Assembly: GCF_012933445.1 (NCBI RefSeq)
Contig: NZ_JABBNC010000008.1
Span: forward strand, 1-64,000
Direction: 5' to 3'
Source of the DNA: Actinoplanes sp. TBRC 11911
Lineage (GTDB): Bacteria > Actinomycetota > Actinomycetes > Mycobacteriales > Micromonosporaceae
DNA: 64,000 nt
The notes under the pieces were generated by a model. That model had not been told where the DNA came from, searched no databases, and saw only the letters and a list, made by a program, of their open reading frames with translations. Position 1 is the first letter of the stretch, and every line of letters starts with the position of its first letter. This document shows, in pieces, positions 1 through 64,000 of this stretch. A program made the translations under genes and the position numbers.

Positions 1-19
1 ATAAACTCTCCAAGGTCCA
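1..19. repeat. copy of the AACTCTCCAAGGTC motif
   Basis: The first bases of the window contain ACTCTCCAAGGTC followed by an A-rich stretch. The same core lies in the right arm of the large hairpin at 42990-43044, also followed by an A-rich run. The matching left arm, if there is one, would fall before the window. This suggests a dispersed element rather than coincidence, but only two copies are visible. Confidence 0.4.
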
Positions 20-571
20 CAAAACGTCGGCAAAATTGGTCGAACAAGAGCCGCAAAAGGGGAGAAAGATACTTCCACATTGGACCCGTGTCTCACATCG
101 CGGACCTCTCGTCCATGATGCGGTCGACAGTTCCGCACAACGGACACTTGTCCCACATCATGGGCAGCGAACCGACGATCAACCTCCGGGATCGTCGAGC
201 GTCGATGCCCAGCGACCGATGGCGGACGCGCGCGGCGTGAATCAGCGAGCGGTGCAAGTTAGTCCGGGAGTCGTCGCGGGGCCGGACGCCGAACTATGCG
301 GTGACGCCGGGCTGCAGCGAGCCGTTCCAGGATTCATTGCGGACGGTGACGGTCGAACCGGTGACTGTTGCGATGCCGCCCCCAGGTCTGGCTCAGGGTC
401 TGGGCCGTGGAGAGGGTCCAACTTATCTGCCAGGGAGCGGAGGCGGGGAGGGGACACGGCATTTCCCTTCGGTGCGTGATGGACATCGACGGGAGCGCTC
501 CCACGGTAAGGGTAGCGGACGGAAAGCAGCAAGCCCGGCGAAAGGAAGGACGGCGAGCATGCACTCGCCGC

Positions 572-716
572 CGGCGGAGGCGGCCCGGCGGAGGCGGCGC
601 AGCGGAGGCGGCGCAGCGGAGGCGGCCCGGCGCAGGCGGCCCGGCGCAGGCGGCCCGGCGCAGGCGGCCCGGCGCAGGCGGCCCGGCGCAGGCGGCCCGG
701 CGCAGGCGGCCCGGCG
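572..716. repeat. 14-bp GC-rich tandem repeat (minisatellite)
   Basis: About ten head-to-tail units of 14 bp with the core GGCCCGGCGCAGGC. The 5' units are variants (GGAGGCGG-type) and the last six or so are nearly identical. It lies between the window start and the amidohydrolase and does not sit in a credible gene. Because 14 is not a multiple of 3, unit gain or loss would shift any reading frame, which argues against coding function. Confidence 0.75.
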
Positions 717-961
717 GACAAGCGTGAGGGCGAGGTCGGCGCTGAAGCGCCAGAACGCGGAGGCGCTAGACCGCCACAACGCCAAGCAGGACCGGGGAGT
801 GCCGGCGACCGGCCAACGAGGGCGGTCGACGCCGTGGCGTCGGTCACGTCGGCGGCGCGCGTGGGCGCGTAAAAGCAGCCCCCGGTGGCCTGGGTCACCC
901 AGACCAGGGTGAACCCGCGGGCGCCCACTGCGTGAAGAAGGGCAACAGAAAGGTGATTGCC

Positions 962-2299
962 TTGACTCAGATTCCCTTGCGCCTGCGGGCGCCGGTTCTG
1001 CTGACCTGTGACGTCGTCTGTTCGGTCGTGCGCGACGCGGTCGTGGACATCGCTGCCGACGGGCGGATCGCCTACGCGGGGGCGGAGCGCGACGCCCCGG
1101 GCTGGAACGGGGCGGTGCGTGGCCTGACGGGCATCCTGATGCCGGGACTGGTGAACACGCACGCGCATACCCCGATGTCGCTGCTGCGCGGGCGCGGCGG
1201 TGACCTCCCCCTGACGGACTGGCTGCGGAACGCCATGTGGCCGGCCGAAGGGATGATGGCCGCGGGTGACACGCGCGCGGGCATGATGCTGGGCTCGATC
1301 GAGATGTTGCGGCGCGGGGTCACGACGAGCACCGAGATGTACGTCCACACGGACGAGATGATCGAAGCGGTCGCCGCCACCGGGGCGCGGGCCGTGCTGA
1401 CCGAGGCGATTCTGGCCGGGCCCGCGGGTGCGTCGTGGGAGGCGAGCGTCGCGGACATCGGCAACCGGATCGACAAGCTGGGGCTGGTCACCGGGCCGGG
1501 CGGGCGGATCGAGCTCGGGTACGGGCCGCACTCGGCGTACGAGCTGCCGCTGCAGGCGCTGCGGGCGATCGGCGAGGAAGCGCACCGTCGCGGGGCGCTG
1601 GTGCACATCCACGTGGCGGAGACGGTGGGCGAGGACCGGCCGCAGCGGGCCGCGTTCGGGTCGGTACCGCAGCTGCTCGACCACGTCGGGCTCACCCAGG
1701 GGCGGCTGCTGGCGGCGCACGGGGTTCACCTGGATCCGCGGGACATCGCGCTGTTCGCCGAGGCCGGGACCGGGGTGGCGCACTGCCCGTCGTCGAACGC
1801 GAAGCTGGCGGCCGGCGTGGCGCCGGTGGTCGAGCTGCGTGAGGCGGGCGTCCGCGTCGGGCTCGGCACCGACGGGCCGGCCAGCAACGATCGGCTCGAC
1901 CTGCTCGAGGAGGCGCGCAGCGCGGCCCTGCTCGCCCGGATGCACGGCGGGGATCCGGCCGCGATGAGCGCGGTGGACGCGCTGATGCTGGCCACCCGCG
2001 GCGGTGCGGAGGCGCTCGGTCGCGACGACATCGGAACCGTGGAGCGGGGGCGGTTCGCCGATGTCGTGCACGTGAGTGTCGATGACCCGGCGTTCGCGAC
2101 CGGCCTCGACGTCCCGGACGACGAGCTGATCGCTAACCTGGTCTGGGCGGCGGGGTCGCGTACGGTCACCGATGTCTGGGTCGCGGGCGAGCGGGTCGTC
2201 GAGGCGGGTGAGCCGGCGCGGGTCGACCGGGAGGCCGTCGGTTCGCAGGTGGCGGCCGCTGCGGCGCGTCTGCGCGTACCGGCGGTGGCGGCACGATGA
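962..2299 (+). CDS. amidohydrolase, MTA/SAH deaminase or chlorohydrolase type
   Basis: A cytosolic metal-dependent deaminase of the amidohydrolase superfamily, about 445 aa. Metal and active-site motifs are present in the usual order: NTHAHTPMS (HxH), HIHVAET, LAAHGVHL and GLGTDGPASND. This pattern is typical of 5-methylthioadenosine/S-adenosylhomocysteine deaminases and related guanine or N-ethylammeline hydrolases; the exact substrate cannot be read from sequence. I favour the TTG at 962 because AGAAAGGTG lies just upstream; in-frame GTGs at 932 and 953 are alternatives. It is followed, 75 bp later on the same strand, by an HxlR regulator. Confidence 0.85.
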   Translation: MTQIPLRLRAPVLLTCDVVCSVVRDAVVDIAADGRIAYAGAERDAPGWNGAVRGLTGILMPGLVNTHAHTPMSLLRGRGGDLPLTDWLRNAMWPAEGMMAAGDTRAGMMLGSIEMLRRGVTTSTEMYVHTDEMIEAVAATGARAVLTEAILAGPAGASWEASVADIGNRIDKLGLVTGPGGRIELGYGPHSAYELPLQALRAIGEEAHRRGALVHIHVAETVGEDRPQRAAFGSVPQLLDHVGLTQGRLLAAHGVHLDPRDIALFAEAGTGVAHCPSSNAKLAAGVAPVVELREAGVRVGLGTDGPASNDRLDLLEEARSAALLARMHGGDPAAMSAVDALMLATRGGAEALGRDDIGTVERGRFADVVHVSVDDPAFATGLDVPDDELIANLVWAAGSRTVTDVWVAGERVVEAGEPARVDREAVGSQVAAAAARLRVPAVAAR

Positions 2300-2374
2300 A
2301 CGGACGCACGGGGAGAAATGTCGGGCGTGCGGGCCGTCACGTGAACGATAGCGGTAGAAATCCGTCATAAAGAC

Positions 2375-2737
2375 GTGAGCCGATCACCGCTTACCACCGG
2401 AACACCGCTCTCGCCCGCCGTCGAGCTGATCTTCACGCGCTGGACGCCGCATATTCTGTGGCTCCTGCACATGAACGGCCCGGCGCGCTTCGGGGACCTT
2501 CAGCGTGGGCTGGCCCCGCTCGGCACGGCCATGCTCGCCCGGCGTCTGCGGGAGATGGAGTCGGCCGGTCTCATCGAGCAGCATCCGTACCGCATGCGGC
2601 CGCCGCGCGTGGAGTACTCGCTGACCGAGCTCGGCCGCTCGGTCGTGCCGCTGCTGTCGGCGGTCGAGCGCTGGTCCGCGGACCATCTGTCCACAACAGA
2701 GAGTGCGCGGAATTCGCATGGAGGGGACGACGAATGA
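2375..2737 (+). CDS. HxlR-family winged-helix regulator
   Basis: A 120-aa DNA-binding protein. The HxlR fold is visible: a segment with W-T-P-H-I-L-W-L-L, then F-G-D-L-Q-R-G-L as the helix before the recognition helix, L-A-R-R-L-R-E-M-E-S-A-G-L-I as the recognition region and a wing ending in Y-S-L-T-E-L-G. Members usually sense redox or electrophile stress through an N-terminal Cys, but this protein has no cysteine, so its signal is unclear. The start is GTG at 2375. Its stop overlaps the start of the next small ORF (ATGA), implying translational coupling. Confidence 0.88.
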   Translation: MSRSPLTTGTPLSPAVELIFTRWTPHILWLLHMNGPARFGDLQRGLAPLGTAMLARRLREMESAGLIEQHPYRMRPPRVEYSLTELGRSVVPLLSAVERWSADHLSTTESARNSHGGDDE

Positions 2738-2916
2738 AGCACCGGACCGAGAGGCCGGCCACGCCGGCGGACACGGCAGGCCGGCGAGACGACCAGGCCG
2801 AGCCACGCGACGTCGCGCAGACGTTCCAGGAGATCGTCGAGCGGGAGTGGGGCCGTACCGGCCGCGCGCCCTGGGAAGACCCCCGTTACTCCTGCGTAGC
2901 GCCTTTCTGGATCTGA
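2734..2916 (+). CDS. 60-aa peptide coupled to the HxlR gene
   Basis: An unrecognised 60-residue peptide whose ATG overlaps the HxlR stop codon (ATGA) and whose stop lies 8 bp before a strong terminator, so it is the last cistron of this unit. The first two thirds are polar and charged (many R, D, E). The last 15 residues are aromatic and hydrophobic, with W-E-D-P-R-Y-S-C-V-A-P-F-W-I at the very end and a single Cys seven residues from the C terminus. A leader/core layout of this kind recalls a RiPP precursor, but no modification enzyme is adjacent. It could equally be a small regulator-associated protein. Confidence 0.55.
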   Translation: MKHRTERPATPADTAGRRDDQAEPRDVAQTFQEIVEREWGRTGRAPWEDPRYSCVAPFWI

Positions 2917-2924
2917 GACATGCG

Positions 2925-2970
2925 AACGGCCCGCCCGGATTTTCCCGGGCGGGCCGTTACATTTTGCTTT
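2925..2970 (+). terminator. intrinsic terminator after the HxlR unit
   Basis: A perfect 14-bp inverted repeat, AACGGCCCGCCCGG / CCGGGCGGGCCGTT, with a six-base loop (2939-2944), followed by a T-rich tail (ATTTTGCTTTT). It starts eight bases after the stop of the 60-aa peptide and is oriented for the plus strand. Confidence 0.9.
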
Positions 2971-3255
2971 TCAGACGATCCGGCGCAACAGGTGGAACGC
3001 GATTTCCTCGTTGACCGGTGATCGCATCGCGGAGATTGCGGAACGCGCTGGTTCCTGGATGTCGCGGTGAGCTGCCGGCCGGCGGTGTACTCGCTTGCGA
3101 AGTTTCATCCTACAGATTCCCCCCTTGGACTCTGCACCCCGTTCTGGAGAACACCATCCATTCTGCTCGGTGCTCACGAAATGACAACGAAATCAAGGCG
3201 TGAGCCCGCCCACGCAGCGAGGCACGAAAATGACAGATAGACGACAGAGAAAGGG
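2971..3255. other. intergenic, no gene seen
   Basis: About 285 bp between the terminator and the 3' end of the rhodanese gene. Short frames on both strands (up to 68 codons) have codon use unlike the neighbouring genes and no good ribosome site, so I do not call them. The stretch is AT-richer than its surroundings. Confidence 0.5.
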
Positions 3256-4104
3256 TCAGGCGGTACCCGGCTCGTCCCCGAGCGCGACCGGCACGCCGAT
3301 CAACGACCCGTACTCGGTCCAGGAACCGTCATAGTTCTTGACATTCGGCCGGCCGAGCAGTTCTTTCAGGACGAACCAGCTGTGCGACGACCGCTCCCCG
3401 ATCCGGCAGTACGCGATCGTGTCCTTGCCGTCGATCAGCCCGGCGTCGCCGTAGATCTTCGCCAGCTCGTCGTCCGACTTGAACGTGCCGTCCTCGTTGG
3501 CCGCCTTGCTCCACGGCACGTTGATCGCGGTCGGGATGTGCCCGCCGCGCTGCGACTGCTCCTGCGGCAGGTGCGCCGGTGCCAGCAACCGCCCGGAGAA
3601 CTCGTCCGGGCTGCGCACGTCGACCAGGTTCTGCACGCCGATGGCGGCCACCACCTCGTCGCGGAACGCGCGGATGGACAGGTCGGGCGGCGACGCCTGG
3701 TACGAGGTCCGCGAACGCTGCGGCACCGAGGTCACCAGCTGCCGGGCGTCGAGTTCCCATTTCTTCCGCCCACCATCGAGTAAACGCACATCGCGGTGGC
3801 CGTAAAGTTTGAAATACCAATAGGCGTACGCGGCGAACCAATTGTTGTTGCCGCCGTAAAGCACGATGACGTCGTCATTCGCAATTCCGCGCGACGACAT
3901 CAGCTCGGCGAATTGCGAACCGCCGACAAAATCCCGGCGAACCGGGTCCTGCAGATCGGTCCGCCAGTCGATCCGGACGGATCCCGGGATGTGTCCACCG
4001 TCGTACGCGGTGGTGTCCTCGTCGACCTCGACGAAGACGATCCCTGGTGTCCGCAGGTTCTGCTCGGCCCAATCGGCCGACACGAGAGCGCTCTCACGAC
4101 TCAT
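3256..4104 (-). CDS. thiosulfate sulfurtransferase (rhodanese), two-domain
   Basis: A 282-aa enzyme that transfers sulfane sulfur from thiosulfate to cyanide or another thiophile. It has tandem rhodanese domains: an inactive N-terminal domain (about residues 5-125) and a catalytic C-terminal domain (about 150-275). The active-site loop is C-R-I-G-E-R with the persulfide Cys at about residue 233; CRxGER is the signature of thiosulfate rather than mercaptopyruvate sulfurtransferases. Typical linkers GHIPGS and GGHIPTAINVPW are present. The ATG at 4104 has an AGGGGG ribosome site. It is divergent from the FAD oxidoreductase, with about 100 bp between. Confidence 0.93.
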   Translation of the reverse strand: MSRESALVSADWAEQNLRTPGIVFVEVDEDTTAYDGGHIPGSVRIDWRTDLQDPVRRDFVGGSQFAELMSSRGIANDDVIVLYGGNNNWFAAYAYWYFKLYGHRDVRLLDGGRKKWELDARQLVTSVPQRSRTSYQASPPDLSIRAFRDEVVAAIGVQNLVDVRSPDEFSGRLLAPAHLPQEQSQRGGHIPTAINVPWSKAANEDGTFKSDDELAKIYGDAGLIDGKDTIAYCRIGERSSHSWFVLKELLGRPNVKNYDGSWTEYGSLIGVPVALGDEPGTA

Positions 4105-4207
4105 ACAAGCAACCCCCTAATAGATAGCCCTGCCGCCAATAACGGATGTGCACGGGGAAAGTTCATCTCCCAAAATGACCGGTCGTCTGATAACGAGATG
4201 CCGTCGA

Positions 4208-5623
4208 ATGACCGACGTCGTCCGCGCACGGCACGCGGACAGTCATCTCGTGACAGACAAGTTCGACTGGCTGCGTGACCATGTGACCGGGGCGGTCTTC
4301 GTGCCCGGCGAGACCGGCTACGCCGCCGAGTGCTCCACTTTCAACCTGCTGACCCCCCTCACGCCGCCGGTGGTGGTGGGCGCGACCGGCGTGGCGGACG
4401 TGGAGGCCGCGGTGCGGTTCGCGTCCGCGAACGAGATGCCCGTCGCCGTACGCGGGGCCGGCCACAGCCAGCCGCACCAAGCCTCCGACGCCGTGCTGAT
4501 AACCCTCGACCGGATGACCGCGGTCCAGATCGACGAGGACAGCGCGGTCGCCCGGATCGCCGGCGGCGCGCGCTGGGGGGACGTCGTCGACGCCACCGCA
4601 CCGCTCGGACTGGCCGCCCCGGTCGGCTCGGCGACCACCGTCGGCGCCATCGGCTACGTCCTGGGCGGCGGGCAGAGCCCGATCCTGGGCCGCGCCTACG
4701 GGTACGCGTCGGACTACGTCACCGAGTTCGAGGTGGTGACCGCGGACGGGGTGCGGCGCACCGCCAACGAGGTGGAGAACGCCGACCTGTTCCAGGCCCT
4801 CAAGGGCTCGCGGGGCAACTTCGGCGTCGTCACCGCCATGCGGATCGCGCTGCTGCCGGTAGAGACCCTCGTCGCGGGGGGCCTCTACTTCCCGGGGAAC
4901 GACGCGCCGCGGGTGATCCGGGCGTGGCGGGACTGGGCGGCGAAGCTGCCGGACGCGGCCACCACCTCCGTCTCCATCCTGCGGGTCGCGCCGATGCCGC
5001 ATCTGCCGCAGGTGTTGCGCGGCCAATTCGTCACGGCCATCAGGTTCGCGTACGCCGGTCCGGTCGGCGAGGCCGTCGAACAGTTCGCGCCGATGCGCGC
5101 TCTCGGCCCGGCGATGCTGGACACGGTCGAGGAGGTTCCGTTCGCCACCGCCACGACCATGCACTACGACCCGCCGACCCCGGTGCCGTTCCTGGAACGC
5201 GGGATGGCCCTGTCCGACTTCACCGACGAGGCGATCAACGCGCTGATCAAGGTGGACGGGCCAGGGTCGTACAGCCCGCTCGGCAACGTCGAGATCCGGG
5301 CGCTGGGCGGCGCTCTGGACCGGGCCCCGGCGCCCGACGCGAACCCGGGACGCGGGGCGGCGTACCAGGTCGTGGCCGTGGGCCGGGGCACCGCGAACGA
5401 CTCCCCCGCGGTGCTGACCGCGCTGGACGCGCTGGAGCAGGCGCTGCAGCCCTGGCGCGAGGACCGGCAGCCGCCCAACTCGATGACGCCGGAGCAGGCC
5501 GGCGTCGACGAGGTGCGGCGGGTGTACGGCCCGGAGCTCTTCGACCGGCTGGCCACGCTGAAGGCGAAATACGATCCGGACAACCTGTTCCGGGTCAACT
5601 ACAACATCCCGCCGGCTCTCTGA
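4208..5623 (+). CDS. FAD-linked oxidoreductase, berberine-bridge-enzyme type
   Basis: A 471-aa flavoprotein of the PCMH/VAO family: FAD-binding domain at residues about 45-220 and a C-terminal BBE segment ending Y-D-P-D-N-L-F-R-V-N-Y-N-I. The flavin-anchoring motif is RGAGHS with His at about 86. The Cys that many bicovalent members use is not evident in G-Y-V-L-G-G-G-Q, so single covalent or non-covalent attachment is likely. Such enzymes oxidise sugars, polyketides or alkaloid-like alcohols; the substrate is unknown. I prefer the ATG at 4208; an upstream start at 4148 would add 20 residues. It runs tail to tail into the next gene with a 25-bp overlap. Confidence 0.85.
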   Translation: MTDVVRARHADSHLVTDKFDWLRDHVTGAVFVPGETGYAAECSTFNLLTPLTPPVVVGATGVADVEAAVRFASANEMPVAVRGAGHSQPHQASDAVLITLDRMTAVQIDEDSAVARIAGGARWGDVVDATAPLGLAAPVGSATTVGAIGYVLGGGQSPILGRAYGYASDYVTEFEVVTADGVRRTANEVENADLFQALKGSRGNFGVVTAMRIALLPVETLVAGGLYFPGNDAPRVIRAWRDWAAKLPDAATTSVSILRVAPMPHLPQVLRGQFVTAIRFAYAGPVGEAVEQFAPMRALGPAMLDTVEEVPFATATTMHYDPPTPVPFLERGMALSDFTDEAINALIKVDGPGSYSPLGNVEIRALGGALDRAPAPDANPGRGAAYQVVAVGRGTANDSPAVLTALDALEQALQPWREDRQPPNSMTPEQAGVDEVRRVYGPELFDRLATLKAKYDPDNLFRVNYNIPPAL

Positions 5624-7515
5624 CCGAGGCGTTCGAGCCAGCCGACGAGCCGCCGGTGCACCGCGTCCGCGCCGTACAGCGGCGGCCCGTCCAACGGCCA
5701 GTCCGCCGGGTGTACCAGCATCGCCTCGTTCTGCCAGCCGCCGAGGCCGCCGTGGCAGCCGACCAGTTCCTCGAACGCGTGCACCTCGAAGGTGTGCGGG
5801 TCGAGCGTCGAATGCACGTACAGGTCGGGGGCGTTGCCCATGGTGCCGACCCGGAGCAGGTCGAAGCGGGCGTGCGGGCCGAACGGCGCGAGCGGGTCGC
5901 TCCCCTCGACGGTGTCGTCGGCCAGGACGTGGGTGCCGGCGCTGCCGATGGCGACCGGCCCGCGCGCGCTGTCCGCGACGAGAAACCCCACGCCGGACTC
6001 GCTGAGCAGACCCGGAATCAGCTTCGGGAAGCGTTCGGTGAGCTCTTCCAGCGGCACCCGGCCGGGCAGCCGCGGGAACCAGACCAGGCCCAGGTTGCCG
6101 GAGCCGACGACGACCAGCTCGGGCCGGCCGGAATAGGAGGCGGTCTGCGGTGACCCGACCATGGCGGCCGCCGGGCGGCCGGTCTCCGCGTCGGTGGTGT
6201 CCGCGACGACCGCGGACAGCCCGGAGTGCTCCCGCACCGCGTCCTCCAGCCCGCGCCCGGTGAGCTGGCGGAACGTCGAGCCCTGGCTCTGACCGTGGTC
6301 GGAGAGCACCACGAACCGGTAGTCGCGCGGCGCCGCCGCGGCCACCTTCTCCAGAAGGTCCAGCACCCCGTCCAGCCCGGCGAGCGCGGCCAGCGACTCC
6401 GGCCGCACCACCCCGGCGTGGTGGGCGATCTCGTCGTAGTCGACGAAGTCCACGAAGATGACCGGGGCGCCGGCCATCATGTGCTCGGCGACCAGCCCCA
6501 CGTTGAGGTCGCGCAGCATCGCGTTGGTCAGGCCACGCAGAGCCACGTACGAGCCACGCCGCCGGATCCGGGGCTCCACGCCGCGCAACCGTTGCCGCCG
6601 CCCCTGGTACAGCTCCTTGGCCATTTCGCCGAGCGTGCGCACCAGCGCCCGCACGAAGACGAACGGACGGGCGAAGAAGCGCACGTACGCCGCCCCGTTG
6701 TGCTTTCCCGTACGGCTCATCACCATCTGGGTCGTCGGCGCGTCCCCGCTGAAGATGTTCGACACGCTGACCCCGCCGCCGGCCAGCAGCCCGCGACCGT
6801 CCGAGATCCGGGCCTCGATGACCGCGGCGTCGGCGGGCCGGTTGGCCACCAGCAACCTGCCGGACTCCTTCTCGTACCAACGGAACGCCGGGATCTCGTC
6901 GTTGCGCCCGTGCAGCAGCCCGGCCTGGCTGACCGGGGTGGTCGAGGGCACCCGCGCCCACCACTTCACCGCCTCGTGACTTCCGGAGCGCAGCCAGCGG
7001 GCCAGGGTCGGCAGCGCCCCGGACGCCAGCCCGAACCGCAGCACCGGGAACGAGACGCCGTCCCACTGCACGATCACCACGCCGGTCCCGGGGATCCGGT
7101 CGCCGGACGGCGGCCGCCGCCGGACCAGGTCGGCCACCAGGTAGGAGCTGTCGTTGACGCCGAGCAGCCAGCGCACCGCGGTGAGGACCAGCCCGACCAG
7201 CAGCAGGGTCGCCACCGTCGTGCCGGCTCCCCCGGTGGTGACCCCGGGCGCCACCAGCAGCGCCAGCTCCACCAGCAGGAGCTGGGCCAGCCCGCCGAGC
7301 AGCAGCGCGGCGAACGGGCCGGCGCGACCGGCCAGGGCACGCAACGGCGGGCGGGACAACGCGTCACCGACCGCCATCACCAGGGCCACCAGCACCGCCG
7401 TCCACCACGAGGCGAAGGCCAGCCCGTCCAGCACGGCCGCCGCGATCAGCAGCGCGGCGGCGGTGGCGACCAGCCCGAACAGGGCATCCCGCAGGTCGCG
7501 CGCGGTGGCCCTCAC
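5599..7515 (-). CDS. membrane-anchored type I phosphodiesterase / alkaline-phosphatase-like protein
   Basis: A 638-aa protein. The N-terminal 130 residues form about four membrane helices of the phage-holin-like type. The rest is an alkaline-phosphatase/nucleotide-pyrophosphatase fold: V-Q-W-D-G-V near residue 155, V-P-S-T-T-P-V-S-Q-A as the nucleophile (Thr/Ser) region, D-F-V-D-Y-D-E-I-A-H-H and L-S-D-H-G-Q-S as the metal-binding Asp/His motifs, and a final H-G-G-L. The catalytic part probably hydrolyses a phosphodiester at the membrane. The GTG start at 7515 overlaps the stop of the upstream gene (GTGA), so the open frame that extends further upstream is not used. Confidence 0.85.
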   Translation of the reverse strand: MRATARDLRDALFGLVATAAALLIAAAVLDGLAFASWWTAVLVALVMAVGDALSRPPLRALAGRAGPFAALLLGGLAQLLLVELALLVAPGVTTGGAGTTVATLLLVGLVLTAVRWLLGVNDSSYLVADLVRRRPPSGDRIPGTGVVIVQWDGVSFPVLRFGLASGALPTLARWLRSGSHEAVKWWARVPSTTPVSQAGLLHGRNDEIPAFRWYEKESGRLLVANRPADAAVIEARISDGRGLLAGGGVSVSNIFSGDAPTTQMVMSRTGKHNGAAYVRFFARPFVFVRALVRTLGEMAKELYQGRRQRLRGVEPRIRRRGSYVALRGLTNAMLRDLNVGLVAEHMMAGAPVIFVDFVDYDEIAHHAGVVRPESLAALAGLDGVLDLLEKVAAAAPRDYRFVVLSDHGQSQGSTFRQLTGRGLEDAVREHSGLSAVVADTTDAETGRPAAAMVGSPQTASYSGRPELVVVGSGNLGLVWFPRLPGRVPLEELTERFPKLIPGLLSESGVGFLVADSARGPVAIGSAGTHVLADDTVEGSDPLAPFGPHARFDLLRVGTMGNAPDLYVHSTLDPHTFEVHAFEELVGCHGGLGGWQNEAMLVHPADWPLDGPPLYGADAVHRRLVGWLERLGQRAGGML

Positions 7516-8081
7516 CGGTGTCTCGTCCAGCGCGGGCCGATCTCGCTCCACTCGTCCTGCCACGCCCGCATCCGCCGCCGGTCCAGCACGAGCCGCACCG
7601 TGGCCTTGGTCAGCACCAGCGCGCAGAGCACCGCCAGCACCGCCACCGTGGTGGCCAGCGCCGCCTCGGTGCCCGGGTGCGGCGGCTCGGGCGCGGTCAC
7701 CGGTTCCCCGGTGCGGTCGATCCACAGCCCGATCCGGTCGCCCGCGGACAGTTTCCCGGCGACCTGGACCGCGCCGACGTGCTCGGCGCCGGACGGGGCC
7801 GACCAGCGGGCCCGCGCCACCCACAGGTCGGCGGGCATCCCGGTGCCGTCGCTCGGTGCGGGCTCGGACGCGTCGTCGAGCAGCACCGCCTCGACACGGG
7901 CGACGCGGTCCCGTACACGCGAACTCTGTCCCTCCTCGGACCGGTATGCGACGTTCCAGACCCATGCCCCTACCAGCGGTGCCACCAGGAAGAACGCCAC
8001 CACGAGCAGCAGTCCGAGCCGGCCCTCGACGCGGTCGGACCGGCGGCTCATCTCGCTGCGGCGCCAGGCGAACAACCTCAC
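7512..8081 (-). CDS. Rv1733c-like membrane protein
   Basis: A 189-aa protein with two membrane helices, at about residues 20-42 and 145-167, and a roughly 100-residue soluble domain between them. This layout, with the central D-R-I-G-L-W-I-D-R-T-G motif, matches the mycobacterial Rv1733c family (dormancy antigen, function unknown). The GTG at 8081 is chosen from the end of the basic N-terminal stretch. It is translationally coupled to the phosphodiesterase. A LAL-type palindrome lies only about 37 bp upstream of this start, at 8118-8134, so the gene may belong to the regulon described below. Confidence 0.7.
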   Translation of the reverse strand: MRLFAWRRSEMSRRSDRVEGRLGLLLVVAFFLVAPLVGAWVWNVAYRSEEGQSSRVRDRVARVEAVLLDDASEPAPSDGTGMPADLWVARARWSAPSGAEHVGAVQVAGKLSAGDRIGLWIDRTGEPVTAPEPPHPGTEAALATTVAVLAVLCALVLTKATVRLVLDRRRMRAWQDEWSEIGPRWTRHR

Positions 8082-8117
8082 GCGCCGAGCATCACCGCAC
8101 CCACGGGGAGACGGCGT

Positions 8118-8134
8118 CATCCACGTTGGATGAG
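8118..8134. promoter_or_regulatory. MalT-box-like palindrome, copy 1
   Basis: Perfect TCATCC-N5-GGATGA, followed by GG (GGATGAGG). It lies in the divergent region between the Rv1733c-like gene and the DUF6069-type gene, 55 bp before the latter's start. Confidence 0.75.
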
Positions 8135-8189
8135 GTGACCTCGGCGGCGGTCGGCGAGCCTCGCCTGGACACCCCCATCGGGAGGACTC

Positions 8190-8666
8190 ATGACCGAAAT
8201 GTATCGATCGTCGGCCGCACCCCCGCAGCCGGCGCTCAACGCCGGCAAGCTGTGGGCGGGCGGCCTGGCCACGGCGTTGCTCGCGGCGCTCATCGCGGTC
8301 GTCGGCATCGTGATCGGCCGCGGCCTGTTCGACGTGCAGGTGCTGGCCCCCAAGGGCGACGGTGTGTGGGGCGACGCCAGCACCTTCTGGTATGCGCTTG
8401 GTGCGGCCGGCGGCAGCCTGCTCGCGACCGCACTGGTCCACGTGCTGGTCCTGTTCGCGCCCAAGCCGATGCGCTTCTTCGGCTGGCTCATCGCGCTGGC
8501 GACCATCGGCGCGATGGCGGCGCCGTTCGCCACCGACCAGGAGACCGGATCGAAGCTCTACACCGCGCTGCTGAACCTGATCCTCGGCGTCGCGATCGGC
8601 TCGCTGGTCGCCGGCTCGGCCCGGGCCGCGATCCGGCCGGTCGCGCCGGCTCGCGCCTACCCGTAG
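8190..8666 (+). CDS. DUF6069-type four-helix membrane protein
   Basis: A 158-aa integral membrane protein with four predicted helices (about residues 22-44, 65-90, 96-114 and 122-145) and short polar ends. The pattern of an extracytoplasmic loop after helix 1 and F-F-G-W-L-I-A-L in helix 3 resembles DUF6069 proteins of actinomycetes. The function is unknown. The ATG at 8190 follows a GGGAGGA ribosome site, and a palindrome of the local regulon ends 55 bp upstream. Confidence 0.65.
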   Translation: MTEMYRSSAAPPQPALNAGKLWAGGLATALLAALIAVVGIVIGRGLFDVQVLAPKGDGVWGDASTFWYALGAAGGSLLATALVHVLVLFAPKPMRFFGWLIALATIGAMAAPFATDQETGSKLYTALLNLILGVAIGSLVAGSARAAIRPVAPARAYP

Positions 8667-8669
8667 CCC

Positions 8670-9158
8670 ATGCGCACCCTCCGCGTCACGCACCAGCACC
8701 AGGAGGCCACCACCGCGGGCATCTACGGGATCATCGTGGGTGCCGCGGTGGTGTCCACCTCCCCCGCCGAACGCGCCGTCGCCGTGGTGATCAGCGTGCT
8801 GGTCACGCTGGTCATCTACTGGGCCGCGGAACGCTACGCGCGCATCGTCGCCGAGCGGGTGCACGGCGGGCAGCGGCCGACCTGGCACACCGTGCGGGAG
8901 CAGGTGACCACCGGCTGGGAGATGATCACCGCGACCTTCCTTCCGCTGCTGGTCCTGGCCTTGGTACGTCTATTGGGCGCAACGTTGCTGACCGCGGAGA
9001 TCGCCTCGCTGGTGTGCAGCACGATCCTGCTCGCCGTCGCCGGCTGGCGGATGGGCGCCAACGGCCGCCTCAACCCGGCCGAGCGGCTGGTATCGACACT
9101 GGTGGCCGCCGCGTTCGGCGCCGGGATGATCGTTTTGAAGGCCTGGCTCAAGCATTGA
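8670..9158 (+). CDS. hypothetical membrane protein
   Basis: A 162-aa protein that starts three bases after the DUF6069-type gene and is probably in the same transcript. It has about four or five hydrophobic helices separated by a basic cytoplasmic loop (E-R-Y-A-R-I-V-A-E-R). The N terminus has H-Q-H-Q and a helix beginning T-T-A-G-I-Y-G. I do not recognise the family. Confidence 0.65.
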   Translation: MRTLRVTHQHQEATTAGIYGIIVGAAVVSTSPAERAVAVVISVLVTLVIYWAAERYARIVAERVHGGQRPTWHTVREQVTTGWEMITATFLPLLVLALVRLLGATLLTAEIASLVCSTILLAVAGWRMGANGRLNPAERLVSTLVAAAFGAGMIVLKAWLKH

Positions 9159-9163
9159 CCGGT

Positions 9164-9180
9164 TCATCCCGCTCGGATGA
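9164..9180. promoter_or_regulatory. MalT-box-like palindrome, copy 2
   Basis: Perfect TCATCC-N5-GGATGA followed by GG. It sits just after the stop of the preceding membrane-protein gene and 78 bp before the start at 9259, so it defines a new transcription unit. Confidence 0.75.
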
Positions 9181-9258
9181 GGCGGTCGCCGCCGCGCCCG
9201 GATGGGATCGCGGCAGCGCCGGCCATCCCGGGCGCCGCCGCAGCCTGAGGAGGACACG

Positions 9259-9774
9259 ATGGACGACAACAAGCTGACCTTCGGCCCGGGACAGGTGCGT
9301 GACGTCGCGGTGGGTGCCGTGGCCGAGGCCGAGGTGGTTTCCGTACGCGTGTTCGCCGTGATCCGCCGCGGGATGGCGGATCCGCGCGCGACGCTGAGCG
9401 GCGGCGCCGCCCTGGGCATGACCACCCTCCGCGCCCGGATCGCGGCCCTCGCCGAACGCGGCGCCGCCGAACGCGCCCGCGGCTGGGACTGGGCCACCGC
9501 GCGACTCAACGCCGCGGTCCGCTCCGTGGCGACCTCCCCGCCCGTCGACCGGGCCGTGGACGCGCAGCTCGAGCGCCTGCTGCGCCCGCTCGTCTCGACC
9601 GTGCTGGACGACATCCTGGAGATGCTGGAACGCGATCCGGAACGGATCCGGGCGCTGGTACGCAGCCAGCGCACCAGCATGGTCGACGAGCTCATGGACC
9701 GGGTCCGCTCGGGCGCCGCGGCCGGCGACCACAGCGTCGACCGGGTCACCTCGAAGGTGCTGGGCGAGCGGTGA
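9259..9774 (+). CDS. hypothetical protein, helical
   Basis: A 171-aa soluble-looking protein rich in Ala, Arg, Glu and Val, predicted mostly helical, with no membrane segment. The last 70 residues contain an amphipathic series (L-L-R-P-L-V-S-T-V-L-D-D-I-L-E-M-L). I do not recognise it. The ATG at 9259 is chosen because GAGGAGGA is at the right distance; an in-frame start at 9202 lacks a ribosome site. The stop overlaps the GTG of the RDD gene, so the two are coupled. Confidence 0.65.
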   Translation: MDDNKLTFGPGQVRDVAVGAVAEAEVVSVRVFAVIRRGMADPRATLSGGAALGMTTLRARIAALAERGAAERARGWDWATARLNAAVRSVATSPPVDRAVDAQLERLLRPLVSTVLDDILEMLERDPERIRALVRSQRTSMVDELMDRVRSGAAAGDHSVDRVTSKVLGER

Positions 9775-10256
9775 CGACCGCCGCGCGCCACGAGTATGCC
9801 GGGATCGTCAGCCGGTCGGTGGCGTACGTGGTGGATGCTCTGATCGTGGTCTTCGGCGTCTCCGGCGGGATCGCCGTGATGGGCGTGGTCGCCATGGTCG
9901 CCGGTGCGGCCGCGCGCGACATAGCCCAGGCGGCCGCGTCGGCGTACGTGTTCTTCCTGCCGGCCGTGCTGGCCGTCTACTGCGCGGTGTTCTGGCTGCT
10001 CGCCGGGCGCACCCCGGGAATGGCGCTGCTCGGCGTGCGGGTGATGCGCAGCGACGGGCGGCCGGTGGGCTGGCTCGGCGCGTTCGTCCGCGGCATCCTG
10101 CTGGCGCTGTTCCCGATCGGCTCGCTCTGGCTGCTCGTCGACCGGCGGCATCAGGCCGTGCACGACAAGGTGGTCCGCACCGTGGTCGTCCGCGATCCCG
10201 GGCCGTCATCCCGGCTGGATGAGGTACCCGTGCGGGCCGGATCGGAGGCGGTTTAG
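9771..10256 (+). CDS. RDD-family membrane protein
   Basis: A 161-aa protein of the RDD family: R-S-V-A-Y-V-V-D-A near the N terminus (the Arg-Asp signature), three helices, and the conserved G-R-T-P-G-M-A-L-L-G-V-R-V segment after helix 2. Some RDD proteins mediate Na+/H+ exchange, but no assignment is possible here. GTG start at 9771, overlapping the upstream stop. The C-terminal tail is encoded across a MalT-box-like palindrome, and the gene overlaps the end of the LAL regulator by 4 bp on the other strand. Confidence 0.8.
   Translation: MTTAARHEYAGIVSRSVAYVVDALIVVFGVSGGIAVMGVVAMVAGAAARDIAQAAASAYVFFLPAVLAVYCAVFWLLAGRTPGMALLGVRVMRSDGRPVGWLGAFVRGILLALFPIGSLWLLVDRRHQAVHDKVVRTVVVRDPGPSSRLDEVPVRAGSEAV
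10206..10222. promoter_or_regulatory. MalT-box-like palindrome, copy 3 (intragenic)
   Basis: Perfect TCATCC-N5-GGATGA followed by GG. Unlike the others it is not upstream of a gene; it is inside the last 50 bp of the RDD gene, facing the 3' end of the LAL regulator. It may be an auxiliary or decoy site, or may drive an antisense transcript. Confidence 0.6.
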
Positions 10257-12835
10257 AGCAGGCCGATCTGGTGCGCCCGGACCACCGCCTCGCGACGCCG
10301 GGCGGCACCGAGCTTGCGGTAGATCGAACGCATGTGGGCCTTGACGGTGTTGACCGAGATCTTGAGGTCCGCGGCGATCTCGTTCGCGGTCAGCACGCTG
10401 GGCAGGTACCGCAGGACGTCGCGCTCGCGGTCGCTGAGCGGCTCGGCCGGCGCCGGGGCCTGCCTGGCCGGGATCACGTCGGCCAGGATGTCGCCGGCGA
10501 CCGGGGCGACCGCTTCCTGCAGCCACTGCAACCGCTCGCCCAGCGCGGCCATCCGCTCGTTGTCGAAACGGTGGAACGGCCGTCGTACGCCTTCGGTCTC
10601 GGCCCGCGCGACCGCCCGCGCGAAGGCGTCCGCGGACTGACGGGCGTGCCCCTGCGCGTCGGCGATCAGCGCGGTCACCAGCCATGCGGTCGTCACCGAG
10701 ACCGCGTCGGTGCTCTCCCGGACCCGGGCGAGCAGGATCTCGGCCGCCGCGTACTCGCCGGACATCTCGTACGCGCGGGCGAGCATCACCTGTTCGGCCG
10801 GCAGCATGACCTTGCCGGCGGCGTACCGGTCGATGACGGCGTCGTGATCGCCCAGCGCGAGGTCGGCCTCCGCCTCGGTGAGCGCCAGCCAGCGGTCGAG
10901 CAGGGGGGCGACCAGCGGCCAGCGCAGCCACGTCCGGCACCGGTGCAGCAGATCCCGGGCGGCGACCGGTTCCCCGGTGGCGAGCAGCGTCTGGGCGCGC
11001 ACCATCGAGGCGACGACGCTCAACGTGGTCTCCGGCCGGTCGCCGGCGGCGTGCAGGCCACGGCGCAGGGCGTCCTGAGCCTCGGAGACCCGGTTGCGTT
11101 CCAGCTCGATCAACGCCCGGGTGAGGTGCGCCGCGGTCGACTCCACGGTCAGGCCGAGGTCGTGGCGGCGGGTCAGCTCGTCCACCGAGTCGATGTAGTG
11201 CTCCGCCTCGGTCAGCGAGCCCTGCAGGTAGACGAGCACGGCCAGATGGGCGTACGCGGTCATCTCGACGAGCTCGACGCCGGCGGTGCGCGCCGCGGCC
11301 GACGACGCCCAGAGGAACCGGTCGGCCAGGTCGGTGCGGCCGGACCAGAGCAGCCCGATGCCCTTGAAGCTCAACGTGATCGCACGGTATTGCAGCAGGG
11401 ACGGCAGCCGGTCCATCCGCATCGACCCGAGCAGCGCCAGGATCCGCGACGTGTCCTCGATCAGCGCGGGCATGTCGCCGTCCATCCGCGGCGCCACGAC
11501 GACGCCCATCACCGCGGCGGCGAGCTGCTGCGCCGGATCGCCGTCGATCATCGCGCCCACCCGGACGAGCTGATCGCGCACCCCGGCGTAGTCGCCGCCG
11601 GCGAACAGCAGCAGGGCGGCGCACAACGCGAGGTCGGCGTTGTCGGCGAGGTGCTCGGCCGGGATCCGGCGCAGGATGCCGACCAGCACGGCGCGCTCGC
11701 TCGACACGGCCATCGGCAGGGCGTGCTCGACCACCAGCCGGGCCAGGAACGGCCAGTCCCCGGCTTCCGCCGCGTGTTCCAGCGCGTCCCGGACACTGCC
11801 CTGCGCGGCGTACCAGGTGGCGGCGCGTACGTGCAGCTCGGTGACCAGGCCGGGCGAGCGTACGTCGGCCTCGTGGCGCAGCACGTCGCGCAGCAGGCCG
11901 TCGTAGCGGAACCACTGCCGTCCGGGACCGTCGCCGCGGCTCACGAAGCAGTTCGCCCGCTCCAGTCCCTCCAGGATCCCGGCAGCGTTCGGCGCCCTGG
12001 TCAGCGCCTCGGCCAGCGAGCCGCAGACGCGCTGGGCGACGCTCGTACGCAGCAGGAAGTCCCGGGTGTCCGGCGGCAGCGGATCGATCACCTCGCGCAT
12101 CAGGTAGTCCCGGACGGTGTCCGGCCAGGTGCCGTCCGGCGCGGCCATCAGTGTGATGCCGACCGGCCATCCCTCGCTGCGTTCGACCAGCCGGGTGGTC
12201 TGGGCCAGCGACGCCGGCACACCGTGCATCATCAGCAGGTCACCCGCCTCCGGGATGCGGAACGCCAGCTGCGGCCGCCGGATCTCGGTGAGGTCGCCCT
12301 CGACGCGCAGCCGGTGCAGGGCGAGGTCCGGCTCGGTCCGGCCGGCCAGCACGACGCGGAGCTGATCCGGCAGGCCGGCCAGGAGCCGGGAAAGGCCGTC
12401 CAGCACCGGACCGGCGGGCAGGACCTGGACGTCGTCGAGGACCAGCACGGTCCGGGCGCTCAGGCCGGCGATCCGCTCGGTCAGCCACGGCGCGAACCCC
12501 TCGTCGCCGGGGCACAGCGGCAACGGGCCGCCGTCCGACGCGCCGAGCGCCGCCAGCAGGTGCGACCAGAAGGTGTGCGGGTCCGCATGCCGCGGTTCGA
12601 GGGTGAGCCAGGCGATCGGCGCGGGCACCATCTCCGCGGTGCTCCACGACGCGAGCAGGGCGGTCTTGCCCCAGCCGGCGCCGGCGCAGACCAGCGTCAC
12701 CGGCCGCCGCGTCGCCGCGTCCAGCGTGCGCAGCAGCCGGCGCCGGATGAGCAGGGTGCCCGGGACGCGCGGACGCCCCAGCCAGGCCGCGGTTCCGGCC
12801 TGGTGGGCGAGCGCGGCGTCGTGCGCGCCGTTCAT
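10253..12835 (-). CDS. LAL (MalT-like) ATP-dependent LuxR regulator 1
   Basis: An 860-aa large ATP-binding regulator of the LuxR family. Walker A G-A-G-W-G-K-T is at about residues 52-58 and Walker B L-V-L-D-D-V near 135. A long helical TPR-like sensor region covers about 350-780. The C-terminal HTH (about 795-860) starts L-S-D-R-E-R-D-V-L and has S-V-N-T-V-K-A-H as recognition helix, close to the T-I-K-T-H of E. coli MalT. Such proteins bind ATP plus an inducer, oligomerise and activate sigma-70 promoters. The ATG at 12835 follows a GAGGGGG ribosome site. I infer that it, or its paralog at 13975, reads the TCATCC-N5-GGATGA sites in this block. Confidence 0.9.
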   Translation of the reverse strand: MNGAHDAALAHQAGTAAWLGRPRVPGTLLIRRRLLRTLDAATRRPVTLVCAGAGWGKTALLASWSTAEMVPAPIAWLTLEPRHADPHTFWSHLLAALGASDGGPLPLCPGDEGFAPWLTERIAGLSARTVLVLDDVQVLPAGPVLDGLSRLLAGLPDQLRVVLAGRTEPDLALHRLRVEGDLTEIRRPQLAFRIPEAGDLLMMHGVPASLAQTTRLVERSEGWPVGITLMAAPDGTWPDTVRDYLMREVIDPLPPDTRDFLLRTSVAQRVCGSLAEALTRAPNAAGILEGLERANCFVSRGDGPGRQWFRYDGLLRDVLRHEADVRSPGLVTELHVRAATWYAAQGSVRDALEHAAEAGDWPFLARLVVEHALPMAVSSERAVLVGILRRIPAEHLADNADLALCAALLLFAGGDYAGVRDQLVRVGAMIDGDPAQQLAAAVMGVVVAPRMDGDMPALIEDTSRILALLGSMRMDRLPSLLQYRAITLSFKGIGLLWSGRTDLADRFLWASSAAARTAGVELVEMTAYAHLAVLVYLQGSLTEAEHYIDSVDELTRRHDLGLTVESTAAHLTRALIELERNRVSEAQDALRRGLHAAGDRPETTLSVVASMVRAQTLLATGEPVAARDLLHRCRTWLRWPLVAPLLDRWLALTEAEADLALGDHDAVIDRYAAGKVMLPAEQVMLARAYEMSGEYAAAEILLARVRESTDAVSVTTAWLVTALIADAQGHARQSADAFARAVARAETEGVRRPFHRFDNERMAALGERLQWLQEAVAPVAGDILADVIPARQAPAPAEPLSDRERDVLRYLPSVLTANEIAADLKISVNTVKAHMRSIYRKLGAARRREAVVRAHQIGLL

Positions 12836-13128
12836 GCCAACCCCCTCACCGGATGGCCCGGCTGGACGACGGGCAGGCTCCCCTGTGGACACCCGCGTGC
12901 CGAACACTCTCAGTGAAGCGGTGCGGCGACCAACCCTGCGTACCCTTCCAGCTACGCAGAGCGATGTCGAGCCTGGTGGCGACGGTCGCGTCGCACGGCG
13001 CAACTCAGAGAAGTGGGCTGATCACTATTCGTGTATAACGAGCGCTTTGTAACCACCGCAGCACAACATGCCGCGATTCTCAAGGCCTAACATTGGGTCG
13101 TACTGACGACACTTGACGTGCAGTTTTC
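12836..13128 (-). promoter_or_regulatory. leader/promoter region of LAL regulator 1
   Basis: About 290 bp between the SHOCT gene and the regulator start. It is AT-richer than its surroundings, with a TTATAC hexamer (minus strand, about 13033-13038) that could be a -10 element; I see no convincing -35 and no full copy of the local palindrome. Nothing coding is supported here. Confidence 0.35.
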
Positions 13129-13428
13129 CTAACTGCCGAGAATCTGGGCCTTTTGGCGTTCCAGTTCCTCGTCGGTGAGCAGGCCCTGCTTCTTGAGCTC
13201 GGCGAGCTGCTGCAGCTGGTCCAGCCGGGTCTGCATGGGATCCTGCGCGGACGGCGGCGGTGCTGCCGCGGGAGCCGGAGCCGGCGCCTGGGCTTGCTGT
13301 TCCTGTTCCTGCTCCTGTGCTTGGCGCGACCAGCGGCCGGCCTGACGACGGGAGACCCGGTTCGACACCGACGTCGCGGTGCCGGCGATCACCGCCGTAC
13401 GAGCGATGCCGCGCAACAGTCCGGGCAT
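13129..13428 (-). CDS. SHOCT-domain protein
   Basis: A 99-aa protein. The C-terminal 30 residues are a SHOCT domain (Q-L-A-E-L-K-K-Q-G-L-L-T-D-E-E-L-E-R-Q-K), which is usually an oligomerisation motif. The middle is low-complexity: a Q/E run (Q-E-Q-E-Q-E-Q-Q) followed by an A-P repeat. The N terminus is short and mildly hydrophobic. It lies six bases after the DUF6325 gene, in the same direction, so it is probably co-transcribed. SHOCT proteins often accompany stress or envelope genes in actinomycetes. Confidence 0.85.
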   Translation of the reverse strand: MPGLLRGIARTAVIAGTATSVSNRVSRRQAGRWSRQAQEQEQEQQAQAPAPAPAAAPPPSAQDPMQTRLDQLQQLAELKKQGLLTDEELERQKAQILGS

Positions 13429-13434
13429 GATCGA

Positions 13435-13893
13435 TCACCCCTTTCCCGCGGTTACCGGCGCGGTCTCGGCCTCGGTGGCGTCCAGTGCCGCCAGAATCGC
13501 CTGGACGTGGATCCGCCCGCCGGCGACCAGTTGCGCCCCGGCCCGTCGCAGCGCGGTGGCCAGCGGCGCGGCCCACAGGTTCTCGTAGACCATGATCACC
13601 GCGGTGGCGCCCGGGGTGAGCACCGCCTTGGCCTCCTCGAGGTCGTCGCCGCCCAGGATCCCGGACGACGCGCCGTGGAAGACGCCGAGCCCGGACTCCT
13701 CCAGCTCGTGCCGGTCGATGACGACGATCGAGCCGTCCCGGCCGCGACGCACGAACATCATGTCCAGCACCCGGATGATCCCCCGGTCGACGAGGTCCAC
13801 CAGCCGCGGCAGCGCTTCGCCGTTCAAGCCGCCCGGCGGGAACTCGACGCAGAGGTAGTCGACCGGCCCCATCTGCTGTAGATCGTCGGTCAT
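13435..13893 (-). CDS. DUF6325-family protein
   Basis: A 152-aa protein beginning near G-P-V-D-Y-L-C-V-E-F-P, the hallmark of DUF6325 proteins, followed by G-I-I-R-V-L-D-M-M-F-V and a conserved I-M-V-Y-E-N-L-W-A segment. It is related to the DUF1269 fold and probably a two-lobed alpha/beta protein. The function is unknown. ATG at 13893 with GGAAGGGGAA upstream. A degenerate MalT-like half-site is about 60 bp upstream. A second, diverged family member is at 19144. Confidence 0.8.
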   Translation of the reverse strand: MTDDLQQMGPVDYLCVEFPPGGLNGEALPRLVDLVDRGIIRVLDMMFVRRGRDGSIVVIDRHELEESGLGVFHGASSGILGGDDLEEAKAVLTPGATAVIMVYENLWAAPLATALRRAGAQLVAGGRIHVQAILAALDATEAETAPVTAGKG

Positions 13894-13950
13894 GGTTCCC
13901 CTTCCGAAGATGTCGTGGGCCAGCGTCGCCCGTCCGGGCAAGGCGGCACG

Positions 13951-13967
13951 TCATCCCGGGCGAAGGA
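13951..13967. promoter_or_regulatory. degenerate MalT-like half-site
   Basis: TCATCC with N5 and then GAAGGA instead of GGATGA, between LAL regulator 2 and the DUF6325 gene, about 58 bp upstream of the latter. On the minus strand the intact half reads GGATGACG. Functional status is uncertain. Confidence 0.4.
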
Positions 13968-13974
13968 ACGGCCC

Positions 13975-16626
13975 TCAGATCAAATTGAGCGAACGGGCCC
14001 GCCGCACCGCCTCGTTACGGCGCGACGCGGACAACTTGCGCAGGATGCTGCGCACGTGCGTCTTCACCGTGTTGATCGAGACGAACATGGACGCCGCGAT
14101 CTCCTCGGTCGGCAGCATGGCCGCCATCCCGCGCAGCACCTCCAGCTCGCGCTTGCTCAGCGACTCGACCAGCACCGGGTCGGTGTTGCGCTCGGCGCTC
14201 TCCCGCGCCGAGGCCTCGCTGGGCGCGCCCAGCGCGTGGTATTCGACCACCAACTCGTCGTCCTCGCGCAGCACCCGGCGCAGCTGGGTCCAGGCCTGGT
14301 TGAGCATCCGCCGGTGCGCCTCCGGGGCGGCGGCGCGCAGGGCACGGCGCAGCGACTCACGCGCCGCCGGCACGTCGTCCATCCCGGCCGCGCGCATCGC
14401 CAGCAGCAACCACGCGTCCACGGCGACCGGCGCGGTCACCCGCGAGCTGTCGGCCACGGTCCGGACGATGTCGTACGCCTGTTGCGACTCCCCGCCGGCC
14501 AGCAGCAACGCCGCGCGCACCACCGACACGTCCGGCTCGCGGGAACCGGCCAGCCGGTCGAGCAGCTCGCGAGCCTCGTCCAGGTGACCCGCGGCAACCG
14601 TCATCCGGACCCGGGCCAGCAGGTTCTCCCGGACCAGCCACTCGGGCGCGCCGCGCACCGCCTCGGCCTCGCGCAGCACCCGCATGGCACCGCGCAACTC
14701 GCCGCGGGCCTGCAGCCGCCGGCTCTTCACGATCGCGAACGCGGCCACCGCGGTCGGGTCGCCGCCCGACCGGCAGCGCGGCTGCGCGATGCGCAGATGC
14801 CGATCGGCGGCCTCGACGTCGTAACGCTCGAGCTCGATCCAGGCGAGCGCGAGCCGGCCCGCGACCGGACGGCGCTGCACGGTCAGCCCGTGCTGTTCGG
14901 CGAGCTCGATGGCTTGCCGGGCGAGCGTCTCGGCCCGGTTCAGATGACCGCGGTATGCCTCGATCAGGGCGAGCCGGCCCATCGAGTCGATCTTCGGAAG
15001 CTCGCAACCCGGCTCGGCGCCGGAGATCGCCGCGGTGAAGCTGGCCGCGGCCCCCTCGACCGCGCCGGCCCGGCTCTGCACGACACCCTTCGCGGCGAGC
15101 AGCAGCACCGGCAGCTCGGGATGGGCGTCGCGATGCTCCGCCGGCAGGACGGCGAGCAGCGTCTCGGCCTCCCGGATCGCATCGGCCACCACGTCGGCGT
15201 CCCCGGCGACCGCCGGGTGGACCTGGACGAGCAGCCGGGCCAGCCGGAGAGCGTCATCCTCGCCTCCGCTGAGCCGAGCGCACCGCTCGGCGTACCCGGC
15301 TGCCGCCTCACCCAGGCCGTCGGCGACCGCGAGTGCGGCTCGCACGACGGCGGTCTCGGTGCCGTCGGCCGTCTCCGGCATCGTCCGGAAGACGCCGCCC
15401 AGCCGCCCCCGCATCCCGTCGGTCACCAGCTTGCCGACCGCGTGCGCCCCGACCACGATCCGGGCCGCCTCGGTCCAGTCACCGGCCCGCGCGGCATGCC
15501 CGGCGGCCTCGGTGACCGCGCCGCGTTCGGCCAGCCACTGCGACGCCCGCAGGTGCAGCCCGCGCCACTGGTCCGGTTCCTCCCAGGTCAGCTGGGCGCG
15601 CAGCAACTCCGCGAACAGGCGGTGATAGCGATACCGGCCGGTGCCGCCGCCGACCGGTTGGATGAACGCGTTCTCCCTGGTCAGGTTCATGAGAATGCGC
15701 CGTGCGTCGCAGCGCCGGGTGACCGCCTCGGCCAGCTCCGGCGTGAAGTCGTCCAGCACGCTGGTCTCGACCAGGAACCGGCGTACCTCGCTCGGCTGGG
15801 TGCGCAGCACCTCGCCGATGAAGTATTCGGCGATGGTGGTGTCGTCGCCGGAGAGGGTCGCGACCACCTGCTCCGGGTCCCGGTGGCTCTGCAGGGTGCT
15901 GGCGCACAGACGCAGGCCGGCCGCCCAGCCCTCGGTGTGTTCCAGCAGGGCCGCGAGGGCGTAGTCGCTCAGCTTGACGTCGTGCAGGTCGAGCAGCCGT
16001 GCGACCTCGTCGGCGTTGAACGCCAGGTCGCCGCTGCGGATCTCGGTGAGCCCGCCGGCCAGGCGGTACCGGTACAGCGGCAGCGGCGGGTCCCACCGGC
16101 CCACCAGGACCAGCCGTAACCGCTGGTCGGCGTGCCGGAGCACGAACTCGAGATCGGCGGCCCACTCGCGGCCGTCGAGCTGGGACACGTTGTCGAGCAC
16201 CAGCACGATCGGGCGGGGCAGCTCGCCCAGGGCGGCGGCGAGCCGGCCCAGCGAGGAGCGTTCGAGCGACTCGGACGGAACCAGCGCGGGCAGCTCGGCC
16301 AGCGACGGCGCGGCCCGGCGCAGAGCTTCGATGACGTACGTCCAGAAGCTCGACGGCTGGTCGTCCTCGTTCTCCAGCGTCACCCAGGCGGGCGCGTCGG
16401 CCGGTGCCCGGCCCGCGGCCCAGGACGCGACGAGCTGGGTCTTGCCGCATCCGGCCGGGCCGGTCACCACGGTGATCGGTTCCTGGGCACCGGCCGCCAG
16501 CCGGGCGACGAGCCCGGGGCGCGCGACCCAGAACGGTGGTGCCTCCGGGGTCGCAAACTTGGATTCAAGGATGGGACTTTCCGGATATGTCGTCGATGCC
16601 TGCGGAGCGATCATGTCGATGGTCAT
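13975..16626 (-). CDS. LAL (MalT-like) ATP-dependent LuxR regulator 2
   Basis: An 883-aa paralog of the regulator at 10253. Walker A G-P-A-G-C-G-K-T is at residues 56-63, Walker B I-V-L-V-L-D-N-V near 140, then a long helical repeat region. The C-terminal LuxR HTH (about 818-883) contains L-S-K-R-E-L-E-V-L and S-I-N-T-V-K-T-H-V-R as recognition helix. The domain order is that of MalT and AcoK. The ATG at 16626 is the first in frame. Its promoter has only a poor copy of the palindrome (16642-16663). Together with regulator 1 it brackets the DUF6325-SHOCT unit. Confidence 0.9.
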   Translation of the reverse strand: MTIDMIAPQASTTYPESPILESKFATPEAPPFWVARPGLVARLAAGAQEPITVVTGPAGCGKTQLVASWAAGRAPADAPAWVTLENEDDQPSSFWTYVIEALRRAAPSLAELPALVPSESLERSSLGRLAAALGELPRPIVLVLDNVSQLDGREWAADLEFVLRHADQRLRLVLVGRWDPPLPLYRYRLAGGLTEIRSGDLAFNADEVARLLDLHDVKLSDYALAALLEHTEGWAAGLRLCASTLQSHRDPEQVVATLSGDDTTIAEYFIGEVLRTQPSEVRRFLVETSVLDDFTPELAEAVTRRCDARRILMNLTRENAFIQPVGGGTGRYRYHRLFAELLRAQLTWEEPDQWRGLHLRASQWLAERGAVTEAAGHAARAGDWTEAARIVVGAHAVGKLVTDGMRGRLGGVFRTMPETADGTETAVVRAALAVADGLGEAAAGYAERCARLSGGEDDALRLARLLVQVHPAVAGDADVVADAIREAETLLAVLPAEHRDAHPELPVLLLAAKGVVQSRAGAVEGAAASFTAAISGAEPGCELPKIDSMGRLALIEAYRGHLNRAETLARQAIELAEQHGLTVQRRPVAGRLALAWIELERYDVEAADRHLRIAQPRCRSGGDPTAVAAFAIVKSRRLQARGELRGAMRVLREAEAVRGAPEWLVRENLLARVRMTVAAGHLDEARELLDRLAGSREPDVSVVRAALLLAGGESQQAYDIVRTVADSSRVTAPVAVDAWLLLAMRAAGMDDVPAARESLRRALRAAAPEAHRRMLNQAWTQLRRVLREDDELVVEYHALGAPSEASARESAERNTDPVLVESLSKRELEVLRGMAAMLPTEEIAASMFVSINTVKTHVRSILRKLSASRRNEAVRRARSLNLI

Positions 16627-16641
16627 GCCGTAGCCCCCTGG

Positions 16642-16663
16642 TCATCCGGCAACTCCCGGATTC
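16642..16663. promoter_or_regulatory. degenerate MalT-like site, wide spacing
   Basis: TCATCC followed after 10 bases, instead of 5, by GGATTC. It is 16 bp upstream of the start of LAL regulator 2. It could be an autoregulatory half-site or chance. Confidence 0.35.
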
Positions 16664-16763
16664 ACGCTTGTTCACCCGAGGGGCACGCACATCGTTCGGA
16701 TCGGATAATTCGAGGCCGCAACCTCGCACTTTTCGCAGTTGGCGAAGCTTGAAGCGTCCAGAA

Positions 16764-16796
16764 AGAACGCCGCCCGCGACCGGCGGACGGCGTTCT
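16764..16796 (-). terminator. hairpin terminator after DUF1269 gene
   Basis: Inverted repeat AGAACGCCGCCCGC / GCGGACGGCGTTCT with a five-base loop; the single mismatch becomes a G-U pair in the minus-strand RNA. It lies 14 bp beyond the stop of the minus-strand DUF1269 gene and is followed on that strand by TTCTGG. Confidence 0.75.
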
Positions 16797-16809
16797 GGAA
16801 CGATTCCGT

Positions 16810-17322
16810 TCAGGAGATCTCCACCTTCTCCGGCTTGTCGCCGCCGTGCAGCGCGTCCTGCAGTTCGGCCTCGGCCTCCTTGGACAGCGACGACTTGAGG
16901 ACCCGGCCGCCGTACTTGCTGAGCGCCTCGACCGCCTTGTCCGGCGTGACCTGCTCGACCACCAGGAACAGCGCGGACGTGCCCGGCTCGAGCATGTCGC
17001 GGACCTGGCTGGCGAACTGCTTGTCGATCGAGCCCTTGGTGAGCTTGCCCATCAGTGCACCGAGACCCGCGCCGACCGCCATGCCCATCACCGGGATGAA
17101 GAAGAGCAGCCCGAACAGCAGGCCCCAGAACATCCCCCAGCTGGCGCCGCCGCCGACGGGGTGGTGGTTGGTCGTGACGTGGAACTTGCCTTCCCGGTCG
17201 CGAATGATCACGGCGATCGCGTCCGGTTGGATGATGAGGTCCTTGGCGAGCCGGTCCGCCTCCAGCGATGCGGCCGTGGCCGTCGTCTCGTCGGGGTACC
17301 CGATGGCGACCAGAGTTGACAT
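16810..17322 (-). CDS. DUF1269-family protein, copy A
   Basis: A 170-aa protein with the DUF1269 layout: N-terminal alpha/beta segment (L-V-A-I-G-Y-P-D), a central glycine-zipper hydrophobic hairpin (G-M-F-W-G-L-L-F-G-L-L-F-F-I-P-V, then G-A-G-L-G-A-L-M-G), and a C-terminal segment containing G-T-S-A-L-F-L-V-V-E. These proteins probably associate with membranes; the function is not established. The ATG at 17322 has AGGAAGG upstream. It is divergent from a large membrane protein, with two palindromes between, and has a paralog at 37743. Confidence 0.85.
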   Translation of the reverse strand: MSTLVAIGYPDETTATAASLEADRLAKDLIIQPDAIAVIIRDREGKFHVTTNHHPVGGGASWGMFWGLLFGLLFFIPVMGMAVGAGLGALMGKLTKGSIDKQFASQVRDMLEPGTSALFLVVEQVTPDKAVEALSKYGGRVLKSSLSKEAEAELQDALHGGDKPEKVEIS

Positions 17323-17383
17323 GTCGTGTCCTTCCTCCTGTACGCGTCCCGGTCAGTCAGCCATGCCGGGGCGGCACCGGTCC

Positions 17384-17400
17384 TCATGCGGAACGGATGA
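17384..17400. promoter_or_regulatory. MalT-box-like palindrome, copy 4
   Basis: TCATGC-N5-GGATGA in the DUF1269/membrane-protein divergent promoter. Read on the minus strand the gene-proximal half is GCATGAGG, so its GAGG extension faces the DUF1269 gene, 61 bp away. Confidence 0.65.
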
Positions 17401-17411
17401 AAGAGGGCCGC

Positions 17412-17428
17412 TCATCACGCGCGGGTGA
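17412..17428. promoter_or_regulatory. MalT-box-like palindrome, copy 5
   Basis: TCATCA-N5-GGGTGA followed by GG, 56 bp before the start at 17485. It is 28 bp centre to centre from copy 4, so each divergent gene seems to have its own site. Confidence 0.65.
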
Positions 17429-17484
17429 GGTGTCGCGCCCGGTCGCGGGGTGAGAGTCGGGGACGGACGCGAGGGAGTTCTGTC

Positions 17485-18852
17485 ATGACTATTCCGACCA
17501 GCCCGCCGCCCACCGTCGTCGACGACCGGGACGCCGCGGAGATTCAACGGCTGCGCGCCGAACTGGAGACGTTGCAGGGCCGGCTCGACACGCGCGCCAG
17601 GCGTGCCTCCCGGGTCCGGACCGCCCGCCGGATCGCCGCCGCCGTACTCGTGGCCATCGCCGCCTTCGCGCTGGTCATCAGCGTGGTCGGGGTGTGGTCG
17701 GCGCGCACCGCGCTGAGCACCGACCGCTTCGTCTCGGCGGTCGCGCCACTGCCGCAGAACCCTCAGGTGGCGGCCGCCGTCTCGACGTACGCCACGGGTC
17801 AGATCTTCGAGGCGGTCGACGTCGAGCAACGGTTGCGTGAGGTACTGCCCCAGCAGGCCGGGTTCGTGATCGGGCCGCTGGTCGGGCAGCTGCAGACGCA
17901 GGTGCGCAACACTGTCGACAACGTGCTGCAGAGCGAACGCTTCCAGCCGATCTGGACCGAGCTGGTGCGCCGGACACACACCCGCGTGATGGAGATCGTC
18001 AACGGCGACAGCGCGATCGTCCAGTCCGCCGGCGACCAGGTCAACATCGACCTGTTGCCGCTGATCAACCAGGTGCTGCGCACGATCAGCGCGGAGCTGC
18101 CGACCCTGTTCGGCAAACAGATCACCCTGCCCGACCTGAGCAGCGGCGCGATCCCGGACAACCTGCGGGTGCGGGTCGAGGACGCGCTCGGTGTCACGCT
18201 GCCGGCGAACTTCGCCCAGTTCACCGTCTACGACTCCGGCAAGCTGCAGGCCGCCCAGGACGCGGTGGTGGCGGCCAAGCGCTACCTGGCGCTCGGCGTC
18301 GCGGCCACCATCCTGCTGCTGGTCCTGGCCCTGGTCATCTCGCCGGCGCGCCGGCGCACCGTGCTGCAGCTCGGCTTGTGGCTGGTCATCGCCGCGATCG
18401 CGGTCACCGCGATCCTGCGCGCCGTGCGCCGCGAGCTGCTCGCCCAGGTCCCGGAAGGGGTGTACCGCGACGGCTTCGCGGCCACCCTCACCACCGTCCT
18501 CGGCGGCCTGCGCGAACGCGGCACCCAGCTGATCTGGCTCGGCGCGATCATCGCGGTGGTGGCCTACCTGGTCGGTCCCGGACGGCTTCCGGTCTGGCTG
18601 CGCCGCCAGGTCGTCCGCGGCGGCCGGGCGGCCGGCCGGGGCATCCAGGTCGCGGCCGTGCACGCGCCCGACTGGATCGCCGACCATCTGGACCCGGTAC
18701 GGATCGGCGGCGCGGTGGTGGCCGGCATCCTCGCCCTGATCCTGTCGTCCTGGCTCTCGCTGCTGATCATCGTGATCGTCCTCGCCGTCTTCGAGGTCGC
18801 GGTCACCCTGATCGCCCGCGCGCGGCCCCGAACCTCGGAGGCCACCTCATGA
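17485..18852 (+). CDS. large integral membrane protein, unknown
   Basis: A 455-aa protein. The N terminus (about residues 15-50) is a short coiled coil (E-I-Q-R-L-R-A-E-L-E-T-L-Q) followed by a first membrane helix at about 55-80. A roughly 190-residue soluble region, probably outside the membrane, contains regularly spaced L/V heptads. Then come four more helices, the last near the C terminus. I do not recognise the family; similar proteins are common near actinomycete stress genes. The ATG at 17485 is chosen over an in-frame start at 17425, which overlaps the operator. The stop overlaps the next start (ATGA). Confidence 0.75.
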   Translation: MTIPTSPPPTVVDDRDAAEIQRLRAELETLQGRLDTRARRASRVRTARRIAAAVLVAIAAFALVISVVGVWSARTALSTDRFVSAVAPLPQNPQVAAAVSTYATGQIFEAVDVEQRLREVLPQQAGFVIGPLVGQLQTQVRNTVDNVLQSERFQPIWTELVRRTHTRVMEIVNGDSAIVQSAGDQVNIDLLPLINQVLRTISAELPTLFGKQITLPDLSSGAIPDNLRVRVEDALGVTLPANFAQFTVYDSGKLQAAQDAVVAAKRYLALGVAATILLLVLALVISPARRRTVLQLGLWLVIAAIAVTAILRAVRRELLAQVPEGVYRDGFAATLTTVLGGLRERGTQLIWLGAIIAVVAYLVGPGRLPVWLRRQVVRGGRAAGRGIQVAAVHAPDWIADHLDPVRIGGAVVAGILALILSSWLSLLIIVIVLAVFEVAVTLIARARPRTSEATS

Positions 18853-19076
18853 GAGAGCGCTACGTGCTTAGGATCCGCGGCATCATCGGCCCGCTGCTGC
18901 GGATCTCGCTCGGCAACGTGCATTATCGCGCGGTGCCGTGCCAGACGACGATCACCGGGGCGCTCTCCGAGGCCGCTCTGCACAAACTGCTCACCCGGCT
19001 CGACGAGTCCGGCCTCGAGGTCGTTCACCTGCAACGATTCCCGCTGCGAGCGGACACGCTCACTCCCGCCGGATGA
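18849..19076 (+). CDS. 75-aa small protein, paralog of the 28346 gene
   Basis: A 75-residue protein coupled to the preceding membrane protein by ATGA overlap. The pattern is Y-V-L-R-I-R-G-I-I-G-P-L-L, T-T-I-T-G near the middle, and L-H-K-L-L-T-R-L-D-E-S-G-L-E-V-V-H-L-Q-R-F-P toward the end, a likely beta-beta-alpha-beta fold. The 72-aa product at 28346 has the same pattern, so these are paralogs. The function is unknown. The stop codon TGA lies within the next palindrome (GGATGA). Confidence 0.7.
   Translation: MRERYVLRIRGIIGPLLRISLGNVHYRAVPCQTTITGALSEAALHKLLTRLDESGLEVVHLQRFPLRADTLTPAG
19060..19076. promoter_or_regulatory. MalT-box-like palindrome, copy 6
   Basis: TCACTC-N5-GGATGA, 67 bp before the start at 19144. 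The right half contains the stop codon of the upstream gene. Confidence 0.6.
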
Positions 19077-19143
19077 ACCGCGGACCACCTCGCGCGTCGC
19101 ACGCTGGCCGGAGCCATGACGTGAGACCAGAGAGGTGACAGCC

Positions 19144-19680
19144 ATGACGATCGGACCGGTACAGCTGCTTCTGCTCGGCTTCCCGCGGCCGGAGTTCCGC
19201 GGCGAGGTGATCGAGGAACTGGAGCGGCTGCGCGCCAGCAACACCGTGCGGGTGATCGACTCGCTCGCGGTCTACAAGGACAAGCACGGCGAGATCACCA
19301 CCGAGCACCTGAGCAACCTCACCCAGGAGGAGGCAACCGAGCTCGGCAGCAAGGTCGGTGCGTTGATCGGCCTCGGTTACGGCGGTGAGGCGGGGCTGGC
19401 AGCGGGTGCCGAGCTGGGCGCGGCCGCGTCGGCCGACGGCGTGCACATCCTCGACGAGACGGACGCCTGGGACGTGCTGGCCGACATCCCGAACGACTCG
19501 GCCGCCGCGCTGCTGCTGATCGAGCACCACTGGGCGGTGCCGCTGCGCGACGCGATCGCGCGGGCCGGCGGCTTCCGGATCTCGGACGGCTTCATCAGCC
19601 CGTTCGACCTGGTCGGCATCGGTCTGCTCGGTGCCGAGGAAGCTGCACAGGTCGCCGCCTTCGAGGGACAGCCGGCCTGA
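19144..19680 (+). CDS. DUF6325/DUF1269-related protein
   Basis: A 178-aa protein starting I-G-P-V-Q-L-L-L-L-G-F-P, comparable to the DUF6325 start at 13435. It has a Gly/Ala-rich central hydrophobic stretch (G-L-G-Y-G-G-E-A-G-L-A-A-G-A-E-L-G-A) like that of DUF1269 proteins, and a C-terminal part with A-A-L-L-L-I-E-H-H-W-A-V-P-L. Function unknown. The ATG at 19144 has GAGAGGTGA upstream. It abuts the DUF2252 gene tail to tail with no spacer. Confidence 0.75.
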   Translation: MTIGPVQLLLLGFPRPEFRGEVIEELERLRASNTVRVIDSLAVYKDKHGEITTEHLSNLTQEEATELGSKVGALIGLGYGGEAGLAAGAELGAAASADGVHILDETDAWDVLADIPNDSAAALLLIEHHWAVPLRDAIARAGGFRISDGFISPFDLVGIGLLGAEEAAQVAAFEGQPA

Positions 19681-21075
19681 TCAGAGCTGCTTCGCGGCGA
19701 CCATCGCGGCGTGATCGCTTTCGGTCTGGTCGGCGTACCGCTCGGCGAATTCGGCGACGGCGTGGTCAAACTCCGCGCCGTCGCCGAGGTACGCGGCGAT
19801 GGCGATCCGGTCGCCGGTCCGCGCGTGCGCCCTGGCCAAGGTCCAACCACAGAGTTCCCCGTACGCCCGGAGCCCCTTCTCGTCCATCTCCTCCACCGTG
19901 ATCGCGCCCTTCCAGTCGCGCAGCTGCCGCACGTAGAAGTCGCGGCCCTCCACGGTGGCCCAGCCCAGGAAGATGTCGCCGGTCGCCTGCATGAGCCGCT
20001 GCCCCTCGACCACCCGCCGGCCCTGACCGCCCGGCTGCGGCCACGACGGCGGCAGGTGGCGCGCCACGACGGGCGTACCGGCCTCCTTGACCTGCAGGAA
20101 CAGCGGGTCCTGATCATCGCGGCCGGTCATCAGCACGATCCAGCACCGGGTGCCGACGCTGCCCACCCCCACCACCTTGCGCGCCATGTCGACGAACGCG
20201 AACGCGTCGAACAGGTGCCGCCGCTCGAACGCGAGGGTGCGCCGATATTCCGCGAGCACGCCACGCAGCCGCTGCTCCAGATCGTCGCGCTCGGCCGCGT
20301 CGCTCAGCATGTCGCCGACCGGGACGATCAGCGGCGGGTCCGACACGATCCGGCGCTGCCCGTCCACGACCGCGGTGAGCTTGTGGAACGCCTGCAGGCT
20401 GTCCCGGGAGCGCGCCTTCTCGGTCATCTTGCCGATCTTCTTGCTGCGCGCGCGGCCGAGCTGATCGGCGAGCGTCTCGCGGAGCTCGTCGATGTCGGCG
20501 TGCGCGTACCAGACGTCGAGCTCGCCCTGCCCGGCGAACCAGGCCATCGCCGTGCGGTAGCGCCGGGCCGTCGCGACCACCACGGCGGTGCGCGCCTTGC
20601 GGCCGAGACCGTTCTCCCGGCCGGCCACCGCGAGGCTCGCGACCAGCCGCTTGACGTCCCACTCCCAGGGGCCCGGCGCGGTCTCGTCGAAGTCGTTGAT
20701 GTCGAACACCAGACGCCGTTCCGGCGACGCGAACATCCCGAAGTTGAGCAGGTGGGCGTCGCCGCACAGCTGGCTGCTCAGCCCGGAGACCGGGGTGCCG
20801 GCCAGATCGGCGGTCATCACCGCAGCGGATCCGCGCAGGAAGGCCAGCGGCGAGGCGACCATCCGCTGGTAGCGGATCGGCACCAGATCGCTCAGCCGGT
20901 CGGTGTCCTGCGCGGCGAGCGTCTTGATCGGATCCTCCCGGCCGCTGGGCGCGAAGCCGGCGTGGCTCTCCAACGGCGCGCGGCGGCGCGCGGCCAGGCC
21001 GGAGGCGGCCCGGTCGGCGGCGTCTCGCGGGCGCGAGGCACCCGGCGCTATCGGTTCGGCGGTGCCGGGGCTCAT
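19681..21075 (-). CDS. DUF2252-family protein
   Basis: A 464-aa protein of the DUF2252 family, which has a protein-kinase or aminoglycoside-phosphotransferase-like core. Diagnostic parts: C-G-D-A-H-L-L-N-F-G (catalytic-loop-like, about residue 125), D-I-N-D-F-D-E (metal-binding-like, about 145) and the C-terminal G-W-T-L-A-R-A-H-A-R. The substrate is not known. ATG at 21075 with AAGGGGG upstream. It is divergent from an MFS exporter, and two palindromes lie between them. Confidence 0.88.
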   Translation of the reverse strand: MSPGTAEPIAPGASRPRDAADRAASGLAARRRAPLESHAGFAPSGREDPIKTLAAQDTDRLSDLVPIRYQRMVASPLAFLRGSAAVMTADLAGTPVSGLSSQLCGDAHLLNFGMFASPERRLVFDINDFDETAPGPWEWDVKRLVASLAVAGRENGLGRKARTAVVVATARRYRTAMAWFAGQGELDVWYAHADIDELRETLADQLGRARSKKIGKMTEKARSRDSLQAFHKLTAVVDGQRRIVSDPPLIVPVGDMLSDAAERDDLEQRLRGVLAEYRRTLAFERRHLFDAFAFVDMARKVVGVGSVGTRCWIVLMTGRDDQDPLFLQVKEAGTPVVARHLPPSWPQPGGQGRRVVEGQRLMQATGDIFLGWATVEGRDFYVRQLRDWKGAITVEEMDEKGLRAYGELCGWTLARAHARTGDRIAIAAYLGDGAEFDHAVAEFAERYADQTESDHAAMVAAKQL

Positions 21076-21132
21076 GGCGGTCCCCCTTCGACGACGATCC
21101 GGCAATGAAACTCCTGGTCGGCGGCCATGTCG

Positions 21133-21149
21133 TCATTCCCCGCGGGTGA
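21133..21149. promoter_or_regulatory. MalT-box-like palindrome, copy 7
   Basis: TCATTC-N5-GGGTGA, 57 bp from the DUF2252 start, in the DUF2252/MFS divergent promoter. Confidence 0.6.
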
Positions 21150-21152
21150 CAG

Positions 21153-21169
21153 CCATCCGTGGCGGGTGA
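21153..21169. promoter_or_regulatory. MalT-box-like palindrome, copy 8
   Basis: CCATCC-N5-GGGTGA followed by GG, 53 bp before the MFS start. It is 20 bp centre to centre from copy 7, which would place the two sites on about the same helix face. Confidence 0.65.
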
Positions 21170-21222
21170 GGTCACCGGATCGCTGCTCTCGCAAGCTGAG
21201 AATCCCCCATCGAGGAGAACTG

Positions 21223-22710
21223 ATGGCTGAGCTCGACTCCAAAAAGGCGGCGGCCGGCCTCGGCGTGCTGCTCGCCGCGTGCATCTCGGCGCTCGTGGTC
21301 AACGCCAACACCTCCGCCGTGACGATCCTGCTCCCGGCGATCAGCGACGACCTGGGCGCACCGCTCTCCCAGCTGCAGTGGGCGGTCACCGGCTACTCGC
21401 TGGTCGGCGCCGCGGTGATCGTGACCTCCGGCGCGCTCGGCGACGTCTTCGGCCGCCGCCTGGTGTTCCTGGGCGGCCTGGTGCTGTTCGTCGCCTCGTC
21501 CGTCCTGATCGCCCTCTCCGCCGGCGGCGCCGGCGTGGTCGCCGGCCGGATGATCCAGGGCGCGGCCGGCGCCACGATCCTCGCCTGCGGGATGAGCCTG
21601 CTCTCGGTCGACTCGACCGGGGCCGCGCAGATGCGCGCGATCACCCTGTGGGGCGCCGCGTCGGCGGCCGGCGCCGCGCTCGGCCCGCTGGCCGGCGGCG
21701 CGCTCGTGGACGCCACCGGCTGGCAGGGACTGTTCTGGATCGACGCCGCGGTCGCGGCCGCCTGCATCCCGATCACCCTCGCGGCCGTGCGGGAGTCGCG
21801 CGACCCGGACCGGCCACGCTCGATCGACGTCGCCGGCACCGTCCTCATCGCGGTCATCCTGGTTCCGCTGGTACTGGCGCTCAGCGAGGGCGGCGACTGG
21901 GGCTGGGCCTCGGCCCCCACGCTCATCTGCTTCGTGGTCGCGATCCTCGGCGCGGTCGGCTTCGTCTGGGCCGAGAAGCGGGTCACCGCTCCCCTGGTCG
22001 ACCTGCAACTGCTGCGCAACCGCGTGCTGGTCGGCGCCACCCTGGCGATCCTCATCGTGGCCGGCACGGTGAACGCGCTGATGTACGTGCTCAGCCTGTA
22101 CTTCCAGGACCCGGCCGCGTTCGGGCTCAGCCCGCTCGAGGCGGGGCTGGCCACGCTGCCCGCCGCGGCCGCGATGATCCTGATCACGCCGATCATCACG
22201 CCGCTGGCCGTGAAGATCGGCTCGCGCCGCGCGGTCGTGCTGGGCTTCCTGGTCGCCACCGCCGGTTATCTCGTGCTGTGCTTCACGCAGGCGTCCTGGA
22301 AGTACGCGGTGTTCGTACTCCCGCTCATCGCCATCGCGGCCGGCCTCGGGCTGGCCAACGGCCCCGCCTCGTCGGCGTCCACCTCGGCGGTCGACGAGGC
22401 CGAGGTCGGTCAGGCCTCGGGCATCTCGAACATGGCCCGCTACGTCGGCGCCGCGCTCGCGGTGGCCGCCACCGCCGCCGTTTACAACAGCGCGATCGAG
22501 ACCCACACGGCGGCCGGCGAGAGCGCGGGCGACGCGCTGGCCGCGGGACTCTCCCGGTCGGCCATCGTGATGGGCGGCATGGTGGCGTTCGGCATCCTGC
22601 TGGCCGTTCTGATGAAGCATCACCGGCCGCGCCGCCCGACGATGGCCGATCGGGCCGCCGCCTCGGCGGTCACGGCACACACCATCCCGGCCACCTTCGC
22701 CAATCGCTGA
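21223..22710 (+). CDS. MFS transporter, DHA2 (14-helix) drug-exporter type
   Basis: A 495-aa proton-driven exporter of the major facilitator superfamily, DHA2 family. Motif A appears as L-G-D-V-F-G-R-R between helices 2 and 3. Motif C (G-A-A-L-G-P-L-A-G-G, helix 5) is typical of antiporters. Fourteen hydrophobic segments can be counted, and a basic tail (H-H-R-P-R-R) ends the transport core. The ATG at 21223 follows GAGGAGAA. Such pumps export antiseptics, dyes or secondary metabolites; the substrate is unknown. A ThrE exporter gene follows after four bases. Confidence 0.88.
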   Translation: MAELDSKKAAAGLGVLLAACISALVVNANTSAVTILLPAISDDLGAPLSQLQWAVTGYSLVGAAVIVTSGALGDVFGRRLVFLGGLVLFVASSVLIALSAGGAGVVAGRMIQGAAGATILACGMSLLSVDSTGAAQMRAITLWGAASAAGAALGPLAGGALVDATGWQGLFWIDAAVAAACIPITLAAVRESRDPDRPRSIDVAGTVLIAVILVPLVLALSEGGDWGWASAPTLICFVVAILGAVGFVWAEKRVTAPLVDLQLLRNRVLVGATLAILIVAGTVNALMYVLSLYFQDPAAFGLSPLEAGLATLPAAAAMILITPIITPLAVKIGSRRAVVLGFLVATAGYLVLCFTQASWKYAVFVLPLIAIAAGLGLANGPASSASTSAVDEAEVGQASGISNMARYVGAALAVAATAAVYNSAIETHTAAGESAGDALAAGLSRSAIVMGGMVAFGILLAVLMKHHRPRRPTMADRAAASAVTAHTIPATFANR

Positions 22711-22714
22711 GCAC

Positions 22715-23977
22715 ATGGACGAGGTGGCCACCCGGGCCGTGGGCGACCGGGAGCTTCGGGAGTTCCTGCTCTATCTCGGCAGCGCGCTCACCGCTGCGGG
22801 CGAGGCGACCAACGAGATCGAGGATCGCCTGCGCCGGGTCGCGGCCGCGTACGGCGCGCCGTACGCGAGGTTCAGCGTGCTGCCCACCTACGTGGTGCTG
22901 TCCCTGACACCCGGCGGCACGGCCACCCTGGAACCCACCTACCAGCTGCGCGGCGGCCTGCGCCTCGACCAGATGACCGCGCTCTACGACCTGCTGCGGG
23001 CGGCCGGGGACGGGCGGGTCGTGCCGGCCGAGGGCAGCCGCCGGGTGCGCGACGTGATGGCGATGCCACCCCGGTTCCGCCGCGCCGTGCAGGTGTTCGG
23101 GCACGCCGTGCTCACCTTCGGCATCTGCCTGATCCTGCAGCCCACCTGGGGTGATCTGATCCTCGCCGCCTTGTTCGGGGTGCTCGTCGGCGTCCTGAAG
23201 CTGGGCAGCGCACGCTGGGAAAGCCTGCAGATGATCATGCCGGTGGTCGCCGCGTTCACCGTCGCCTCGCTGACGTTCGTCCTGGCGCGCACCGACTGGG
23301 CGAACGCCGACCTGCGGGCGATGGTGGCCCCGCTGGTGACGTTCCTGCCCGGCGCCATGCTGACGATGGCGGTGGTCGAGATGTCCGCCGCCGAGATGGT
23401 CACCGGGGCCAGCCGGCTGGTGGCCGGCGTCCTGCAACTGCTGCTGCTCGCCTTCGGCATCATCGGCGCCACCCAGACCATCGGCGTCCGGCACGGCCAG
23501 ACGCCGGACGGCACCCCGGAGAACGCGCTGGGCTCCTGGGCGCCCTGGCTCGGCGTGCTGGTCGTGGCGATCGGCAGCTATCTGCTGCAGTCCGGCCCGC
23601 CCCGGTCGTTCGGCTGGCTGCTGCTGGTCCTGTACGCCGGATGGACCGGCCAGTTCCTCGGCAACATGCTCGTCGGTGGATACCTCAGCGGTCTGGTCGG
23701 CGCGCTGGTGCTCACCGTGACCGCGTACATCGTCGAGCGGCGGCCGTCCGGCCCACCCGCGCTGGTGTCGTTCCTGCCCGGCTTCATGTTGCTGGTGCCG
23801 GGGGCGTTGAGCCTCATCGGACTGACCGAGTACCTCAGCCGGGATTCGGTGCGCGGTGCCGAGGATCTGCTGGGCGCGCTCGGCTCGATGATCGCCGTCG
23901 CGTTGGGAGTCCTCTGCGGACACCCGCTCTACCGGTCCCTGTCCGCCTTGTTCGCGCGGCTGCGACGGGTCCGATGA
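22715..23977 (+). CDS. threonine/serine exporter family protein (ThrE)
   Basis: A 420-aa ThrE-family membrane protein. The N-terminal roughly 120 residues form the soluble ThrE_1 part (F-L-L-Y-L-G-S-A-L-T-A-A-G-E-A-T, then R-F-S-V-L-P-T-Y-V-V-L), followed by about ten membrane helices in two blocks (ThrE_1 and ThrE_2 halves fused). The Corynebacterium ThrE protein exports threonine and serine. Here the gene is directly downstream of an MFS exporter, so the pair may clear amino acids or analogues from the cell. Confidence 0.85.
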   Translation: MDEVATRAVGDRELREFLLYLGSALTAAGEATNEIEDRLRRVAAAYGAPYARFSVLPTYVVLSLTPGGTATLEPTYQLRGGLRLDQMTALYDLLRAAGDGRVVPAEGSRRVRDVMAMPPRFRRAVQVFGHAVLTFGICLILQPTWGDLILAALFGVLVGVLKLGSARWESLQMIMPVVAAFTVASLTFVLARTDWANADLRAMVAPLVTFLPGAMLTMAVVEMSAAEMVTGASRLVAGVLQLLLLAFGIIGATQTIGVRHGQTPDGTPENALGSWAPWLGVLVVAIGSYLLQSGPPRSFGWLLLVLYAGWTGQFLGNMLVGGYLSGLVGALVLTVTAYIVERRPSGPPALVSFLPGFMLLVPGALSLIGLTEYLSRDSVRGAEDLLGALGSMIAVALGVLCGHPLYRSLSALFARLRRVR

Positions 23978-24021
23978 CGACCGCGCCGCCGGAATAGGGA
24001 TGCTCGTCGCTGCCGCGGCGG

Positions 24022-24038
24022 TCATCCGGTCCGGATGA
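24022..24038. promoter_or_regulatory. MalT-box-like palindrome, copy 9
   Basis: Perfect TCATCC-N5-GGATGA followed by GG, 87 bp before the APC permease start. A second palindrome (GGGCACGATCGTGCCC) lies between it and the gene. Confidence 0.75.
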
Positions 24039-24125
24039 GGCCGCCGGTCGGTCCGGGAGTGACGCTCTGGCTGCCGGGCACGATCGTGCCCGGCCGGTTG
24101 GGCGTCGACACCGAACGGAGGCAGC

Positions 24126-25604
24126 GTGAGCACGATGGATGTGCCCGCCAGGCGGTCGGAAGCACCGCCGGTCAAGGCCGCGGGCGACAAAGGACGGACC
24201 GCGCGCGCGGTTCCCTACATCTCGTGGGTGGCACTGGCGTTGATGACCACCAGCTCGGTGGCCAGCCTCCGCCCGTCGCCCACGATGGCCGTCTACGGAC
24301 TGGCCAGCATCTTCCTGTACGTGGTGCCGGCCATCGTCTTCCTGCTGCCGACCGCGCTGGTCTCCGCCGAGCTCGCGTCCGGCTGGAACGGCGGCGTCTA
24401 CAACTGGGTGAGCCAGGGCGTGTCGAAGCCGATGGGCTTCCTCGCGGTGTGGTGCCAGTTCGCGATGACCATCTTCTACTACCCGAGCCTGCTCGGATTC
24501 GTGGCCAGCACGCTGGCGTACGTCATCAACCCCGACCTGGCGTCCAGTGGCGTGTGGACCGCCGTCGTGATCATGGTCTGCTACTGGGCCGGCGTGTGGG
24601 TATCGTCGCGCGGCACCAGCGGGGTGGCCGGGCTGGCGAGCGGCGGCCTGATCATCGGCACGCTGGTTCCGGGCATCCTGCTCGTGGTGCTCGGCGTCGT
24701 CTTCCTGGGCCAGGGCAACGCGTCCGCGGCGCCGATGACCGCCTCGCACCTGTTGCCGGCGTGGGCCGGGCTGTCCAGCCTGGTGCTGATCGTCAACAAC
24801 TTCCTGTCGTACTCGGGCATGGAGATGAACGCGGTGCACGTGTCCTCGCTGCGCAAGCCGGCCACGGAGTTCCCGCGGGCGATGTTCATGTCCATGGGCC
24901 TGGTCCTGCTGATCTTCATCCTGCCGGCGCTGGCGATCTCCTGGATCGTGCCGGCCGACGAGCTGTCCCTGACCGCCGGCGTCATGCAGGCGTTCGACGC
25001 GGTGCTCGCGAACTTCGGCGCGCAGTGGCTGACCCCGGTGCTCGGCGTCATGCTGGTCGCCGCCTCGCTCGGCGGCATGCTGACCTGGCTGGCCGGCCCG
25101 TCCAAGGGCCTGCTGCTGATCTCGCGTAAAGAGGGCTACCTGCCGCCGTTCCTGCAGCGGCTCAACAAGCACGGCGTGCAGCAGAACATCCTCGTGACGC
25201 AGGGTCTGGTCACCACGGTCATCGCGCTGGCCTACGCGTTCATCCCGGACGTCTCCAGCGCGTACTGGATCTTCTCGGTGATCACCACCCAGGTCTATCT
25301 GATCATGTATCTGCTGTTGTTCGTGGCCGCCGTCCGGCTGCGCCGCACGCAGCCCGAGCACCCGCGCGGCTACCGTGCGCCGATGCTCGTCGGCCTGTGC
25401 GGGGTCGGCTTCGCGGCCTCGCTCGCCGCCCTGCTGATCGGCTTCGTGCCGCCCTCGCAGTTCGAGTCCGGCAACGTCGGCGTCTACCTGCTGATCGTGG
25501 CCGGTGGGGCGCTCGGCCTCGGCCTGCTCGTCCCGTACCTCTTCTACCGGTTCCGCAAGCCGTCGTGGAAGACCGACGACACCGAGGAGGTGGCGGTGGC
25601 ATGA
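24126..25604 (+). CDS. APC-family amino-acid permease, GadC-like
   Basis: A 492-aa permease with about 12 helices. The first helix has the unwound S-S-V-A-S type segment of APC transporters, helix 3 contains G-W-N-G-G-V-Y-N-W-V, and helix 6 S-Y-S-G-M-E. These resemble the glutamate:GABA antiporter branch (GadC). In that branch import of an amino acid is coupled to export of its decarboxylation product for acid resistance; no decarboxylase is visible here, so the substrate is open. GTG start at 24126 with GGAGGC upstream. Stop overlaps the next start (ATGA). Confidence 0.85.
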   Translation: MSTMDVPARRSEAPPVKAAGDKGRTARAVPYISWVALALMTTSSVASLRPSPTMAVYGLASIFLYVVPAIVFLLPTALVSAELASGWNGGVYNWVSQGVSKPMGFLAVWCQFAMTIFYYPSLLGFVASTLAYVINPDLASSGVWTAVVIMVCYWAGVWVSSRGTSGVAGLASGGLIIGTLVPGILLVVLGVVFLGQGNASAAPMTASHLLPAWAGLSSLVLIVNNFLSYSGMEMNAVHVSSLRKPATEFPRAMFMSMGLVLLIFILPALAISWIVPADELSLTAGVMQAFDAVLANFGAQWLTPVLGVMLVAASLGGMLTWLAGPSKGLLLISRKEGYLPPFLQRLNKHGVQQNILVTQGLVTTVIALAYAFIPDVSSAYWIFSVITTQVYLIMYLLLFVAAVRLRRTQPEHPRGYRAPMLVGLCGVGFAASLAALLIGFVPPSQFESGNVGVYLLIVAGGALGLGLLVPYLFYRFRKPSWKTDDTEEVAVA

Positions 25605-26041
25605 GCGACGACCGGAACGGCCACCAGAGTCATCTCACCCTCTACATCGTCTCCGGGCTCGTCTTCCTGCTCCTCGCGTTCGCCGGGATCCTCACCTACC
25701 GCGGCGCGCAGAAGAGTCAGGAGGCGGACGCGAAGGCCGCCCAGCTCAGCCTGGAGCTGAGCAAGGCCGGGCTGCGGGTGCCCACCACCGACGCGATCGC
25801 CGGCGTGCTCGGCGACGACGGCGGCGCGGTCTGCCAGGATCCCGGCAACGCGCTGCGCCGCGCCACCCTCTACGGCATGCTCACCAACGGCGCGGCCGGG
25901 CCGGGACTGCGGCCGATCGTGGCGGACAACAACGCGCTGCGGGGCCAGCTGGCCATCATGAAGGTCTACTGCCCGCAGCACCTCGAGACGCTCCAGCAGG
26001 TCGCCAACGAGCTCAAGCTGGCCAAGACGGTGCGGGAGTGA
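25601..26041 (+). CDS. single-pass membrane protein, unknown
   Basis: A 146-aa protein with a short polar N terminus, one membrane helix at about residues 14-35 and a soluble C-terminal domain of about 110 residues, probably extracytoplasmic, that contains two cysteines (A-V-C-Q-D-P and V-Y-C-P-Q-H), possibly a disulfide. It is coupled on both sides: ATGA with the APC permease and TGATG with the dipeptidase. The three genes therefore form an operon, and this protein may be a subunit or partner of the permease. Confidence 0.7.
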   Translation: MSDDRNGHQSHLTLYIVSGLVFLLLAFAGILTYRGAQKSQEADAKAAQLSLELSKAGLRVPTTDAIAGVLGDDGGAVCQDPGNALRRATLYGMLTNGAAGPGLRPIVADNNALRGQLAIMKVYCPQHLETLQQVANELKLAKTVRE

Positions 26042-27369
26042 TGGCGATGCAACTGCGTGAGCGGGTCGCGTCCCTGATGGACCGGGCGCACGGCGACCTG
26101 GCGGAACTGGTTGCCATCCCGTCGGTCGCCGACGCCCGGCAGTACCCGCCCGAGGAGTGCGCGCGGGCCGCCCGGTGGGTGGTCGACCACTTCGCCGAGG
26201 TGGGCTTCACGAACCTGGGGCTGCATGAGACCAGCGACGGCAGTCACGCGGTCTACGGCGAACGCCCCGGGCCCGGCCCGACCGTCCTGCTGTACGCCCA
26301 CTACGACGTGCAGCCGCCGCTCGACGAGAAGGAGTGGCGCACCCCGCCGTTCACCCTCACCGAGTCCGGCGGGCGGTGGTACGGGCGCGGCGCCGCCGAC
26401 TGCAAGGGCAACATCGTCATGCACCTGACGGCGTTGCGGGCGCTCGGCGACGACGTGCCGGCGCACCTGAAGCTCATCGTGGAGGGTTCCGAGGAGCAGG
26501 GCACCGGGGGCCTGGAGGACTTCGTGGTCAAGCACCCGGACCTGCTGCGCGCCGACACGATCCTGGTCTGCGACACGGGCAACGCGGCGGTCGGCGTGCC
26601 GGCCGCCACCGTCACCCTGCGCGGCATGGTCAACGTGGTGGTCACCGTGGAGGCGCTGGCCGGCGAACTGCACTCCGGGATGTTCGGGGGTGCCGCGCCG
26701 GACGCGCTGGCGGCGCTGGTACGCATCCTCGCGTCGCTGCGCGACGAGGCCGGCAACACCACGGTCTCCGGTCTGGACAACGGCCAGACCTGGTCCGGCG
26801 CCCCGTACGCCCCCGAGCAGTTCCGGTCCGACTCCGGCCTGCTCGACGGCGTCGACCTGCTGGGCAGCGGCTCGATCTCGGACATGATCTGGGCCCGGCC
26901 CGCGGTGACCGTGCTCGGCATCGACTGCCCGCCGGTGGTCGGTTCGGCGGCGGCGATCCAGCCGCACGCGCGCGCCCGGCTGAACCTGCGCGTGCCGCCC
27001 GGAACGGACGCGGTCAAGGCCCTGGACGCCCTCATCGCGCATCTGCACTCGGCGGCGCCCTGGGGCGTGCGGGTGACGGTGACGAAGGAGGCGCTGGGGC
27101 AACCGTTCGAGGCCCGCACCGACGGGCCGGCGTATCGGGCGTTCGCCGCGGCCATGGCCGAGGCGTACGGGCGGGAGATGACCACGCTCGGGCAGGGCGG
27201 GTCGATCCCGCTGTGCAACGTCTTCGCCGACACCTTCCCGCAGGCCGAGATCATCCTGATGGGGGTGGAGGAGCCGACGGCCGCGATCCACGCGCCGAAC
27301 GAGAGCGTCGACCCCCGCGAGATCGCGTCGCTAGCCGAGGCCGAGGCCCTGTTCCTGCGGAAGCGCTGA
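26041..27369 (+). CDS. M20-family dipeptidase
   Basis: A 442-aa zinc aminoacylase/dipeptidase of peptidase family M20. Metal ligands and catalytic residues are seen in order: Y-A-H-Y-D-V-Q-P (His plus catalytic Asp), G-A-A-D-C-K-G-N (bridging Asp), V-E-G-S-E-E-Q-G (catalytic Glu and metal Glu), C-D-T-G (Asp) and a late H-A-P-N-E (His). The lid domain is at about residues 190-330. It probably releases amino acids from dipeptides in the cytosol, in line with the neighbouring amino-acid permease. It ends 11 bp before a strong terminator. Confidence 0.92.
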   Translation: MAMQLRERVASLMDRAHGDLAELVAIPSVADARQYPPEECARAARWVVDHFAEVGFTNLGLHETSDGSHAVYGERPGPGPTVLLYAHYDVQPPLDEKEWRTPPFTLTESGGRWYGRGAADCKGNIVMHLTALRALGDDVPAHLKLIVEGSEEQGTGGLEDFVVKHPDLLRADTILVCDTGNAAVGVPAATVTLRGMVNVVVTVEALAGELHSGMFGGAAPDALAALVRILASLRDEAGNTTVSGLDNGQTWSGAPYAPEQFRSDSGLLDGVDLLGSGSISDMIWARPAVTVLGIDCPPVVGSAAAIQPHARARLNLRVPPGTDAVKALDALIAHLHSAAPWGVRVTVTKEALGQPFEARTDGPAYRAFAAAMAEAYGREMTTLGQGGSIPLCNVFADTFPQAEIILMGVEEPTAAIHAPNESVDPREIASLAEAEALFLRKR

Positions 27370-27380
27370 CAGCCGAAAAC

Positions 27381-27411
27381 GATGAAGGCCCCGGTGACCG
27401 GGGCCTTCATC
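27381..27411. terminator. bidirectional terminator, dipeptidase/DUF7144
   Basis: Perfect 14-bp inverted repeat GATGAAGGCCCCGG / CCGGGGCCTTCATC with a three-base loop, between two converging genes. On the minus strand it is followed by GTTTTC, giving the stronger terminator for the DUF7144 gene. Confidence 0.9.
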
Positions 27412-27414
27412 GGC

Positions 27415-27867
27415 TCAGTTGCGCACCTCGCGGCCGTGCACCGCCAGGGCGTAGATGACCAGGACGTCCAGGGCGATGACGATGGTGGCCCAGATCGGGT
27501 AGGCCGGCAGGAACGCGAGGTTCGCCAGCGCGCTGATCCCGGCGATGATGATGCCGATCACGCGGGCCCACATCTGGCCGAGGAAGACCCCGATACCGGT
27601 GAGCGCGGCGATGACCCCGATGATCAGGTGGATCCAGCCCCACGTGGTGTAGTCCCAGGTGAGGACCAGACCGCTGCGGGTGACGAGGAAGTAGTCGTCC
27701 CGGACGATCGCGACGATCCCCTCGATGACCTGGAACGTTCCGGTCATCAGCAACATCACGCCGGCGAACACGACCATACCCACCCAGGCGGTCGGCCCAG
27801 GGGTGGAACGGACGTTGTACGGCTCCTCGGCCGCGTGGGCCGACTGCTTCTGCTGAGTGTCGGACAT
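27415..27867 (-). CDS. DUF7144-type four-helix membrane protein, copy A
   Basis: A 150-aa membrane protein with four helices. Conserved parts: W-V-G-M-V-V-F-A-G in helix 1, W-G-W-I-H-L-I-I-G in helix 2, G-Q-M-W-A-R-V-I-G-I-I-I-A-G in helix 3 and A-N-L-A-F-L-P-A-Y-P-I-W before helix 4. The protein at 36138 shares nearly all of this, so the two are recent paralogs. Function unknown. ATG at 27867. It is the last gene of a minus-strand unit that begins with the M48 peptidase. Confidence 0.85.
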   Translation of the reverse strand: MSDTQQKQSAHAAEEPYNVRSTPGPTAWVGMVVFAGVMLLMTGTFQVIEGIVAIVRDDYFLVTRSGLVLTWDYTTWGWIHLIIGVIAALTGIGVFLGQMWARVIGIIIAGISALANLAFLPAYPIWATIVIALDVLVIYALAVHGREVRN

Positions 27868-27884
27868 GATCGATGGCCCTTCTG

Positions 27885-28349
27885 CTATCGATGGAAGCGC
27901 CGGGGTACCGGCGCCTTGGGGAGATGGGTTACGGCGGCGGCGAGGTAGGGGCCGACGAGCTGGGTACGCGACCAGTCCGGCGCGGCGACCTGGATCTCGC
28001 GGTCGCTCAGTGCCAGGCGTACGGCGACGCCGTGCTCGCCGAACGGGCGCAGCGGGCAGGGCGTCAGGTTCGCCGGCACGCGGGCGGCGAAGCGGACCCG
28101 GCGATCCAGGACCGGCCCGCGCCGGATCACCAGCACGTCGCCGTCCCACCACGCCCACCTGCGGCGCGACCAGCGGCGGCGCAGCAGCCGCCAGCCGGCC
28201 GGGGCACGGCCGAGCGCGCGGACCCGGCACTCGAAGACGTGCACGTCCTCGATCAGCCGGCGCCGGCGGCGCCGCTCCACCACGTCGGCGGCGACCAGCG
28301 CGGCCAGGACGGCGAGTGTCAGCAACGAGAACACCAGCGATCCCCTCAC
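27885..28349 (-). CDS. DUF2550-like membrane-anchored protein
   Basis: A 154-aa protein with one N-terminal helix (about residues 5-22), a run of arginines (R-R-R-R-R-R) and a soluble beta-rich domain with F-E-C-R-V-R, R-R-W-A-W-W-D-G-D-V-L-V-I-R-R-G and a final basic tail. The layout is that of DUF2550, a small actinobacterial family of unknown function; the match is by eye and moderate. The GTG at 28349 overlaps the preceding stop (GTGA). Confidence 0.65.
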   Translation of the reverse strand: MRGSLVFSLLTLAVLAALVAADVVERRRRRRLIEDVHVFECRVRALGRAPAGWRLLRRRWSRRRWAWWDGDVLVIRRGPVLDRRVRFAARVPANLTPCPLRPFGEHGVAVRLALSDREIQVAAPDWSRTQLVGPYLAAAVTHLPKAPVPRRFHR

Positions 28350-28564
28350 GGGAGGTCATCGGCGGGCAGGCGGCGCACCTCGATGAGCCGCAGCCCCATG
28401 CCGTGGATGCGGGAGATGAGACCCACGACCGCGGACTGGTCCGGCAGGTAGCCGTGCAGCACGGTCTCCGGCGGCTCCACGCTCACCTTGAGGTCCTGAA
28501 GTTCGGACAGCAGCTCGTCGGGAATCAGTCCCGAGACCCTGACCTGGTAGGTGGCGTCCGTCAT
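28346..28564 (-). CDS. 72-aa small protein, paralog of the 18849 gene
   Basis: A 72-residue protein with the pattern Y-Q-V-R-V-S-G-L-I-P-D-E-L-L, then V-L-H-G-Y-L-P-D-Q-S-A-V-V-G-L-I-S-R-I-H-G-M-G-L-R-L-I-E-V-R-R-L-P. It aligns along its length with the 75-aa product at 18849 (R-x-R/S-G-I/L-I-P, a hydrophobic helix, then E/V-V-x-x-L/V-x-R-x-P). Function unknown. It sits between the M48 peptidase and the DUF2550-like gene, coupled to the latter. Confidence 0.7.
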   Translation of the reverse strand: MTDATYQVRVSGLIPDELLSELQDLKVSVEPPETVLHGYLPDQSAVVGLISRIHGMGLRLIEVRRLPADDLP

Positions 28565-28582
28565 GAAGAGTCCCCCAGTCCG

Positions 28583-29425
28583 TCACATGGTCGTTTCCGG
28601 TTCCGGCTCCCGCACCCGCGGGTGGAACAGACCGAGCCCGTACAACCGCTCCAGACGGCGGACGGTGAACGGGTGCGACTGCGGCAGCTGGGCCAGCCAC
28701 ACCCAGAAACCGTGCAGCTGACGGCCCTGCTGGACGAGCTGGTCGACGTCGACCACGTTCTCGGTGTGCCGGCCGGAGGCGAGCAGCACCAGACCGGTCG
28801 CCCCGAGCGGGCACAGCCGGGCACCGTGCCGGTCGCACGAGTACTCGCGGAAGCGCGACAGCGTCGGGCCGAGGATCGGGATCCGCTCCGAGTACGCGAC
28901 CGAGAGCTGGTACCAGAGCGAGACGTGGTGCAGGCGGATGTGCCCGAGCTCGTGGCCCAGGATGAACCGGAGCCCGTCCCGGTTGCCGTGGTAGAGCTGC
29001 GTGAAGAGCTCGTTGGACAGCACCACGTAGTCGTGGCCGGTGGCCTGGGCGGCGAAGGCGTTCAGCGTGCCGTTGCCGTTGGCCAGGAAGATGTTCGGGC
29101 GCCGCGGCAGCTCCAGCTTGTGCGCGAACTCGTCGGCGGTGTGGTAGAGCTCCGGGTACTGCTTCGGGGAGAGCTGCACGGCGGTGCCCCGGATCGAGGC
29201 CCGTTGCGTCTCGCGAATGATGACCAGTGTCGGGACCAGCAGCAACAGGGCCCACGCCGCGGAGCGGATCGCGGTCCCCCAGCCCGAATCCTGGACGCGT
29301 TCCGGCAGGAACGGCAGCACCAGGGCGAACTGCACGATGAAGCCGATGATGAGCAGGTTGAGCACGACCATGAACACGTAGAACGGCACTTCGGCCGGGT
29401 GTCTCAGCTCGCGTGACCTCGACAC
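28583..29425 (-). CDS. M48-family membrane metallopeptidase (HtpX-like)
   Basis: A 280-aa zinc protease. Two N-terminal helices (about residues 13-38 and 52-72) anchor it in the membrane; the catalytic motif H-E-L-G-H is at residues 158-162, and the third ligand Glu is in R-E-Y-S-C-D about 30 residues later. The C-terminal region H-P-F-T-V-R-R-L-E-R-L is typical of M48 enzymes. HtpX-type proteases degrade damaged membrane proteins during envelope stress. GTG start at 29425; GAGGAG-type ribosome site upstream. First gene of a four-gene minus-strand operon. Confidence 0.9.
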   Translation of the reverse strand: MSRSRELRHPAEVPFYVFMVVLNLLIIGFIVQFALVLPFLPERVQDSGWGTAIRSAAWALLLLVPTLVIIRETQRASIRGTAVQLSPKQYPELYHTADEFAHKLELPRRPNIFLANGNGTLNAFAAQATGHDYVVLSNELFTQLYHGNRDGLRFILGHELGHIRLHHVSLWYQLSVAYSERIPILGPTLSRFREYSCDRHGARLCPLGATGLVLLASGRHTENVVDVDQLVQQGRQLHGFWVWLAQLPQSHPFTVRRLERLYGLGLFHPRVREPEPETTM

Positions 29426-29486
29426 GATCGCTCCTCTCCAGCGCGCCGACTGCCCCCGACGGTTCACCCGGTGATGTCCGCGCACC

Positions 29487-29503
29487 TCATCCCGGCGGTA
29501 TGA
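29487..29503. promoter_or_regulatory. MalT-box-like palindrome, copy 10
   Basis: TCATCC-N5-GTATGA with GG/CC extensions on both sides (CCTCATCC...TATGAGG), in the M48/lipid-kinase divergent promoter: 34 bp from the kinase start and 61 bp from the M48 start. Confidence 0.65.
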
Positions 29504-29537
29504 GGCCGGACGCGGCGGCGGGGACGAGGCTGCGAGG

Positions 29538-30827
29538 ATGACTTCACCGGTACGCGCGAGCTGGCTGGCCCGCCTGGCCCTGGTGCTGATGGCGGCGGCG
29601 ACCGTGTTCGTCATCGCCGTCGCCGGGGCGCGCGGCAGCCTCGGACTCATCCTGATCGGACTAGGCGGCACCGCGCTCGGCCTGGCGGCCGCCTGGTGGT
29701 TCCTCACGCACCGCCGGTGGAAGCGCTGGCTCGCCGCGATCGTGGTGGTGCTGGCGCCGATCGCGGTGATGGTGCTGTTCGCGATCGCGAACCTGATCTG
29801 GGTCGTGGTCGTGTTCGGCGTCCTGTGGCTGACCGGCGTCGGCGTCGGCCGCCGCGCCCTGGTCAAGCCCGACGACTTCGCCACCGAGCGGGAGGCGGCA
29901 CCACCCCGGCGACCGTTCCTGATCATGAACCCGCGGTCCGGCGGCGGGAAGGTGGTCCGGTTCGGCCTCGCCGAGAAGGCGCGCGAGCTGGGCGCCGAGG
30001 TCTTCCTGGTGGAGGGCCGGCAGGTCGACATCGAGGCGGTGGCGCGCCAGGCGGTGGACGACGGCGCGGACCTGCTCGGCGTGGCCGGCGGGGACGGCAC
30101 CCAGGCGCTGGTCGCGTCGGTCGCCGCCGAGCACGGCCTGCCGTTCCTGGTGATCTCCGCGGGCACCCGCAACCACTTCGCCAAGGACCTGGGCCTGGAC
30201 TGCGAGCAACCGGCGAACTGCCTGGACGCGCTGACGGACGGCGTCGAGGTGCGGGTGGACCTCGGCCGGGCCGGCGACCGGGTGTTCGTGAACAACGCGT
30301 CGTTCGGCGCGTACGCCGAGGTGGTGCAGAAGGAGTCCTACCGGGCGGAGAAGCTTCGCACGGCCCTGGACACGCTGCCCGACATCCTGGCCGGCGACCA
30401 TCCGAAGACGCTGCGCATGGTGGCCGCCGGCCGCACCGTGGACCGGGCCGCGACCGTGCTGATCAGCAACAACCCGTACACCGCGCGCGGGCACCGCAAC
30501 CGGATGGACACCGGGCGGCTGGGCGTGCTGGTGGTGACCGGGCCGCGGTCGGTCTACACCGACAAGGTCACCGAGGCGTCGGTGGAGGCGGACGGCGACA
30601 GCCCGACGGTGGCGGTCGGTGTGGACGGCGAGGCGCTGATGATGCCGTCGCCGGTGCGTTGCACGATCCAGCCCGGCGCGCTGCGGGTGCGGGTGCCGCG
30701 GCACCGCCCCGGCCTGCGCCCCCCGGAGCCCGAGCTGGAGTGGGCGCGGCTGTGGGAACTGGCCCTGCCCCTTCATTCGCGCGGCATGCGGAGCGCCCCG
30801 GCCGAGGACGTGACTCAGCTGGCGTGA
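29538..30827 (+). CDS. membrane-linked diacylglycerol/lipid kinase
   Basis: A 429-aa protein with three or four N-terminal membrane helices (to about residue 105) followed by a DAGK catalytic domain. The nucleotide-binding signature G-G-D-G-T is at residues 184-188, preceded by N-P-R-S-G-G-G-K. V-N-N-A-S-F-G and G-V-D-G-E-A follow as in YegS/DgkB enzymes. It phosphorylates a lipid such as diacylglycerol at the inner membrane face. The fused membrane domain is less usual. The gene overlaps the end of the metallophosphoesterase by 13 bp. Confidence 0.9.
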   Translation: MTSPVRASWLARLALVLMAAATVFVIAVAGARGSLGLILIGLGGTALGLAAAWWFLTHRRWKRWLAAIVVVLAPIAVMVLFAIANLIWVVVVFGVLWLTGVGVGRRALVKPDDFATEREAAPPRRPFLIMNPRSGGGKVVRFGLAEKARELGAEVFLVEGRQVDIEAVARQAVDDGADLLGVAGGDGTQALVASVAAEHGLPFLVISAGTRNHFAKDLGLDCEQPANCLDALTDGVEVRVDLGRAGDRVFVNNASFGAYAEVVQKESYRAEKLRTALDTLPDILAGDHPKTLRMVAAGRTVDRAATVLISNNPYTARGHRNRMDTGRLGVLVVTGPRSVYTDKVTEASVEADGDSPTVAVGVDGEALMMPSPVRCTIQPGALRVRVPRHRPGLRPPEPELEWARLWELALPLHSRGMRSAPAEDVTQLA

Positions 30828-31567
30828 AGCGGCTGGAAACCGGCCATCGGGCAGCGCACGCTCCGCCCGGTGTACCAGCCGTCCGGGCCCAGGTAGCGTT
30901 CGCGCACCTGGAGCTCGTCCGGCCCGACGGTGAGCAGGCTCCAGGACGGCGGGATGCCGCGCGTGCGGCGGCTCGTCGCCGTCCCGGCCACCACGAGCGT
31001 GCCGTGCGGCGGTAACGGCCGCACGGCGGGCAGGTGCGTGTGCCCGGCCAGCAGCAGGTCGGCGGCGGGCAGCCGGGAGTGCCACAGCAGCTGCGGCGGC
31101 GGGTGGTGCATCGCGAGCAACCTCAGGTCGCCGGCGGGGGCGGCGGCCAGGGTGGCGGCCGCCGCACGGGCCGGCCGCCGCGCCACCCGCCCCTGGGTGA
31201 ACCGCCATCGGGTGCTCGACTGCAGACCCACCGCGGTGATCCCGCGGACCCGGACCACCGGCGCCAGGTCGTCGTCGATCCAGCGCCGGAAGCGGCCGTA
31301 CGGGCTGAGCAGCCGTCGCGGGCTCAGCAGCGGCAGGTCGTGGTTGCCGGAGACGGCGAGCACCGGGTCGGGCAGGCTGTCGAGCAGCGCCGCGGCCCGC
31401 CGGAACTGCTCGGTGTAGGCCCGCATGACGAAGTCGCCGGTGACGACGGTCAGCACCGGCCGGGCGGCGGCCACGTCGGCGGCCAGCGAGCCGACCGCGG
31501 CCGGGTCGTCCGCCCCCAGATGCAGGTCGGACACGTGCGCCACCACCAAGCCGTCCGCGCCGGGCAT
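30815..31567 (-). CDS. calcineurin-like metallophosphoesterase
   Basis: A 250-aa phosphoesterase. The metal-binding blocks are seen in order: V-S-D-L-H-L-G, V-T-G-D-F-V, S-G-N-H-D, M-H-H-P-P and A-G-H-T-H. There is no signal peptide. It hydrolyses a phosphomono- or phosphodiester, substrate unknown. I start it at the ATG at 31567, 17 bp after the stop of the glutamine amidotransferase, so the two probably share a transcript; longer in-frame starts would overlap that gene. Confidence 0.88.
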   Translation of the reverse strand: MPGADGLVVAHVSDLHLGADDPAAVGSLAADVAAARPVLTVVTGDFVMRAYTEQFRRAAALLDSLPDPVLAVSGNHDLPLLSPRRLLSPYGRFRRWIDDDLAPVVRVRGITAVGLQSSTRWRFTQGRVARRPARAAAATLAAAPAGDLRLLAMHHPPPQLLWHSRLPAADLLLAGHTHLPAVRPLPPHGTLVVAGTATSRRTRGIPPSWSLLTVGPDELQVRERYLGPDGWYTGRSVRCPMAGFQPLHAS

Positions 31568-31584
31568 GCGGCCACCGTAGCCGG

Positions 31585-32421
31585 TCAGGGCGCGACCGGC
31601 TGGAACGCGCCCAGCTCGTCCTGGCCCTTCTGGACCACGCCCCAGCTCGATTCCGGCACCGGGATCCACGCGCCTTCGAGGTCGCCCAGCGGTTCGGACA
31701 CCACGAGCCGGGTCTCGTCGGACAGCCCGCGGAGCACGTCGACGTCGGGGTGGGTCGCCTGCAGGGCGGTGATGTCGTTGCTGAAGAACAGCGAGCGGCT
31801 GTCACGTTCGGTGGAGTAGCGGAAGCACCAGAGCCGGTCGCCGTCGGTGGTGGCCACGGTCATCTGCATCGGGAACTCGATGTGGTTGGCCCGCCCGATC
31901 GACTCGACCAGCCCGACCATGCGTTCCACCGCGCCGACCGGGCCGTGCTCGAGGCCCAGCGAGAGCGCCAGGAAGAACATCACCTCGGTGTCGGTGGACC
32001 CGGACATCTGCGGGTAGAGCTCGGGATCGATCGCGAACACCAGCTCCCGCTTGATCGTGTGGAAGTCGCGGATGGCGCCGTTGTGCATCCACAGCCAGTT
32101 GCGGTAGCGGAACGGGTGGCAGTTCGTCTGCTGCACCGGGGTGCCGGTGCTGGCCCGGATGTGCGCCAGGAACAGCGGCGAGACCGTCGAGCGGGACACC
32201 TCGCGCAGGTTGACGTCGCTCCAAGCCGGCCCGACCCCGCGCAGCAGCGCCGGCTCCGGGACGCCGTCGGTGCCGTACCAGCCGACGCCGAAGCCGTCCC
32301 CGTTGGTCGTCTCCACCCCGAGCCGGGAATGCATGCTCTGGTCGATCAGCGAGTGCTGCGGCTTGTAGAGCAACTCCTCCATGCGGATCGGCGTGCCGGA
32401 GTAGGCCAGCCAGCGACACAT
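31585..32421 (-). CDS. class II glutamine amidotransferase
   Basis: A 278-aa protein of the Ntn-hydrolase type. The N-terminal M-C-R-W-L-A-Y-S-G places the nucleophile Cys at residue 2, exposed once Met is removed. T-N-G-D-G-F-G-V-G-W and H-I-R-A-S-T-G, then M-H-N-G-A-I, match the glutaminase pocket. It is a stand-alone domain as in YafJ/EgtC-like proteins. It would cleave glutamine or a gamma-glutamyl amide; the partner is unknown. ATG at 32421 with AAGGGAG upstream. It shares a divergent promoter with the YihY gene. Confidence 0.9.
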   Translation of the reverse strand: MCRWLAYSGTPIRMEELLYKPQHSLIDQSMHSRLGVETTNGDGFGVGWYGTDGVPEPALLRGVGPAWSDVNLREVSRSTVSPLFLAHIRASTGTPVQQTNCHPFRYRNWLWMHNGAIRDFHTIKRELVFAIDPELYPQMSGSTDTEVMFFLALSLGLEHGPVGAVERMVGLVESIGRANHIEFPMQMTVATTDGDRLWCFRYSTERDSRSLFFSNDITALQATHPDVDVLRGLSDETRLVVSEPLGDLEGAWIPVPESSWGVVQKGQDELGAFQPVAP

Positions 32422-32479
32422 GACGGCTCCCTTCCTCAGATTCTGTCGGCATCGTGTCCGGCGGGCCGGGGCGACGGGC

Positions 32480-32496
32480 TCACCCCGGACGGATGA
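32480..32496. promoter_or_regulatory. MalT-box-like palindrome, copy 11
   Basis: TCACCC-N5-GGATGA followed by GG, 58 bp from the amidotransferase start and 35 bp before the likely YihY start. An ATG in frame with the YihY gene lies inside the right half (GGATGAGG); using it as start would put the operator in the coding sequence. Confidence 0.65.
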
Positions 32497-32531
32497 GGAC
32501 CGGGCCGGGCGGCGGCACGGACCATGTGCCG

Positions 32532-33416
32532 GTGACAAGCCCGAGCGAACCGCAGGTGCGGCTGGACGCGGTGCCGCGCCGGCTGCGCCCGCTCGCCGAG
32601 GCGGTCCTCGCGCACCGGCTGGGCGCCCTGCTGCTGCGGGTCACGGGCGAGCTGATCCGGGTGCAGATCTTCGACCGCGCGATGACGCTGGCCGCGCAGG
32701 CGTTCACGTCGATCTTCCCGATTCTGATCATGTTGAGCGCCCTGTCCGGCGTCGCCGTCCGCAAGTGGGTCAACGACCGGCTCAACCTGCCGGCGCAGAG
32801 CGAACGGCTGCTGCAGGAGGCGCTCGGCGGCAGCAACAGCAACGCGTTCGGGATCGTGGGCGCGCTCATCGTGGTCGTCTCGGCCACCGGCCTGGCCCGG
32901 GCACTGACACGGGCGTATCGGGTCATCTGGATGGTGCCGGCGCGCAAGGCCGGACCGGCCGCGACCGGGCTGCAGGTTCTCTCGGTCCTGATCCTGGCCC
33001 TGTTCGTGGTGGCGATCCGGCTGCTCGCCGATCTGACCGACAAGTTCCCGGAGCCGCGCCTGGCCGGGGCGGCCGTCACGCTGGTGGCCGATCTGGCGGT
33101 CGCGGTGGCCCTGCCGCTGATGCTGCTCGGCCCGCTGGTGGTGGCGCGGTGGCGGCTGCTGGTGGCCGGCGCGATCTTCGGCGGCATGATGATCGCGGTG
33201 CGCGCGGCCGGCGACGTGTACCTGCCGCGCGCCATGGTCAGCAGTTCGGAGAAGTACGGCACGATCGGCCTGGCGTTCACCTACATCGGCTGGCTGTACG
33301 TGCTCTCGTTCGCCCTGCTGCTGGCCGCGATCGTGGGCAGCGTCGTCACCGCCCCCCGAACACCCCCCGCATCCCCCGGGCCAGCAGATCCGGACCCGAC
33401 AGACCCTCGAACATGA
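32532..33416 (+). CDS. YihY/BrkB-family membrane protein
   Basis: A 294-aa membrane protein with six predicted helices. It shows the YihY/BrkB layout: D-R-A-M-T-L-A-A-Q-A-F-T-S-I-F-P near helix 1 and G-T-I-G-L-A-F-T-Y-I-G-W-L-Y before the last helix. Family members are inner-membrane proteins often tied to envelope stress; the former label ribonuclease BN is wrong. The start is uncertain: GTG at 32526 or 32532, or ATG at 32493. A Pro-rich tail overlaps the 3' end of the glycosidase gene by about 70 bp on the other strand. Confidence 0.8.
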   Translation: MTSPSEPQVRLDAVPRRLRPLAEAVLAHRLGALLLRVTGELIRVQIFDRAMTLAAQAFTSIFPILIMLSALSGVAVRKWVNDRLNLPAQSERLLQEALGGSNSNAFGIVGALIVVVSATGLARALTRAYRVIWMVPARKAGPAATGLQVLSVLILALFVVAIRLLADLTDKFPEPRLAGAAVTLVADLAVAVALPLMLLGPLVVARWRLLVAGAIFGGMMIAVRAAGDVYLPRAMVSSSEKYGTIGLAFTYIGWLYVLSFALLLAAIVGSVVTAPRTPPASPGPADPDPTDPRT

Positions 33417-35997
33417 CCGGGAAGATCGCCACCAGCCCGGTCCAGCCGGTCTGGTGCGAGGCGCCGAGCCCGGCACCGTTGTCACCGTGGAAATACTCGG
33501 AGTAAGTGATCAGATTCCGCCAATGCTCGCTCGCGAAGATGTCCATGCCGCCGTGGCAGGGCCGGTGGCCGGCGTCGTCCGGCACGAACACCCGGGTGAG
33601 CCGGTCGCCGATCTCGCGGGCCACCTCGAACAGCGTCATCTCGTTGCCGGATCCGGTCGGGCACTCCACCCGGAAGTCGTCGCCGTATCCGACGTAGAGG
33701 TTCAGCAGCGCCCGGACGAGCAGCGTGTTCACCGGGAACCAGACCGGCCCGCGCCAGTTGGAGTTGCCGCCGAACATCCCGCTGTCCGACTCGGCCGGCC
33801 GGTACGCGACGGTGTAGCTGTGGTCGCCCAGGTTCAGCGATAACGGTTCCGCCGCGTGGTGCCGGGACAACGAGCGGATCCCGTACGGGCTGAGGAACTC
33901 CTCCTCGTTGAGCAGGCGCGCGAGGATGCGGCGCAGCTGCGTCTCGTCGAAGAGCGTGAGCAGCCGCCGCTGGTGGTCGTCGGCCGCCCGGCCGGTCCGC
34001 AGCACCGACGCCACCTCGGGGTGGTCGGCGAGGAACGCGCGCACCTCCGTCATGATCCGCGGGTGCCGCTCGACGACCGCGGGCTCGAGCACGGTGACCG
34101 CGGCCAGCGGCAGCAGACCCACCATCGAGCGCACCCGCAGCCGGGTCGCGCCGCCGTCCGGCAGCCGCAGCAGGTCGTAGAAGAAGCCGTCCTGCTCGTC
34201 CCACATGGCCGCGCTGCCGGTCTCGTGGGCGACCGCGGTGGCGATCCAGACGAAGTGCTCGAAGTAGGTCAGCGCCTGCTCCACATAGCTCTCGTCGTCC
34301 TCGGCGAGCTCCAGCGCGAGCTGCAGCATGCCCTGGCAGTACAACGCCATCCACGCGGTGCCGTCGGCCTGGTCCAGATGGCCGCCGGTGGGCAGCGGCG
34401 CGCTGCGGTCGAAGACGCCGATGTTGTCCAGCCCCAGGAAGCCGCCCTGGAACACGCTGCGGCCGTCGACGTCCTTGCGGTTCAGCCACCAGGTGTGGTT
34501 GGTGACCAGCTTCTGGAAGACGCGTTCCAGCCAGGCGCGGTCGCCACGGCCGGTGCGGGCCCGGTCCAGCTCGTACACCAGGTACGCGGCGTTCGCGTGC
34601 ACCGGCGGGTTCACGTCGCCGAAGTTCCACTCGTACGCCGGGATCTGCCCGTCCGGGTGCAGGTAGCGGCGGCTCAGCAGCAACTCGATCTGCGCCTTCG
34701 CGAACGCCGGGTCCACCACGCTCAGCGCGATCGCCTGGAACGCCAGATCCCAGGCCGCGAACCACGGGTACTCCCAGGTGTCCGGCATCGAGATCACGTC
34801 GTGCGCGTTCAGGTGGAACCAGGAGCCGTTGCGCAGGTCGCGCGCGTCCAGCGGATCGCGTCCGTGCTCGGTCAGCCACTGCTGCACGTCGTACTCGAAA
34901 TACTGCTTGCTCCACAGCATCCCGGCCATCGCCTGGCGCACCACCCGGCGCCGATCCGGGTCCAGCCCGGGCCCGATCAGCTCCTGGTAGAACTCGTCGG
35001 CCTCGGCGCGCCGCCGGTCCACCACGGCGTCGAAATCGCTCTGGTCGCCGACGTGCTCGCTGAGCCGCACCCGCACGGTTTGCTGACCGCCCGCGGGCAC
35101 CGTGAGGGTGATGTCGGCGGCCGCCTTGGTGCCGGTCCCGGCCGGGTTCACCGCGTCGGTCTCGCCGTGCACCACAAGCCGATCAAAACCGTCCTTCCCG
35201 TACGGCGTACCCGCGCTCTCGTTGTCGGTGAAATGGACGGCCTCGTCGCCGAGACAGATCCAGTACCGGGTGCCGAGCCGTTCGTGCGTCGCCTCCACCA
35301 CGGACAGCCCGGCCGGCCCGTCCACGCGGCGCAGCAGCGGCTCCTTGCCGGCCCCGCCGGACCAGGTGTTGCGCCACCAGACGGTGGGCAGCAGACGCAG
35401 CGTGGCCGGCTCCGGCCCGCGGTTGTGCACGGTGATCCGCGCCAGCAGGTCCTCCGGAGCGGCCTTCGCGTACTCCACCTCGACGTCGAAATAACGGTCC
35501 TCCGCGAACACCCCGGTGTCCAGCAGCTCGTACTCGAAGTCCTCGCGGCCCCGCGCCCGGTTGGTCTCGATCAGATCCAGGTACGGGAACTCGGCCTGCG
35601 GATACTTGTAGACCATCCGCATGTACGAATGGGTGGGCGTCCCGTCCAGGTGGAACCAGTATTCCTTGACGTCCTCGCCGTGGTTGCCCTCGCCGTTGGT
35701 CAGCCCGAAGAACCGCTCCTTGAGGATCGGGTCCCGCCCGTTCCACATCGCCACCGCCAGGCACAGCAGCTGCCGGTCGTCGCTGAACCCGGCGATGCCG
35801 TCCTCGCCCCAGCGGTACGCCCGCGACCGTGCCTGGTCGTGGCTGAGGTACGCCCAGGCCTCGCCGTCGGCGCTGTAGTCCTCGCGGACCGTCCCCCACT
35901 GCCGGTCGCTGAGGTAGGGCCCCCACCGCCGCCACGGCACCTGATCGTTATCGGCCTCGGCCAGTCGTCGCTGTTCGGCACCCAGTTCGTCCGTCAT
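33346..35997 (-). CDS. GH63/MGH1-type glucosidase
   Basis: An 883-aa protein without a signal peptide. The C-terminal two thirds is an (alpha/alpha)6 barrel like GH63 mannosylglycerate hydrolases and glucosidases: W-A-W-D-L-A-type motif (P-W-F-A-A-W-D-L-A-F-Q), P-A-Y-E-W-N-F-G-D-V-N-P with the likely catalytic acid, and W-R-G-P-V-W-F-P-V-N near the end. The N-terminal third is a beta-sandwich beginning W-R-R-W-G-P-Y-L-S-D-R-Q-W-G-T-V. It probably removes glucose from a compatible solute or oligosaccharide in the cytosol, an osmotic or starvation function. ATG at 35997; two palindromes lie upstream. Confidence 0.85.
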   Translation of the reverse strand: MTDELGAEQRRLAEADNDQVPWRRWGPYLSDRQWGTVREDYSADGEAWAYLSHDQARSRAYRWGEDGIAGFSDDRQLLCLAVAMWNGRDPILKERFFGLTNGEGNHGEDVKEYWFHLDGTPTHSYMRMVYKYPQAEFPYLDLIETNRARGREDFEYELLDTGVFAEDRYFDVEVEYAKAAPEDLLARITVHNRGPEPATLRLLPTVWWRNTWSGGAGKEPLLRRVDGPAGLSVVEATHERLGTRYWICLGDEAVHFTDNESAGTPYGKDGFDRLVVHGETDAVNPAGTGTKAAADITLTVPAGGQQTVRVRLSEHVGDQSDFDAVVDRRRAEADEFYQELIGPGLDPDRRRVVRQAMAGMLWSKQYFEYDVQQWLTEHGRDPLDARDLRNGSWFHLNAHDVISMPDTWEYPWFAAWDLAFQAIALSVVDPAFAKAQIELLLSRRYLHPDGQIPAYEWNFGDVNPPVHANAAYLVYELDRARTGRGDRAWLERVFQKLVTNHTWWLNRKDVDGRSVFQGGFLGLDNIGVFDRSAPLPTGGHLDQADGTAWMALYCQGMLQLALELAEDDESYVEQALTYFEHFVWIATAVAHETGSAAMWDEQDGFFYDLLRLPDGGATRLRVRSMVGLLPLAAVTVLEPAVVERHPRIMTEVRAFLADHPEVASVLRTGRAADDHQRRLLTLFDETQLRRILARLLNEEEFLSPYGIRSLSRHHAAEPLSLNLGDHSYTVAYRPAESDSGMFGGNSNWRGPVWFPVNTLLVRALLNLYVGYGDDFRVECPTGSGNEMTLFEVAREIGDRLTRVFVPDDAGHRPCHGGMDIFASEHWRNLITYSEYFHGDNGAGLGASHQTGWTGLVAIFPVMFEGLSGPDLLARGMRGVFGGR

Positions 35998-36033
35998 GGA
36001 TACCTAGCGTTCGGCCGGCCCGCCTCCCGGTCG

Positions 36034-36050
36034 TCATCCGGCGGGGATGA
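36034..36050. promoter_or_regulatory. MalT-box-like palindrome, copy 12
   Basis: Perfect TCATCC-N5-GGATGA (in fact GGGGATGA, matching the longer MalT consensus), 36 bp from the glucosidase start in the divergent promoter with the DUF7144 gene. Confidence 0.75.
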
Positions 36051-36059
36051 ACCGGCCGT

Positions 36060-36076
36060 TCACCCCGCTCGGGTGA
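36060..36076. promoter_or_regulatory. MalT-box-like palindrome, copy 13
   Basis: Perfectly symmetrical variant TCACCC-N5-GGGTGA followed by GG, 61 bp before the DUF7144 start and 26 bp centre to centre from copy 12. Confidence 0.75.
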
Positions 36077-36137
36077 GGTAGCGCGGCGCGCGGTGGGCGA
36101 CCGTCGGGACGACGCACCGACAACCCGGAGGACGACC

Positions 36138-36584
36138 ATGACGCACACCGAGTCCCAGCGGGCGACAACCGACCCGTCATATCCCGTCCAGCGGACACCG
36201 CAAGTGACCCCCTGGGTCGGCATGGTGGTCTTCGCGGGCACCATGCTCATGCTGCTCGGCGGCTTCCAGATCTTCCAGGGCCTGGTCGCCCTGATCCGGG
36301 ACGACTTCTACGCGGTCACCCGCACCGGGCTGCTGCTGGAACTGGACTTCACCGCCTGGGGCTGGATCCACCTGGTCATCGGGGTGATCGCCATGATCAC
36401 CGGTGTCGGCGTGCTGGCCGGCCAGATGTGGGCGCGCGTGATCGGCATCATCATCGCCGGCCTCAGTGCCCTGGCCAACCTCGCGTTCCTGCCCGCGTAC
36501 CCGATCTGGTCCACCATCATGATCGCCCTGGACGTGCTGGCGATCTACGCACTCGCGGTACACGGCCGTGAGGCCCGGTACTGA
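36138..36584 (+). CDS. DUF7144-type four-helix membrane protein, copy B
   Basis: A 148-aa paralog of the protein at 27415, with the same four helices and motifs: W-V-G-M-V-V-F-A-G, W-G-W-I-H-L-V-I-G-V, G-Q-M-W-A-R-V-I-G and A-N-L-A-F-L-P-A-Y-P-I-W. The C terminus A-L-A-V-H-G-R-E is shared too. The N terminus (H-T-E-S-Q-R-A-T-T) differs. ATG at 36138 with GGAGGAC upstream; an in-frame start at 36093 has no ribosome site. Overlaps the AI-2E gene by 17 bp. Confidence 0.85.
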   Translation: MTHTESQRATTDPSYPVQRTPQVTPWVGMVVFAGTMLMLLGGFQIFQGLVALIRDDFYAVTRTGLLLELDFTAWGWIHLVIGVIAMITGVGVLAGQMWARVIGIIIAGLSALANLAFLPAYPIWSTIMIALDVLAIYALAVHGREARY

Positions 36585-37746
36585 GGGGACGTCCCTGCCG
36601 CGCGGGGTGATCGTGCTGCTCGGCTGCGCGACCCTGGTGGTCGTCGTGGCCGGGATGCGCGGCGTGGCCGGGATCATCGGGCCGGTCTTCCTCGCCCTGA
36701 TGCTGACGGTCACGGTGAGCCCGCTGACCGGCTGGCTGCGCCGGCGGGGCGTCCCGGTCTGGCTCGCGACGCTGGCCACCATCCTGACCTCGTACGCGAT
36801 CCTGGCGCTGCTCGGCGGTGCCCTGGTGATCTCGATGTACCGCCTGGTCGGCCTGTTGCCGGAGTACGAGCAGCAGTTCGCCAACCTCCGTAATGATGTC
36901 ATCGCGCAGCTGAACAACATCGGGATCAGCACCCAGCAGGTGCGCGACTGGATCTCCGGCGCGGACCCGCGCACGATCGCGAACTGGGTCGAGGCGCTGG
37001 CCGGCGGGCTGGCGAGCCTGCTGTCGAACACCGTCTTCCTGCTCGCCGTGCTGCTGTTCATGTGCATCGACGCGGTGAACTTCCCGGCCCGGCTGCGCTC
37101 GGTGGCCGGCGATCGGCCGCAGGTCGTCACCGCGCTCCGCTCGTTCTCCCAGGGCACCCGGCGCTACCTGCTCGTCTCGACCATCTTCGGGCTGATCGTC
37201 GCGGTCGTCGACACCCTGCTGCTGTGGGCGCTCGACGTGCCGCTGCCGGTCCTCTGGGGACTGCTGGCGTTCATCACCAACTACATCCCGAACATCGGCT
37301 TCATCATCGGCCTGGTGCCGCCGGCGCTTCTCGCCCTGCTGCAGGGCGGGGTGGAGCTGATGGTGACGGTGATCGTGCTGTACTGCGTGGTCAACTTCGT
37401 CATCCAGTCGGTGATCCAGCCGAAGATCGTCGGTGATGCGGTCGGCTTGTCCGCGACCGTGTCGTTCCTGTCGCTCGTGTTCTGGGCCTGGGTGCTCGGC
37501 GCGCTGGGCGCGCTGCTGGCGATCCCGCTGACGCTGCTGGCCAAGGGGCTGCTCGTGGACGTCGATCCGTCGACCACCTGGATCAACGCGTTGCTGTCCG
37601 GTGGCGCCGCCCCGAAGGCCGAGGCAGCCCCGAAGGCCGCGCCCGAGGAATCCTCGCCCCACCGGGATGAGGCACCTCCGGCGCCCGAATCCCACGATGG
37701 TGCCGCATCACCACCCCTTACCAAATCCCCTGGGAGTACGGCATGA
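36568..37746 (+). CDS. AI-2E-family transporter
   Basis: A 392-aa membrane protein of the AI-2E exporter (UPF0118) family, with about seven or eight helices. The conserved loop N-Y-I-P-N-I-G and the G-D-A-V-G-L-S segment before the last helices are typical. Members have been linked to autoinducer export and also to Na+/H+ antiport; the substrate here is open. The C-terminal 60 residues are a Pro/Ala/Glu-rich tail, and a palindrome of the regulon lies within its coding sequence. GTG start at 36568. Confidence 0.85.
   Translation: MRPGTEGTSLPRGVIVLLGCATLVVVVAGMRGVAGIIGPVFLALMLTVTVSPLTGWLRRRGVPVWLATLATILTSYAILALLGGALVISMYRLVGLLPEYEQQFANLRNDVIAQLNNIGISTQQVRDWISGADPRTIANWVEALAGGLASLLSNTVFLLAVLLFMCIDAVNFPARLRSVAGDRPQVVTALRSFSQGTRRYLLVSTIFGLIVAVVDTLLLWALDVPLPVLWGLLAFITNYIPNIGFIIGLVPPALLALLQGGVELMVTVIVLYCVVNFVIQSVIQPKIVGDAVGLSATVSFLSLVFWAWVLGALGALLAIPLTLLAKGLLVDVDPSTTWINALLSGGAAPKAEAAPKAAPEESSPHRDEAPPAPESHDGAASPPLTKSPGSTA
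37654..37670. promoter_or_regulatory. MalT-box-like palindrome, copy 14 (intragenic)
   Basis: TCGCCC-N5-GGATGA followed by GG. It is inside the 3' part of the AI-2E gene but 72 bp before the DUF1269 gene at 37743, the usual distance, so it may serve an internal promoter. Confidence 0.55.
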
Positions 37747-38237
37747 CCACGTTCACGGTGTGGAAGTTCGACGACCCGCAAGGTGCGCAGAAAGCCGAAA
37801 CCATCCTGGAGTACGCCGCGGCCGACGGGCTCGTGAAGATCGTCGATCACGCGGTGGTCACCTGGCCGAAGGGCGAACCGCAGCCCAAGACCGAGCACAA
37901 GCACGACGACCGCCGGCGCGGTACCGGCTGGGGCGCGCTCTGGGGCCTGATGGTCGGCACGCTCTTCCTGGTGCCGGTGGTGGGCGCCGCGGTGGGCGCG
38001 TCGATCGGCGCGATCAGCAAGGCCACCGAGGGCACCGGCATCCGGCGCGAGGATCTCGAGAAGATCCGCACGAGCATCACCGAGGGCACCTCGGCCCTGT
38101 TCCTGGTGACCGAGAACGCCGATCTGGACCGGCTCGGCGAGCGGTTCCACGGGCTGCCGAAGACGTTGGTGACCACCAACCTCACCGACGCCGAGAGGGA
38201 CGTGCTCATGGAGACCTTCGGCGGCACCAGCCACTAA
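37743..38237 (+). CDS. DUF1269-family protein, copy B
   Basis: A 164-aa paralog of the product at 16810. It has V-W-K-F-D-D-P-Q-G-A at the N terminus, the central zipper G-W-G-A-L-W-G-L-M-V-G-T-L-F-L-V-P-V-V-G-A-A-V-G-A and then E-G-T-S-A-L-F-L-V-T-E-N. The identical P-K-G-E type loop before the hydrophobic hairpin is a DUF1269 feature. The start overlaps the AI-2E stop (ATGA). Function unknown. Confidence 0.85.
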   Translation: MTTFTVWKFDDPQGAQKAETILEYAAADGLVKIVDHAVVTWPKGEPQPKTEHKHDDRRRGTGWGALWGLMVGTLFLVPVVGAAVGASIGAISKATEGTGIRREDLEKIRTSITEGTSALFLVTENADLDRLGERFHGLPKTLVTTNLTDAERDVLMETFGGTSH

Positions 38238-38690
38238 CCGTATGTAGTCGTACGGTCACGGAAACAACTGCAGGTCACGGGGCACGCCCGGTGAGTCCGT
38301 AATGCTCCCGTTCGCCATAATCGGCACTCACAGTGATGACCAAGGGCGCTCATCCGTGGCGGTGAATGGGGCCGGGCCTTCGACGGCGGCGCCCGGACGG
38401 GCCACAACATCGACGTGGATCCATCATGACCAGCGGACGGGTCAGCAAACCGCGACGGTCCAAGAGCGTCAAGAACGCACCTGCGTCGAATAATCCGCCT
38501 ACTGGAAAGCGTCAGACAACGACGGACACGCTGTGCGACATGGGTTGCCGAGGCAGGGCTTGCGTGAGAACTTGCCCTGCATTGGCCCTACTCGTGACTG
38601 CCCGCCTTTGCCTGAAGCCGGAGGGCTCGTTTCGACCGAGCCGGCCGGTTCGATGGGTTGGTATGGCACCCAACGAAACAGAGAGTGGAG
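38238..38690. other. intergenic, last part of the regulon block
   Basis: About 450 bp without a supported gene. It starts with a weak hairpin (ACCGTA-N8-TACGGT at about 38240-38259) that could end the DUF1269 transcript. It also holds a one-base-deleted copy of the palindrome at 38350-38365. Short open frames here have no domain or ribosome site. Confidence 0.45.
38350..38365. promoter_or_regulatory. degenerate MalT-like site
   Basis: TCATCC-GTGGC-GGTGA: identical to copy 8 except for loss of one G in the right half. It is about 325 bp from the next start, so probably a decayed site. Confidence 0.35.
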
Positions 38691-39176
38691 ATGACCGATC
38701 TACCGACCATCATCTCGATTGCCGCACTTCTCGCCGTTGCGATCGCCCTGGTCGTTCAGCAGCAACAATCGCGCACCGCGCAAGCGGTGGACGTCAGGGA
38801 GCGGCACTTCGAGCTGATCAAACTGATGCTCGATCACCCGGAACTGGACTACAACGCCACCGAGCGACCACCCGCCGACGAGCGCATGACGGCGATCGGT
38901 ATGAGTCTCTGGGTCGCACACTGGAACACGCTGTGGCACATGGGGAGCCTCGACGAGAAAGCGTTGCGGTTCAACCTCGACGACCTGTTCACCAAACCGG
39001 AGGCCCGGGACTGGTGGCACAAGGTCGGCAGCGGCTGGTCGTCGAAGGGCTCGCGCAAGGAGCGCAAGTTCATCGACATCGTGACCGAGGAGTGCACCTC
39101 GGCCACCACGCGTGCGAAGAAGTCCGCGCCATCGACCCCGCCGGCCGGGCGGGTGGAGAGCGTCAAGACCGCGTGA
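38691..39176 (+). CDS. DUF6082-family protein
   Basis: A 161-aa protein with one N-terminal membrane helix (about residues 5-22) and a cytosolic helical domain. R-E-R-H-F-E-L-I-K-L-M-L-D-H-P-E-L matches the DUF6082 pattern of actinomycetes (R-H-F-E-L plus D-x-P-E-L). Many DUF6082 genes lie near XRE regulators; none is seen here. The C terminus is Lys/Ser/Pro-rich. ATG at 38691 with GTGGAG upstream. Converges with the AEC gene, overlapping by 14 bp. Confidence 0.7.
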   Translation: MTDLPTIISIAALLAVAIALVVQQQQSRTAQAVDVRERHFELIKLMLDHPELDYNATERPPADERMTAIGMSLWVAHWNTLWHMGSLDEKALRFNLDDLFTKPEARDWWHKVGSGWSSKGSRKERKFIDIVTEECTSATTRAKKSAPSTPPAGRVESVKTA

Positions 39177-40068
39177 ACAGGTAAGCGATCAGCAACAACG
39201 CCGGTACGCACGCGAGTGTGGACAGAAAGATCGCGTCCCGGATGAGCACCAGCCCGGCCGAGAAGCGCTGGGCGTAGAGGAAGACGTTCTGGGCGGTGGG
39301 CAGACCGGCCAGGACAGTCACCGCGTACGTGGCATGGTTCGGTAGACGCAGCGCGCTTGCCAGCCCGAAGGCTACGGCCGGCATGACCGCGGTCTTCATC
39401 ACCACCGCGGCGATCGTGGCCACCCGGTCCGAGCCGGGAGCCAGCAGGCGCTGCCCGTGCAGCGACAGACCGAAGACGAGGAGCACGACCGGCACCGCGG
39501 CCTCGCCGACCGTGGCGATCGGATCGGCCACCACCGTGGGGAGGCGGACCCCGGTGACGGCCACCAGCGCGCCGAGGATGACCGCGGCGATCAGCGGGTT
39601 CTGCAGCGGCGTGGCGAGCACGGACCGCACCGACGCGCGCCCGACGGTGACGATCTCCAGCATGGTGAGCGCGACCGGCGTGATGACCAGCACCTGCAGG
39701 ATCACGATCGGGACCACCAGCGCGGCGTCGTGCAGCACGTAGGTGGCGATCGGCAGCCCGATGTAGTTGGCGTTCGTGTAGCCCCCGGCCAGCGCCCCCA
39801 CGATCCGCGTGCCCTTGTCCCTCCCCCTGATTATCAAGGGGTAGAGGGCGAAGCAGACGCACGCGGCGGCGGTCGAGACGAGCAGCGGCTCGCTGAACAG
39901 AACACCCAGGTCAGCCTTGGCGACGACGGTGAACAGCAGGCACGGCGCCAGCACCAGATAGACGAGCCGGCCCAGCGCCGCCACCGGGAATTCCACCCAT
40001 CGGCCCACCAGCCAGCCCATGAAAACAATGACACCGATGAGCGCGAACCCCGAGAATGCCGAGATCAT
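39163..40068 (-). CDS. AEC-family transporter (auxin-efflux-carrier fold)
   Basis: A 301-aa permease with ten predicted helices in two halves. Typical features: F-A-L-I-G-V-I-V-F-M-G-W in helix 1, G-G-Y-T-N-A-N-Y-I-G-L-P at the first half's unwound helix and A-G-L-P-T-A-Q-N-V in the second. Bacterial members export malonate, malate or similar anions. The ATG at 40068 overlaps head to head with the ATG of the MFS gene (the sequence CATG serves both). Confidence 0.88.
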   Translation of the reverse strand: MISAFSGFALIGVIVFMGWLVGRWVEFPVAALGRLVYLVLAPCLLFTVVAKADLGVLFSEPLLVSTAAACVCFALYPLIIRGRDKGTRIVGALAGGYTNANYIGLPIATYVLHDAALVVPIVILQVLVITPVALTMLEIVTVGRASVRSVLATPLQNPLIAAVILGALVAVTGVRLPTVVADPIATVGEAAVPVVLLVFGLSLHGQRLLAPGSDRVATIAAVVMKTAVMPAVAFGLASALRLPNHATYAVTVLAGLPTAQNVFLYAQRFSAGLVLIRDAIFLSTLACVPALLLIAYLFTRS

Positions 40069-41236
40069 GTCGTTGATCCTGCCGCGCCGCCGGGCCTGGG
40101 CCGCGCTCGCCGTCCTGTCGCTCGCCGCCTTCGCCTTCGTCACCACCGAACTGCTGCCGATCGGCCTGCTCACGCTGATCGCGCCCGACCTGGACCGGTC
40201 CCGCTCCCAGGTGGGCCTGCTGGTCTCCGGGTACGCCTTCGTGGTCGTGCTCGCCTCGGTGCCGCTGACCGTCGCCACCAAGCGGGTCCCCCGCCGCCTG
40301 CTGCTCGGCACCACGCTCGCGCTGTTCGCGGTCGCCAATGCGGCCGGCGCGCTGGCGTCGACGTACGAGATCCTGGCCGTGGCCCGGCTGATCACCGCGC
40401 TGGCCCAGGCATTGTTCTGGTCGATCGTCGGGCCCACGGTCAGCGGCCTGTTCCCGGTCGGCATGCGCGGCCGGGTGATCTCCCTGTTCGGCGCCGGCGC
40501 GGCCCTGGCCCCGGTGGCGGGCGTCCCGATCGCGACCTGGGTGGGTCAGCAGGCCGGCTGGCGCGCGGCCTTCGCGGGGATGGCCGCCGCCGGCGTGGCG
40601 ATCGCGGCCGCCGTGGTGGCGCTGCTGCCGGCCGTGCCCGCCGGGTCCGGCACCGCCGCCACCGGCACCGCGCCGGACCGCCGCCACTTCGTGAACCTGC
40701 TGATCGCCACCGCGGTCGGGGTCGGCGGTTTCCTGACCCTCAACACGTACATCACGCCGTTCCTGCTGGACGTGAGCGGATTCGGCAGCGCCGCGCTGGC
40801 CCCGCTGCTGTTCGTCGCCGGCGCGGCGGGTGTCGCGGGCACCATCGCCATCGGCCGCATCCTCGACCAGCACCCGGTCGGCTCGCTGCTGCTGCCGCTC
40901 TCGGTGGGCGTGGTCGCGCTCTTCGGCCTGTACGCCCTGGGCCCGTCCCCCACCGCCACCATCGTGCTGATCGCCGGAACCGGGCTGGGCTACGCCGGGT
41001 TCGCCACCGCGGCGCAGAACCGGATGCTGCAGGTCGCCCCCGGCAGCACGGACATGGCCTCGGCCGGCATGAGCACCGCGTTCAACGTCGGCATCGCGGG
41101 CGGGTCGCTGCTCGGCGGCGCGTTGCTGCCCGGCCTGGGCTCGCGCCCGCTTGCCCTGGTCGCCGCGCTGCTGACGGTGGCCGCGCTCACGGTCCTGGTG
41201 GTCGATGCACGCGAGAAGACTAGCCTTCGATCATGA
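40067..41236 (+). CDS. MFS transporter, DHA1 (12-helix) type
   Basis: A 389-aa exporter of the DHA1 family. T-T-E-L-L-P-I-G-L-L in helix 1, a shortened motif A (T-K-R-V-P-R-R) after helix 2 and G-A-G-A-A-L-A-P-V-A-G-V-P (motif C) in helix 5 are typical of drug and sugar-efflux antiporters such as AraJ or YdhP. The ATG at 40067 fits helix 1; in-frame ATGs at 40019 and 40028 would run into the divergent AEC gene. Stop overlaps the SDR start (ATGA). Confidence 0.85.
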   Translation: MSLILPRRRAWAALAVLSLAAFAFVTTELLPIGLLTLIAPDLDRSRSQVGLLVSGYAFVVVLASVPLTVATKRVPRRLLLGTTLALFAVANAAGALASTYEILAVARLITALAQALFWSIVGPTVSGLFPVGMRGRVISLFGAGAALAPVAGVPIATWVGQQAGWRAAFAGMAAAGVAIAAAVVALLPAVPAGSGTAATGTAPDRRHFVNLLIATAVGVGGFLTLNTYITPFLLDVSGFGSAALAPLLFVAGAAGVAGTIAIGRILDQHPVGSLLLPLSVGVVALFGLYALGPSPTATIVLIAGTGLGYAGFATAAQNRMLQVAPGSTDMASAGMSTAFNVGIAGGSLLGGALLPGLGSRPLALVAALLTVAALTVLVVDAREKTSLRS

Positions 41237-41901
41237 CCACGATTGCCATCGTCGGCGCCGGACCCGGCGTCGGAGCGGCCGTAGCGCGCCGCTTCGGCCG
41301 CGAGGGGTTCGACGTCGCGCTCGTCTCCCGCACCCAGACCAAACTCGACACGCTGGCCGCCGCCCTGAAGGCCGAGGGGGTCAACGCCCGCGGTTTCGCC
41401 GCCGACGTCCGCGACCGGGAGGCCCTGGACCGCGCGCTCACCGAGGCCGCCGAGACCCTGGGCCCGGTCGAGGTGCTGCAGTACAGCCCCCTGCCGCACC
41501 GCGAGTTCCTCCGCTCGACCCCCGACACCACGATCGAGAACCTGACGGCCGCCATCGAGTTCTCCGTGTACGGCTTGTTCACCGCGGCCAACGCCGTGCT
41601 CGACGGCATGCGCACCCTGGGCCACGGCACGATCCTGCTGGTCAACGGCGGTTCCGCGGTCCGCCCGCGAGCCGCGGTGACCGGCACGTCGGTCGCTTTC
41701 GCCGCGGAGAGCGCCTACGCTCAGACGCTGCACCAGACGCTGGAGCCGTCGGGCATCCACGTTACCCAGCTGATCGTGCCCGGCGGCATCCGCGACGACG
41801 ACCCGGTCACCAACGCCCCCGCCATCGCCGACCACCTGTGGACCCTGCACCGCGACCGCGGCGACTTCCGCGTCTTCCACACCCCCATGCCGGAGCTCTG
41901 A
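41233..41901 (+). CDS. SDR-fold oxidoreductase, atypical
   Basis: A 222-aa Rossmann protein with the nucleotide motif G-A-G-P-G-V-G at residues 8-14 and a basic residue pattern (S-R-T) after strand 2, suggesting NADP(H). The active-site region reads S-A-Y-A-Q-T-L-H, so Tyr is present but the Lys expected four residues later (YxxxK) is missing. It may be a divergent reductase or a non-catalytic homologue. Translationally coupled to the MFS gene. An SDR and exporter pair could act on the same compound. Confidence 0.8.
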   Translation: MTTIAIVGAGPGVGAAVARRFGREGFDVALVSRTQTKLDTLAAALKAEGVNARGFAADVRDREALDRALTEAAETLGPVEVLQYSPLPHREFLRSTPDTTIENLTAAIEFSVYGLFTAANAVLDGMRTLGHGTILLVNGGSAVRPRAAVTGTSVAFAAESAYAQTLHQTLEPSGIHVTQLIVPGGIRDDDPVTNAPAIADHLWTLHRDRGDFRVFHTPMPEL

Positions 41902-41910
41902 CGCCCGGCG

Positions 41911-42762
41911 TCAGCCCGCCGGCCGCGAGGGCGGCGACGGCGTCGTAGCCGCGATGAGGTCCCGGAGCAGTTGCTCGCCCCGGGGCCACGGCCCGAACCC
42001 GGCCTCGACATTGACGTGACCGGCGTCGCCGACGTCCACGAAGCGCGCGCCCCACTGCCCGGCCAGCCCCCGCGACCAGCCGACGGTCGCCCACGGGTCG
42101 GTGCTGCTGGCCGCCAGCACGGCCGGAAACGGCAGCGCCCCCACCGCCGCGGGCCGGAAGCTCGCGATCGGCAGCCCGCGAGCCGCCCCGAAGTCAAGGT
42201 CGGGCGGCGCCACCAGCAGCGCCGCCCGAACCCGCGGCCCACCCGGCCAGCGCGTTGCGCCGCGCTGAGCAGCACCGCCGGGCTGGGCGCCACCACCAGG
42301 CCGGGCGCCACCGCCGGGCTGAGCAGCACCGCCAGGCTGAGCAGCACCGCCAGGCTGGGCGCCACCACCAGGCTGGGCGCCACCGCCGGGCTGAGCAGCA
42401 CCGCCAGGCTGAGCGCCACCACCAGGCCGGGCGCCACCACCAGGCCGGGCGCCACCACCAGGCCGGGCGCCACCACCAGGCCGGGCAGCACCGCCAGGCT
42501 CGGCACGACCCCCGGGCGCATCGGCGTATCGGCTAGCCCAGTGGGCCACGGTGTGACAGCCGAGGCTGTGCGCCACGAGCACCACCGGCCCGGTCGCCCG
42601 CTGCACCGTGGCGTCCAGTGCGGCAACCCACTCATCCCGGTCCGGCCGATCCCAGTCCCGCTGCTCGACACCTACAGCACCATTCAGATCCCAAAGCCAG
42701 TCGGCCTGCCAGTGCCCCGCCCCGGATCCACCCAGCCCCGGCACAACGATCACGCTCTCCAC
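41911..42762 (-). CDS. RBBP9/YdeN-type serine hydrolase with collagen-like insert
   Basis: A 283-aa alpha/beta hydrolase; the family is normally about 180-190 aa. The catalytic triad is visible: Ser66 in A-H-S-L-G, Asp222 in S-T-D-P-W, and His249 in G-D-A-G-H-V-N. Between the nucleophile helix and the next core strand lies an insert (residues 89-166) of thirteen six-residue units P-G-G-(G/A)-A-(R/Q). This would extrude from the fold as a flexible or polyproline-II-like arm. ATG at 42762. The substrate is unknown. Confidence 0.85.
   Translation of the reverse strand: MESVIVVPGLGGSGAGHWQADWLWDLNGAVGVEQRDWDRPDRDEWVAALDATVQRATGPVVLVAHSLGCHTVAHWASRYADAPGGRAEPGGAARPGGGARPGGGARPGGGARPGGGAQPGGAAQPGGGAQPGGGAQPGGAAQPGGAAQPGGGARPGGGAQPGGAAQRGATRWPGGPRVRAALLVAPPDLDFGAARGLPIASFRPAAVGALPFPAVLAASSTDPWATVGWSRGLAGQWGARFVDVGDAGHVNVEAGFGPWPRGEQLLRDLIAATTPSPPSRPAG
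42265..42498 (-). repeat. 18-bp in-frame tandem repeat in the hydrolase gene
   Basis: Thirteen consecutive 18-bp units, with GGC/GCC and CGG/CAG substitutions between units. They encode P-G-G-(G/A)-A-(R/Q). The unit length keeps the frame open, so copy number can change without breaking the gene. Confidence 0.9.
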
Positions 42763-42989
42763 CGCGGCAACGGTAGCCGTGACGACTCAGAGTGAGGCTG
42801 CCGTTGACGTTGCGTCACTGATCGAGCGATGCGACGCCGCGTTCTCACTTGGGCGCGCCCACCGGCGTTCCGCATGCGCCGCATTCTCACTATTCGGTCT
42901 CCGGCGATCGCATGGTGGACGATCATCCAAAGAGGACGATTGCTTTGTCCATTCCCGTAGCTTTTGTGCCCCCGCTTGAGGCCCCAATG

Positions 42990-43044
42990 TCGAGACCTTG
43001 GAGAGTTACGCCCACATACGAGCCATAACTCTCCAAGGTCTCGA
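42990..43044. repeat. 19-bp perfect inverted repeat (hairpin)
   Basis: Left arm TCGAGACCTTGGAGAGTTA, 17-base loop, exact complement on the right, followed by AAAA. Part of the right arm recurs at the start of the window. It is too far from a gene end for an obvious terminator. It could be a palindromic dispersed element, a structured RNA, or a protein-binding site. Confidence 0.75.
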
Positions 43045-43168
43045 AAATCCGGGTGTCAGCACCTGAAATCGGCAGTATCGACCGCGGCCAACGCTCACCG
43101 GCGAGAACTCGACCTTGGCGCCACTCACGCTGGCACAGCAAGTGGCGGCAGCGACCGCAACCAGCCGC

Positions 43169-43330
43169 GACACCGCCATGGCCACCCAGCGCACCCACCC
43201 CGCCAGCACAAGCGGCGGCAACAAGCCCGACCAGGCATGACACCGCCATGGCCACCCAGCGCACCCACCCCGCCAGCACAAGCAGCGGCAACAAGCCCGA
43301 CCAGGCACGACACCGCCATGGCCACCGCGC
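43169..43330. repeat. 70-bp direct repeats
   Basis: Two nearly identical 70-bp units beginning GACACCGCCATGGCCACC (43169 and 43239) and the first 20 or so bases of a third (43309). The units differ at only a few positions. Nothing suggests a CRISPR array: there are no spacers. Confidence 0.85.
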
Positions 43331-43563
43331 GCGCAAGCGGGGCAGTGAACGTGAGCGGGAGCGCAGCGTCGGCAGCAGTGCGAGCGGTGACAGCGAACGT
43401 GGGCGAGAGGGTGGCCGCAGCGGGCAGCGGGAGCGACGGCAGCAAACGCGGGCCGGGCCGCGGCCCGCTACGCAGCGCAAGCGCCGGCAATGAGCGCGAG
43501 CAAGTGGGTGGCCGTGGCGGCGCGCAAACGACGGCAGTAAGCGGACGTGGGGCTGGGTCAGTG

Positions 43564-43730
43564 CGCGAGCGGCGGCAGTGAGCGGGAGCTAGGCTGCGGC
43601 CGGCGCGCGAGCGGCGGCAGTGAGCGGGAGCTAGGCTGCGGCCGGCGCGCGAGCGGCGGCAGTGAGCGGGAGCTAGGCTGCGGCCGGCGCGCGAGCGGCG
43701 GCAGTGAGCGGGAGCGAGGCTGGGGCGGCG
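43564..43730. repeat. 42-bp tandem repeats
   Basis: Four head-to-tail 42-bp units with the core GCGAGCGGCGGCAGTGAGCG. The last unit is altered at its 3' end. The array ends just before the histidine kinase stop codon. Confidence 0.85.
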
Positions 43731-43742
43731 CGGGCTGCGGGG

Positions 43743-45755
43743 TCAGAGCTTGAGGCGGGCCGCGGACGGGGTGTCGGCTGCCGGCAAGGTGAAGGTGAAC
43801 GCGCTGCCGGTGCCGCCCGGGTTGTCCTCGGCGAGGATGCGGCCGCCGTGGCGTTCCACGATGCGCTTGCAGATCGGCAGGCCCAGGCCGGTGCCGGCGT
43901 ACCCGGCCTCGCGGTGGGCGCGGTGGAAGTTGTCGAAGACCGCCACGTGCTGGCCGGGTGGGATGCCGATGCCGTTGTCGGCGACCGTGACGCGGACGTC
44001 GCCGGCCCCGGCGGTCGCGGTCACCGTGATGGTGGGGATCAGGTCGGTGGCGGTGTATTTGATCGCGTTGCCGATGAGGTTGTCGAGCAGCTGGCGCACC
44101 TGGGCCGGGTCGGCGTGCACGTGGGGCAGCTCGCCGATCGTGACGCGGGGCGGGGGCGTGCCGGTGCTCTCGGCGCGGTCGGCCCAGCCCGCGACGATGT
44201 CGGTCGTCAGGTCGGTCAAGTCCACCGTGCCAGGGGTCAGCGCGTTGTCGCGGGCCGTGGCGTACGCGAGCAGGTCGTTGATCAGGTTGCGCATGCGCGC
44301 CGCCGCTCGCTGGATGCGCCGGATGCCGTCGGCGGGGAGGCCGGCGTCGTCGCCCAGTTCGTCCGCGACTTCCGAGGACCAGCCCTCGACCGTGGTGAGC
44401 GGGTTCGACAGGTCGTGGGCGACCACCCCGGCGAACGCGGCCAGCTCGTCGCGGTGGCGGCGGTCGGCGGTCACGTCGGAGAAGGTGCTGACCGCGTAGG
44501 CGCGACCGGCGACCTCCAGCGGCAGCGGCGTGGCGCGCACCGCCAGGATCCGGCCTTCGGGCAGCGCGGTGTTGCGGACCAGCAGGTCCATGGCGTGCGA
44601 CGATCCGGTGGCGAGCGCGCGCTGGAACGGCAGTTCACCCGGCGCGATCGGGGTGCCGTCGGTGTGCGAGAGGCCGTAGTGCGTGGTGGAGGCCATCTTG
44701 TCGCCGCTGATCGGGGCCACGCCGAGCAGCCGGGCGCCGGCCGGGTTGCGCAGCAGCATGCCGCCGTCCGCGTCGATCACGGCGAGGCCCTCGCCCATCG
44801 CGTCGATGACCGAGGCGAAGATCCGGGTCTGCTCGTCGGCCGAAAGCTGCAGCGCGACCCGCTCGTCGCGGCCCAGCGCCAGGGCCAGGCCGATCACCGC
44901 GATCACCGCGACGAAGAGCTGCGACACCAGGGCGCGCAGCGGGTTCGACTCGATGGCCGCGAACGGGCCGTCGCCGATCAGTGTGAACGCCACGCTCGCG
45001 GCCCCGAACGCGAGGGCGTGCAGGATGACGAAGGTGGTGCTCATCCGGGAGCCGGCCCACACCGTCATGACGAGCAGGACGAACGCCAGCGGCAGGCCGT
45101 GGGCGAGCGTGAACACGCCGACGTAGGCGACGGCGGAGACCGCGATCAGCACGGTGCCTTCGACAACCGCACCACGCAGCGCCACGCGCACCGGGCACGG
45201 GCCACCCTTCCGGCGCAGTGCGCCCAGCCGCAGCAGGGCCGTGCCGACCAGCAACGTGCCGGCCGAGTTCCGGGCGATCCACACGGCCGCGGCGGTCGGC
45301 GAGTACTCCCCGTTCAGCAGCCACATACCGGTCGGCCCGACGAGCACCCCGGCCAGGGTGGCCAGCGCCGTGATCGCGACCAGCCGCCACAGCTGCCAGG
45401 AGCGGGTGATCTGCTCGTCGCCTCCCGCGCCCCACAGGCTCGGCAGCCAGCGCCGGATCAGGTAGGCGAACAGGCCGGCCTGCACGAGGTTGGCCAGCAC
45501 GAAGACGCCCGCGAGCGCCGCCGGGGCCCCGGTGAGAACGTTGACCAGCATCGTGATGATCGACAGACCGAGCGCGTCGTACGCGATCCGGCGCGACCCG
45601 CCCTGCACCGCGAACCAGACCGCGGCCACGCCGGCGGCCGGCCAGACCAGGCTGAGGTTTGTCCCGTCCATGATCGTGAGGCGGCCCGCAAGGGTGGCGA
45701 GCAGGTACAGCACCGCGAACGCCAGGGTGCGCAGCAGGTGCCGGGACGGGGTCAT
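43743..45755 (-). CDS. MASE1-PAS sensor histidine kinase
   Basis: A 670-aa hybrid-free sensor kinase. The N-terminal roughly 300 residues are eight or so membrane helices with the MASE1 signature (L-V-W-P-A-A-G-V-A-A-V-W-F-A). A PAS domain follows at about 312-430, then HisKA with phospho-acceptor His447 (V-V-A-H-D-L-S-N-P-L) and an ATPase with N-L-I-G-N-A-I-K-Y, D-N-G-I-G-I and G-T-G-L-G-L. No response regulator is adjacent. It lies 49 bp after hypB on the same strand and may be transcribed with hypAB. ATG at 45755; an earlier in-frame ATG at 45818 overlaps hypB. Confidence 0.88.
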   Translation of the reverse strand: MTPSRHLLRTLAFAVLYLLATLAGRLTIMDGTNLSLVWPAAGVAAVWFAVQGGSRRIAYDALGLSIITMLVNVLTGAPAALAGVFVLANLVQAGLFAYLIRRWLPSLWGAGGDEQITRSWQLWRLVAITALATLAGVLVGPTGMWLLNGEYSPTAAAVWIARNSAGTLLVGTALLRLGALRRKGGPCPVRVALRGAVVEGTVLIAVSAVAYVGVFTLAHGLPLAFVLLVMTVWAGSRMSTTFVILHALAFGAASVAFTLIGDGPFAAIESNPLRALVSQLFVAVIAVIGLALALGRDERVALQLSADEQTRIFASVIDAMGEGLAVIDADGGMLLRNPAGARLLGVAPISGDKMASTTHYGLSHTDGTPIAPGELPFQRALATGSSHAMDLLVRNTALPEGRILAVRATPLPLEVAGRAYAVSTFSDVTADRRHRDELAAFAGVVAHDLSNPLTTVEGWSSEVADELGDDAGLPADGIRRIQRAAARMRNLINDLLAYATARDNALTPGTVDLTDLTTDIVAGWADRAESTGTPPPRVTIGELPHVHADPAQVRQLLDNLIGNAIKYTATDLIPTITVTATAGAGDVRVTVADNGIGIPPGQHVAVFDNFHRAHREAGYAGTGLGLPICKRIVERHGGRILAEDNPGGTGSAFTFTLPAADTPSAARLKL

Positions 45756-45804
45756 GCCCTTTGTTCGGCGGCCCGAACGCGCGGTGTAGTTCGGGGCCGG
45801 ATTG

Positions 45805-46497
45805 CTACCGATCGGCAACCCGGGCGTACCACGCGTCCATGTTCTCGCCGGTACGAGCGGAAAGGGCGATCACGGCGGCGGCCGGGTTCACCGACTTCAC
45901 GTGGGCACGGCACAACGGCAGATCGAAATCCACGTACGGGAGAAGGTCGAGTTTGTTGACCACGATCAGGTCGGCGGCGGCGAACATGTACGGATATTTC
46001 AGCGGCTTGTCGGTCCCCTCGGTCACCGAGATGATCACGACCTTGGTGTTCTCGCCGAGATCGAACAGGGCCGGGCACACCAGGTTCCCGACGTTCTCGA
46101 CGAAGAGCACGCTGCCCGGCGCCGGGTCGAGGCGGTGCAGCGCGTCGTGCATCATCGCGGCGTCCAGGTGGCAGCCGGCGCCGGTGTTGACCTGGGTGAC
46201 CGGGCAGCCGGTGGCGCGGATCCGGTCGGCGTCCAGCGCGGTCTCCTGATCCCCCTCGATCACCGCGACCGGACCGGGCATCTCGCGGATCGTGCGCTCC
46301 AGCAGCGTCGTCTTGCCCGACCCGGGCGAGCTCATCAGGTTGACGGCCCGGATGCCCCGCGCGGCGAGCGACGCCCGGTTGTGGGCGGCCAGCTCGTCGT
46401 TGCGGGCCAGAACTTTCTGCTCGAGCGTGACGGTCTCCACCGAGCCAGCCGAGACCGAGCCAGCCGAGACCGAGCCGCAGCCGCACGTCGCGCACAT
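45805..46497 (-). CDS. hypB: hydrogenase nickel-insertion GTPase HypB
   Basis: A 230-aa SIMIBI-class GTPase that delivers nickel to the hydrogenase large subunit precursor. The N terminus is M-C-A-T-C-G-C-G, the high-affinity nickel site (CxxCGC). Then comes a short S-V-S-A-G repeat, Walker [16 protein letters not shown], the conserved G-A-G-C-H-L metal site at the dimer interface and N-K-L-D for guanine. It begins one base after the hypA stop. Confidence 0.95.
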
Positions 46498-46498
46498 G

Positions 46499-46828
46499 TC
46501 AGCCCACCTCCATCGAGACGATCTGCAGCTCGCGTCCCGCCGTGACGGCCAGGTCGGCGCTGCCGCAGGAACACAGCAGTATCGGGCTCTCCAACATCAC
46601 CGTGGCGCCGCACGATCGGCAGGACGCGGCCCCGGGCAACTCGACGATCTCCAGCGCGGCGCCGTCGGCCACGGTGCCCTCGACCGCCAGGTCGAAGCAG
46701 AACCGCATGGCCTCCGGAACCACCGCGGTCAGCGCCCCCACCCGCAACGTCACGCGGTGCACGCGGCGGCCGACGGCCTTGTCGCACACCGCATCGACGA
46801 TGCTTTCCGCGATCGCGAGCTCATGCAC
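46499..46828 (-). CDS. hypA: hydrogenase nickel chaperone HypA
   Basis: A 109-aa nickel/zinc metallochaperone working with HypB. M-H-E-L at the N terminus carries the nickel ligands (His2 and nearby Glu3). The zinc site has C-R-S-C, but the second pair is C-S-C (one residue between cysteines) instead of the usual C-x-x-C. The rest, [10 protein letters not shown] and F-C-F-D-L, is typical. ATG at 46828, divergent from the hydrogenase structural genes with a 160-bp spacer. Confidence 0.93.
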
Positions 46829-46988
46829 GGGACGGCCTCACCACCAGCTACGGGATGGATTGACATTGTTACACGCCGGGGTGAAGTCTGTTACTTGAGT
46901 CACACGCGCCTTAGACGAAACAAACGGGCCGAGCGTAGACCCCCACATGCCACGGGGTCATGGAACAGACCCCAGAAGGGCCTGGGCC
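46829..46988. promoter_or_regulatory. divergent promoter, hypAB / hydrogenase operon
   Basis: 160 bp, AT-richer than the genes. It contains TTGACA at 46860-46865, a possible -35, and a CRP/FNR-like palindrome at 46889-46904. AGAAGGG precedes the small-subunit start. I see no copy of the MalT-like palindrome. Two TGTTAC hexamers occur within 25 bp. Confidence 0.55.
46889..46904. promoter_or_regulatory. CRP/FNR-like operator
   Basis: TGTTACTTGAGTCACA matches the CRP-family consensus TGTGA-N6-TCACA with one mismatch. Its centre is about 92 bp before the small-subunit start and 69 bp from the hypA start, a suitable place to control either promoter. Confidence 0.5.
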
Positions 46989-48029
46989 ATGACAGCACCG
47001 GACGACACCCTCATCCATGTCCTGTGGATCAACGCGGGTCTCAGCTGCGACGGTGACTCGGTCGCGCTGACCGCCGCCACCCAGCCCAGCATCGAGGAGA
47101 TCGCGCTGGGGGCTCTACCGGGACTGCCGCGCATCGCCGTGCACTGGCCGCTGATCGACTTCGAGTGCGGGCCGGCCGGTGGCGCGGACGACTTCCTCTC
47201 CTGGTTCTTCAAGGCCGACCGCGGCGAGCTCGAGCCGTTCGTGCTGGTCGTCGAGGGCTCGATCCCGAACGAGCAGCTGCACGAGGAGGGCTACTGGTCG
47301 GGCTTCGGCAACGACCCGGCCACCGACCAGCCGATCACCGCGAGCGAGTGGCTCGACCGGCTCGCGCCCAAGGCCACCGCGGTCGTGGCGGTCGGCACGT
47401 GTGCCACGTACGGGGGAATTCACGCCATGGCCGGGAACCCGACGGGGGCCATGGGCGTGCCCGACTACCTGGGCTGGGAGTGGAAATCGAAGGCGGGCAT
47501 CCCGATCGTGTGTGTTCCGGGCTGCCCGATCCAGCCGGACAATCTCTCCGAGACGCTGACCTACCTGCTCTACATGGCCACCGGCCAAGCCCCGATGATC
47601 CCGTTGGACGACGCGCTGCGGCCGGCCTGGCTGTTCGGCAAGACGGTGCACGAGGGCTGCGACCGGGCCGGCTATTACGAACAGGCCGACTTCGCCGAGG
47701 CGTACGGGGAACCGGAATGCATTGTGAAACTCGGGTGCTGGGGCCCGGCCGTGATGTGCAACGTGCCGAAGCGGGGGTGGATCAACGGCGTGGGCGGCTG
47801 CCCGAACGTCGGCGGCATCTGCATCGGCTGCACCATGCCGGGCTTCCCGGACAAGTTCATGCCGTTCATGGACGAGCCGCCCGGCGGCCGCTTCTCGACG
47901 ACCGCGGTCCGCGCGTACGGCCGGACGGTCAAGCGGCTGCGCGGCATCACCACGCACACCCTCGACCGCGAGCCCAAGTGGCGCCGCAAGGGCGAGAAGC
48001 TGACCACGGGCGCCACCCGGACCTGGTGA
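46989..48029 (+). CDS. hhyS: [NiFe] hydrogenase small subunit, group 1h type
   Basis: A 346-aa electron-transfer subunit with three Fe-S clusters. N-terminal C20-D-G-D23 replaces the usual Cys-x-x-Cys: the second ligand is Asp, as reported for actinobacterial-type (group 1h) hydrogenases with a 3Cys/1Asp proximal cluster. V-G-T-C-A-T-Y-G-G, P-G-C-P-I-Q-P and G-C-W-G-P-A...C-P-N-V-G-G-I-C-I-G-C supply other ligands. There is no Tat signal and no C-terminal anchor, so it is cytoplasmic. The enzyme class oxidises atmospheric H2. ATG at 46989. Confidence 0.93.
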   Translation: MTAPDDTLIHVLWINAGLSCDGDSVALTAATQPSIEEIALGALPGLPRIAVHWPLIDFECGPAGGADDFLSWFFKADRGELEPFVLVVEGSIPNEQLHEEGYWSGFGNDPATDQPITASEWLDRLAPKATAVVAVGTCATYGGIHAMAGNPTGAMGVPDYLGWEWKSKAGIPIVCVPGCPIQPDNLSETLTYLLYMATGQAPMIPLDDALRPAWLFGKTVHEGCDRAGYYEQADFAEAYGEPECIVKLGCWGPAVMCNVPKRGWINGVGGCPNVGGICIGCTMPGFPDKFMPFMDEPPGGRFSTTAVRAYGRTVKRLRGITTHTLDREPKWRRKGEKLTTGATRTW

Positions 48030-48042
48030 CGGGAGAGGACGA

Positions 48043-49830
48043 ATGACCGCGACGGAGAGCAAGCGGGCGGCCGGCGGATCGACCACCGAACTCGTCGACA
48101 TGGCCTGGGACCCGATCACCCGGATCGTCGGCAGCCTCGGCATCTACACCAAGATTGACTTCGCCGGCCGGACGGTGGCCGAGTGCAAGAGCACCAGTTC
48201 GATCTTCCGCGGGTACTCGATCTTCATGAAGGGCAAGGACCCGCGCGACGCGCACTTCATCACCAGCCGCATCTGCGGGATCTGCGGCGACAACCACGCC
48301 ACCTGCTCGTGCTACACGCAGAACATGGCGTACGGGGTGAAGCCGCCGCACCTGGGTGAGTGGATCGTCAACCTGGGTGAGGCCGCCGAGTACATGTTCG
48401 ACCACAACATCTTCCAGGAGAACCTGGTCGGCGTGGACTACTGCGAGAAGATGGTCGCGGAGACCAACCCGGGCGTGCTGGAACAGGCGAACCGCACCGA
48501 GGCGCCGCACGCCGGGGCGCACGGCTATCGCACGATCGGCGACATCATGCGCTCGCTGAACCCGTTCACCGGTGAGTTCTATCGCGAGGCGCTGCAGGTC
48601 AGCCGCATGACGCGGGAGATGTTCTGCCTGATGGAGGGCCGGCACGTCCATCCGTCCACACTGTACCCGGGCGGCGTCGGCACGGTCGCCACGATCCAGC
48701 TGATGACCGACTACCTGAGCCGGCTGATGCGCTACGTCGAGTTCATGAAGAAGGTCGTGCCGATGCACGACGACCTGTTCGACTTCTTCTACGAGGCGCT
48801 GCCCGGCTACGAGCAGGTCGGCAACCGGCGGATTCTGCTCGGCTGCTGGGGCTCCTTCCAAGATCCGGAGCATTGCAATTTCTCGTACGCGGATATGACG
48901 AACTGGGGTCGCAAGATGTACGTGACCCCGGGCATCGTGGTCGACGGCAACCTGGTGACGACCGACCTCGTCGAGATCAACCTGGGCATCCGGATCCTGC
49001 TCGGCTCGTCCTACTACGAGGACTGGGAAGACCAGGAGATGTACGTGACGCACGACCCGCTGGGCAATCCGGTGGACCGGCGGCACCCGTGGAACCAGCA
49101 CACCAACCCGCGCCCGCAGAAACGCGACCTGGACGGCAAGTACAGCTGGGTGATGTCGCCGCGCTGGTACGACGGCAAGGACTACCTGGCGCTGGACACC
49201 GGCGGCGGCCCGCTCGCCCGGCTCTGGACGACCGCGCTGGCCGGGCTGGTCGACATCGGCTACGTGAAGTCGACCGGCAGCAGCGTCCAGATCAACCTGC
49301 CGAAGACCGCGCTGAAGCCGCCGGTCGAGCTCGAATGGAAGATCCCGCGCTGGAGCAACACCATCGAGCGGAACAGGGCCAGGACCTACTTCCAGGCGTA
49401 CGCGGCGGCCTGCGCTCTGCACTTCGCGGAGAAGGCGCTCGCCGAGATCCGCGCCGGGCGTACCAAGACGTGGGAGCCGTTCGAGGTGCCGGACGAGGGC
49501 ATCGGCTGCGGCTTCACCGAGGCGGTCCGCGGCGTCCTGTCGCACCACATGGTCATCCGGGACGGGAAGATCGCGAACTACCACCCGTACCCGCCGACAC
49601 CGTGGAACGCGAACCCGCGCGACACGTTCGGCACGCCCGGCCCGTACGAGGACGCGGTCCAGGGTCAGCCGATCTTCGAGGAGAACGACCGGGAGCACTT
49701 CAAGGGCATCGACATCATGCGTACGGTCCGCAGCTTCGACCCGTGCCTGCCCTGCGGCGTGCACATGTACCTGGGCGGCGGCAAGAAGCTGGAGCTGCTG
49801 CACTCGCCGACCGGGTCCGTCGCGCAGTGA
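48043..49830 (+). CDS. hhyL: [NiFe] hydrogenase large subunit, group 1h type
   Basis: A 595-aa catalytic subunit. The Ni-Fe site is bound by two CxxC motifs: R-I-C78-G-I-C81-G-D-N-H near the N terminus and D-P-C568-L-P-C571-G-V-H near the C terminus. The 21 residues after His574 form an extension expected to be cut by the protease encoded at 52765. Together with the small subunit it would consume trace H2 for respiration during starvation. It begins 13 bp after the small subunit gene, with GGAGAGG as ribosome site, and its stop overlaps the next GTG. Confidence 0.95.
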   Translation: MTATESKRAAGGSTTELVDMAWDPITRIVGSLGIYTKIDFAGRTVAECKSTSSIFRGYSIFMKGKDPRDAHFITSRICGICGDNHATCSCYTQNMAYGVKPPHLGEWIVNLGEAAEYMFDHNIFQENLVGVDYCEKMVAETNPGVLEQANRTEAPHAGAHGYRTIGDIMRSLNPFTGEFYREALQVSRMTREMFCLMEGRHVHPSTLYPGGVGTVATIQLMTDYLSRLMRYVEFMKKVVPMHDDLFDFFYEALPGYEQVGNRRILLGCWGSFQDPEHCNFSYADMTNWGRKMYVTPGIVVDGNLVTTDLVEINLGIRILLGSSYYEDWEDQEMYVTHDPLGNPVDRRHPWNQHTNPRPQKRDLDGKYSWVMSPRWYDGKDYLALDTGGGPLARLWTTALAGLVDIGYVKSTGSSVQINLPKTALKPPVELEWKIPRWSNTIERNRARTYFQAYAAACALHFAEKALAEIRAGRTKTWEPFEVPDEGIGCGFTEAVRGVLSHHMVIRDGKIANYHPYPPTPWNANPRDTFGTPGPYEDAVQGQPIFEENDREHFKGIDIMRTVRSFDPCLPCGVHMYLGGGKKLELLHSPTGSVAQ

Positions 49831-50270
49831 CCGACAACTGGCGGGCGGCGGCGGCCCGGATCGACGCGCTGGCCACCTCACCCGCCGACGAGGACCTGGT
49901 CCGGGCGGTGACCGACCTGTACGGGGCCGGCCTGGAACGGATGCTCGACCTGCTGGACTCGTGCGGCGCGCTGACCGATCCGGTGGTCTCCGCCCTGGCC
50001 GCGGACGAGCTGGTCGCCGGGTTGCTGCTGGTGCACGGGCTGCACCCGTACGACGCCGTGTCGCGGGTTTGCTCGGCTCTGGCCGGCACCGGCGCCGCAC
50101 TGGTCTCGCTCAGCCCCGACGGTGTGTGCCGGGTCCGCATCCCGCCGGGGCACCGCCCGCCCGGCCTCGCGGAGGCGATCGAGGCGGCCGCGCCCGAGGT
50201 CACCCGCATCGAGATCGAACAGCCGGCGCCGCTGATCCCGGTGTCCGCGCTGTTCAGCCGCCCGACATGA
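49827..50270 (+). CDS. NifU-like hydrogenase accessory protein
   Basis: A 147-aa protein. The C-terminal half (V-S-L-S-P-D-G-V-C-R-V-R-I-P, then P-G-L-A-E-A-I-E-A-A-A-P-E-V) resembles a NifU C-terminal (Nfu) domain but lacks the CxxC that holds the Fe-S cluster; only one Cys is near it. The N-terminal half is helical. In group 1h loci such a protein commonly follows hhyL, and I infer an assembly role. GTG start overlapping the hhyL stop; the stop overlaps the next ATG. Confidence 0.7.
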   Translation: MTDNWRAAAARIDALATSPADEDLVRAVTDLYGAGLERMLDLLDSCGALTDPVVSALAADELVAGLLLVHGLHPYDAVSRVCSALAGTGAALVSLSPDGVCRVRIPPGHRPPGLAEAIEAAAPEVTRIEIEQPAPLIPVSALFSRPT

Positions 50271-50821
50271 GCGAGTCGCCGCTGTCCACGCTGCGCCGGA
50301 TCGCCCGCAGCCGCGGCGGGCCGCCCCCGCCGCGGCAATGCGACATGTGCACGGAGACGGTCGGGGACGAGCACTCGCACCTGGTCGACCTGGAGACGCG
50401 CAAGCTCATGTGTGCGTGCCGGCCGTGCTATCTGCTGTTCACCGACGACCACGCGCATCTGCGGTATCGCGCGGTGCCGGACCGGTACGCATCGGTTTCC
50501 CTGGACGACCTGGAGGTCCCGGTGGGGCTGGCGTTCCTGTTCTATCACTCGACGCAGGAGCGGATGGTTCTGCTGTATCCCGGGCCGGCCGGCGCGACCG
50601 AGTCCGAACTGGACATTCCGCTGCCATCCGTGCCGGGGCTGCGGCCGGACGTCGAGGCGGTGCTGATGCGGCACGGGTTTCCGTCCTACATCGTGCCGAT
50701 CGACGCCTGCTATTCGCTTGTCGGCCGGCTGCGGACGGTGTGGAAGGGGTTCGACGGCGGTTCCGAAGCGCACGCGGCGATCGACTCGTTCTACTCCGAC
50801 ATCCGGAAGCGGGCGCGATGA
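50267..50821 (+). CDS. DUF5947-family hydrogenase-associated protein
   Basis: A 184-aa protein. Near the N terminus it has C-D-M-C and later C-A-C-R-P-C, a likely zinc or Fe-S binding pair. The rest is alpha/beta: R-Y-R-A-V-P-D-R-Y, G-L-A-F-L-F-Y-H-S-T and a final Y-S-L-V-G-R-L-R-T-V-W-K-G-F. These are marks of DUF5947, known mainly from group 1h hydrogenase loci. Function unknown; the Cys cluster suggests metal handling or electron transfer. Coupled by ATGA on both sides. Confidence 0.8.
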   Translation: MSESPLSTLRRIARSRGGPPPPRQCDMCTETVGDEHSHLVDLETRKLMCACRPCYLLFTDDHAHLRYRAVPDRYASVSLDDLEVPVGLAFLFYHSTQERMVLLYPGPAGATESELDIPLPSVPGLRPDVEAVLMRHGFPSYIVPIDACYSLVGRLRTVWKGFDGGSEAHAAIDSFYSDIRKRAR

Positions 50822-51444
50822 GCGCCTACCGGTTCACCGTGCTGTCGGTCGCCGCCGAGCCGTACGCGGTGGCGCCGCAGCTGACCGCGCGCCTGCGCAT
50901 CGAGGAGACGCGCGGGCTGGCGGTGCACGCGATCGCGTTGCGCTGCCAGGTGCGCATCGAGCCGCAGCGCCGGGGATATGCGTCGGATTCGCTGTTGCGG
51001 GGGTTGTTCGGGCCGCGGGAACGGTGGGCGGAGACGCTGAAACCGTTCCTGTGGATGCAGGCGAACGCGACGGTGCCGGGTTTCCAGCATTCGGTGGAGA
51101 CGGAGCTGGCGCTGCCCTGCACGTACGACCTGGACGTGATCGGCAGCAAGTACCTGCACGCGGTGGAGGCCGGCGACATCCCGCTGGACTTCCTCTTCTC
51201 CGGCACGGTCTTCCTTCGCGGCGAGAGCTCCTTCTCCGTCGAGCAGGTCCCGTGGGAGTGCGAGTCGCGCTACGCCATGCCGGTCACCGTGTGGCGCACG
51301 ATGATGGACTCCTACTTCCCGAACAGCGGCTGGCTGCGCGCGGACTCCGAGATCGTCAAGGAACTGGCGGCCTATCGCGCCCGGCACGACCTGATCAGCT
51401 GGGACGAGACACTGCGCCGGCTGCTCGACGAGGCCGGATCATGA
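50818..51444 (+). CDS. DUF6084-family hydrogenase-associated protein
   Basis: A 208-aa protein with a beta-rich core (L-T-A-R-L-R-I-E-E-T, then L-R-C-Q-V-R-I-E-P). It includes the conserved F-L-W-M-Q-A-N-A-T-V-P-G-F, L-P-C-T-Y-D-L-D-V and P-V-T-V-W-R-T-M-M-D-S-Y-F-P-N. It matches DUF6084, found beside DUF5947 in the same loci. No catalytic motif is apparent. Coupled to its neighbours through ATGA overlaps. Confidence 0.8.
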   Translation: MSAYRFTVLSVAAEPYAVAPQLTARLRIEETRGLAVHAIALRCQVRIEPQRRGYASDSLLRGLFGPRERWAETLKPFLWMQANATVPGFQHSVETELALPCTYDLDVIGSKYLHAVEAGDIPLDFLFSGTVFLRGESSFSVEQVPWECESRYAMPVTVWRTMMDSYFPNSGWLRADSEIVKELAAYRARHDLISWDETLRRLLDEAGS

Positions 51445-52652
51445 CCCTGGACGCGGCCCGCGCGGTCGCCGACGCCGTTCTCTACGAGGGCTACCTGCTC
51501 TATCCGTACCGGGCCAGCGCCGCCAAGAACCGCTCCCGCTGGCAGTTCGGCGTGCTCGGCCCGCCCGGCGCGACCCCCGCGGCCTTCGCCGAGCCGCCCG
51601 GCCTCTCGATGACCTGCCTGCTGTCCTCCCCCGTACGCCTCCCCGCCGTCACCATCCACCTGCGCTTCCTCCAGGTGCAGGTCCGCGAGGTGCGGGACGT
51701 TACGGGCCGGCCGGTCCCGTCGCTGACCGTGGGCGGGGAGACGTTCCTGAGCTGGGACGAGGCCGTCGAGCACGAGATCACGATGCCGCTCGTCGCATCG
51801 TCGGCGATCGAGATCCCCGGCGGTGAGGACGTCGAGCCCATACCAGAAAAAAGCCGAATTATCCGGCGAAGGATGCCTCTCTCGCTGAGCGTGCGGACAA
51901 CGATCGAACCGGACGGCGACCTCCTACGACTCACGATCACCGTGACCAACGACCATCCGGGAGAAATCTCGGACAAGTCCGATGCGATCCGCCACTCGGC
52001 GCTCGGCGTCCACCTCCTGCTCGAAGCCGCCGACGCCACCTTCGTCTCGCTGATGGACCCGCCGCCGGACGCCGAGGACGCGGCTGGGCGCTGCCACCAG
52101 AACCGGTGCTGGCCGGTGCTCGCCGGCGACGATCATCTCCTGCTCGGGGCGCCGATCATCCTCTACGACCACCCGAAGATCGCCGAGCAGAGCCCCGGGG
52201 AGCTGTTCGACGGGACCGAGATCGACGAGATCCTCACGCTGCGGGTCATGACGATGACCGACGCCGAGAAGGCCGAGGCCCGCGCGACCGACCCACGCGC
52301 CCGCACGATCGTGGACCGCAGCGACGCCCTCACCGCGGAAGAGTTCGCCAACCTGCACGGTGCCTGGTCGGTGGACCCCGACCAGGACGGGGTGCTGATC
52401 GACGGCGTACGGGTGAGCAAGGGAAGCCTCGTCAAGGTGCATCCCCGACGGCGGGCCGACGCACAGGATCTGTTCTTCGCCGGCCAGACCGCGCGGGTCA
52501 CCAGGGTCATATCCGATGTGGACGGTGACACGCACGTCGCGCTGGTGCTGGCCGACGACCCCGCCGCCGACCTGCACGACCAGGCCGGCCGCTACCTCTA
52601 CTTCGCCCCGGACGAACTCGAACCACTGACCGAAGGAGGCAGGGCATGCTGA
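51441..52652 (+). CDS. large hydrogenase-associated protein, unknown
   Basis: A 403-aa protein with no membrane segment. It begins V-A-D-A-V-L-Y-E-G-Y-L-L-Y-P-Y-R, followed by a mostly beta region of about 200 residues. Toward the C terminus is a separate module with D-G-V-L-I-D-G-V-R-V-S-K-G-S-L-V-K-V-H-P-R. That module is like the SH3-type ending seen in proteins encoded beside group 1h hydrogenases. A patch near 51840-51960 is AT-richer than the rest. I do not recognise an enzyme. It overlaps the next small ORF by 7 bp. Confidence 0.7.
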   Translation: MTLDAARAVADAVLYEGYLLYPYRASAAKNRSRWQFGVLGPPGATPAAFAEPPGLSMTCLLSSPVRLPAVTIHLRFLQVQVREVRDVTGRPVPSLTVGGETFLSWDEAVEHEITMPLVASSAIEIPGGEDVEPIPEKSRIIRRRMPLSLSVRTTIEPDGDLLRLTITVTNDHPGEISDKSDAIRHSALGVHLLLEAADATFVSLMDPPPDAEDAAGRCHQNRCWPVLAGDDHLLLGAPIILYDHPKIAEQSPGELFDGTEIDEILTLRVMTMTDAEKAEARATDPRARTIVDRSDALTAEEFANLHGAWSVDPDQDGVLIDGVRVSKGSLVKVHPRRRADAQDLFFAGQTARVTRVISDVDGDTHVALVLADDPAADLHDQAGRYLYFAPDELEPLTEGGRAC

Positions 52653-52768
52653 AACTCATCGGCGCCGTCACCGTGACCGTGGCCGGGGTGGCCACCGGCT
52701 ATCTCGCCACCATGGCGTTCCGCTCGCTGCCCGACATCCAGCGCTACCTGAAGATCCGCTCGATGTGA
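52646..52768 (+). CDS. 40-aa membrane peptide, DUF6893-like
   Basis: A 40-residue peptide: one hydrophobic helix (L-I-G-A-V-T-V-T-V-A-G-V-A-T) followed by L-P-D-I-Q-R-Y-L-K-I-R-S-M. The ending P-x-x-x-R-Y-L-K-I is characteristic of very small proteins (DUF6893 type) that accompany actinobacterial hydrogenase genes and are often missed by annotation. It may help anchor the otherwise soluble hydrogenase to the membrane; this is inference. ATG at 52646 with GGAGG upstream; the stop overlaps the GTG of the protease. Confidence 0.75.
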   Translation: MLKLIGAVTVTVAGVATGYLATMAFRSLPDIQRYLKIRSM

Positions 52769-53220
52769 ACGTGCTGGTGGCCGGCATCGGCAACATGTTC
52801 CTCGGCGACGACGGCTTCGGGCCCGAGGTGGTCCGCACGCTGGCCGCCGAACCGCAGCCGGACGGCGTGCGGGTGGTCGACTACGGCATCCGCGGCATGC
52901 ACCTGGCATACGACCTGCTCGACGGCTACGACCTGCTGGTGCTGGTCGACGCGCTCCCGGCGAACGGCCGGCCCGGCGAGGTCGTCGTGCTCGAGGTCGG
53001 CCCCGACGACCTGGGCGACGGCGACTACGACCCGCACGGCATGAACCCGGTCGCGGTCCTCGGCGGCGTGTCCCGGCTCGGCGGCACACTCCCCCGCACG
53101 TACGTGGTCGGCTGCCGCACCGCCTCGGTGGCCGACGGAATCGGGCTGACCCCGCAGGTCGCGGCCGCGATACCGGACGCCGTCAACGCCGTCCGCGAAC
53201 TCACCACCGGGAGGGTCTGA
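52765..53220 (+). CDS. hydrogenase maturation protease (HyaD/HycI family)
   Basis: A 151-aa endopeptidase that trims the large subunit C terminus after nickel insertion. It starts V-A-G-I-G-N-M-F-L-G-D-D-G-F-G, with Asp as the nickel-sensing ligand, then D-Y-G-I-R-G-M-H-L and V-L-V-D-A. The later His is in D-P-H-G-M-N-P. The family normally has about 150-165 residues. GTG start overlapping the 40-aa peptide stop; the hypC-hypF fusion begins one base after its stop. Confidence 0.93.
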   Translation: MNVLVAGIGNMFLGDDGFGPEVVRTLAAEPQPDGVRVVDYGIRGMHLAYDLLDGYDLLVLVDALPANGRPGEVVVLEVGPDDLGDGDYDPHGMNPVAVLGGVSRLGGTLPRTYVVGCRTASVADGIGLTPQVAAAIPDAVNAVRELTTGRV

Positions 53221-53221
53221 C

Positions 53222-55843
53222 ATGTGCCTCGGAATCCCCGGACAGATGGTCGAGGTCCTCGACGGCTACGCCGGACAGCTCGCGCTCGTCGACGTCGAGG
53301 GCGCCCGCCGCCAGGTCAACATCGGCATGCTGGACACACCACCGGACCCGGGCGCGTGGGTGCTGATCCACCTCGGCTTCGCCGTCGAGATCATCGACGC
53401 GGCCGAGGCGTCCCGCGCGATGTCCGGCCTCGAACTACTCGGGCAGGCCCGCCGGCTACGCCGCCGATACACGGTGACCGGCCTGGTGCAAGGCGTCGGC
53501 TTCCGGCCCTTCGCGTACGCCCTCGCGGCCGACCTTGCACTGTCCGGCTCGGTGGCGAACACCGCCGACGGCGTCGTCATCGAGGTCGAAGGCGACGCGG
53601 ACGCCGTCCACGACTACGGCCACCGCCTGCGCCGGGACGCACCCCCGCTCGCCATGATCCTGGCGCTGGACACCGACGACCTGCCCGTCCAAGGCGGCAC
53701 CGGCTTCACCATCGAGGCGTCGGTGCACGGCCCGGCCCGCACGCTGGCCTCGCCGGACGTGGCGATCTGCGGGGACTGCCTGCGCGAACTGCGCGACCCG
53801 GCCGACCGCCGCTACCGGCACCCGTTCATCACCTGCACCAACTGCGGGCCGCGGTTCACGATCATTAAGTCTCTCCCGTACGACCGTGCGGCCACCACGA
53901 TGGCCGGATTCACGATGTGCGCGGACTGCCGGGCGGAGTACGACGATCCGGCGGACCGGCGGTTCCACGCGCAGCCGATCGCGTGCCCGGCGTGCGGGCC
54001 GCGGGTGGAGCTGGTCCGGCCGGGGACTATCCACAATCCCGAGTTGTCCACAGGCCCAGAACACGATCAAGCCCAATTCCGCCACAATGACGAACGGGGG
54101 CTTCCCCCTGGGAGGGCGGGGTCGGCTTCGGGGCTGGGCGATCACGAAACGCCCGATCCGATCGCGGAGGCCCGCAGACTGCTCGCGGCCGGCCACATCG
54201 TCGCCGTCAAAGGCCTAGGCGGCTACCACCTGGCCTGCGACGCCCGCAACCCGCACGCCGTCGCCGAGCTGCGCCGCCGCAAGCACCGCGGCGGCAAACC
54301 CTTCGCGATCATGGTCCCCGACCTCGCGACGGCCCACACTCTGGCCCGCCTCAGCGACGACGAGCAGGCACTGCTCACCGGCATCCGCCGCCCGATCGTC
54401 CTCGCCCCTCGCCGCGCCGACGCGGACCTCGCCGCCGAGGTCGCCCCGGACAACCCCGACCTGGGCCTGATGCTCCCCTACACCCCGCTGCACGTGCTGC
54501 TGTTCGGCCTGCCCGGCGACCCGCCCGGCCCCGACGCCCTGGTCATGACGTCCGGCAACGTGTCCGGCGAGCCGATCGTCATCGACGACGCCGAGGCCCT
54601 CGTACGGCTGGGCCGGATCGCGGACGCCTGGCTGCGGCACGACCGGCCGATCCGGGTGCCGTGCGACGACGCCGTCAGCCGGCACACCGACGGCGCCGAG
54701 CTGCCGATCCGGCGGTCCCGGGGGTACGCGCCGCTGCCGATCGCGCTGCCGTTCGAGGTGCCGCCGATGCTCGCGACCGGCGCCGACCTGAAGAACACGT
54801 GCGCGCTGGCCGCCGGCCGGTACGCGTGGGTCAGCCAGCACATCGGCGACATGGACGACCTGGCGACCATCGAGGCGCTGACCGCGACCGAGGCGCACCT
54901 GGAGGAGCTGACCGGGGTGCGGCCCGAGGCGCTGGTGGCCGATCTGCACCCGGACTACCGGTCCACCCGCTGGGCGCGCGAGCACGCGGACGGGCGGCCG
55001 GTGCGGTTCGTGCAGCACCACCACGCGCACATCGCGTCGGTGATGGCCGAGCACGGCCTCGACGCCGACGAACGCGTGATCGGGGTGGCGTTCGACGGCA
55101 CCGGCTTCGGCCCGGACGGTGCGGTGTGGGGCGGCGAGGTGCTGGTCACCAGCTACAAGGCGTACCGGCGGGCGGCCCGGCTGGGTTACGTCCCGCTGGC
55201 CGGGGGTGACGCGAGCGTGCTGCGCCCGTACCGGATGGCGCTGGCCCACCTGCAAGCCGCCGGGGTGCCATGGCAGGACCAGCTGCCCGCGGTCCGGGCC
55301 TGTCCGCCGGCCGAGCGGGATCTGCTGGCCCGCCAGTTCGGGACCGGGGCGGGCTGCGTGCCGACATCGAGCATGGGCCGGTTGTTCGACGCGGTGGCCT
55401 CGCTCACCGGGGTGCGGCATACCGTCGAATACGAGGCGGAGGCCGCGATCGTCCTCGAAGGACTGTCGCGGAGTGAAGCGCCCGGGGAGGCGTACGGCTG
55501 GGAAGTCCGCGCAACCCGGGACGGCCTGGACGTCGCGGATCCCGGCCCGGTCATCCGCCGGATCGCGGCCGATCTGCTCGCCGGCGTGGCACCCGCGGTC
55601 GTGGGCCGCCGATTCCACACGGCGGTGGCGGAACTGATCGCCACCCTCGCCGTGCGCTGCCGTGAGCAGACCGGCCTCGACGTGGTCGCGCTCGGCGGCG
55701 GCGTCTTCCAGAACACCTTGCTGATCGCGGACGCGACGCGGCTGCTGCGGGAACGCGGCTTCACGGTGCTGCGCCCGCGGCTGCTGCCGCCCAACGACGG
55801 TGGCATCGCCCTGGGCCAGCTGGCGGTCGGCGCATCACTGTGA
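53222..55843 (+). CDS. hypF: HypC-HypF fusion, carbamoyltransferase
   Basis: An 873-aa fusion. Residues 1 to about 75 are HypC (M-C-L-G-I-P-G with essential Cys2, then W-V-L-I-H-L-G-F-A). From about 81 it is HypF: acylphosphatase (V-Q-G-V-G-F-R-P-F), two zinc fingers (C-G-D-C...C-T-N-C-G and C-A-D-C...C-P-A-C-G), a YrdC domain ([10 protein letters not shown]) and a Kae1-like carbamoyltransferase (H-H-H-A-H-I-A, G-G-G-V-F-Q-N). HypF makes the carbamoyl group that becomes cyanide on the active-site iron. Residues about 266-310 are an extra, compositionally different insert. A free HypC follows at 55855. Confidence 0.93.
54024..54152 (+). repeat. in-frame insert in hypF
   Basis: About 130 bp between the zinc-finger and YrdC parts of HypF, AT-richer at its 5' end (TATCCACAATCCC) and with a hairpin GGGGGCTTCCCCC near 54103. 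HypF proteins usually pass from the last CxxCGP finger to YrdC with a short linker, so these 40-45 codons look like an inserted element that kept the frame. Confidence 0.55.
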
Positions 55844-55854
55844 ACGGAGGAGAT

Positions 55855-56142
55855 ATGTGCTTGGCGGTACCCGGACGCATTCTGGCGATCACCGAGGTGG
55901 ACGGCGTGCCGATGGCCGACGTCGACTTCGGCGGCGTCCGCAAGAGCGTCTGCCTTCAGTACGTGCCGGACGCCGTGACCGGCGAATACGTCGTGGTGCA
56001 CGTCGGCTTCGCGATCCAGCTGCTGGACGAGGAATCGGCTGTCGAGACGCTCGCGAACTTCGAGCGGATGGGCATTCTCGAGGAGGAGTTCGGCGACGGG
56101 TTCACCCGGGCGGCCGAGCAGGCGGGGGTGGAGAGGAAATGA
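55855..56142 (+). CDS. hypC: hydrogenase chaperone HypC (second, stand-alone copy)
   Basis: A 95-aa HypC/HybG/HupF chaperone that carries the Fe(CN)2CO group with HypD to the large subunit. M-C-L-A-V-P-G-R-I gives Cys2, and V-V-H-V-G-F-A-I completes the OB-fold. The ATG at 55855 is chosen so that Cys is residue 2; GGAGGAG lies upstream. Coupled to hypD by ATGA. It is clearly distinct in sequence from the HypC part fused to HypF. Confidence 0.93.
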
Positions 56143-57242
56143 AGTATCTGGACGAGTTCAGCAATCCCGATCTGGCCCGGCGTCTGGTCGACCAGATCCA
56201 CGCGGTGACCACCCGGCCCTGGGCGATGATGGAGGTCTGCGGCGGCCAGACGCATTCCATCATCCGGCACGGCATCGACCAGCTTCTGCCGGACGGGGTG
56301 GAGATGATTCACGGGCCGGGCTGCCCGGTCTGCGTCACTCCATTGGAGACGATCGACAAGGCGCTCGCGATCGCGGCCCAGCCGGGCGTCATCTTCTGTT
56401 CGTTCGGCGACATGCTGCGGGTGCCGGGCAGCAGCAAGGACCTGTTCCGGGTGAAGAGCGAGGGCGGCGACGTGCGCGTGGTCTACTCGCCGCTGGACGC
56501 GCTGAACCTGGCCCGGGAGAACCCGGACCGGCAGGTGGTCTTCTTCGGCATCGGGTTCGAGACCACGGCACCGGCCAACGCGATGACCGTGTATCAGGCC
56601 CGCCGCCTGGGCGTCACGAACTTCTCGTTGCTGGTCTCGCACGTGCTGGTGCCGCCCGCGATCGCCGCGATCATGGAGTCGCCGCGCTGCCGGGTGCAGG
56701 CGTTCCTGGCCGCCGGGCACGTGTGCAGTGTGATGGGCACCGGCGAATACCCGGCGCTCGCGGCGAAGTACCGGGTGCCGATCGTGGTCACCGGTTTCGA
56801 GCCGCTGGACATCCTGGAGGGGATCCGGCAGACCGTGGTGCAGCTGGAGGAGGGCCGGCACGAGCTGGCGAACGCCTACCCGCGGGCGGTGCGCGCCGAG
56901 GGCAACCCGGCCGCGATGGAAATGCTGGCCGACGTCTTCGAGGTCACCGACCGCACGTGGCGGGGCATCGGGATGATTCCCGGCAGCGGCTGGCGGCTCT
57001 CCGATCGCTACCGGAAATTCGACGCGGAGAAACGGTTCGCGGTGACCGACGTGCACACCGAGGAGTCGCCGCTGTGCCGCTCCGGCGAGGTGCTGCAGGG
57101 GTTGCTCAAGCCCCACGAGTGCGCGGCGTTCGGCAAGCAGTGCACGCCCCGCAACCCGCTGGGCGCCACCATGGTGTCCTCCGAGGGCGCGTGCGCGGCC
57201 TACTACGCGTACCGGCGGCTCGACCTGGTGCAAATCCGATGA
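56139..57242 (+). CDS. hypD: hydrogenase Fe-site assembly protein HypD
   Basis: A 367-aa scaffold on which the Fe(CN)2CO unit is built, with a [4Fe-4S] cluster. Conserved blocks: [31 protein letters not shown] and, for the cluster, cysteines in C-A-A-F-G-K-Q-C and near the end. Length and order are standard. Start overlaps hypC stop, stop overlaps hypE start. Confidence 0.95.
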
Positions 57243-58297
57243 CCACCGAGCTGGACTTCGAGAGCTGGACCTGTCCGGTGCCGCTGCGCGACACCCCGAA
57301 CGTGGTCATGGGGCACGGCGGCGGCGGGGCGATGTCCGGCGAGCTGGTCCAACACCTTTTCCTTCCCGCGTACGGGACGGCGGCCGGATCGTCTCTTTCG
57401 GACAGTGCGGTCGTTTCCGTGGCCGGGGCGCGCATCGCTTTCTCGACCGACTCGTTCGTGGTGAAGCCGATGTTCTTCCCGGGCGGCTCGATCGGCGAGC
57501 TCGCCGTCAACGGCACGGTCAACGACCTCGCGATGTCCGGTGCCACGCCGCTCTACCTGTCGACGGCGTTCATCCTGCAGGAGGGGACGCCGCTGGCCGA
57601 GGTGGGCCGGATCGCCGAGGCTCTAGGGGCGGCCGCCCGCGCGGCCGGGGTGCGCCTGGTCACCGGGGACACCAAGGTGGTGGACAACGGCAGCGGCGAC
57701 GGCGTGTACGTGAACACCGCCGGGGTCGGGCTGGTCGCCGACGGCGTGGACATCGGACCGCACCGGGCCGCGGCCGGCGACGCCGTGCTGATCAGCGGTG
57801 ACATCGGGGTGCACGGGGTGGCGGTGCTCAGCGTCCGCGACGGCATGGAGTTCGACACCCCGGTGACCAGCGACACCGCGCCGCTGCACGGCCTGGTCGC
57901 GGACATGCTGGCGACCGGCGCGGACGTGCACGTGCTGCGCGATCCCACCCGCGGCGGGGTGGCGGCGGCGCTCAACGAGATCGCCCGGACCGCGACGACC
58001 GGGATCGACCTGGTGGAGCGGGACCTGCCGATACCGCAGGAGGTCGCGGACGCCTGCAGCCTGCTGGGGCTGGATCCGTTGCAGGTGGCCAACGAGGGCA
58101 AGCTGCTGGCGTTCGTGCCGGGAGGCGACGCGGATCGGGTGCTGGACGCGATGCGCGCCCACCCCTACGGCGGCGGCGCGCGGCGGATCGGCACGGTCGT
58201 GGCGGAGCACCCGGGGATGGTCGTGGCCCGTACGGCGCTGGGCGGCACCCGCGTGGTGAACATGCCGATCGGCGAGCAACTCCCCCGGATCTGCTGA
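57239..58297 (+). CDS. hypE: hydrogenase cyanide-forming protein HypE
   Basis: A 352-aa PurM-like ATPase that dehydrates the carbamoylated C-terminal Cys to a thiocyanate. The terminal P-R-I-C is intact. [10 protein letters not shown] near the N terminus, [13 protein letters not shown] and D-P-T-R-G-G are the ATP and fold motifs. ATG at 57239 overlapping hypD stop; next start GTG immediately after its stop. Confidence 0.95.
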
Positions 58298-58996
58298 GTG
58301 AGCGTGGCCGGGGCGATGCTGTTCGCCCGATACGCCTACCCGCCGAACGAGCTCGGCTACTGCGGGCCGCCGGGTGCCGGGGCGATGCTGCGCGCCTCGG
58401 CCGGCGAGATCGCGCGGCGGGCACGGGATTTCGACGGTGCGTGGGCGTACCTGGAATTCCTCGCGGGCGTGGCCGGTGTGGACGATCCGCTGGACGAGAG
58501 GGTCGTCGAGGCGTACTGGATCGGGAATCCGCTGATCGACGACGGCCCGCCGGCCCGGCTGGTGGAGTTCCTGCGGCCCCGCTTCGCCGGCCAGGTCGGC
58601 GGCACCTGGAACGACGCCGCCGACCGGGCCGTCGCGCACCACAGCTTCCACGTCTTCGAGGTGTATCCGTGGGCGACGCTGCTGCGGCGCACCGGCAACC
58701 CGACCGCCGCGTCGGTACTCGACCGCTGCCGGATCCGCACCGGCGTGGTCCGCGCGGTGCACGGCGAGGCGGCCACCGTCCAGTGCCGGCCGCTGGTGTG
58801 GGACGGCGGCACGCTCGCCGCCGGACCGCCGCGTGCCGAGGAGGTGCGGTCGCTGCGGTCCGGGCTGCGGGCCGGGGATCGCGTCGCGCTGCACTGGGAC
58901 TGGATCTGCGACGTGCTCGACGACGATCAGGCGGCCCGCATCGAGGCGCAGGAGCGGCGGCAGCTCACGCTCGTGCCGTCGCTTTGTAAACCGTGA
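58298..58996 (+). CDS. DUF6390-family hydrogenase-associated protein
   Basis: A 232-aa soluble protein. F-A-R-Y-A-Y-P-P-N-E-L-G-Y-C-G-P at the N terminus, V-E-A-Y-W-I-G-N and H-H-S-F-H-V-F-E-V-Y-P-W match DUF6390, known from actinobacterial hydrogenase clusters. The W-D-W-I-C-D near the end resembles the terminal module of other Hyp-linked proteins. Function unknown; a late role in maturation is inferred from its place after hypE. GTG start directly abutting the hypE stop. Ends the operon and overlaps the methyltransferase end by 32 bp. Confidence 0.8.
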   Translation: MSVAGAMLFARYAYPPNELGYCGPPGAGAMLRASAGEIARRARDFDGAWAYLEFLAGVAGVDDPLDERVVEAYWIGNPLIDDGPPARLVEFLRPRFAGQVGGTWNDAADRAVAHHSFHVFEVYPWATLLRRTGNPTAASVLDRCRIRTGVVRAVHGEAATVQCRPLVWDGGTLAAGPPRAEEVRSLRSGLRAGDRVALHWDWICDVLDDDQAARIEAQERRQLTLVPSLCKP

Positions 58997-59711
58997 ACTC
59001 GATCGAATCCGTCGGCTTCGCGCCCATCCGGCGCAGGTCGACGATGCCCGCGGTGCCCGGCATCAGCGCGGTCAGCGCCTGCTCGAAATACTTGGCCACC
59101 GGCGGCGTCGCGGCGCCCTGGTAGCCGAAGCGCTGCGGACCGGGGTCGATGTCGGACCAGCCGCCCTCGCTCAGCCAGTACCGCAGGCGCGAGCCCGCGT
59201 CGCTCTGCCCGTACGCGTTCATCACCCGCACCACGTCCCAGGCCAGCGGATCGAGGTCGGAGTGGAACCGCAGGGTGTGGTAGTCGAACTCGATGGCGGT
59301 CAGCCGGCCGCCGGGGGCGAGCACCCGGCGCGCCTCCTGCAGCGTGCGGCGGGCGTCGACGGCATCCATGTGTTCCAGCAGGAACTGGATCCACACGTGG
59401 TCGAACGTCCCGTTGGCGTACGGCAGGTCCCGTGCGTCGGCGACCCGCAGGTCGATCGGGATGCCCGGCCGGTCCAGCCGTTCGCGGGCGGTGGCGACCT
59501 GCATCGGCTCGATGTCGACACCGGAGAGCGCCAGGGCCGGGAAGGCGTGGTCCAGGATGCTGAGCACCGACCCGGTGCCGCAGCCCACCTCGAGGAGCCG
59601 GGTGCCGGGCGCCAGATGGGTGCCGGGCAGGGTCAGCCGGTCCTTCCAGAACTCGGCCTGAACCGTCAGCAGCTCGTCCCCGGCCTGCGAATAGCCGTGG
59701 ATGTAGGTCAT
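58965..59711 (-). CDS. SAM-dependent methyltransferase, class I
   Basis: A 248-aa methyltransferase of the UbiE/COQ5 or Methyltransf_25 type. Motif I L-E-V-G-C-G-T-G-S at about residues 40-48, then D-I-E-P as the acidic ribose-binding turn, A-D-A-R-D-L-P and L-A-P-G-G-R-L. Small-molecule substrate unknown. The ATG at 59711 overlaps the stop of the MFS gene upstream, so the two form an operon, possibly for modifying and exporting one compound. Confidence 0.88.
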   Translation of the reverse strand: MTYIHGYSQAGDELLTVQAEFWKDRLTLPGTHLAPGTRLLEVGCGTGSVLSILDHAFPALALSGVDIEPMQVATARERLDRPGIPIDLRVADARDLPYANGTFDHVWIQFLLEHMDAVDARRTLQEARRVLAPGGRLTAIEFDYHTLRFHSDLDPLAWDVVRVMNAYGQSDAGSRLRYWLSEGGWSDIDPGPQRFGYQGAATPPVAKYFEQALTALMPGTAGIVDLRRMGAKPTDSIEFTVYKATARA

Positions 59712-61135
59712 CGTGTCTCCATCGCTTGCTTGTTCACCGGGCGCAGGCGCATGACCGTGATGAGGGCGGCGCCGGCCAGCGCGGCGGCCGCCATCAGGAT
59801 CCAGGCGCGCCGTACGGGTGCGATCGTCTGCGGCAGCGTCGAGCCACCGGCCAGCGCGACCAGGACGGCGACGAACACCGCGCCGCCGATCTGCCGGGAC
59901 ATGTTCAGCACCGCGCTCCCGGTGGAGAACCGGGCCGGCGGGAGCGCCCCGGCGGCGGCGAGCAGGGGCGCCTGTGCCAGGCCCGCGCCGAGGCCGGCGA
60001 CGAGCAGGGCGGGCAGGAAGGTCGACGCATAGGAGGAATGATCCCGCGCGCCGCTCAGCCAGAGGCCCGCTGCCAGCCCGAACATGACCAAGCCCACGAT
60101 CGCCGGGACGCTGCGGCCGAACCGCCGGGCGATCCGGGCGGCATTGATCGAGACCACCGCGGCCACCGCCGGGCCCGGCAGGATCGCGAGGCCGACCCGC
60201 ACGGTGCCGTAATGCCACACACCCTCAAGCAACAAAACCGTCGACAGCAGCCAGACCGAGAGCACCCCGAAGAAGACGAACAGCCCGATCGACGCGGAGC
60301 GGAACTCCCGGTTGGCGAACAGGACCGACTCGATGACCGCGTGCGGATGCCGCCGCGAGCGCAGCACCACGACGGCGGCGGCGATCGCGGCCACCACGTA
60401 CAGGCCGATGACACGCGGGCTGCCCCAGCCCCACTCCGGTCCCTGGACCGTTGCGAGCACGACCAGGGTCACCCCGACCAGCACCCCGCCGACCGACCAC
60501 GGCTCCGGCGGATGGCTGCGCGGGTCACGCGCCACACGCGGCAGGCACCACAGGCCGACCACCAGCGCGGCGGCCGCGATCGGCACGTTGATCAGGAACA
60601 GCCACCGCCAGCCCACGCCGACCAGCAGCCCGCCCACGACCGGCCCGGTGGACGCCGCCACCGCCATGATCGCGGCCCACAGGCCGAGAACCATGGCGTG
60701 CCGCGCCGCCGGGAAGGTGGGCAGCAGCAGACTCATCGAGATCGGCACGATCGCCGCCGCGCCGAAGGCCTGCACCACGCGACCGGTGACCAGGAGGGAA
60801 AGCGTCGGTGCGGCCGCGCACGCCGCCGAGCCGATTGCGAAAATCACCATTCCGGCGAGCAGCATCCTGCGGCGGCCGAAGTGGTCGGCCAACCGCCCGG
60901 CCGGCACCATGACCGCCGCGAAGACGATCGCGTACCCGTTGAGCACCCACGAGACCGCGGCCAGGCTCTGCCCGGCGAACGCCGACGAGATGGCCGGCAA
61001 AGCCACGTTCACGATGTAAATATCCAGCGTGGCCATGAACGCGACGGCGCCGAGCACCCCCATGATCCACCAGCGACGTGGGTCACCCAAGGACCGCTCG
61101 TCGGTCGCCGGTGCTACTTCGGCAGTTGTTGTCAT
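59708..61135 (-). CDS. MFS transporter, DHA2 (14-helix) drug-efflux type
   Basis: A 475-aa drug/proton antiporter. D-I-Y-I-V-N-V-A-L-P in helix 1 (motif D1), L-A-D-H-F-G-R-R-R-M as motif A, G-P-V-V-G-G-L-L as motif C. The ending V-N-K-Q-A-M-E-T-R is short and polar. Related exporters carry methylenomycin, lincomycin or dyes. The ATG at 61135 is preferred to longer frames, which cross the PucR gene. Divergent from the PucR regulator, with about 105 bp between, suggesting it is the regulator's target. Confidence 0.88.
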   Translation of the reverse strand: MTTTAEVAPATDERSLGDPRRWWIMGVLGAVAFMATLDIYIVNVALPAISSAFAGQSLAAVSWVLNGYAIVFAAVMVPAGRLADHFGRRRMLLAGMVIFAIGSAACAAAPTLSLLVTGRVVQAFGAAAIVPISMSLLLPTFPAARHAMVLGLWAAIMAVAASTGPVVGGLLVGVGWRWLFLINVPIAAAALVVGLWCLPRVARDPRSHPPEPWSVGGVLVGVTLVVLATVQGPEWGWGSPRVIGLYVVAAIAAAVVVLRSRRHPHAVIESVLFANREFRSASIGLFVFFGVLSVWLLSTVLLLEGVWHYGTVRVGLAILPGPAVAAVVSINAARIARRFGRSVPAIVGLVMFGLAAGLWLSGARDHSSYASTFLPALLVAGLGAGLAQAPLLAAAGALPPARFSTGSAVLNMSRQIGGAVFVAVLVALAGGSTLPQTIAPVRRAWILMAAAALAGAALITVMRLRPVNKQAMETR

Positions 61136-61240
61136 GGGCCAAAGCTCGCATCGGCGGGACGGGTGTGACCTGTCTCTAAGCATCAAGTTCCGGGGCGGCG
61201 CCTCGTGGATTTCACAGTGGCGGCGAGTACGCTCGCCCGG

Positions 61241-62386
61241 ATGACCCGCTCGGATGTGGTGAACAGCGCCTGCGACGAGATGCTGCGTGACGTCGAGGCG
61301 ATCGTGGCCCGCATCGTCGCGCAGATCCGGCGCGAGTTCCCCGAGTACACGGTGGTCACCGACGCCGAGCAGACGGCCATGGTGGTTGACGAGATGCGCA
61401 ACCTCATCCTCGGTTTCCGCGACCGCCGCCCGCCCGCGGTGGGCGACGCCGCGCACGGCGAGATGCTCGGCCGGCGCCGCGCCGAGCAGGGCATCCCGAT
61501 CGAGACGCTGCTCGGGGCCTACAACACCGGCTACAACATTCTGTGGAACGACCTGCGCGACCGGGCGCTGGCCCGCGACCCGTCCCGGGAGGCCGAGCTG
61601 CTGCCCCTGGTGAACGTCCTGATGGCCTGGCTGCGCAGCATGACCAGCACGGTCGCCGAGGGCTACGCGGCGGCCACCGCGGCCCGCGACGAGGACCGCC
61701 TGGCGCTGGCCCAGACCTTCGTGACCGGGCTGTCGCACGGCGGTGCCGCCTCCGACGCGGTGGAGGCAGCCGCGCGCGGCCTCGGCTTCGATCCGGCCGG
61801 CACGTTCCAGGTGATCTGCGCCTCGGCCGGCGACGTGACGCCGCACTCACTGCAGGACCTGCGCCGGCAGTTGCGCGGCCCGGCCGCGGTGGTCGCGCTC
61901 GGGCGGATGGTGACGATCACCGTGCAGCGCATCCCGGCGGAAGCGGTCCTGGACCGCCTCGGCGAGACCCCGATCGCCGGTGTCGGGCTCGCCCGCGCCG
62001 GGCTGGCCGGGGCCGCCGAGAGCCTCACCGACGCCGAGCGGGCGCTGGCGCTGGCCGAGCGCCGCGGCACGGCCGTCCACTTCGAACACGACTGGCTGCT
62101 GGCGACGTTGCTGCCGCAAGCTTCGCGGCTGCGGCCGCTGGCCGAGGCCACCGCGGCCGAGAACCACCCACACCTGGCCGAGGCCGTACGCGCGTACGCC
62201 GGCCATCATTTCTCCATCACCGCGAGCGCCGAGGCCCTGCACGTGCACGCCAACACGGTCAAGTACCGCCTGACCCGCTGGCAGGAGATCACCGGCTGGG
62301 ATCCGCGCACTCTCGACGGCCTGATGCGCTCGCTGGTCAGCCTGGACGGCTGCGAGGCCGGCCGCGCGGACGTCGCCAGGCCGTGA
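61241..62386 (+). CDS. PucR/CdaR-type helix-turn-helix regulator
   Basis: A 381-aa regulator. The N-terminal helical sensor has the pattern of RsbT-type or GAF-lacking PucR proteins (G-I-P-I-E-T-L-L-G-A-Y-N-T-G). The middle is a GGDEF-like degenerate domain, and the C-terminal PucR HTH reads H-V-H-A-N-T-V-K-Y-R-L-T-R-W-Q-E-I-T-G. ATG at 61241; a GTG at 61205 is an alternative. Its divergent partner is the MFS gene, a usual arrangement for a local regulator. Confidence 0.85.
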   Translation: MTRSDVVNSACDEMLRDVEAIVARIVAQIRREFPEYTVVTDAEQTAMVVDEMRNLILGFRDRRPPAVGDAAHGEMLGRRRAEQGIPIETLLGAYNTGYNILWNDLRDRALARDPSREAELLPLVNVLMAWLRSMTSTVAEGYAAATAARDEDRLALAQTFVTGLSHGGAASDAVEAAARGLGFDPAGTFQVICASAGDVTPHSLQDLRRQLRGPAAVVALGRMVTITVQRIPAEAVLDRLGETPIAGVGLARAGLAGAAESLTDAERALALAERRGTAVHFEHDWLLATLLPQASRLRPLAEATAAENHPHLAEAVRAYAGHHFSITASAEALHVHANTVKYRLTRWQEITGWDPRTLDGLMRSLVSLDGCEAGRADVARP

Positions 62387-62449
62387 AACCGCGGTGAAAC
62401 CGGCCGCTCGCATGCTCGCCGTATCACCAGGATGCGGAAGGGGATGGAG

Positions 62450-63379
62450 ATGGCGGCGATCGCGGTGTCCGGGCTACGCAAGTCGTTCGGGGACACGGTG
62501 GTGCTCGGCGGCATCGACCTGCAGGTTCCGGAGGGGACGACGTTCTCCCTGCTGGGGCCCAACGGGGCGGGCAAGACGACGGTGGTGCGGATTCTCTCTA
62601 CATTGATCGGTTTCGACGGCGGGGAGGCCCGGATCGCCGGGCACGACCTCGCCGCCGAGCCGGACGCGGTGCGCGCCGCGATCGGTGTCACCGGGCAGTT
62701 CTCGGCGGTGGACGACCTGCTCACCGGCGCGGAGAACCTGGCGCTGATGGCCGACCTGCATCACCTGGGCCGGCCCGAGGGCCGGCGGCGGGCGGCGGAT
62801 CTGCTGGAGCGCTTCGATCTCACGGGCGCCGCCGGCAAGCTGGCCGGGGCGTACTCGGGCGGCATGCGGCGTCGTCTGGACCTGGCGATGACCCTCGTCG
62901 GCGACCCTCGGGTGATCTTCCTGGACGAGCCGACCACCGGCCTGGATCCGCGCAGCCGGCGCGAGGTGTGGGCGACGATCCGCGCGCTGGTGGCCGGCGG
63001 CGTCACCATCTTCCTGACCACTCAATACCTGGACGAGGCCGACGAGCTCGCGGACCGCATCGCCGTGCTCGACCACGGCGAGGTGGTCGCGTCCGGCACC
63101 GCCGACGAGCTCAAGAGCAAAATTCCCGGCGCCCACGTACGCCTCCGCTTCGCTGCCGTGGCAACCCTGGACGCCGCCGCGCGGGCCCTGGGCGACGTGA
63201 CCCGCGATGACGAGGCGCTCACGCTGCGGGTGCCGAGTGACGGGAGCGTCCCGGCGTTGCGCGCCCTGCTGGATCGTTTGGCCCGCGACGGGATCGAGGT
63301 GGCGGAGTTGTCCGTGCACAAGCCCGACCTGGACGACGTGTTCTTCGCGCTGACCTCGCGGACGGGAGCGGACCGATGA
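62450..63379 (+). CDS. ABC exporter ATPase, DrrA type
   Basis: A 309-aa ATP-binding subunit of a daunorubicin-resistance (DrrA) family exporter. Walker A G-P-N-G-A-G-K-T, Q-loop near V-T-G-Q-F, signature Y-S-G-G-M-R-R-R-L and Walker B V-I-F-L-D-E-P-T. The C-terminal roughly 80 residues end L-D-D-V-F-F-A-L-T, the DrrA regulatory tail. The ATG at 62450 follows GGAAGGGGATGG; an in-frame start at 62432 is possible. Stop overlaps the permease ATG. Confidence 0.93.
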   Translation: MAAIAVSGLRKSFGDTVVLGGIDLQVPEGTTFSLLGPNGAGKTTVVRILSTLIGFDGGEARIAGHDLAAEPDAVRAAIGVTGQFSAVDDLLTGAENLALMADLHHLGRPEGRRRAADLLERFDLTGAAGKLAGAYSGGMRRRLDLAMTLVGDPRVIFLDEPTTGLDPRSRREVWATIRALVAGGVTIFLTTQYLDEADELADRIAVLDHGEVVASGTADELKSKIPGAHVRLRFAAVATLDAAARALGDVTRDDEALTLRVPSDGSVPALRALLDRLARDGIEVAELSVHKPDLDDVFFALTSRTGADR

Positions 63380-64000
63380 GCGACGCGATGACGATGCTGC
63401 GGCGCAACCTGCGGCACACGCGGCGCAACCCCGGCGCGGTGATCATGACGATCGGGTTGCCGGTGCTGCTGCTGTTGCTGTTCGTCGGCGTGTTCGGGGG
63501 CGCGTTGCGCACCGGTTCCGGCGGCGACTACATCGACTACCTGGTGCCCGGAATTCTGCTGATGACCGTGGGCTACGGGGCGACCACGACGGCGATGGCG
63601 GTGAACCGGGACATCACGACCGGTGTCATCGCCCGCTTCCGCACCATGGCGATCGCCCGGACCTCGGTGCTGACCGGGCACGTGCTCGGCTCCACGATCC
63701 GGACGCTGCTCAGCGCCGTCCTCGTGGTGGCTGTCGCGGTGTCGCTGGGTTTCCGGCCGGCCGCCGATCCGGCCCGCTGGCTCGCAACGGTCGGTCTGCT
63801 GGCGTTGCTCACGCTGGCGCTCACCTGGCTGGGTGTCGCCGTCGGGCTGGCCGCGAAGACGGCCGAGGGTGTCGCGCCGTTCACTCTCGTGGTGCAGGTG
63901 CTGCCGTTCCTCAGCAGCGCGTTCGTCCCGCCGGAGTCGATGTCGGGGCCGGTGCGCTGGTTCGCCGGGCACGAGCCGTTCACCCCGATCATCGACACGC
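63376..64000 (+). CDS. ABC-2 permease, DrrB type (partial, runs off window)
   Basis: The first 208 codons of an ABC-2 permease. The N terminus M-L-R-R-N-L-R-H-T-R-R-N-P is the amphipathic elbow. Helix 1 follows at about residues 23-42, then D-Y-I-D-Y-L-V-P-G-I-L, typical of DrrB, and further helices. Overlaps the ATPase stop (ATGA), so DrrAB are coupled. The last one or two helices and the stop lie beyond the window. Confidence 0.9.
   Translation, partial: MSDAMTMLRRNLRHTRRNPGAVIMTIGLPVLLLLLFVGVFGGALRTGSGGDYIDYLVPGILLMTVGYGATTTAMAVNRDITTGVIARFRTMAIARTSVLTGHVLGSTIRTLLSAVLVVAVAVSLGFRPAADPARWLATVGLLALLTLALTWLGVAVGLAAKTAEGVAPFTLVVQVLPFLSSAFVPPESMSGPVRWFAGHEPFTPIIDT

Follow-up and report, generated by a model that had tools for sequence, protein, structure and literature searches.

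A spaced palindrome as the putative operator of MalT-family activators in Actinoplanes and other actinobacteria

Introduction

LAL proteins are numerous in actinomycetes, and to our knowledge exact operators are known for few of them. A loose first look at Actinoplanes genomes returned between 60 and 208 LAL candidates per genome, not all of them LALs. The stretch of Actinoplanes sp. TBRC 11911 DNA analysed here (64,000 nucleotides, hereafter the window) carries two MalT-like LAL genes, LAL1 and LAL2, within a 30-kb block in which the palindrome TCATCC-N5-GGATGA recurs. A preliminary description of the window proposed that this palindrome marks almost every promoter of the block, and that the two LAL proteins control the block as one regulon. 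What, then, is the palindrome, which protein would recognize it, and how far does the arrangement extend? We conclude, with good confidence, that the palindrome probably serves a MalT-family (STAND/LAL) activator as its operator, that LAL2 is the most likely such activator, and that it would drive a regulon made up of membrane and DUF genes.

Results

All five perfect copies of the palindrome listed in the preliminary description are present (Table 1), the first starting at 8117 rather than 8118, as is the fully symmetrical TCACCC form at 36060. Allowing zero, up to one, and up to two mismatches, the window contains 5, 9 and 17 sites, against means of 0, 0.095 and 2.2 and maxima of 0, 2 and 8 in 200 dinucleotide shuffles of the window. 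At up to three mismatches the excess over chance is no longer clear, with 29 sites versus 22.5 expected and 8 of 100 shuffles reaching 29, and therefore the signal resides in the sites with few mismatches. Within the block, 16 sites have at most two mismatches, or 15 when the match at 29647, which lies within a gene and looks like a chance occurrence, is set aside, in agreement with the fourteen copies plus three degenerate ones counted previously. The degenerate copy near 38350 does exist, but it has three mismatches and we found no support for it as an operator. Beyond the block, the one further window site with at most one mismatch, at 42923, was also rejected, being a member of a dispersed repeat of ~180 bp that is also found at C25:91416 and C4:317. 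Both consensus half-sites read GGATGA, and the gene-side extension GGATGAGG that had been pointed out is visible in the window and recurs in relatives, where the two positions 3' of GGATGA are G in 53% and 71%.

Table 1. Candidate operators and LAL genes of the 30-kb block, with the genes that each operator faces
Feature	Position	Strand	Context
Operator, perfect TCATCC-N5-GGATGA	8117..8133	.	-10 on both sides; divergent targets 7512-8081 (-), Rv1733c family, GTG 36 bp off, leaderless layout, and 8190-8666 (+), DUF6069
Operator, perfect	9164..9180	+	Faces 9259-9774 (+), which has no Pfam/NCBIfam match; xAxxxT absent at usual offset
Orphan perfect palindrome	10206..10222	.	Convergent 3' ends of RDD gene and LAL1; -10 on neither side
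LAL1, second MalT-like LAL regulator	10253..12835	-	~34% identical to LAL2
Operator, 2 mismatches, gene-side half intact	13951..13967	-	-10 present; faces DUF6325 gene 13435-13893 (-)
LAL2, MalT-family STAND ATPase, MalT-like TPR, C-terminal LuxR/GerE HTH	13975..16626	-	Pfam, MalT structure match
Variant operator TTATCCGATCCGAACGA, 3 mismatches	16692..16708	-	Upstream of LAL2
Operator, 1 mismatch	17384..17400	-	Faces DUF1269 gene 16810-17322 (-); xAxxxT absent at usual offset
Operator, 2 mismatches	17412..17428	+	-10 present; faces 17485-18852 (+), without family match
Operator, 2 mismatches	19060..19076	+	-10 present; faces 19144-19680 (+), weak DUF6325 likeness under Pfam cut-off
Operator, 2 mismatches	21133..21149	-	No -10 at usual offset; faces DUF2252 gene 19681-21075 (-)
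Operator, 2 mismatches	21153..21169	+	-10 present; faces MFS gene 21223-22710 (+)
Operator, perfect	24022..24038	+	-10 present; faces amino-acid permease gene 24126-25604 (+)
Operator, 1 mismatch	29487..29503	.	-10 on both sides; divergent targets M48 peptidase 28583-29425 (-) and diacylglycerol-kinase-like 29538-30827 (+), leaderless layout
Operator TCACCC-N5-GGATGA	32480..32496	.	-10 on both sides; divergent targets class-II amidotransferase 31585-32421 (-) and YihY/BrkB-like (+), start uncertain, end 33416
Operator, perfect	36034..36050	-	-10 present; faces MGH1/GH63-like glycosidase 33346-35997 (-), leaderless layout
Operator, symmetrical TCACCC-N5-GGGTGA	36060..36076	+	-10 present; faces DUF7144 gene 36138-36584 (+)
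Operator, 2 mismatches	37654..37670	+	-10 present; within 3' end of AI-2E-type transporter gene; target DUF1269 gene 37743-38237 (+)

Across the whole genome (9.66 Mb) there are eight perfect copies, five of which lie inside the 30-kb block, and one-mismatch copies are found at C34:354516, C67:99568 and C89:68293. The statement that no copies occur outside the block is incorrect, as perfect copies with a -10 element are located upstream of a DUF7144 homologue (C7:169326) and a DUF1269 homologue (C15:51682). A single regulon in the block is nevertheless supported by the sequence, with likely members also outside it. The motif is not spread evenly over the genome; it is rare, clustered and mostly intergenic, and it is kept upstream of orthologous genes in relatives. 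That it marks almost every promoter of the block mostly holds, but is somewhat too strong a claim given the perfect copy among convergent gene tails at 10206. The genes that the sites face encode mostly membrane and DUF proteins (DUF1269, DUF6325, DUF7144, Rv1733c family, M48 protease), together with lipid-kinase-like proteins, a glycosidase and transporters, and homologues of 17485-18852 were found in 21 of 21 regions, the window counted.

The spacing of the palindrome is strictly kept. In the regions of 20 relatives, and at up to one mismatch, N5 gave 153 matches versus 0-7 for every other spacing from N0 to N12, and 59 other permuted half-sites gave 24 at best (median 0) in the same regions. 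Sites at this threshold in the relatives' regions are intergenic in 123 of 162 cases, in DNA that is mostly ~90% coding. A -10-like hexamer, xAxxxT, follows 22-23 bp downstream of the palindrome: counted from where the palindrome begins, it occurs at offset 39 in 156 and at offset 40 in 104 of 369 oriented rows (mean 9.6 per offset), and on the gene-facing side in 26 of 37 cases compared with 9 of 37 on the opposite side (background 4.6%). ATG is found at offsets 51 and 52 in 82 and 37 of 305 oriented promoters, against a background of 4.3 per offset. The 20-region rows include orthologous promoters and hence are not independent; the Streptomyces loci described below are an independent check on the geometry, yet are related among themselves. 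In the same promoter set ATG is also common at offsets 43 (45) and 40 (24); as start codons these were rejected because they share bases with the hexamer, of which the A and the T had been made a requirement. A seemingly complete lack of T as the first -10 base was likewise dropped, amounting to only a weak depletion (5 of 305 versus a background of 4.6%).

Judged by its position, the motif is part of the promoter, and the ATG often falls at the predicted transcription start, as expected of leaderless genes. Given the position of the -10 and the ATG at the predicted start, the palindrome would have its center near -43, which is where a class-II-type activator is expected to bind: the operators of such activators are centered near -41 to -45, their distance to the -10 being fixed. 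A fixed distance is evident here from the hexamer at offsets 39/40 and the ATG at 51/52, the starts themselves being predicted. Counting against this reading, the perfect sites at 9164 and 10206 have no -10 at the usual offset.

Because the palindrome sits in the -35 region and its distance to the -10 is fixed, an alternative sigma factor might recognize it as a -35 element. However, a palindrome with fixed N5 that works both ways is unlike a -35 element, and the 22-23 bp from GGATGA to the -10 exceed the usual 16-19 bp spacer between -35 and -10, leaving this explanation highly improbable. Readings of the repeat as an element acting in RNA (a hairpin, an attenuator or a stabilizer of mRNA) or as a dispersed, mobile repeat are, in our view, just as improbable. 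As RNA it could fold into a stem of 6 bp with a loop of 5 nt, and one look-alike, at 42923, is indeed part of a dispersed repeat, but the palindrome is situated before the -10 and therefore outside the predicted transcript, often serves both directions, and is flanked by columns that show little conservation outside the site and the -10. Furthermore, leaderless genes have no 5' UTR left for an RNA element.

A closer look-alike is the palindrome of GGGTGA half-sites of the Streptomyces BldM Group I regulon, for which the available text of PMC4125116 (see also PMC8914203) gives the footprinted sequence TCACcCgnncGgGTGA. BldM does not belong to the STAND proteins; it is an atypical response regulator of the NarL family with the same HTH type, and the half-site GGGTGA is identical, which raises the alternative that BldM (or BldM-WhiI) occupies the sites and that the block is a developmental regulon. 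The BldM site spans 16 bp (N4), whereas the site described here spans 17 bp (N5), and N4 gave only 4 matches versus 153 for N5 (TCATCC, up to one mismatch) and 1 versus 93 (TCACCC, exact). Exact TCACCC-N4 sites number 2-11 per genome in 28 of 28 congeners, with or without LAL genes, and 7 in G000, whereas the number of TCATCC-N5 sites follows the LAL genes, near which they cluster, a comparison based on LAL content. A weaker argument of the same kind is that exact TCACCC-N5 counts in nine LAL-less congeners are 0,0,1,0,0,0,0,0,1; this count is a weak marker, given that 5 of 19 other congeners (with LAL) are also at zero in a range of 0-6. On balance, BldM is an improbable binder of these sites.

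The number of motif matches across 47 congeners tracks the two LAL genes of the block. The median is 14 matches in the 28 congeners in which LAL1 is present (E<1e-140), compared with 2.5 in the 16 without a LAL1-query match (p 1.5e-7), 14 of which also have no LAL2-query match and contain 0-6 motif matches. The outlier G031, with 14 motif matches and no LAL1-query match, has pieces of LAL2 on a contig with five copies. In G045 and G046, which have LAL2 and no LAL1 ortholog among the matches, the motif is kept (11 and 8). We also examined a control set of 20 chosen regions around other LAL genes. In nine controls around other LALs no exact site is present, and imperfect ones that have a -10 number six over all nine; among nine around LAL1-like second copies only L196 has sites with a -10. 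Control L205 has five sites with a -10 and contains a LAL2-like gene and five regulon homologues; L206 has two, with one regulon homologue and no LAL2-like explanation. Regions with the motif contain 2.5-8 sites per 20 kb. Overall, LAL2-type genes are the steadiest companions of the motif, Streptomyces included.

Of the 18 Actinoplanes regions taken around LAL1, 17 also contain LAL2, and the parts of the two are therefore not cleanly separable. BldM and WhiI form heterodimers, and a comparable LAL1-LAL2 assembly, or LAL1 itself, could be the binder: LAL1 adjoins LAL2 in most Actinoplanes regions, the HTH sequences of the two are alike, genomes with more LAL1-query matches, LAL2-type genes among them, have more motif matches (Spearman 0.87), and L196 has two LAL1-type genes and no LAL2, yet four good sites. 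We nonetheless regard this as unlikely, given that G045, G046 and the f16 and Streptomyces loci have the operator with only LAL2-type genes in 20-40 kb views, and that eight of nine regions around LAL1-like second copies are without any site having a -10.

Features of the proteins are consistent with LAL2 as the best candidate, and most likely the protein, for binding the operator, the role of LAL1 being uncertain. LAL2 scores 63.5 bits for TPR_MalT (cut-off 45) and 55.7 for GerE in Pfam, and residues 20-386 align to MalT chain 8bob (E 1.1e-35), giving it the STAND ATPase module, MalT-like TPR and C-terminal GerE HTH expected of the family. LAL1 scores 56.7 bits for GerE and 44.5 for TPR_MalT, barely below the cut-off of 45. 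A related TTATCC/TAATCC...GGACGA site with a -10 is located upstream of LAL2 in 12 of 20 LAL2-type rows, the window copy not among them. The earlier view of both block LALs as regulators is borne out insofar as motif number tracks LAL genes, but LAL2 is favored over an equal part for both. A search for HTH residues covarying with T/C at half-site position 4 was abandoned, as the pattern caught 25 of 80 loci, few of them from Streptomyces, and was confounded by phylogeny.

Beyond the listed Micromonosporaceae, 54 of 62 LAL2-like loci also have the operator, mostly as TCACCC-N5-GGGTGA, which is the Streptomyces form. In these loci exact TCACCC half-sites gave 93 matches at N5 and one each at N3, N4 and N6, and the -10 lies at the same offsets as in Actinoplanes. 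No site was found at 8 of the 62 loci, three of which are full length (L111, L114 and L169). The site at 36060 of the window has the form of the Streptomyces loci. In other genera of the same family the strict pattern of site plus -10 was found in only 1 of 41 sampled genomes, and the system is therefore patchy in the family.

Discussion

The E. coli MalT regulon is the closest parallel in regulator family (STAND module, MalT-like TPR and GerE HTH). MalT promoters carry several boxes in varied arrays, whereas the arrangement here is one compact inverted pair with fixed N5, near -43 and often common to divergent genes. The half-site had been likened to the MalT box, and rightly so, as the box quoted in the available text of PMC9628970, GGA[TG]GA, equals it, and the candidate operator appears to be built from such boxes. 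Pfam scans of the block genes revealed no maltose uptake system, and the only carbohydrate-related gene that they returned encodes the GH63/MGH1-like glycosidase. The mycobacterial DosR/DevR dormancy regulon, of which Rv1733c is a target, has a parallel in one block gene of the Rv1733c family; its operator sequence and regulator class differ from the N5 operator and from LALs. Palindromic sites have also been reported for another LAL protein, the S. coelicolor regulator SCO6993 (606 aa), which, according to the available text of PMC9628970, represses antibiotic regulators; its authors were unable to predict a consensus, and the footprinted sequences given there differ from the N5 operator.

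We propose that LAL2, once activated by a ligand, would form an assembly in which two GerE-type HTH domains contact one MalT-box half each, the halves GGATGA and TCATCC facing outward at a distance of 5 bp. From ~43 bp upstream of the transcription start, beside the would-be -35, the bound operator may recruit RNA polymerase to a promoter that appears to retain just a weak -10 (xAxxxT, often GACGCT). A single operator would often fire two divergent genes, and many transcripts would start at the ATG itself. The sequences argue for an operator, a site that keeps a constant distance to the -10 and the ATG, is conserved, and occurs together with LAL2-type genes; binding by LAL2, activation and the physiological role are what we infer. 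An envelope or dormancy/stress role of the regulon is likely because membrane and DUF proteins predominate among the targets, and the label "stress-type" previously given to the block genes is a guess.

A literature search, with most subscription journals outside it, found no LAL regulon with such an operator or such DUF families. The present work provides a precise, testable candidate operator and promoter geometry for one LAL subfamily, and joins DUF1269, DUF6325, DUF7144, Rv1733c-family and other orphan families in one proposed response. The regulon appears to occur in many actinobacteria. Tentatively, and with a chance that we put a little short of even, it may be a widespread actinobacterial membrane-DUF regulon under LAL2-type STAND activators that is split from the BldM developmental regulon solely by N5 versus N4. 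It would be a natural case of two GerE-type regulators sharing a half-site and differing in spacing by one base, and if this reading is true, two large regulons coexist in one cell via identical half-sites and a one-base difference in spacing.

The operator in the window and genome

Copies of the palindrome TCATCC-N5-GGATGA were found at the positions reported in the preliminary description, save that the first begins at 8117 and not 8118. By pattern count, nine sites with at most one mismatch lie in the window, eight of them in the 30-kb block (8118-38365), whereas dinucleotide-shuffled versions of the window (200 in all) average 0.095 and never exceed 2. At up to three mismatches the excess is gone (29 sites vs 22.5 expected), and degenerate copies therefore require other support. 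A scan of all 97 contigs of the genome (9.66 Mb) revealed 8 perfect copies, 5 in the window, and 26 with at most one mismatch, compared to one for the reversed control. The earlier impression that no copies exist outside the block does not hold, as perfect copies are found elsewhere, for example on contigs C7, C15 and C23 (Table). Sites located inside genes (C14:57039, C49:39178), or with no called gene nearby (C20:64646), look like chance.

Window sites with leaderless layouts, and further sites elsewhere in the genome (contig:position)
Site	Match	-10 element	Gene
8117			GTG start at 8081 (gene 7512-8081)
29487			start at 29538
36034			start at 35997
C7:169326	perfect	yes	DUF7144 homologue behind
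C15:51682	perfect	yes	DUF1269 homologue behind
C23:23913	perfect	no	
C49:50516		no	homologue of 19144 protein behind
C49:47652, C12:538032, C19:18687, C56:293986		yes	facing unassigned genes
C14:57039, C49:39178			inside genes
C20:64646			no called gene nearby

A TCATCC-N5-GGACGA look-alike in the window sits within a dispersed repeat of ~180 bp with inverted arms (42870-43052; TCTCCAAGGTCTCGA), which shares 74-78% identity with and between copies at C25:91416 and C4:317. In one genome of the order (G078, family f5), near-identical TCATTCCAGGTGGATGAGG, or its complement form, occurs on 11 contigs and probably belongs to a repeated element, not to the N5 operator.

For the proposed scan of related genomes, the surroundings of LAL genes were taken from 20 relatives (18 congeners and two members of another family of the same order), 40 kb in each case but one, which spanned 27 kb. 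At the N5 spacing, 153 sites with at most one mismatch were detected, compared to 0-7 at other spacings and 24 for the best of 59 other permuted half-sites. With the window included, 123 of 162 such sites are intergenic.

Promoter geometry

In rows oriented towards the gene, the palindrome is followed by a second element, an A with a T four bases after it, at offset 39 or 40 (counted from the first base of the palindrome). It is present at these offsets in 156 and 104 of 369 oriented rows (against an average of 9.6 per offset), rows that are not independent because orthologous promoters recur among them. The commonest hexamers here are GACGCT, GACGAT and GACCGT, and the hexamer resembles a -10 element retaining only its A and final T. 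Of 37 one-sided sites, 26 have the element on the side facing the gene and 9 on the opposite side, with an intergenic background of 4.6%, and 41 of 80 scored divergent intergenic sites with at most one mismatch carry it on both sides (8/18 perfect, 33/62 one-mismatch). Of 305 promoters, 82 have an ATG at offset 51 and 37 at offset 52, the mean being 4.3 per offset; ATG is also found at offsets 43 (45 times) and 40 (24 times), where it overlaps the hexamer itself. Given that 51 and 52 are where transcription is expected to start if the hexamer is a -10 element, these genes would be leaderless, and the same geometry centers the palindrome near -43. At the DUF1269 gene 16810-17322 (site 17384) and its orthologues, the operator is followed by a recurrent TGGCTGACT in place of the usual -10 spacing, perhaps as an alternative arrangement.

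Targets

Targets were called across the 20 regions and the window as genes with a site within 250 bp (at most one mismatch, or two with a -10 element). Among the 40 largest protein families, 30 include at least one such gene, and in 17 a site accompanies at least half of the members; in ten, no member has one (family number 11, for example, 0/17). Sites accompany all members of the M48 peptidase (19/19) and lipid-kinase-like (16/16) families, and most members of the families of block genes 19144-19680 (16/17) and 17485-18852 (17/21), the GH63-like family (14/18) and the amidotransferase family (13/17). Located 5 kb past the window, at C78:69109-69125 (L186:5109), is an exact TCACCC-N5-GGGTGA with a -10 element, identical in all 17 bases to site 36060, facing a 625-aa gene that is a possible further regulon member.

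Candidate regulators

The block contains two MalT-like regulator genes, LAL1 (10253-12835, minus strand) and LAL2 (13975-16626, minus strand). Motif number, counted in 47 congeners with the GG extension, both strands summed and at most one mismatch, was compared with matches to each. The 28 congeners with LAL1 (E<1e-140) have a median of 14 hits (range 6-41), the 16 without a LAL1-query match a median of 2.5 (range 0-14), and the intermediate G002, G045 and G046 have 8, 11 and 8. G045 and G046 possess LAL2 (55% and 47% identity) with no LAL1 ortholog among the matches, and G002 a LAL2-like gene (39% identity). Among the 16, G031 (14 hits) carries fragments of LAL2 on a contig with five motif copies and G026 (5 hits) a LAL2-like gene; the remaining 14 have neither regulator and 0-6 hits.

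Twenty regions surrounding other LAL genes, picked from the LAL1 and LAL2 matches, served as a control. In the nine around other LALs, exact sites are absent and imperfect sites with a -10 element total six. Of nine around LAL1-like second copies, only L196 has sites with a -10 element (four); the other eight, from Actinoplanes (L197-L204), have no operator with a -10 element, and the target sequence of these second copies therefore probably differs. L205 has five sites with a -10 element, together with five regulon homologues and a LAL2-like gene, and L206 has two such sites; measured in the same way, motif regions give 2.5-8 per 20 kb. Elsewhere in the order, outside this family, motif clusters surround LAL2-like genes (G193, G288, G092), some in G092 and G288 also holding LALs of LAL1 or undecided type. 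A related site with a -10 element at LAL2's own promoter in 12 of 20 LAL2-type rows suggests autoregulation. Together, the distribution, control regions, clusters and promoter site favor LAL2 as the candidate binder, and LAL1 may help or compete. The preliminary description's assignment to both regulators is thus retained insofar as motif number follows LAL genes, with LAL1 reduced to a possible helper or competitor.

The half-site does equal the MalT box, GGA[TG]GA as quoted in PMC9628970, as was originally noted, and the LAL2 protein matches MalT. An identical half-site makes up the Group I site of BldM, an atypical NarL-family response regulator, at a spacing of N4 instead of N5 (PMC4125116; PMC8914203). 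N4 sites number 2-11 in each of 28 congeners, with or without LAL, and 7 in the genome of the window. Exact TCACCC-N5 sites are nearly absent from the nine LAL-less congeners (0, 0, 1, 0, 0, 0, 0, 0 and 1) and number 0-6 in the 19 others, five of which have none. On this sequence comparison, two regulons with a common half-site appear to coexist, distinguished by one base of spacing.

Breadth and biological role

Named genomes were scanned with a LAL2 alignment, and the best 80 of 483 matches were taken. Sixty-two of these loci lie outside the listed Micromonosporaceae, mostly in Streptomyces, but also in Kitasatospora, Kutzneria, Actinomadura, Pedococcus, Cellulomonas and others. Among these 62, exact TCACCC-N5-GGGTGA occurs 93 times, compared to once each for N3, N4 and N6, and the -10 element keeps its two offsets, found there in 49 and 37 of 186 oriented rows (8 at the next most frequent offset). 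The operator is carried by 54 of the 62 and was not found at L111, L114, L118, L121, L164, L165, L169 and L173, three of which are full length. In the 12 loci whose gene neighbourhoods were mapped, sites are often flanked by genes for relatives of the block's proteins (DUF7144, DUF2252, lipid-kinase-like, amidotransferase, MFS). A strict site-plus-(-10) pattern is present in 16 of 249 genomes sampled from the order, that of the window included and several with a single copy, and in one of 41 from the same family outside the genus; its reversed control is present in none of the 249. The operator system is therefore widespread but patchy.

No description of the N5 operator or its regulon was found in the literature searched, which excluded most subscription journals. 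The operator and its promoter type are real and strongly conserved, and are best explained, in line with the single regulon originally suggested, as belonging to one LAL (MalT-family) regulon. Gene 7512-8081 belongs to the NCBIfam Rv1733c family, and mycobacterial Rv1733c is a dormancy-regulon antigen. Given this family and the membrane character of the targets, we would guess, as did the preliminary description, that the regulon serves an envelope or stress function.
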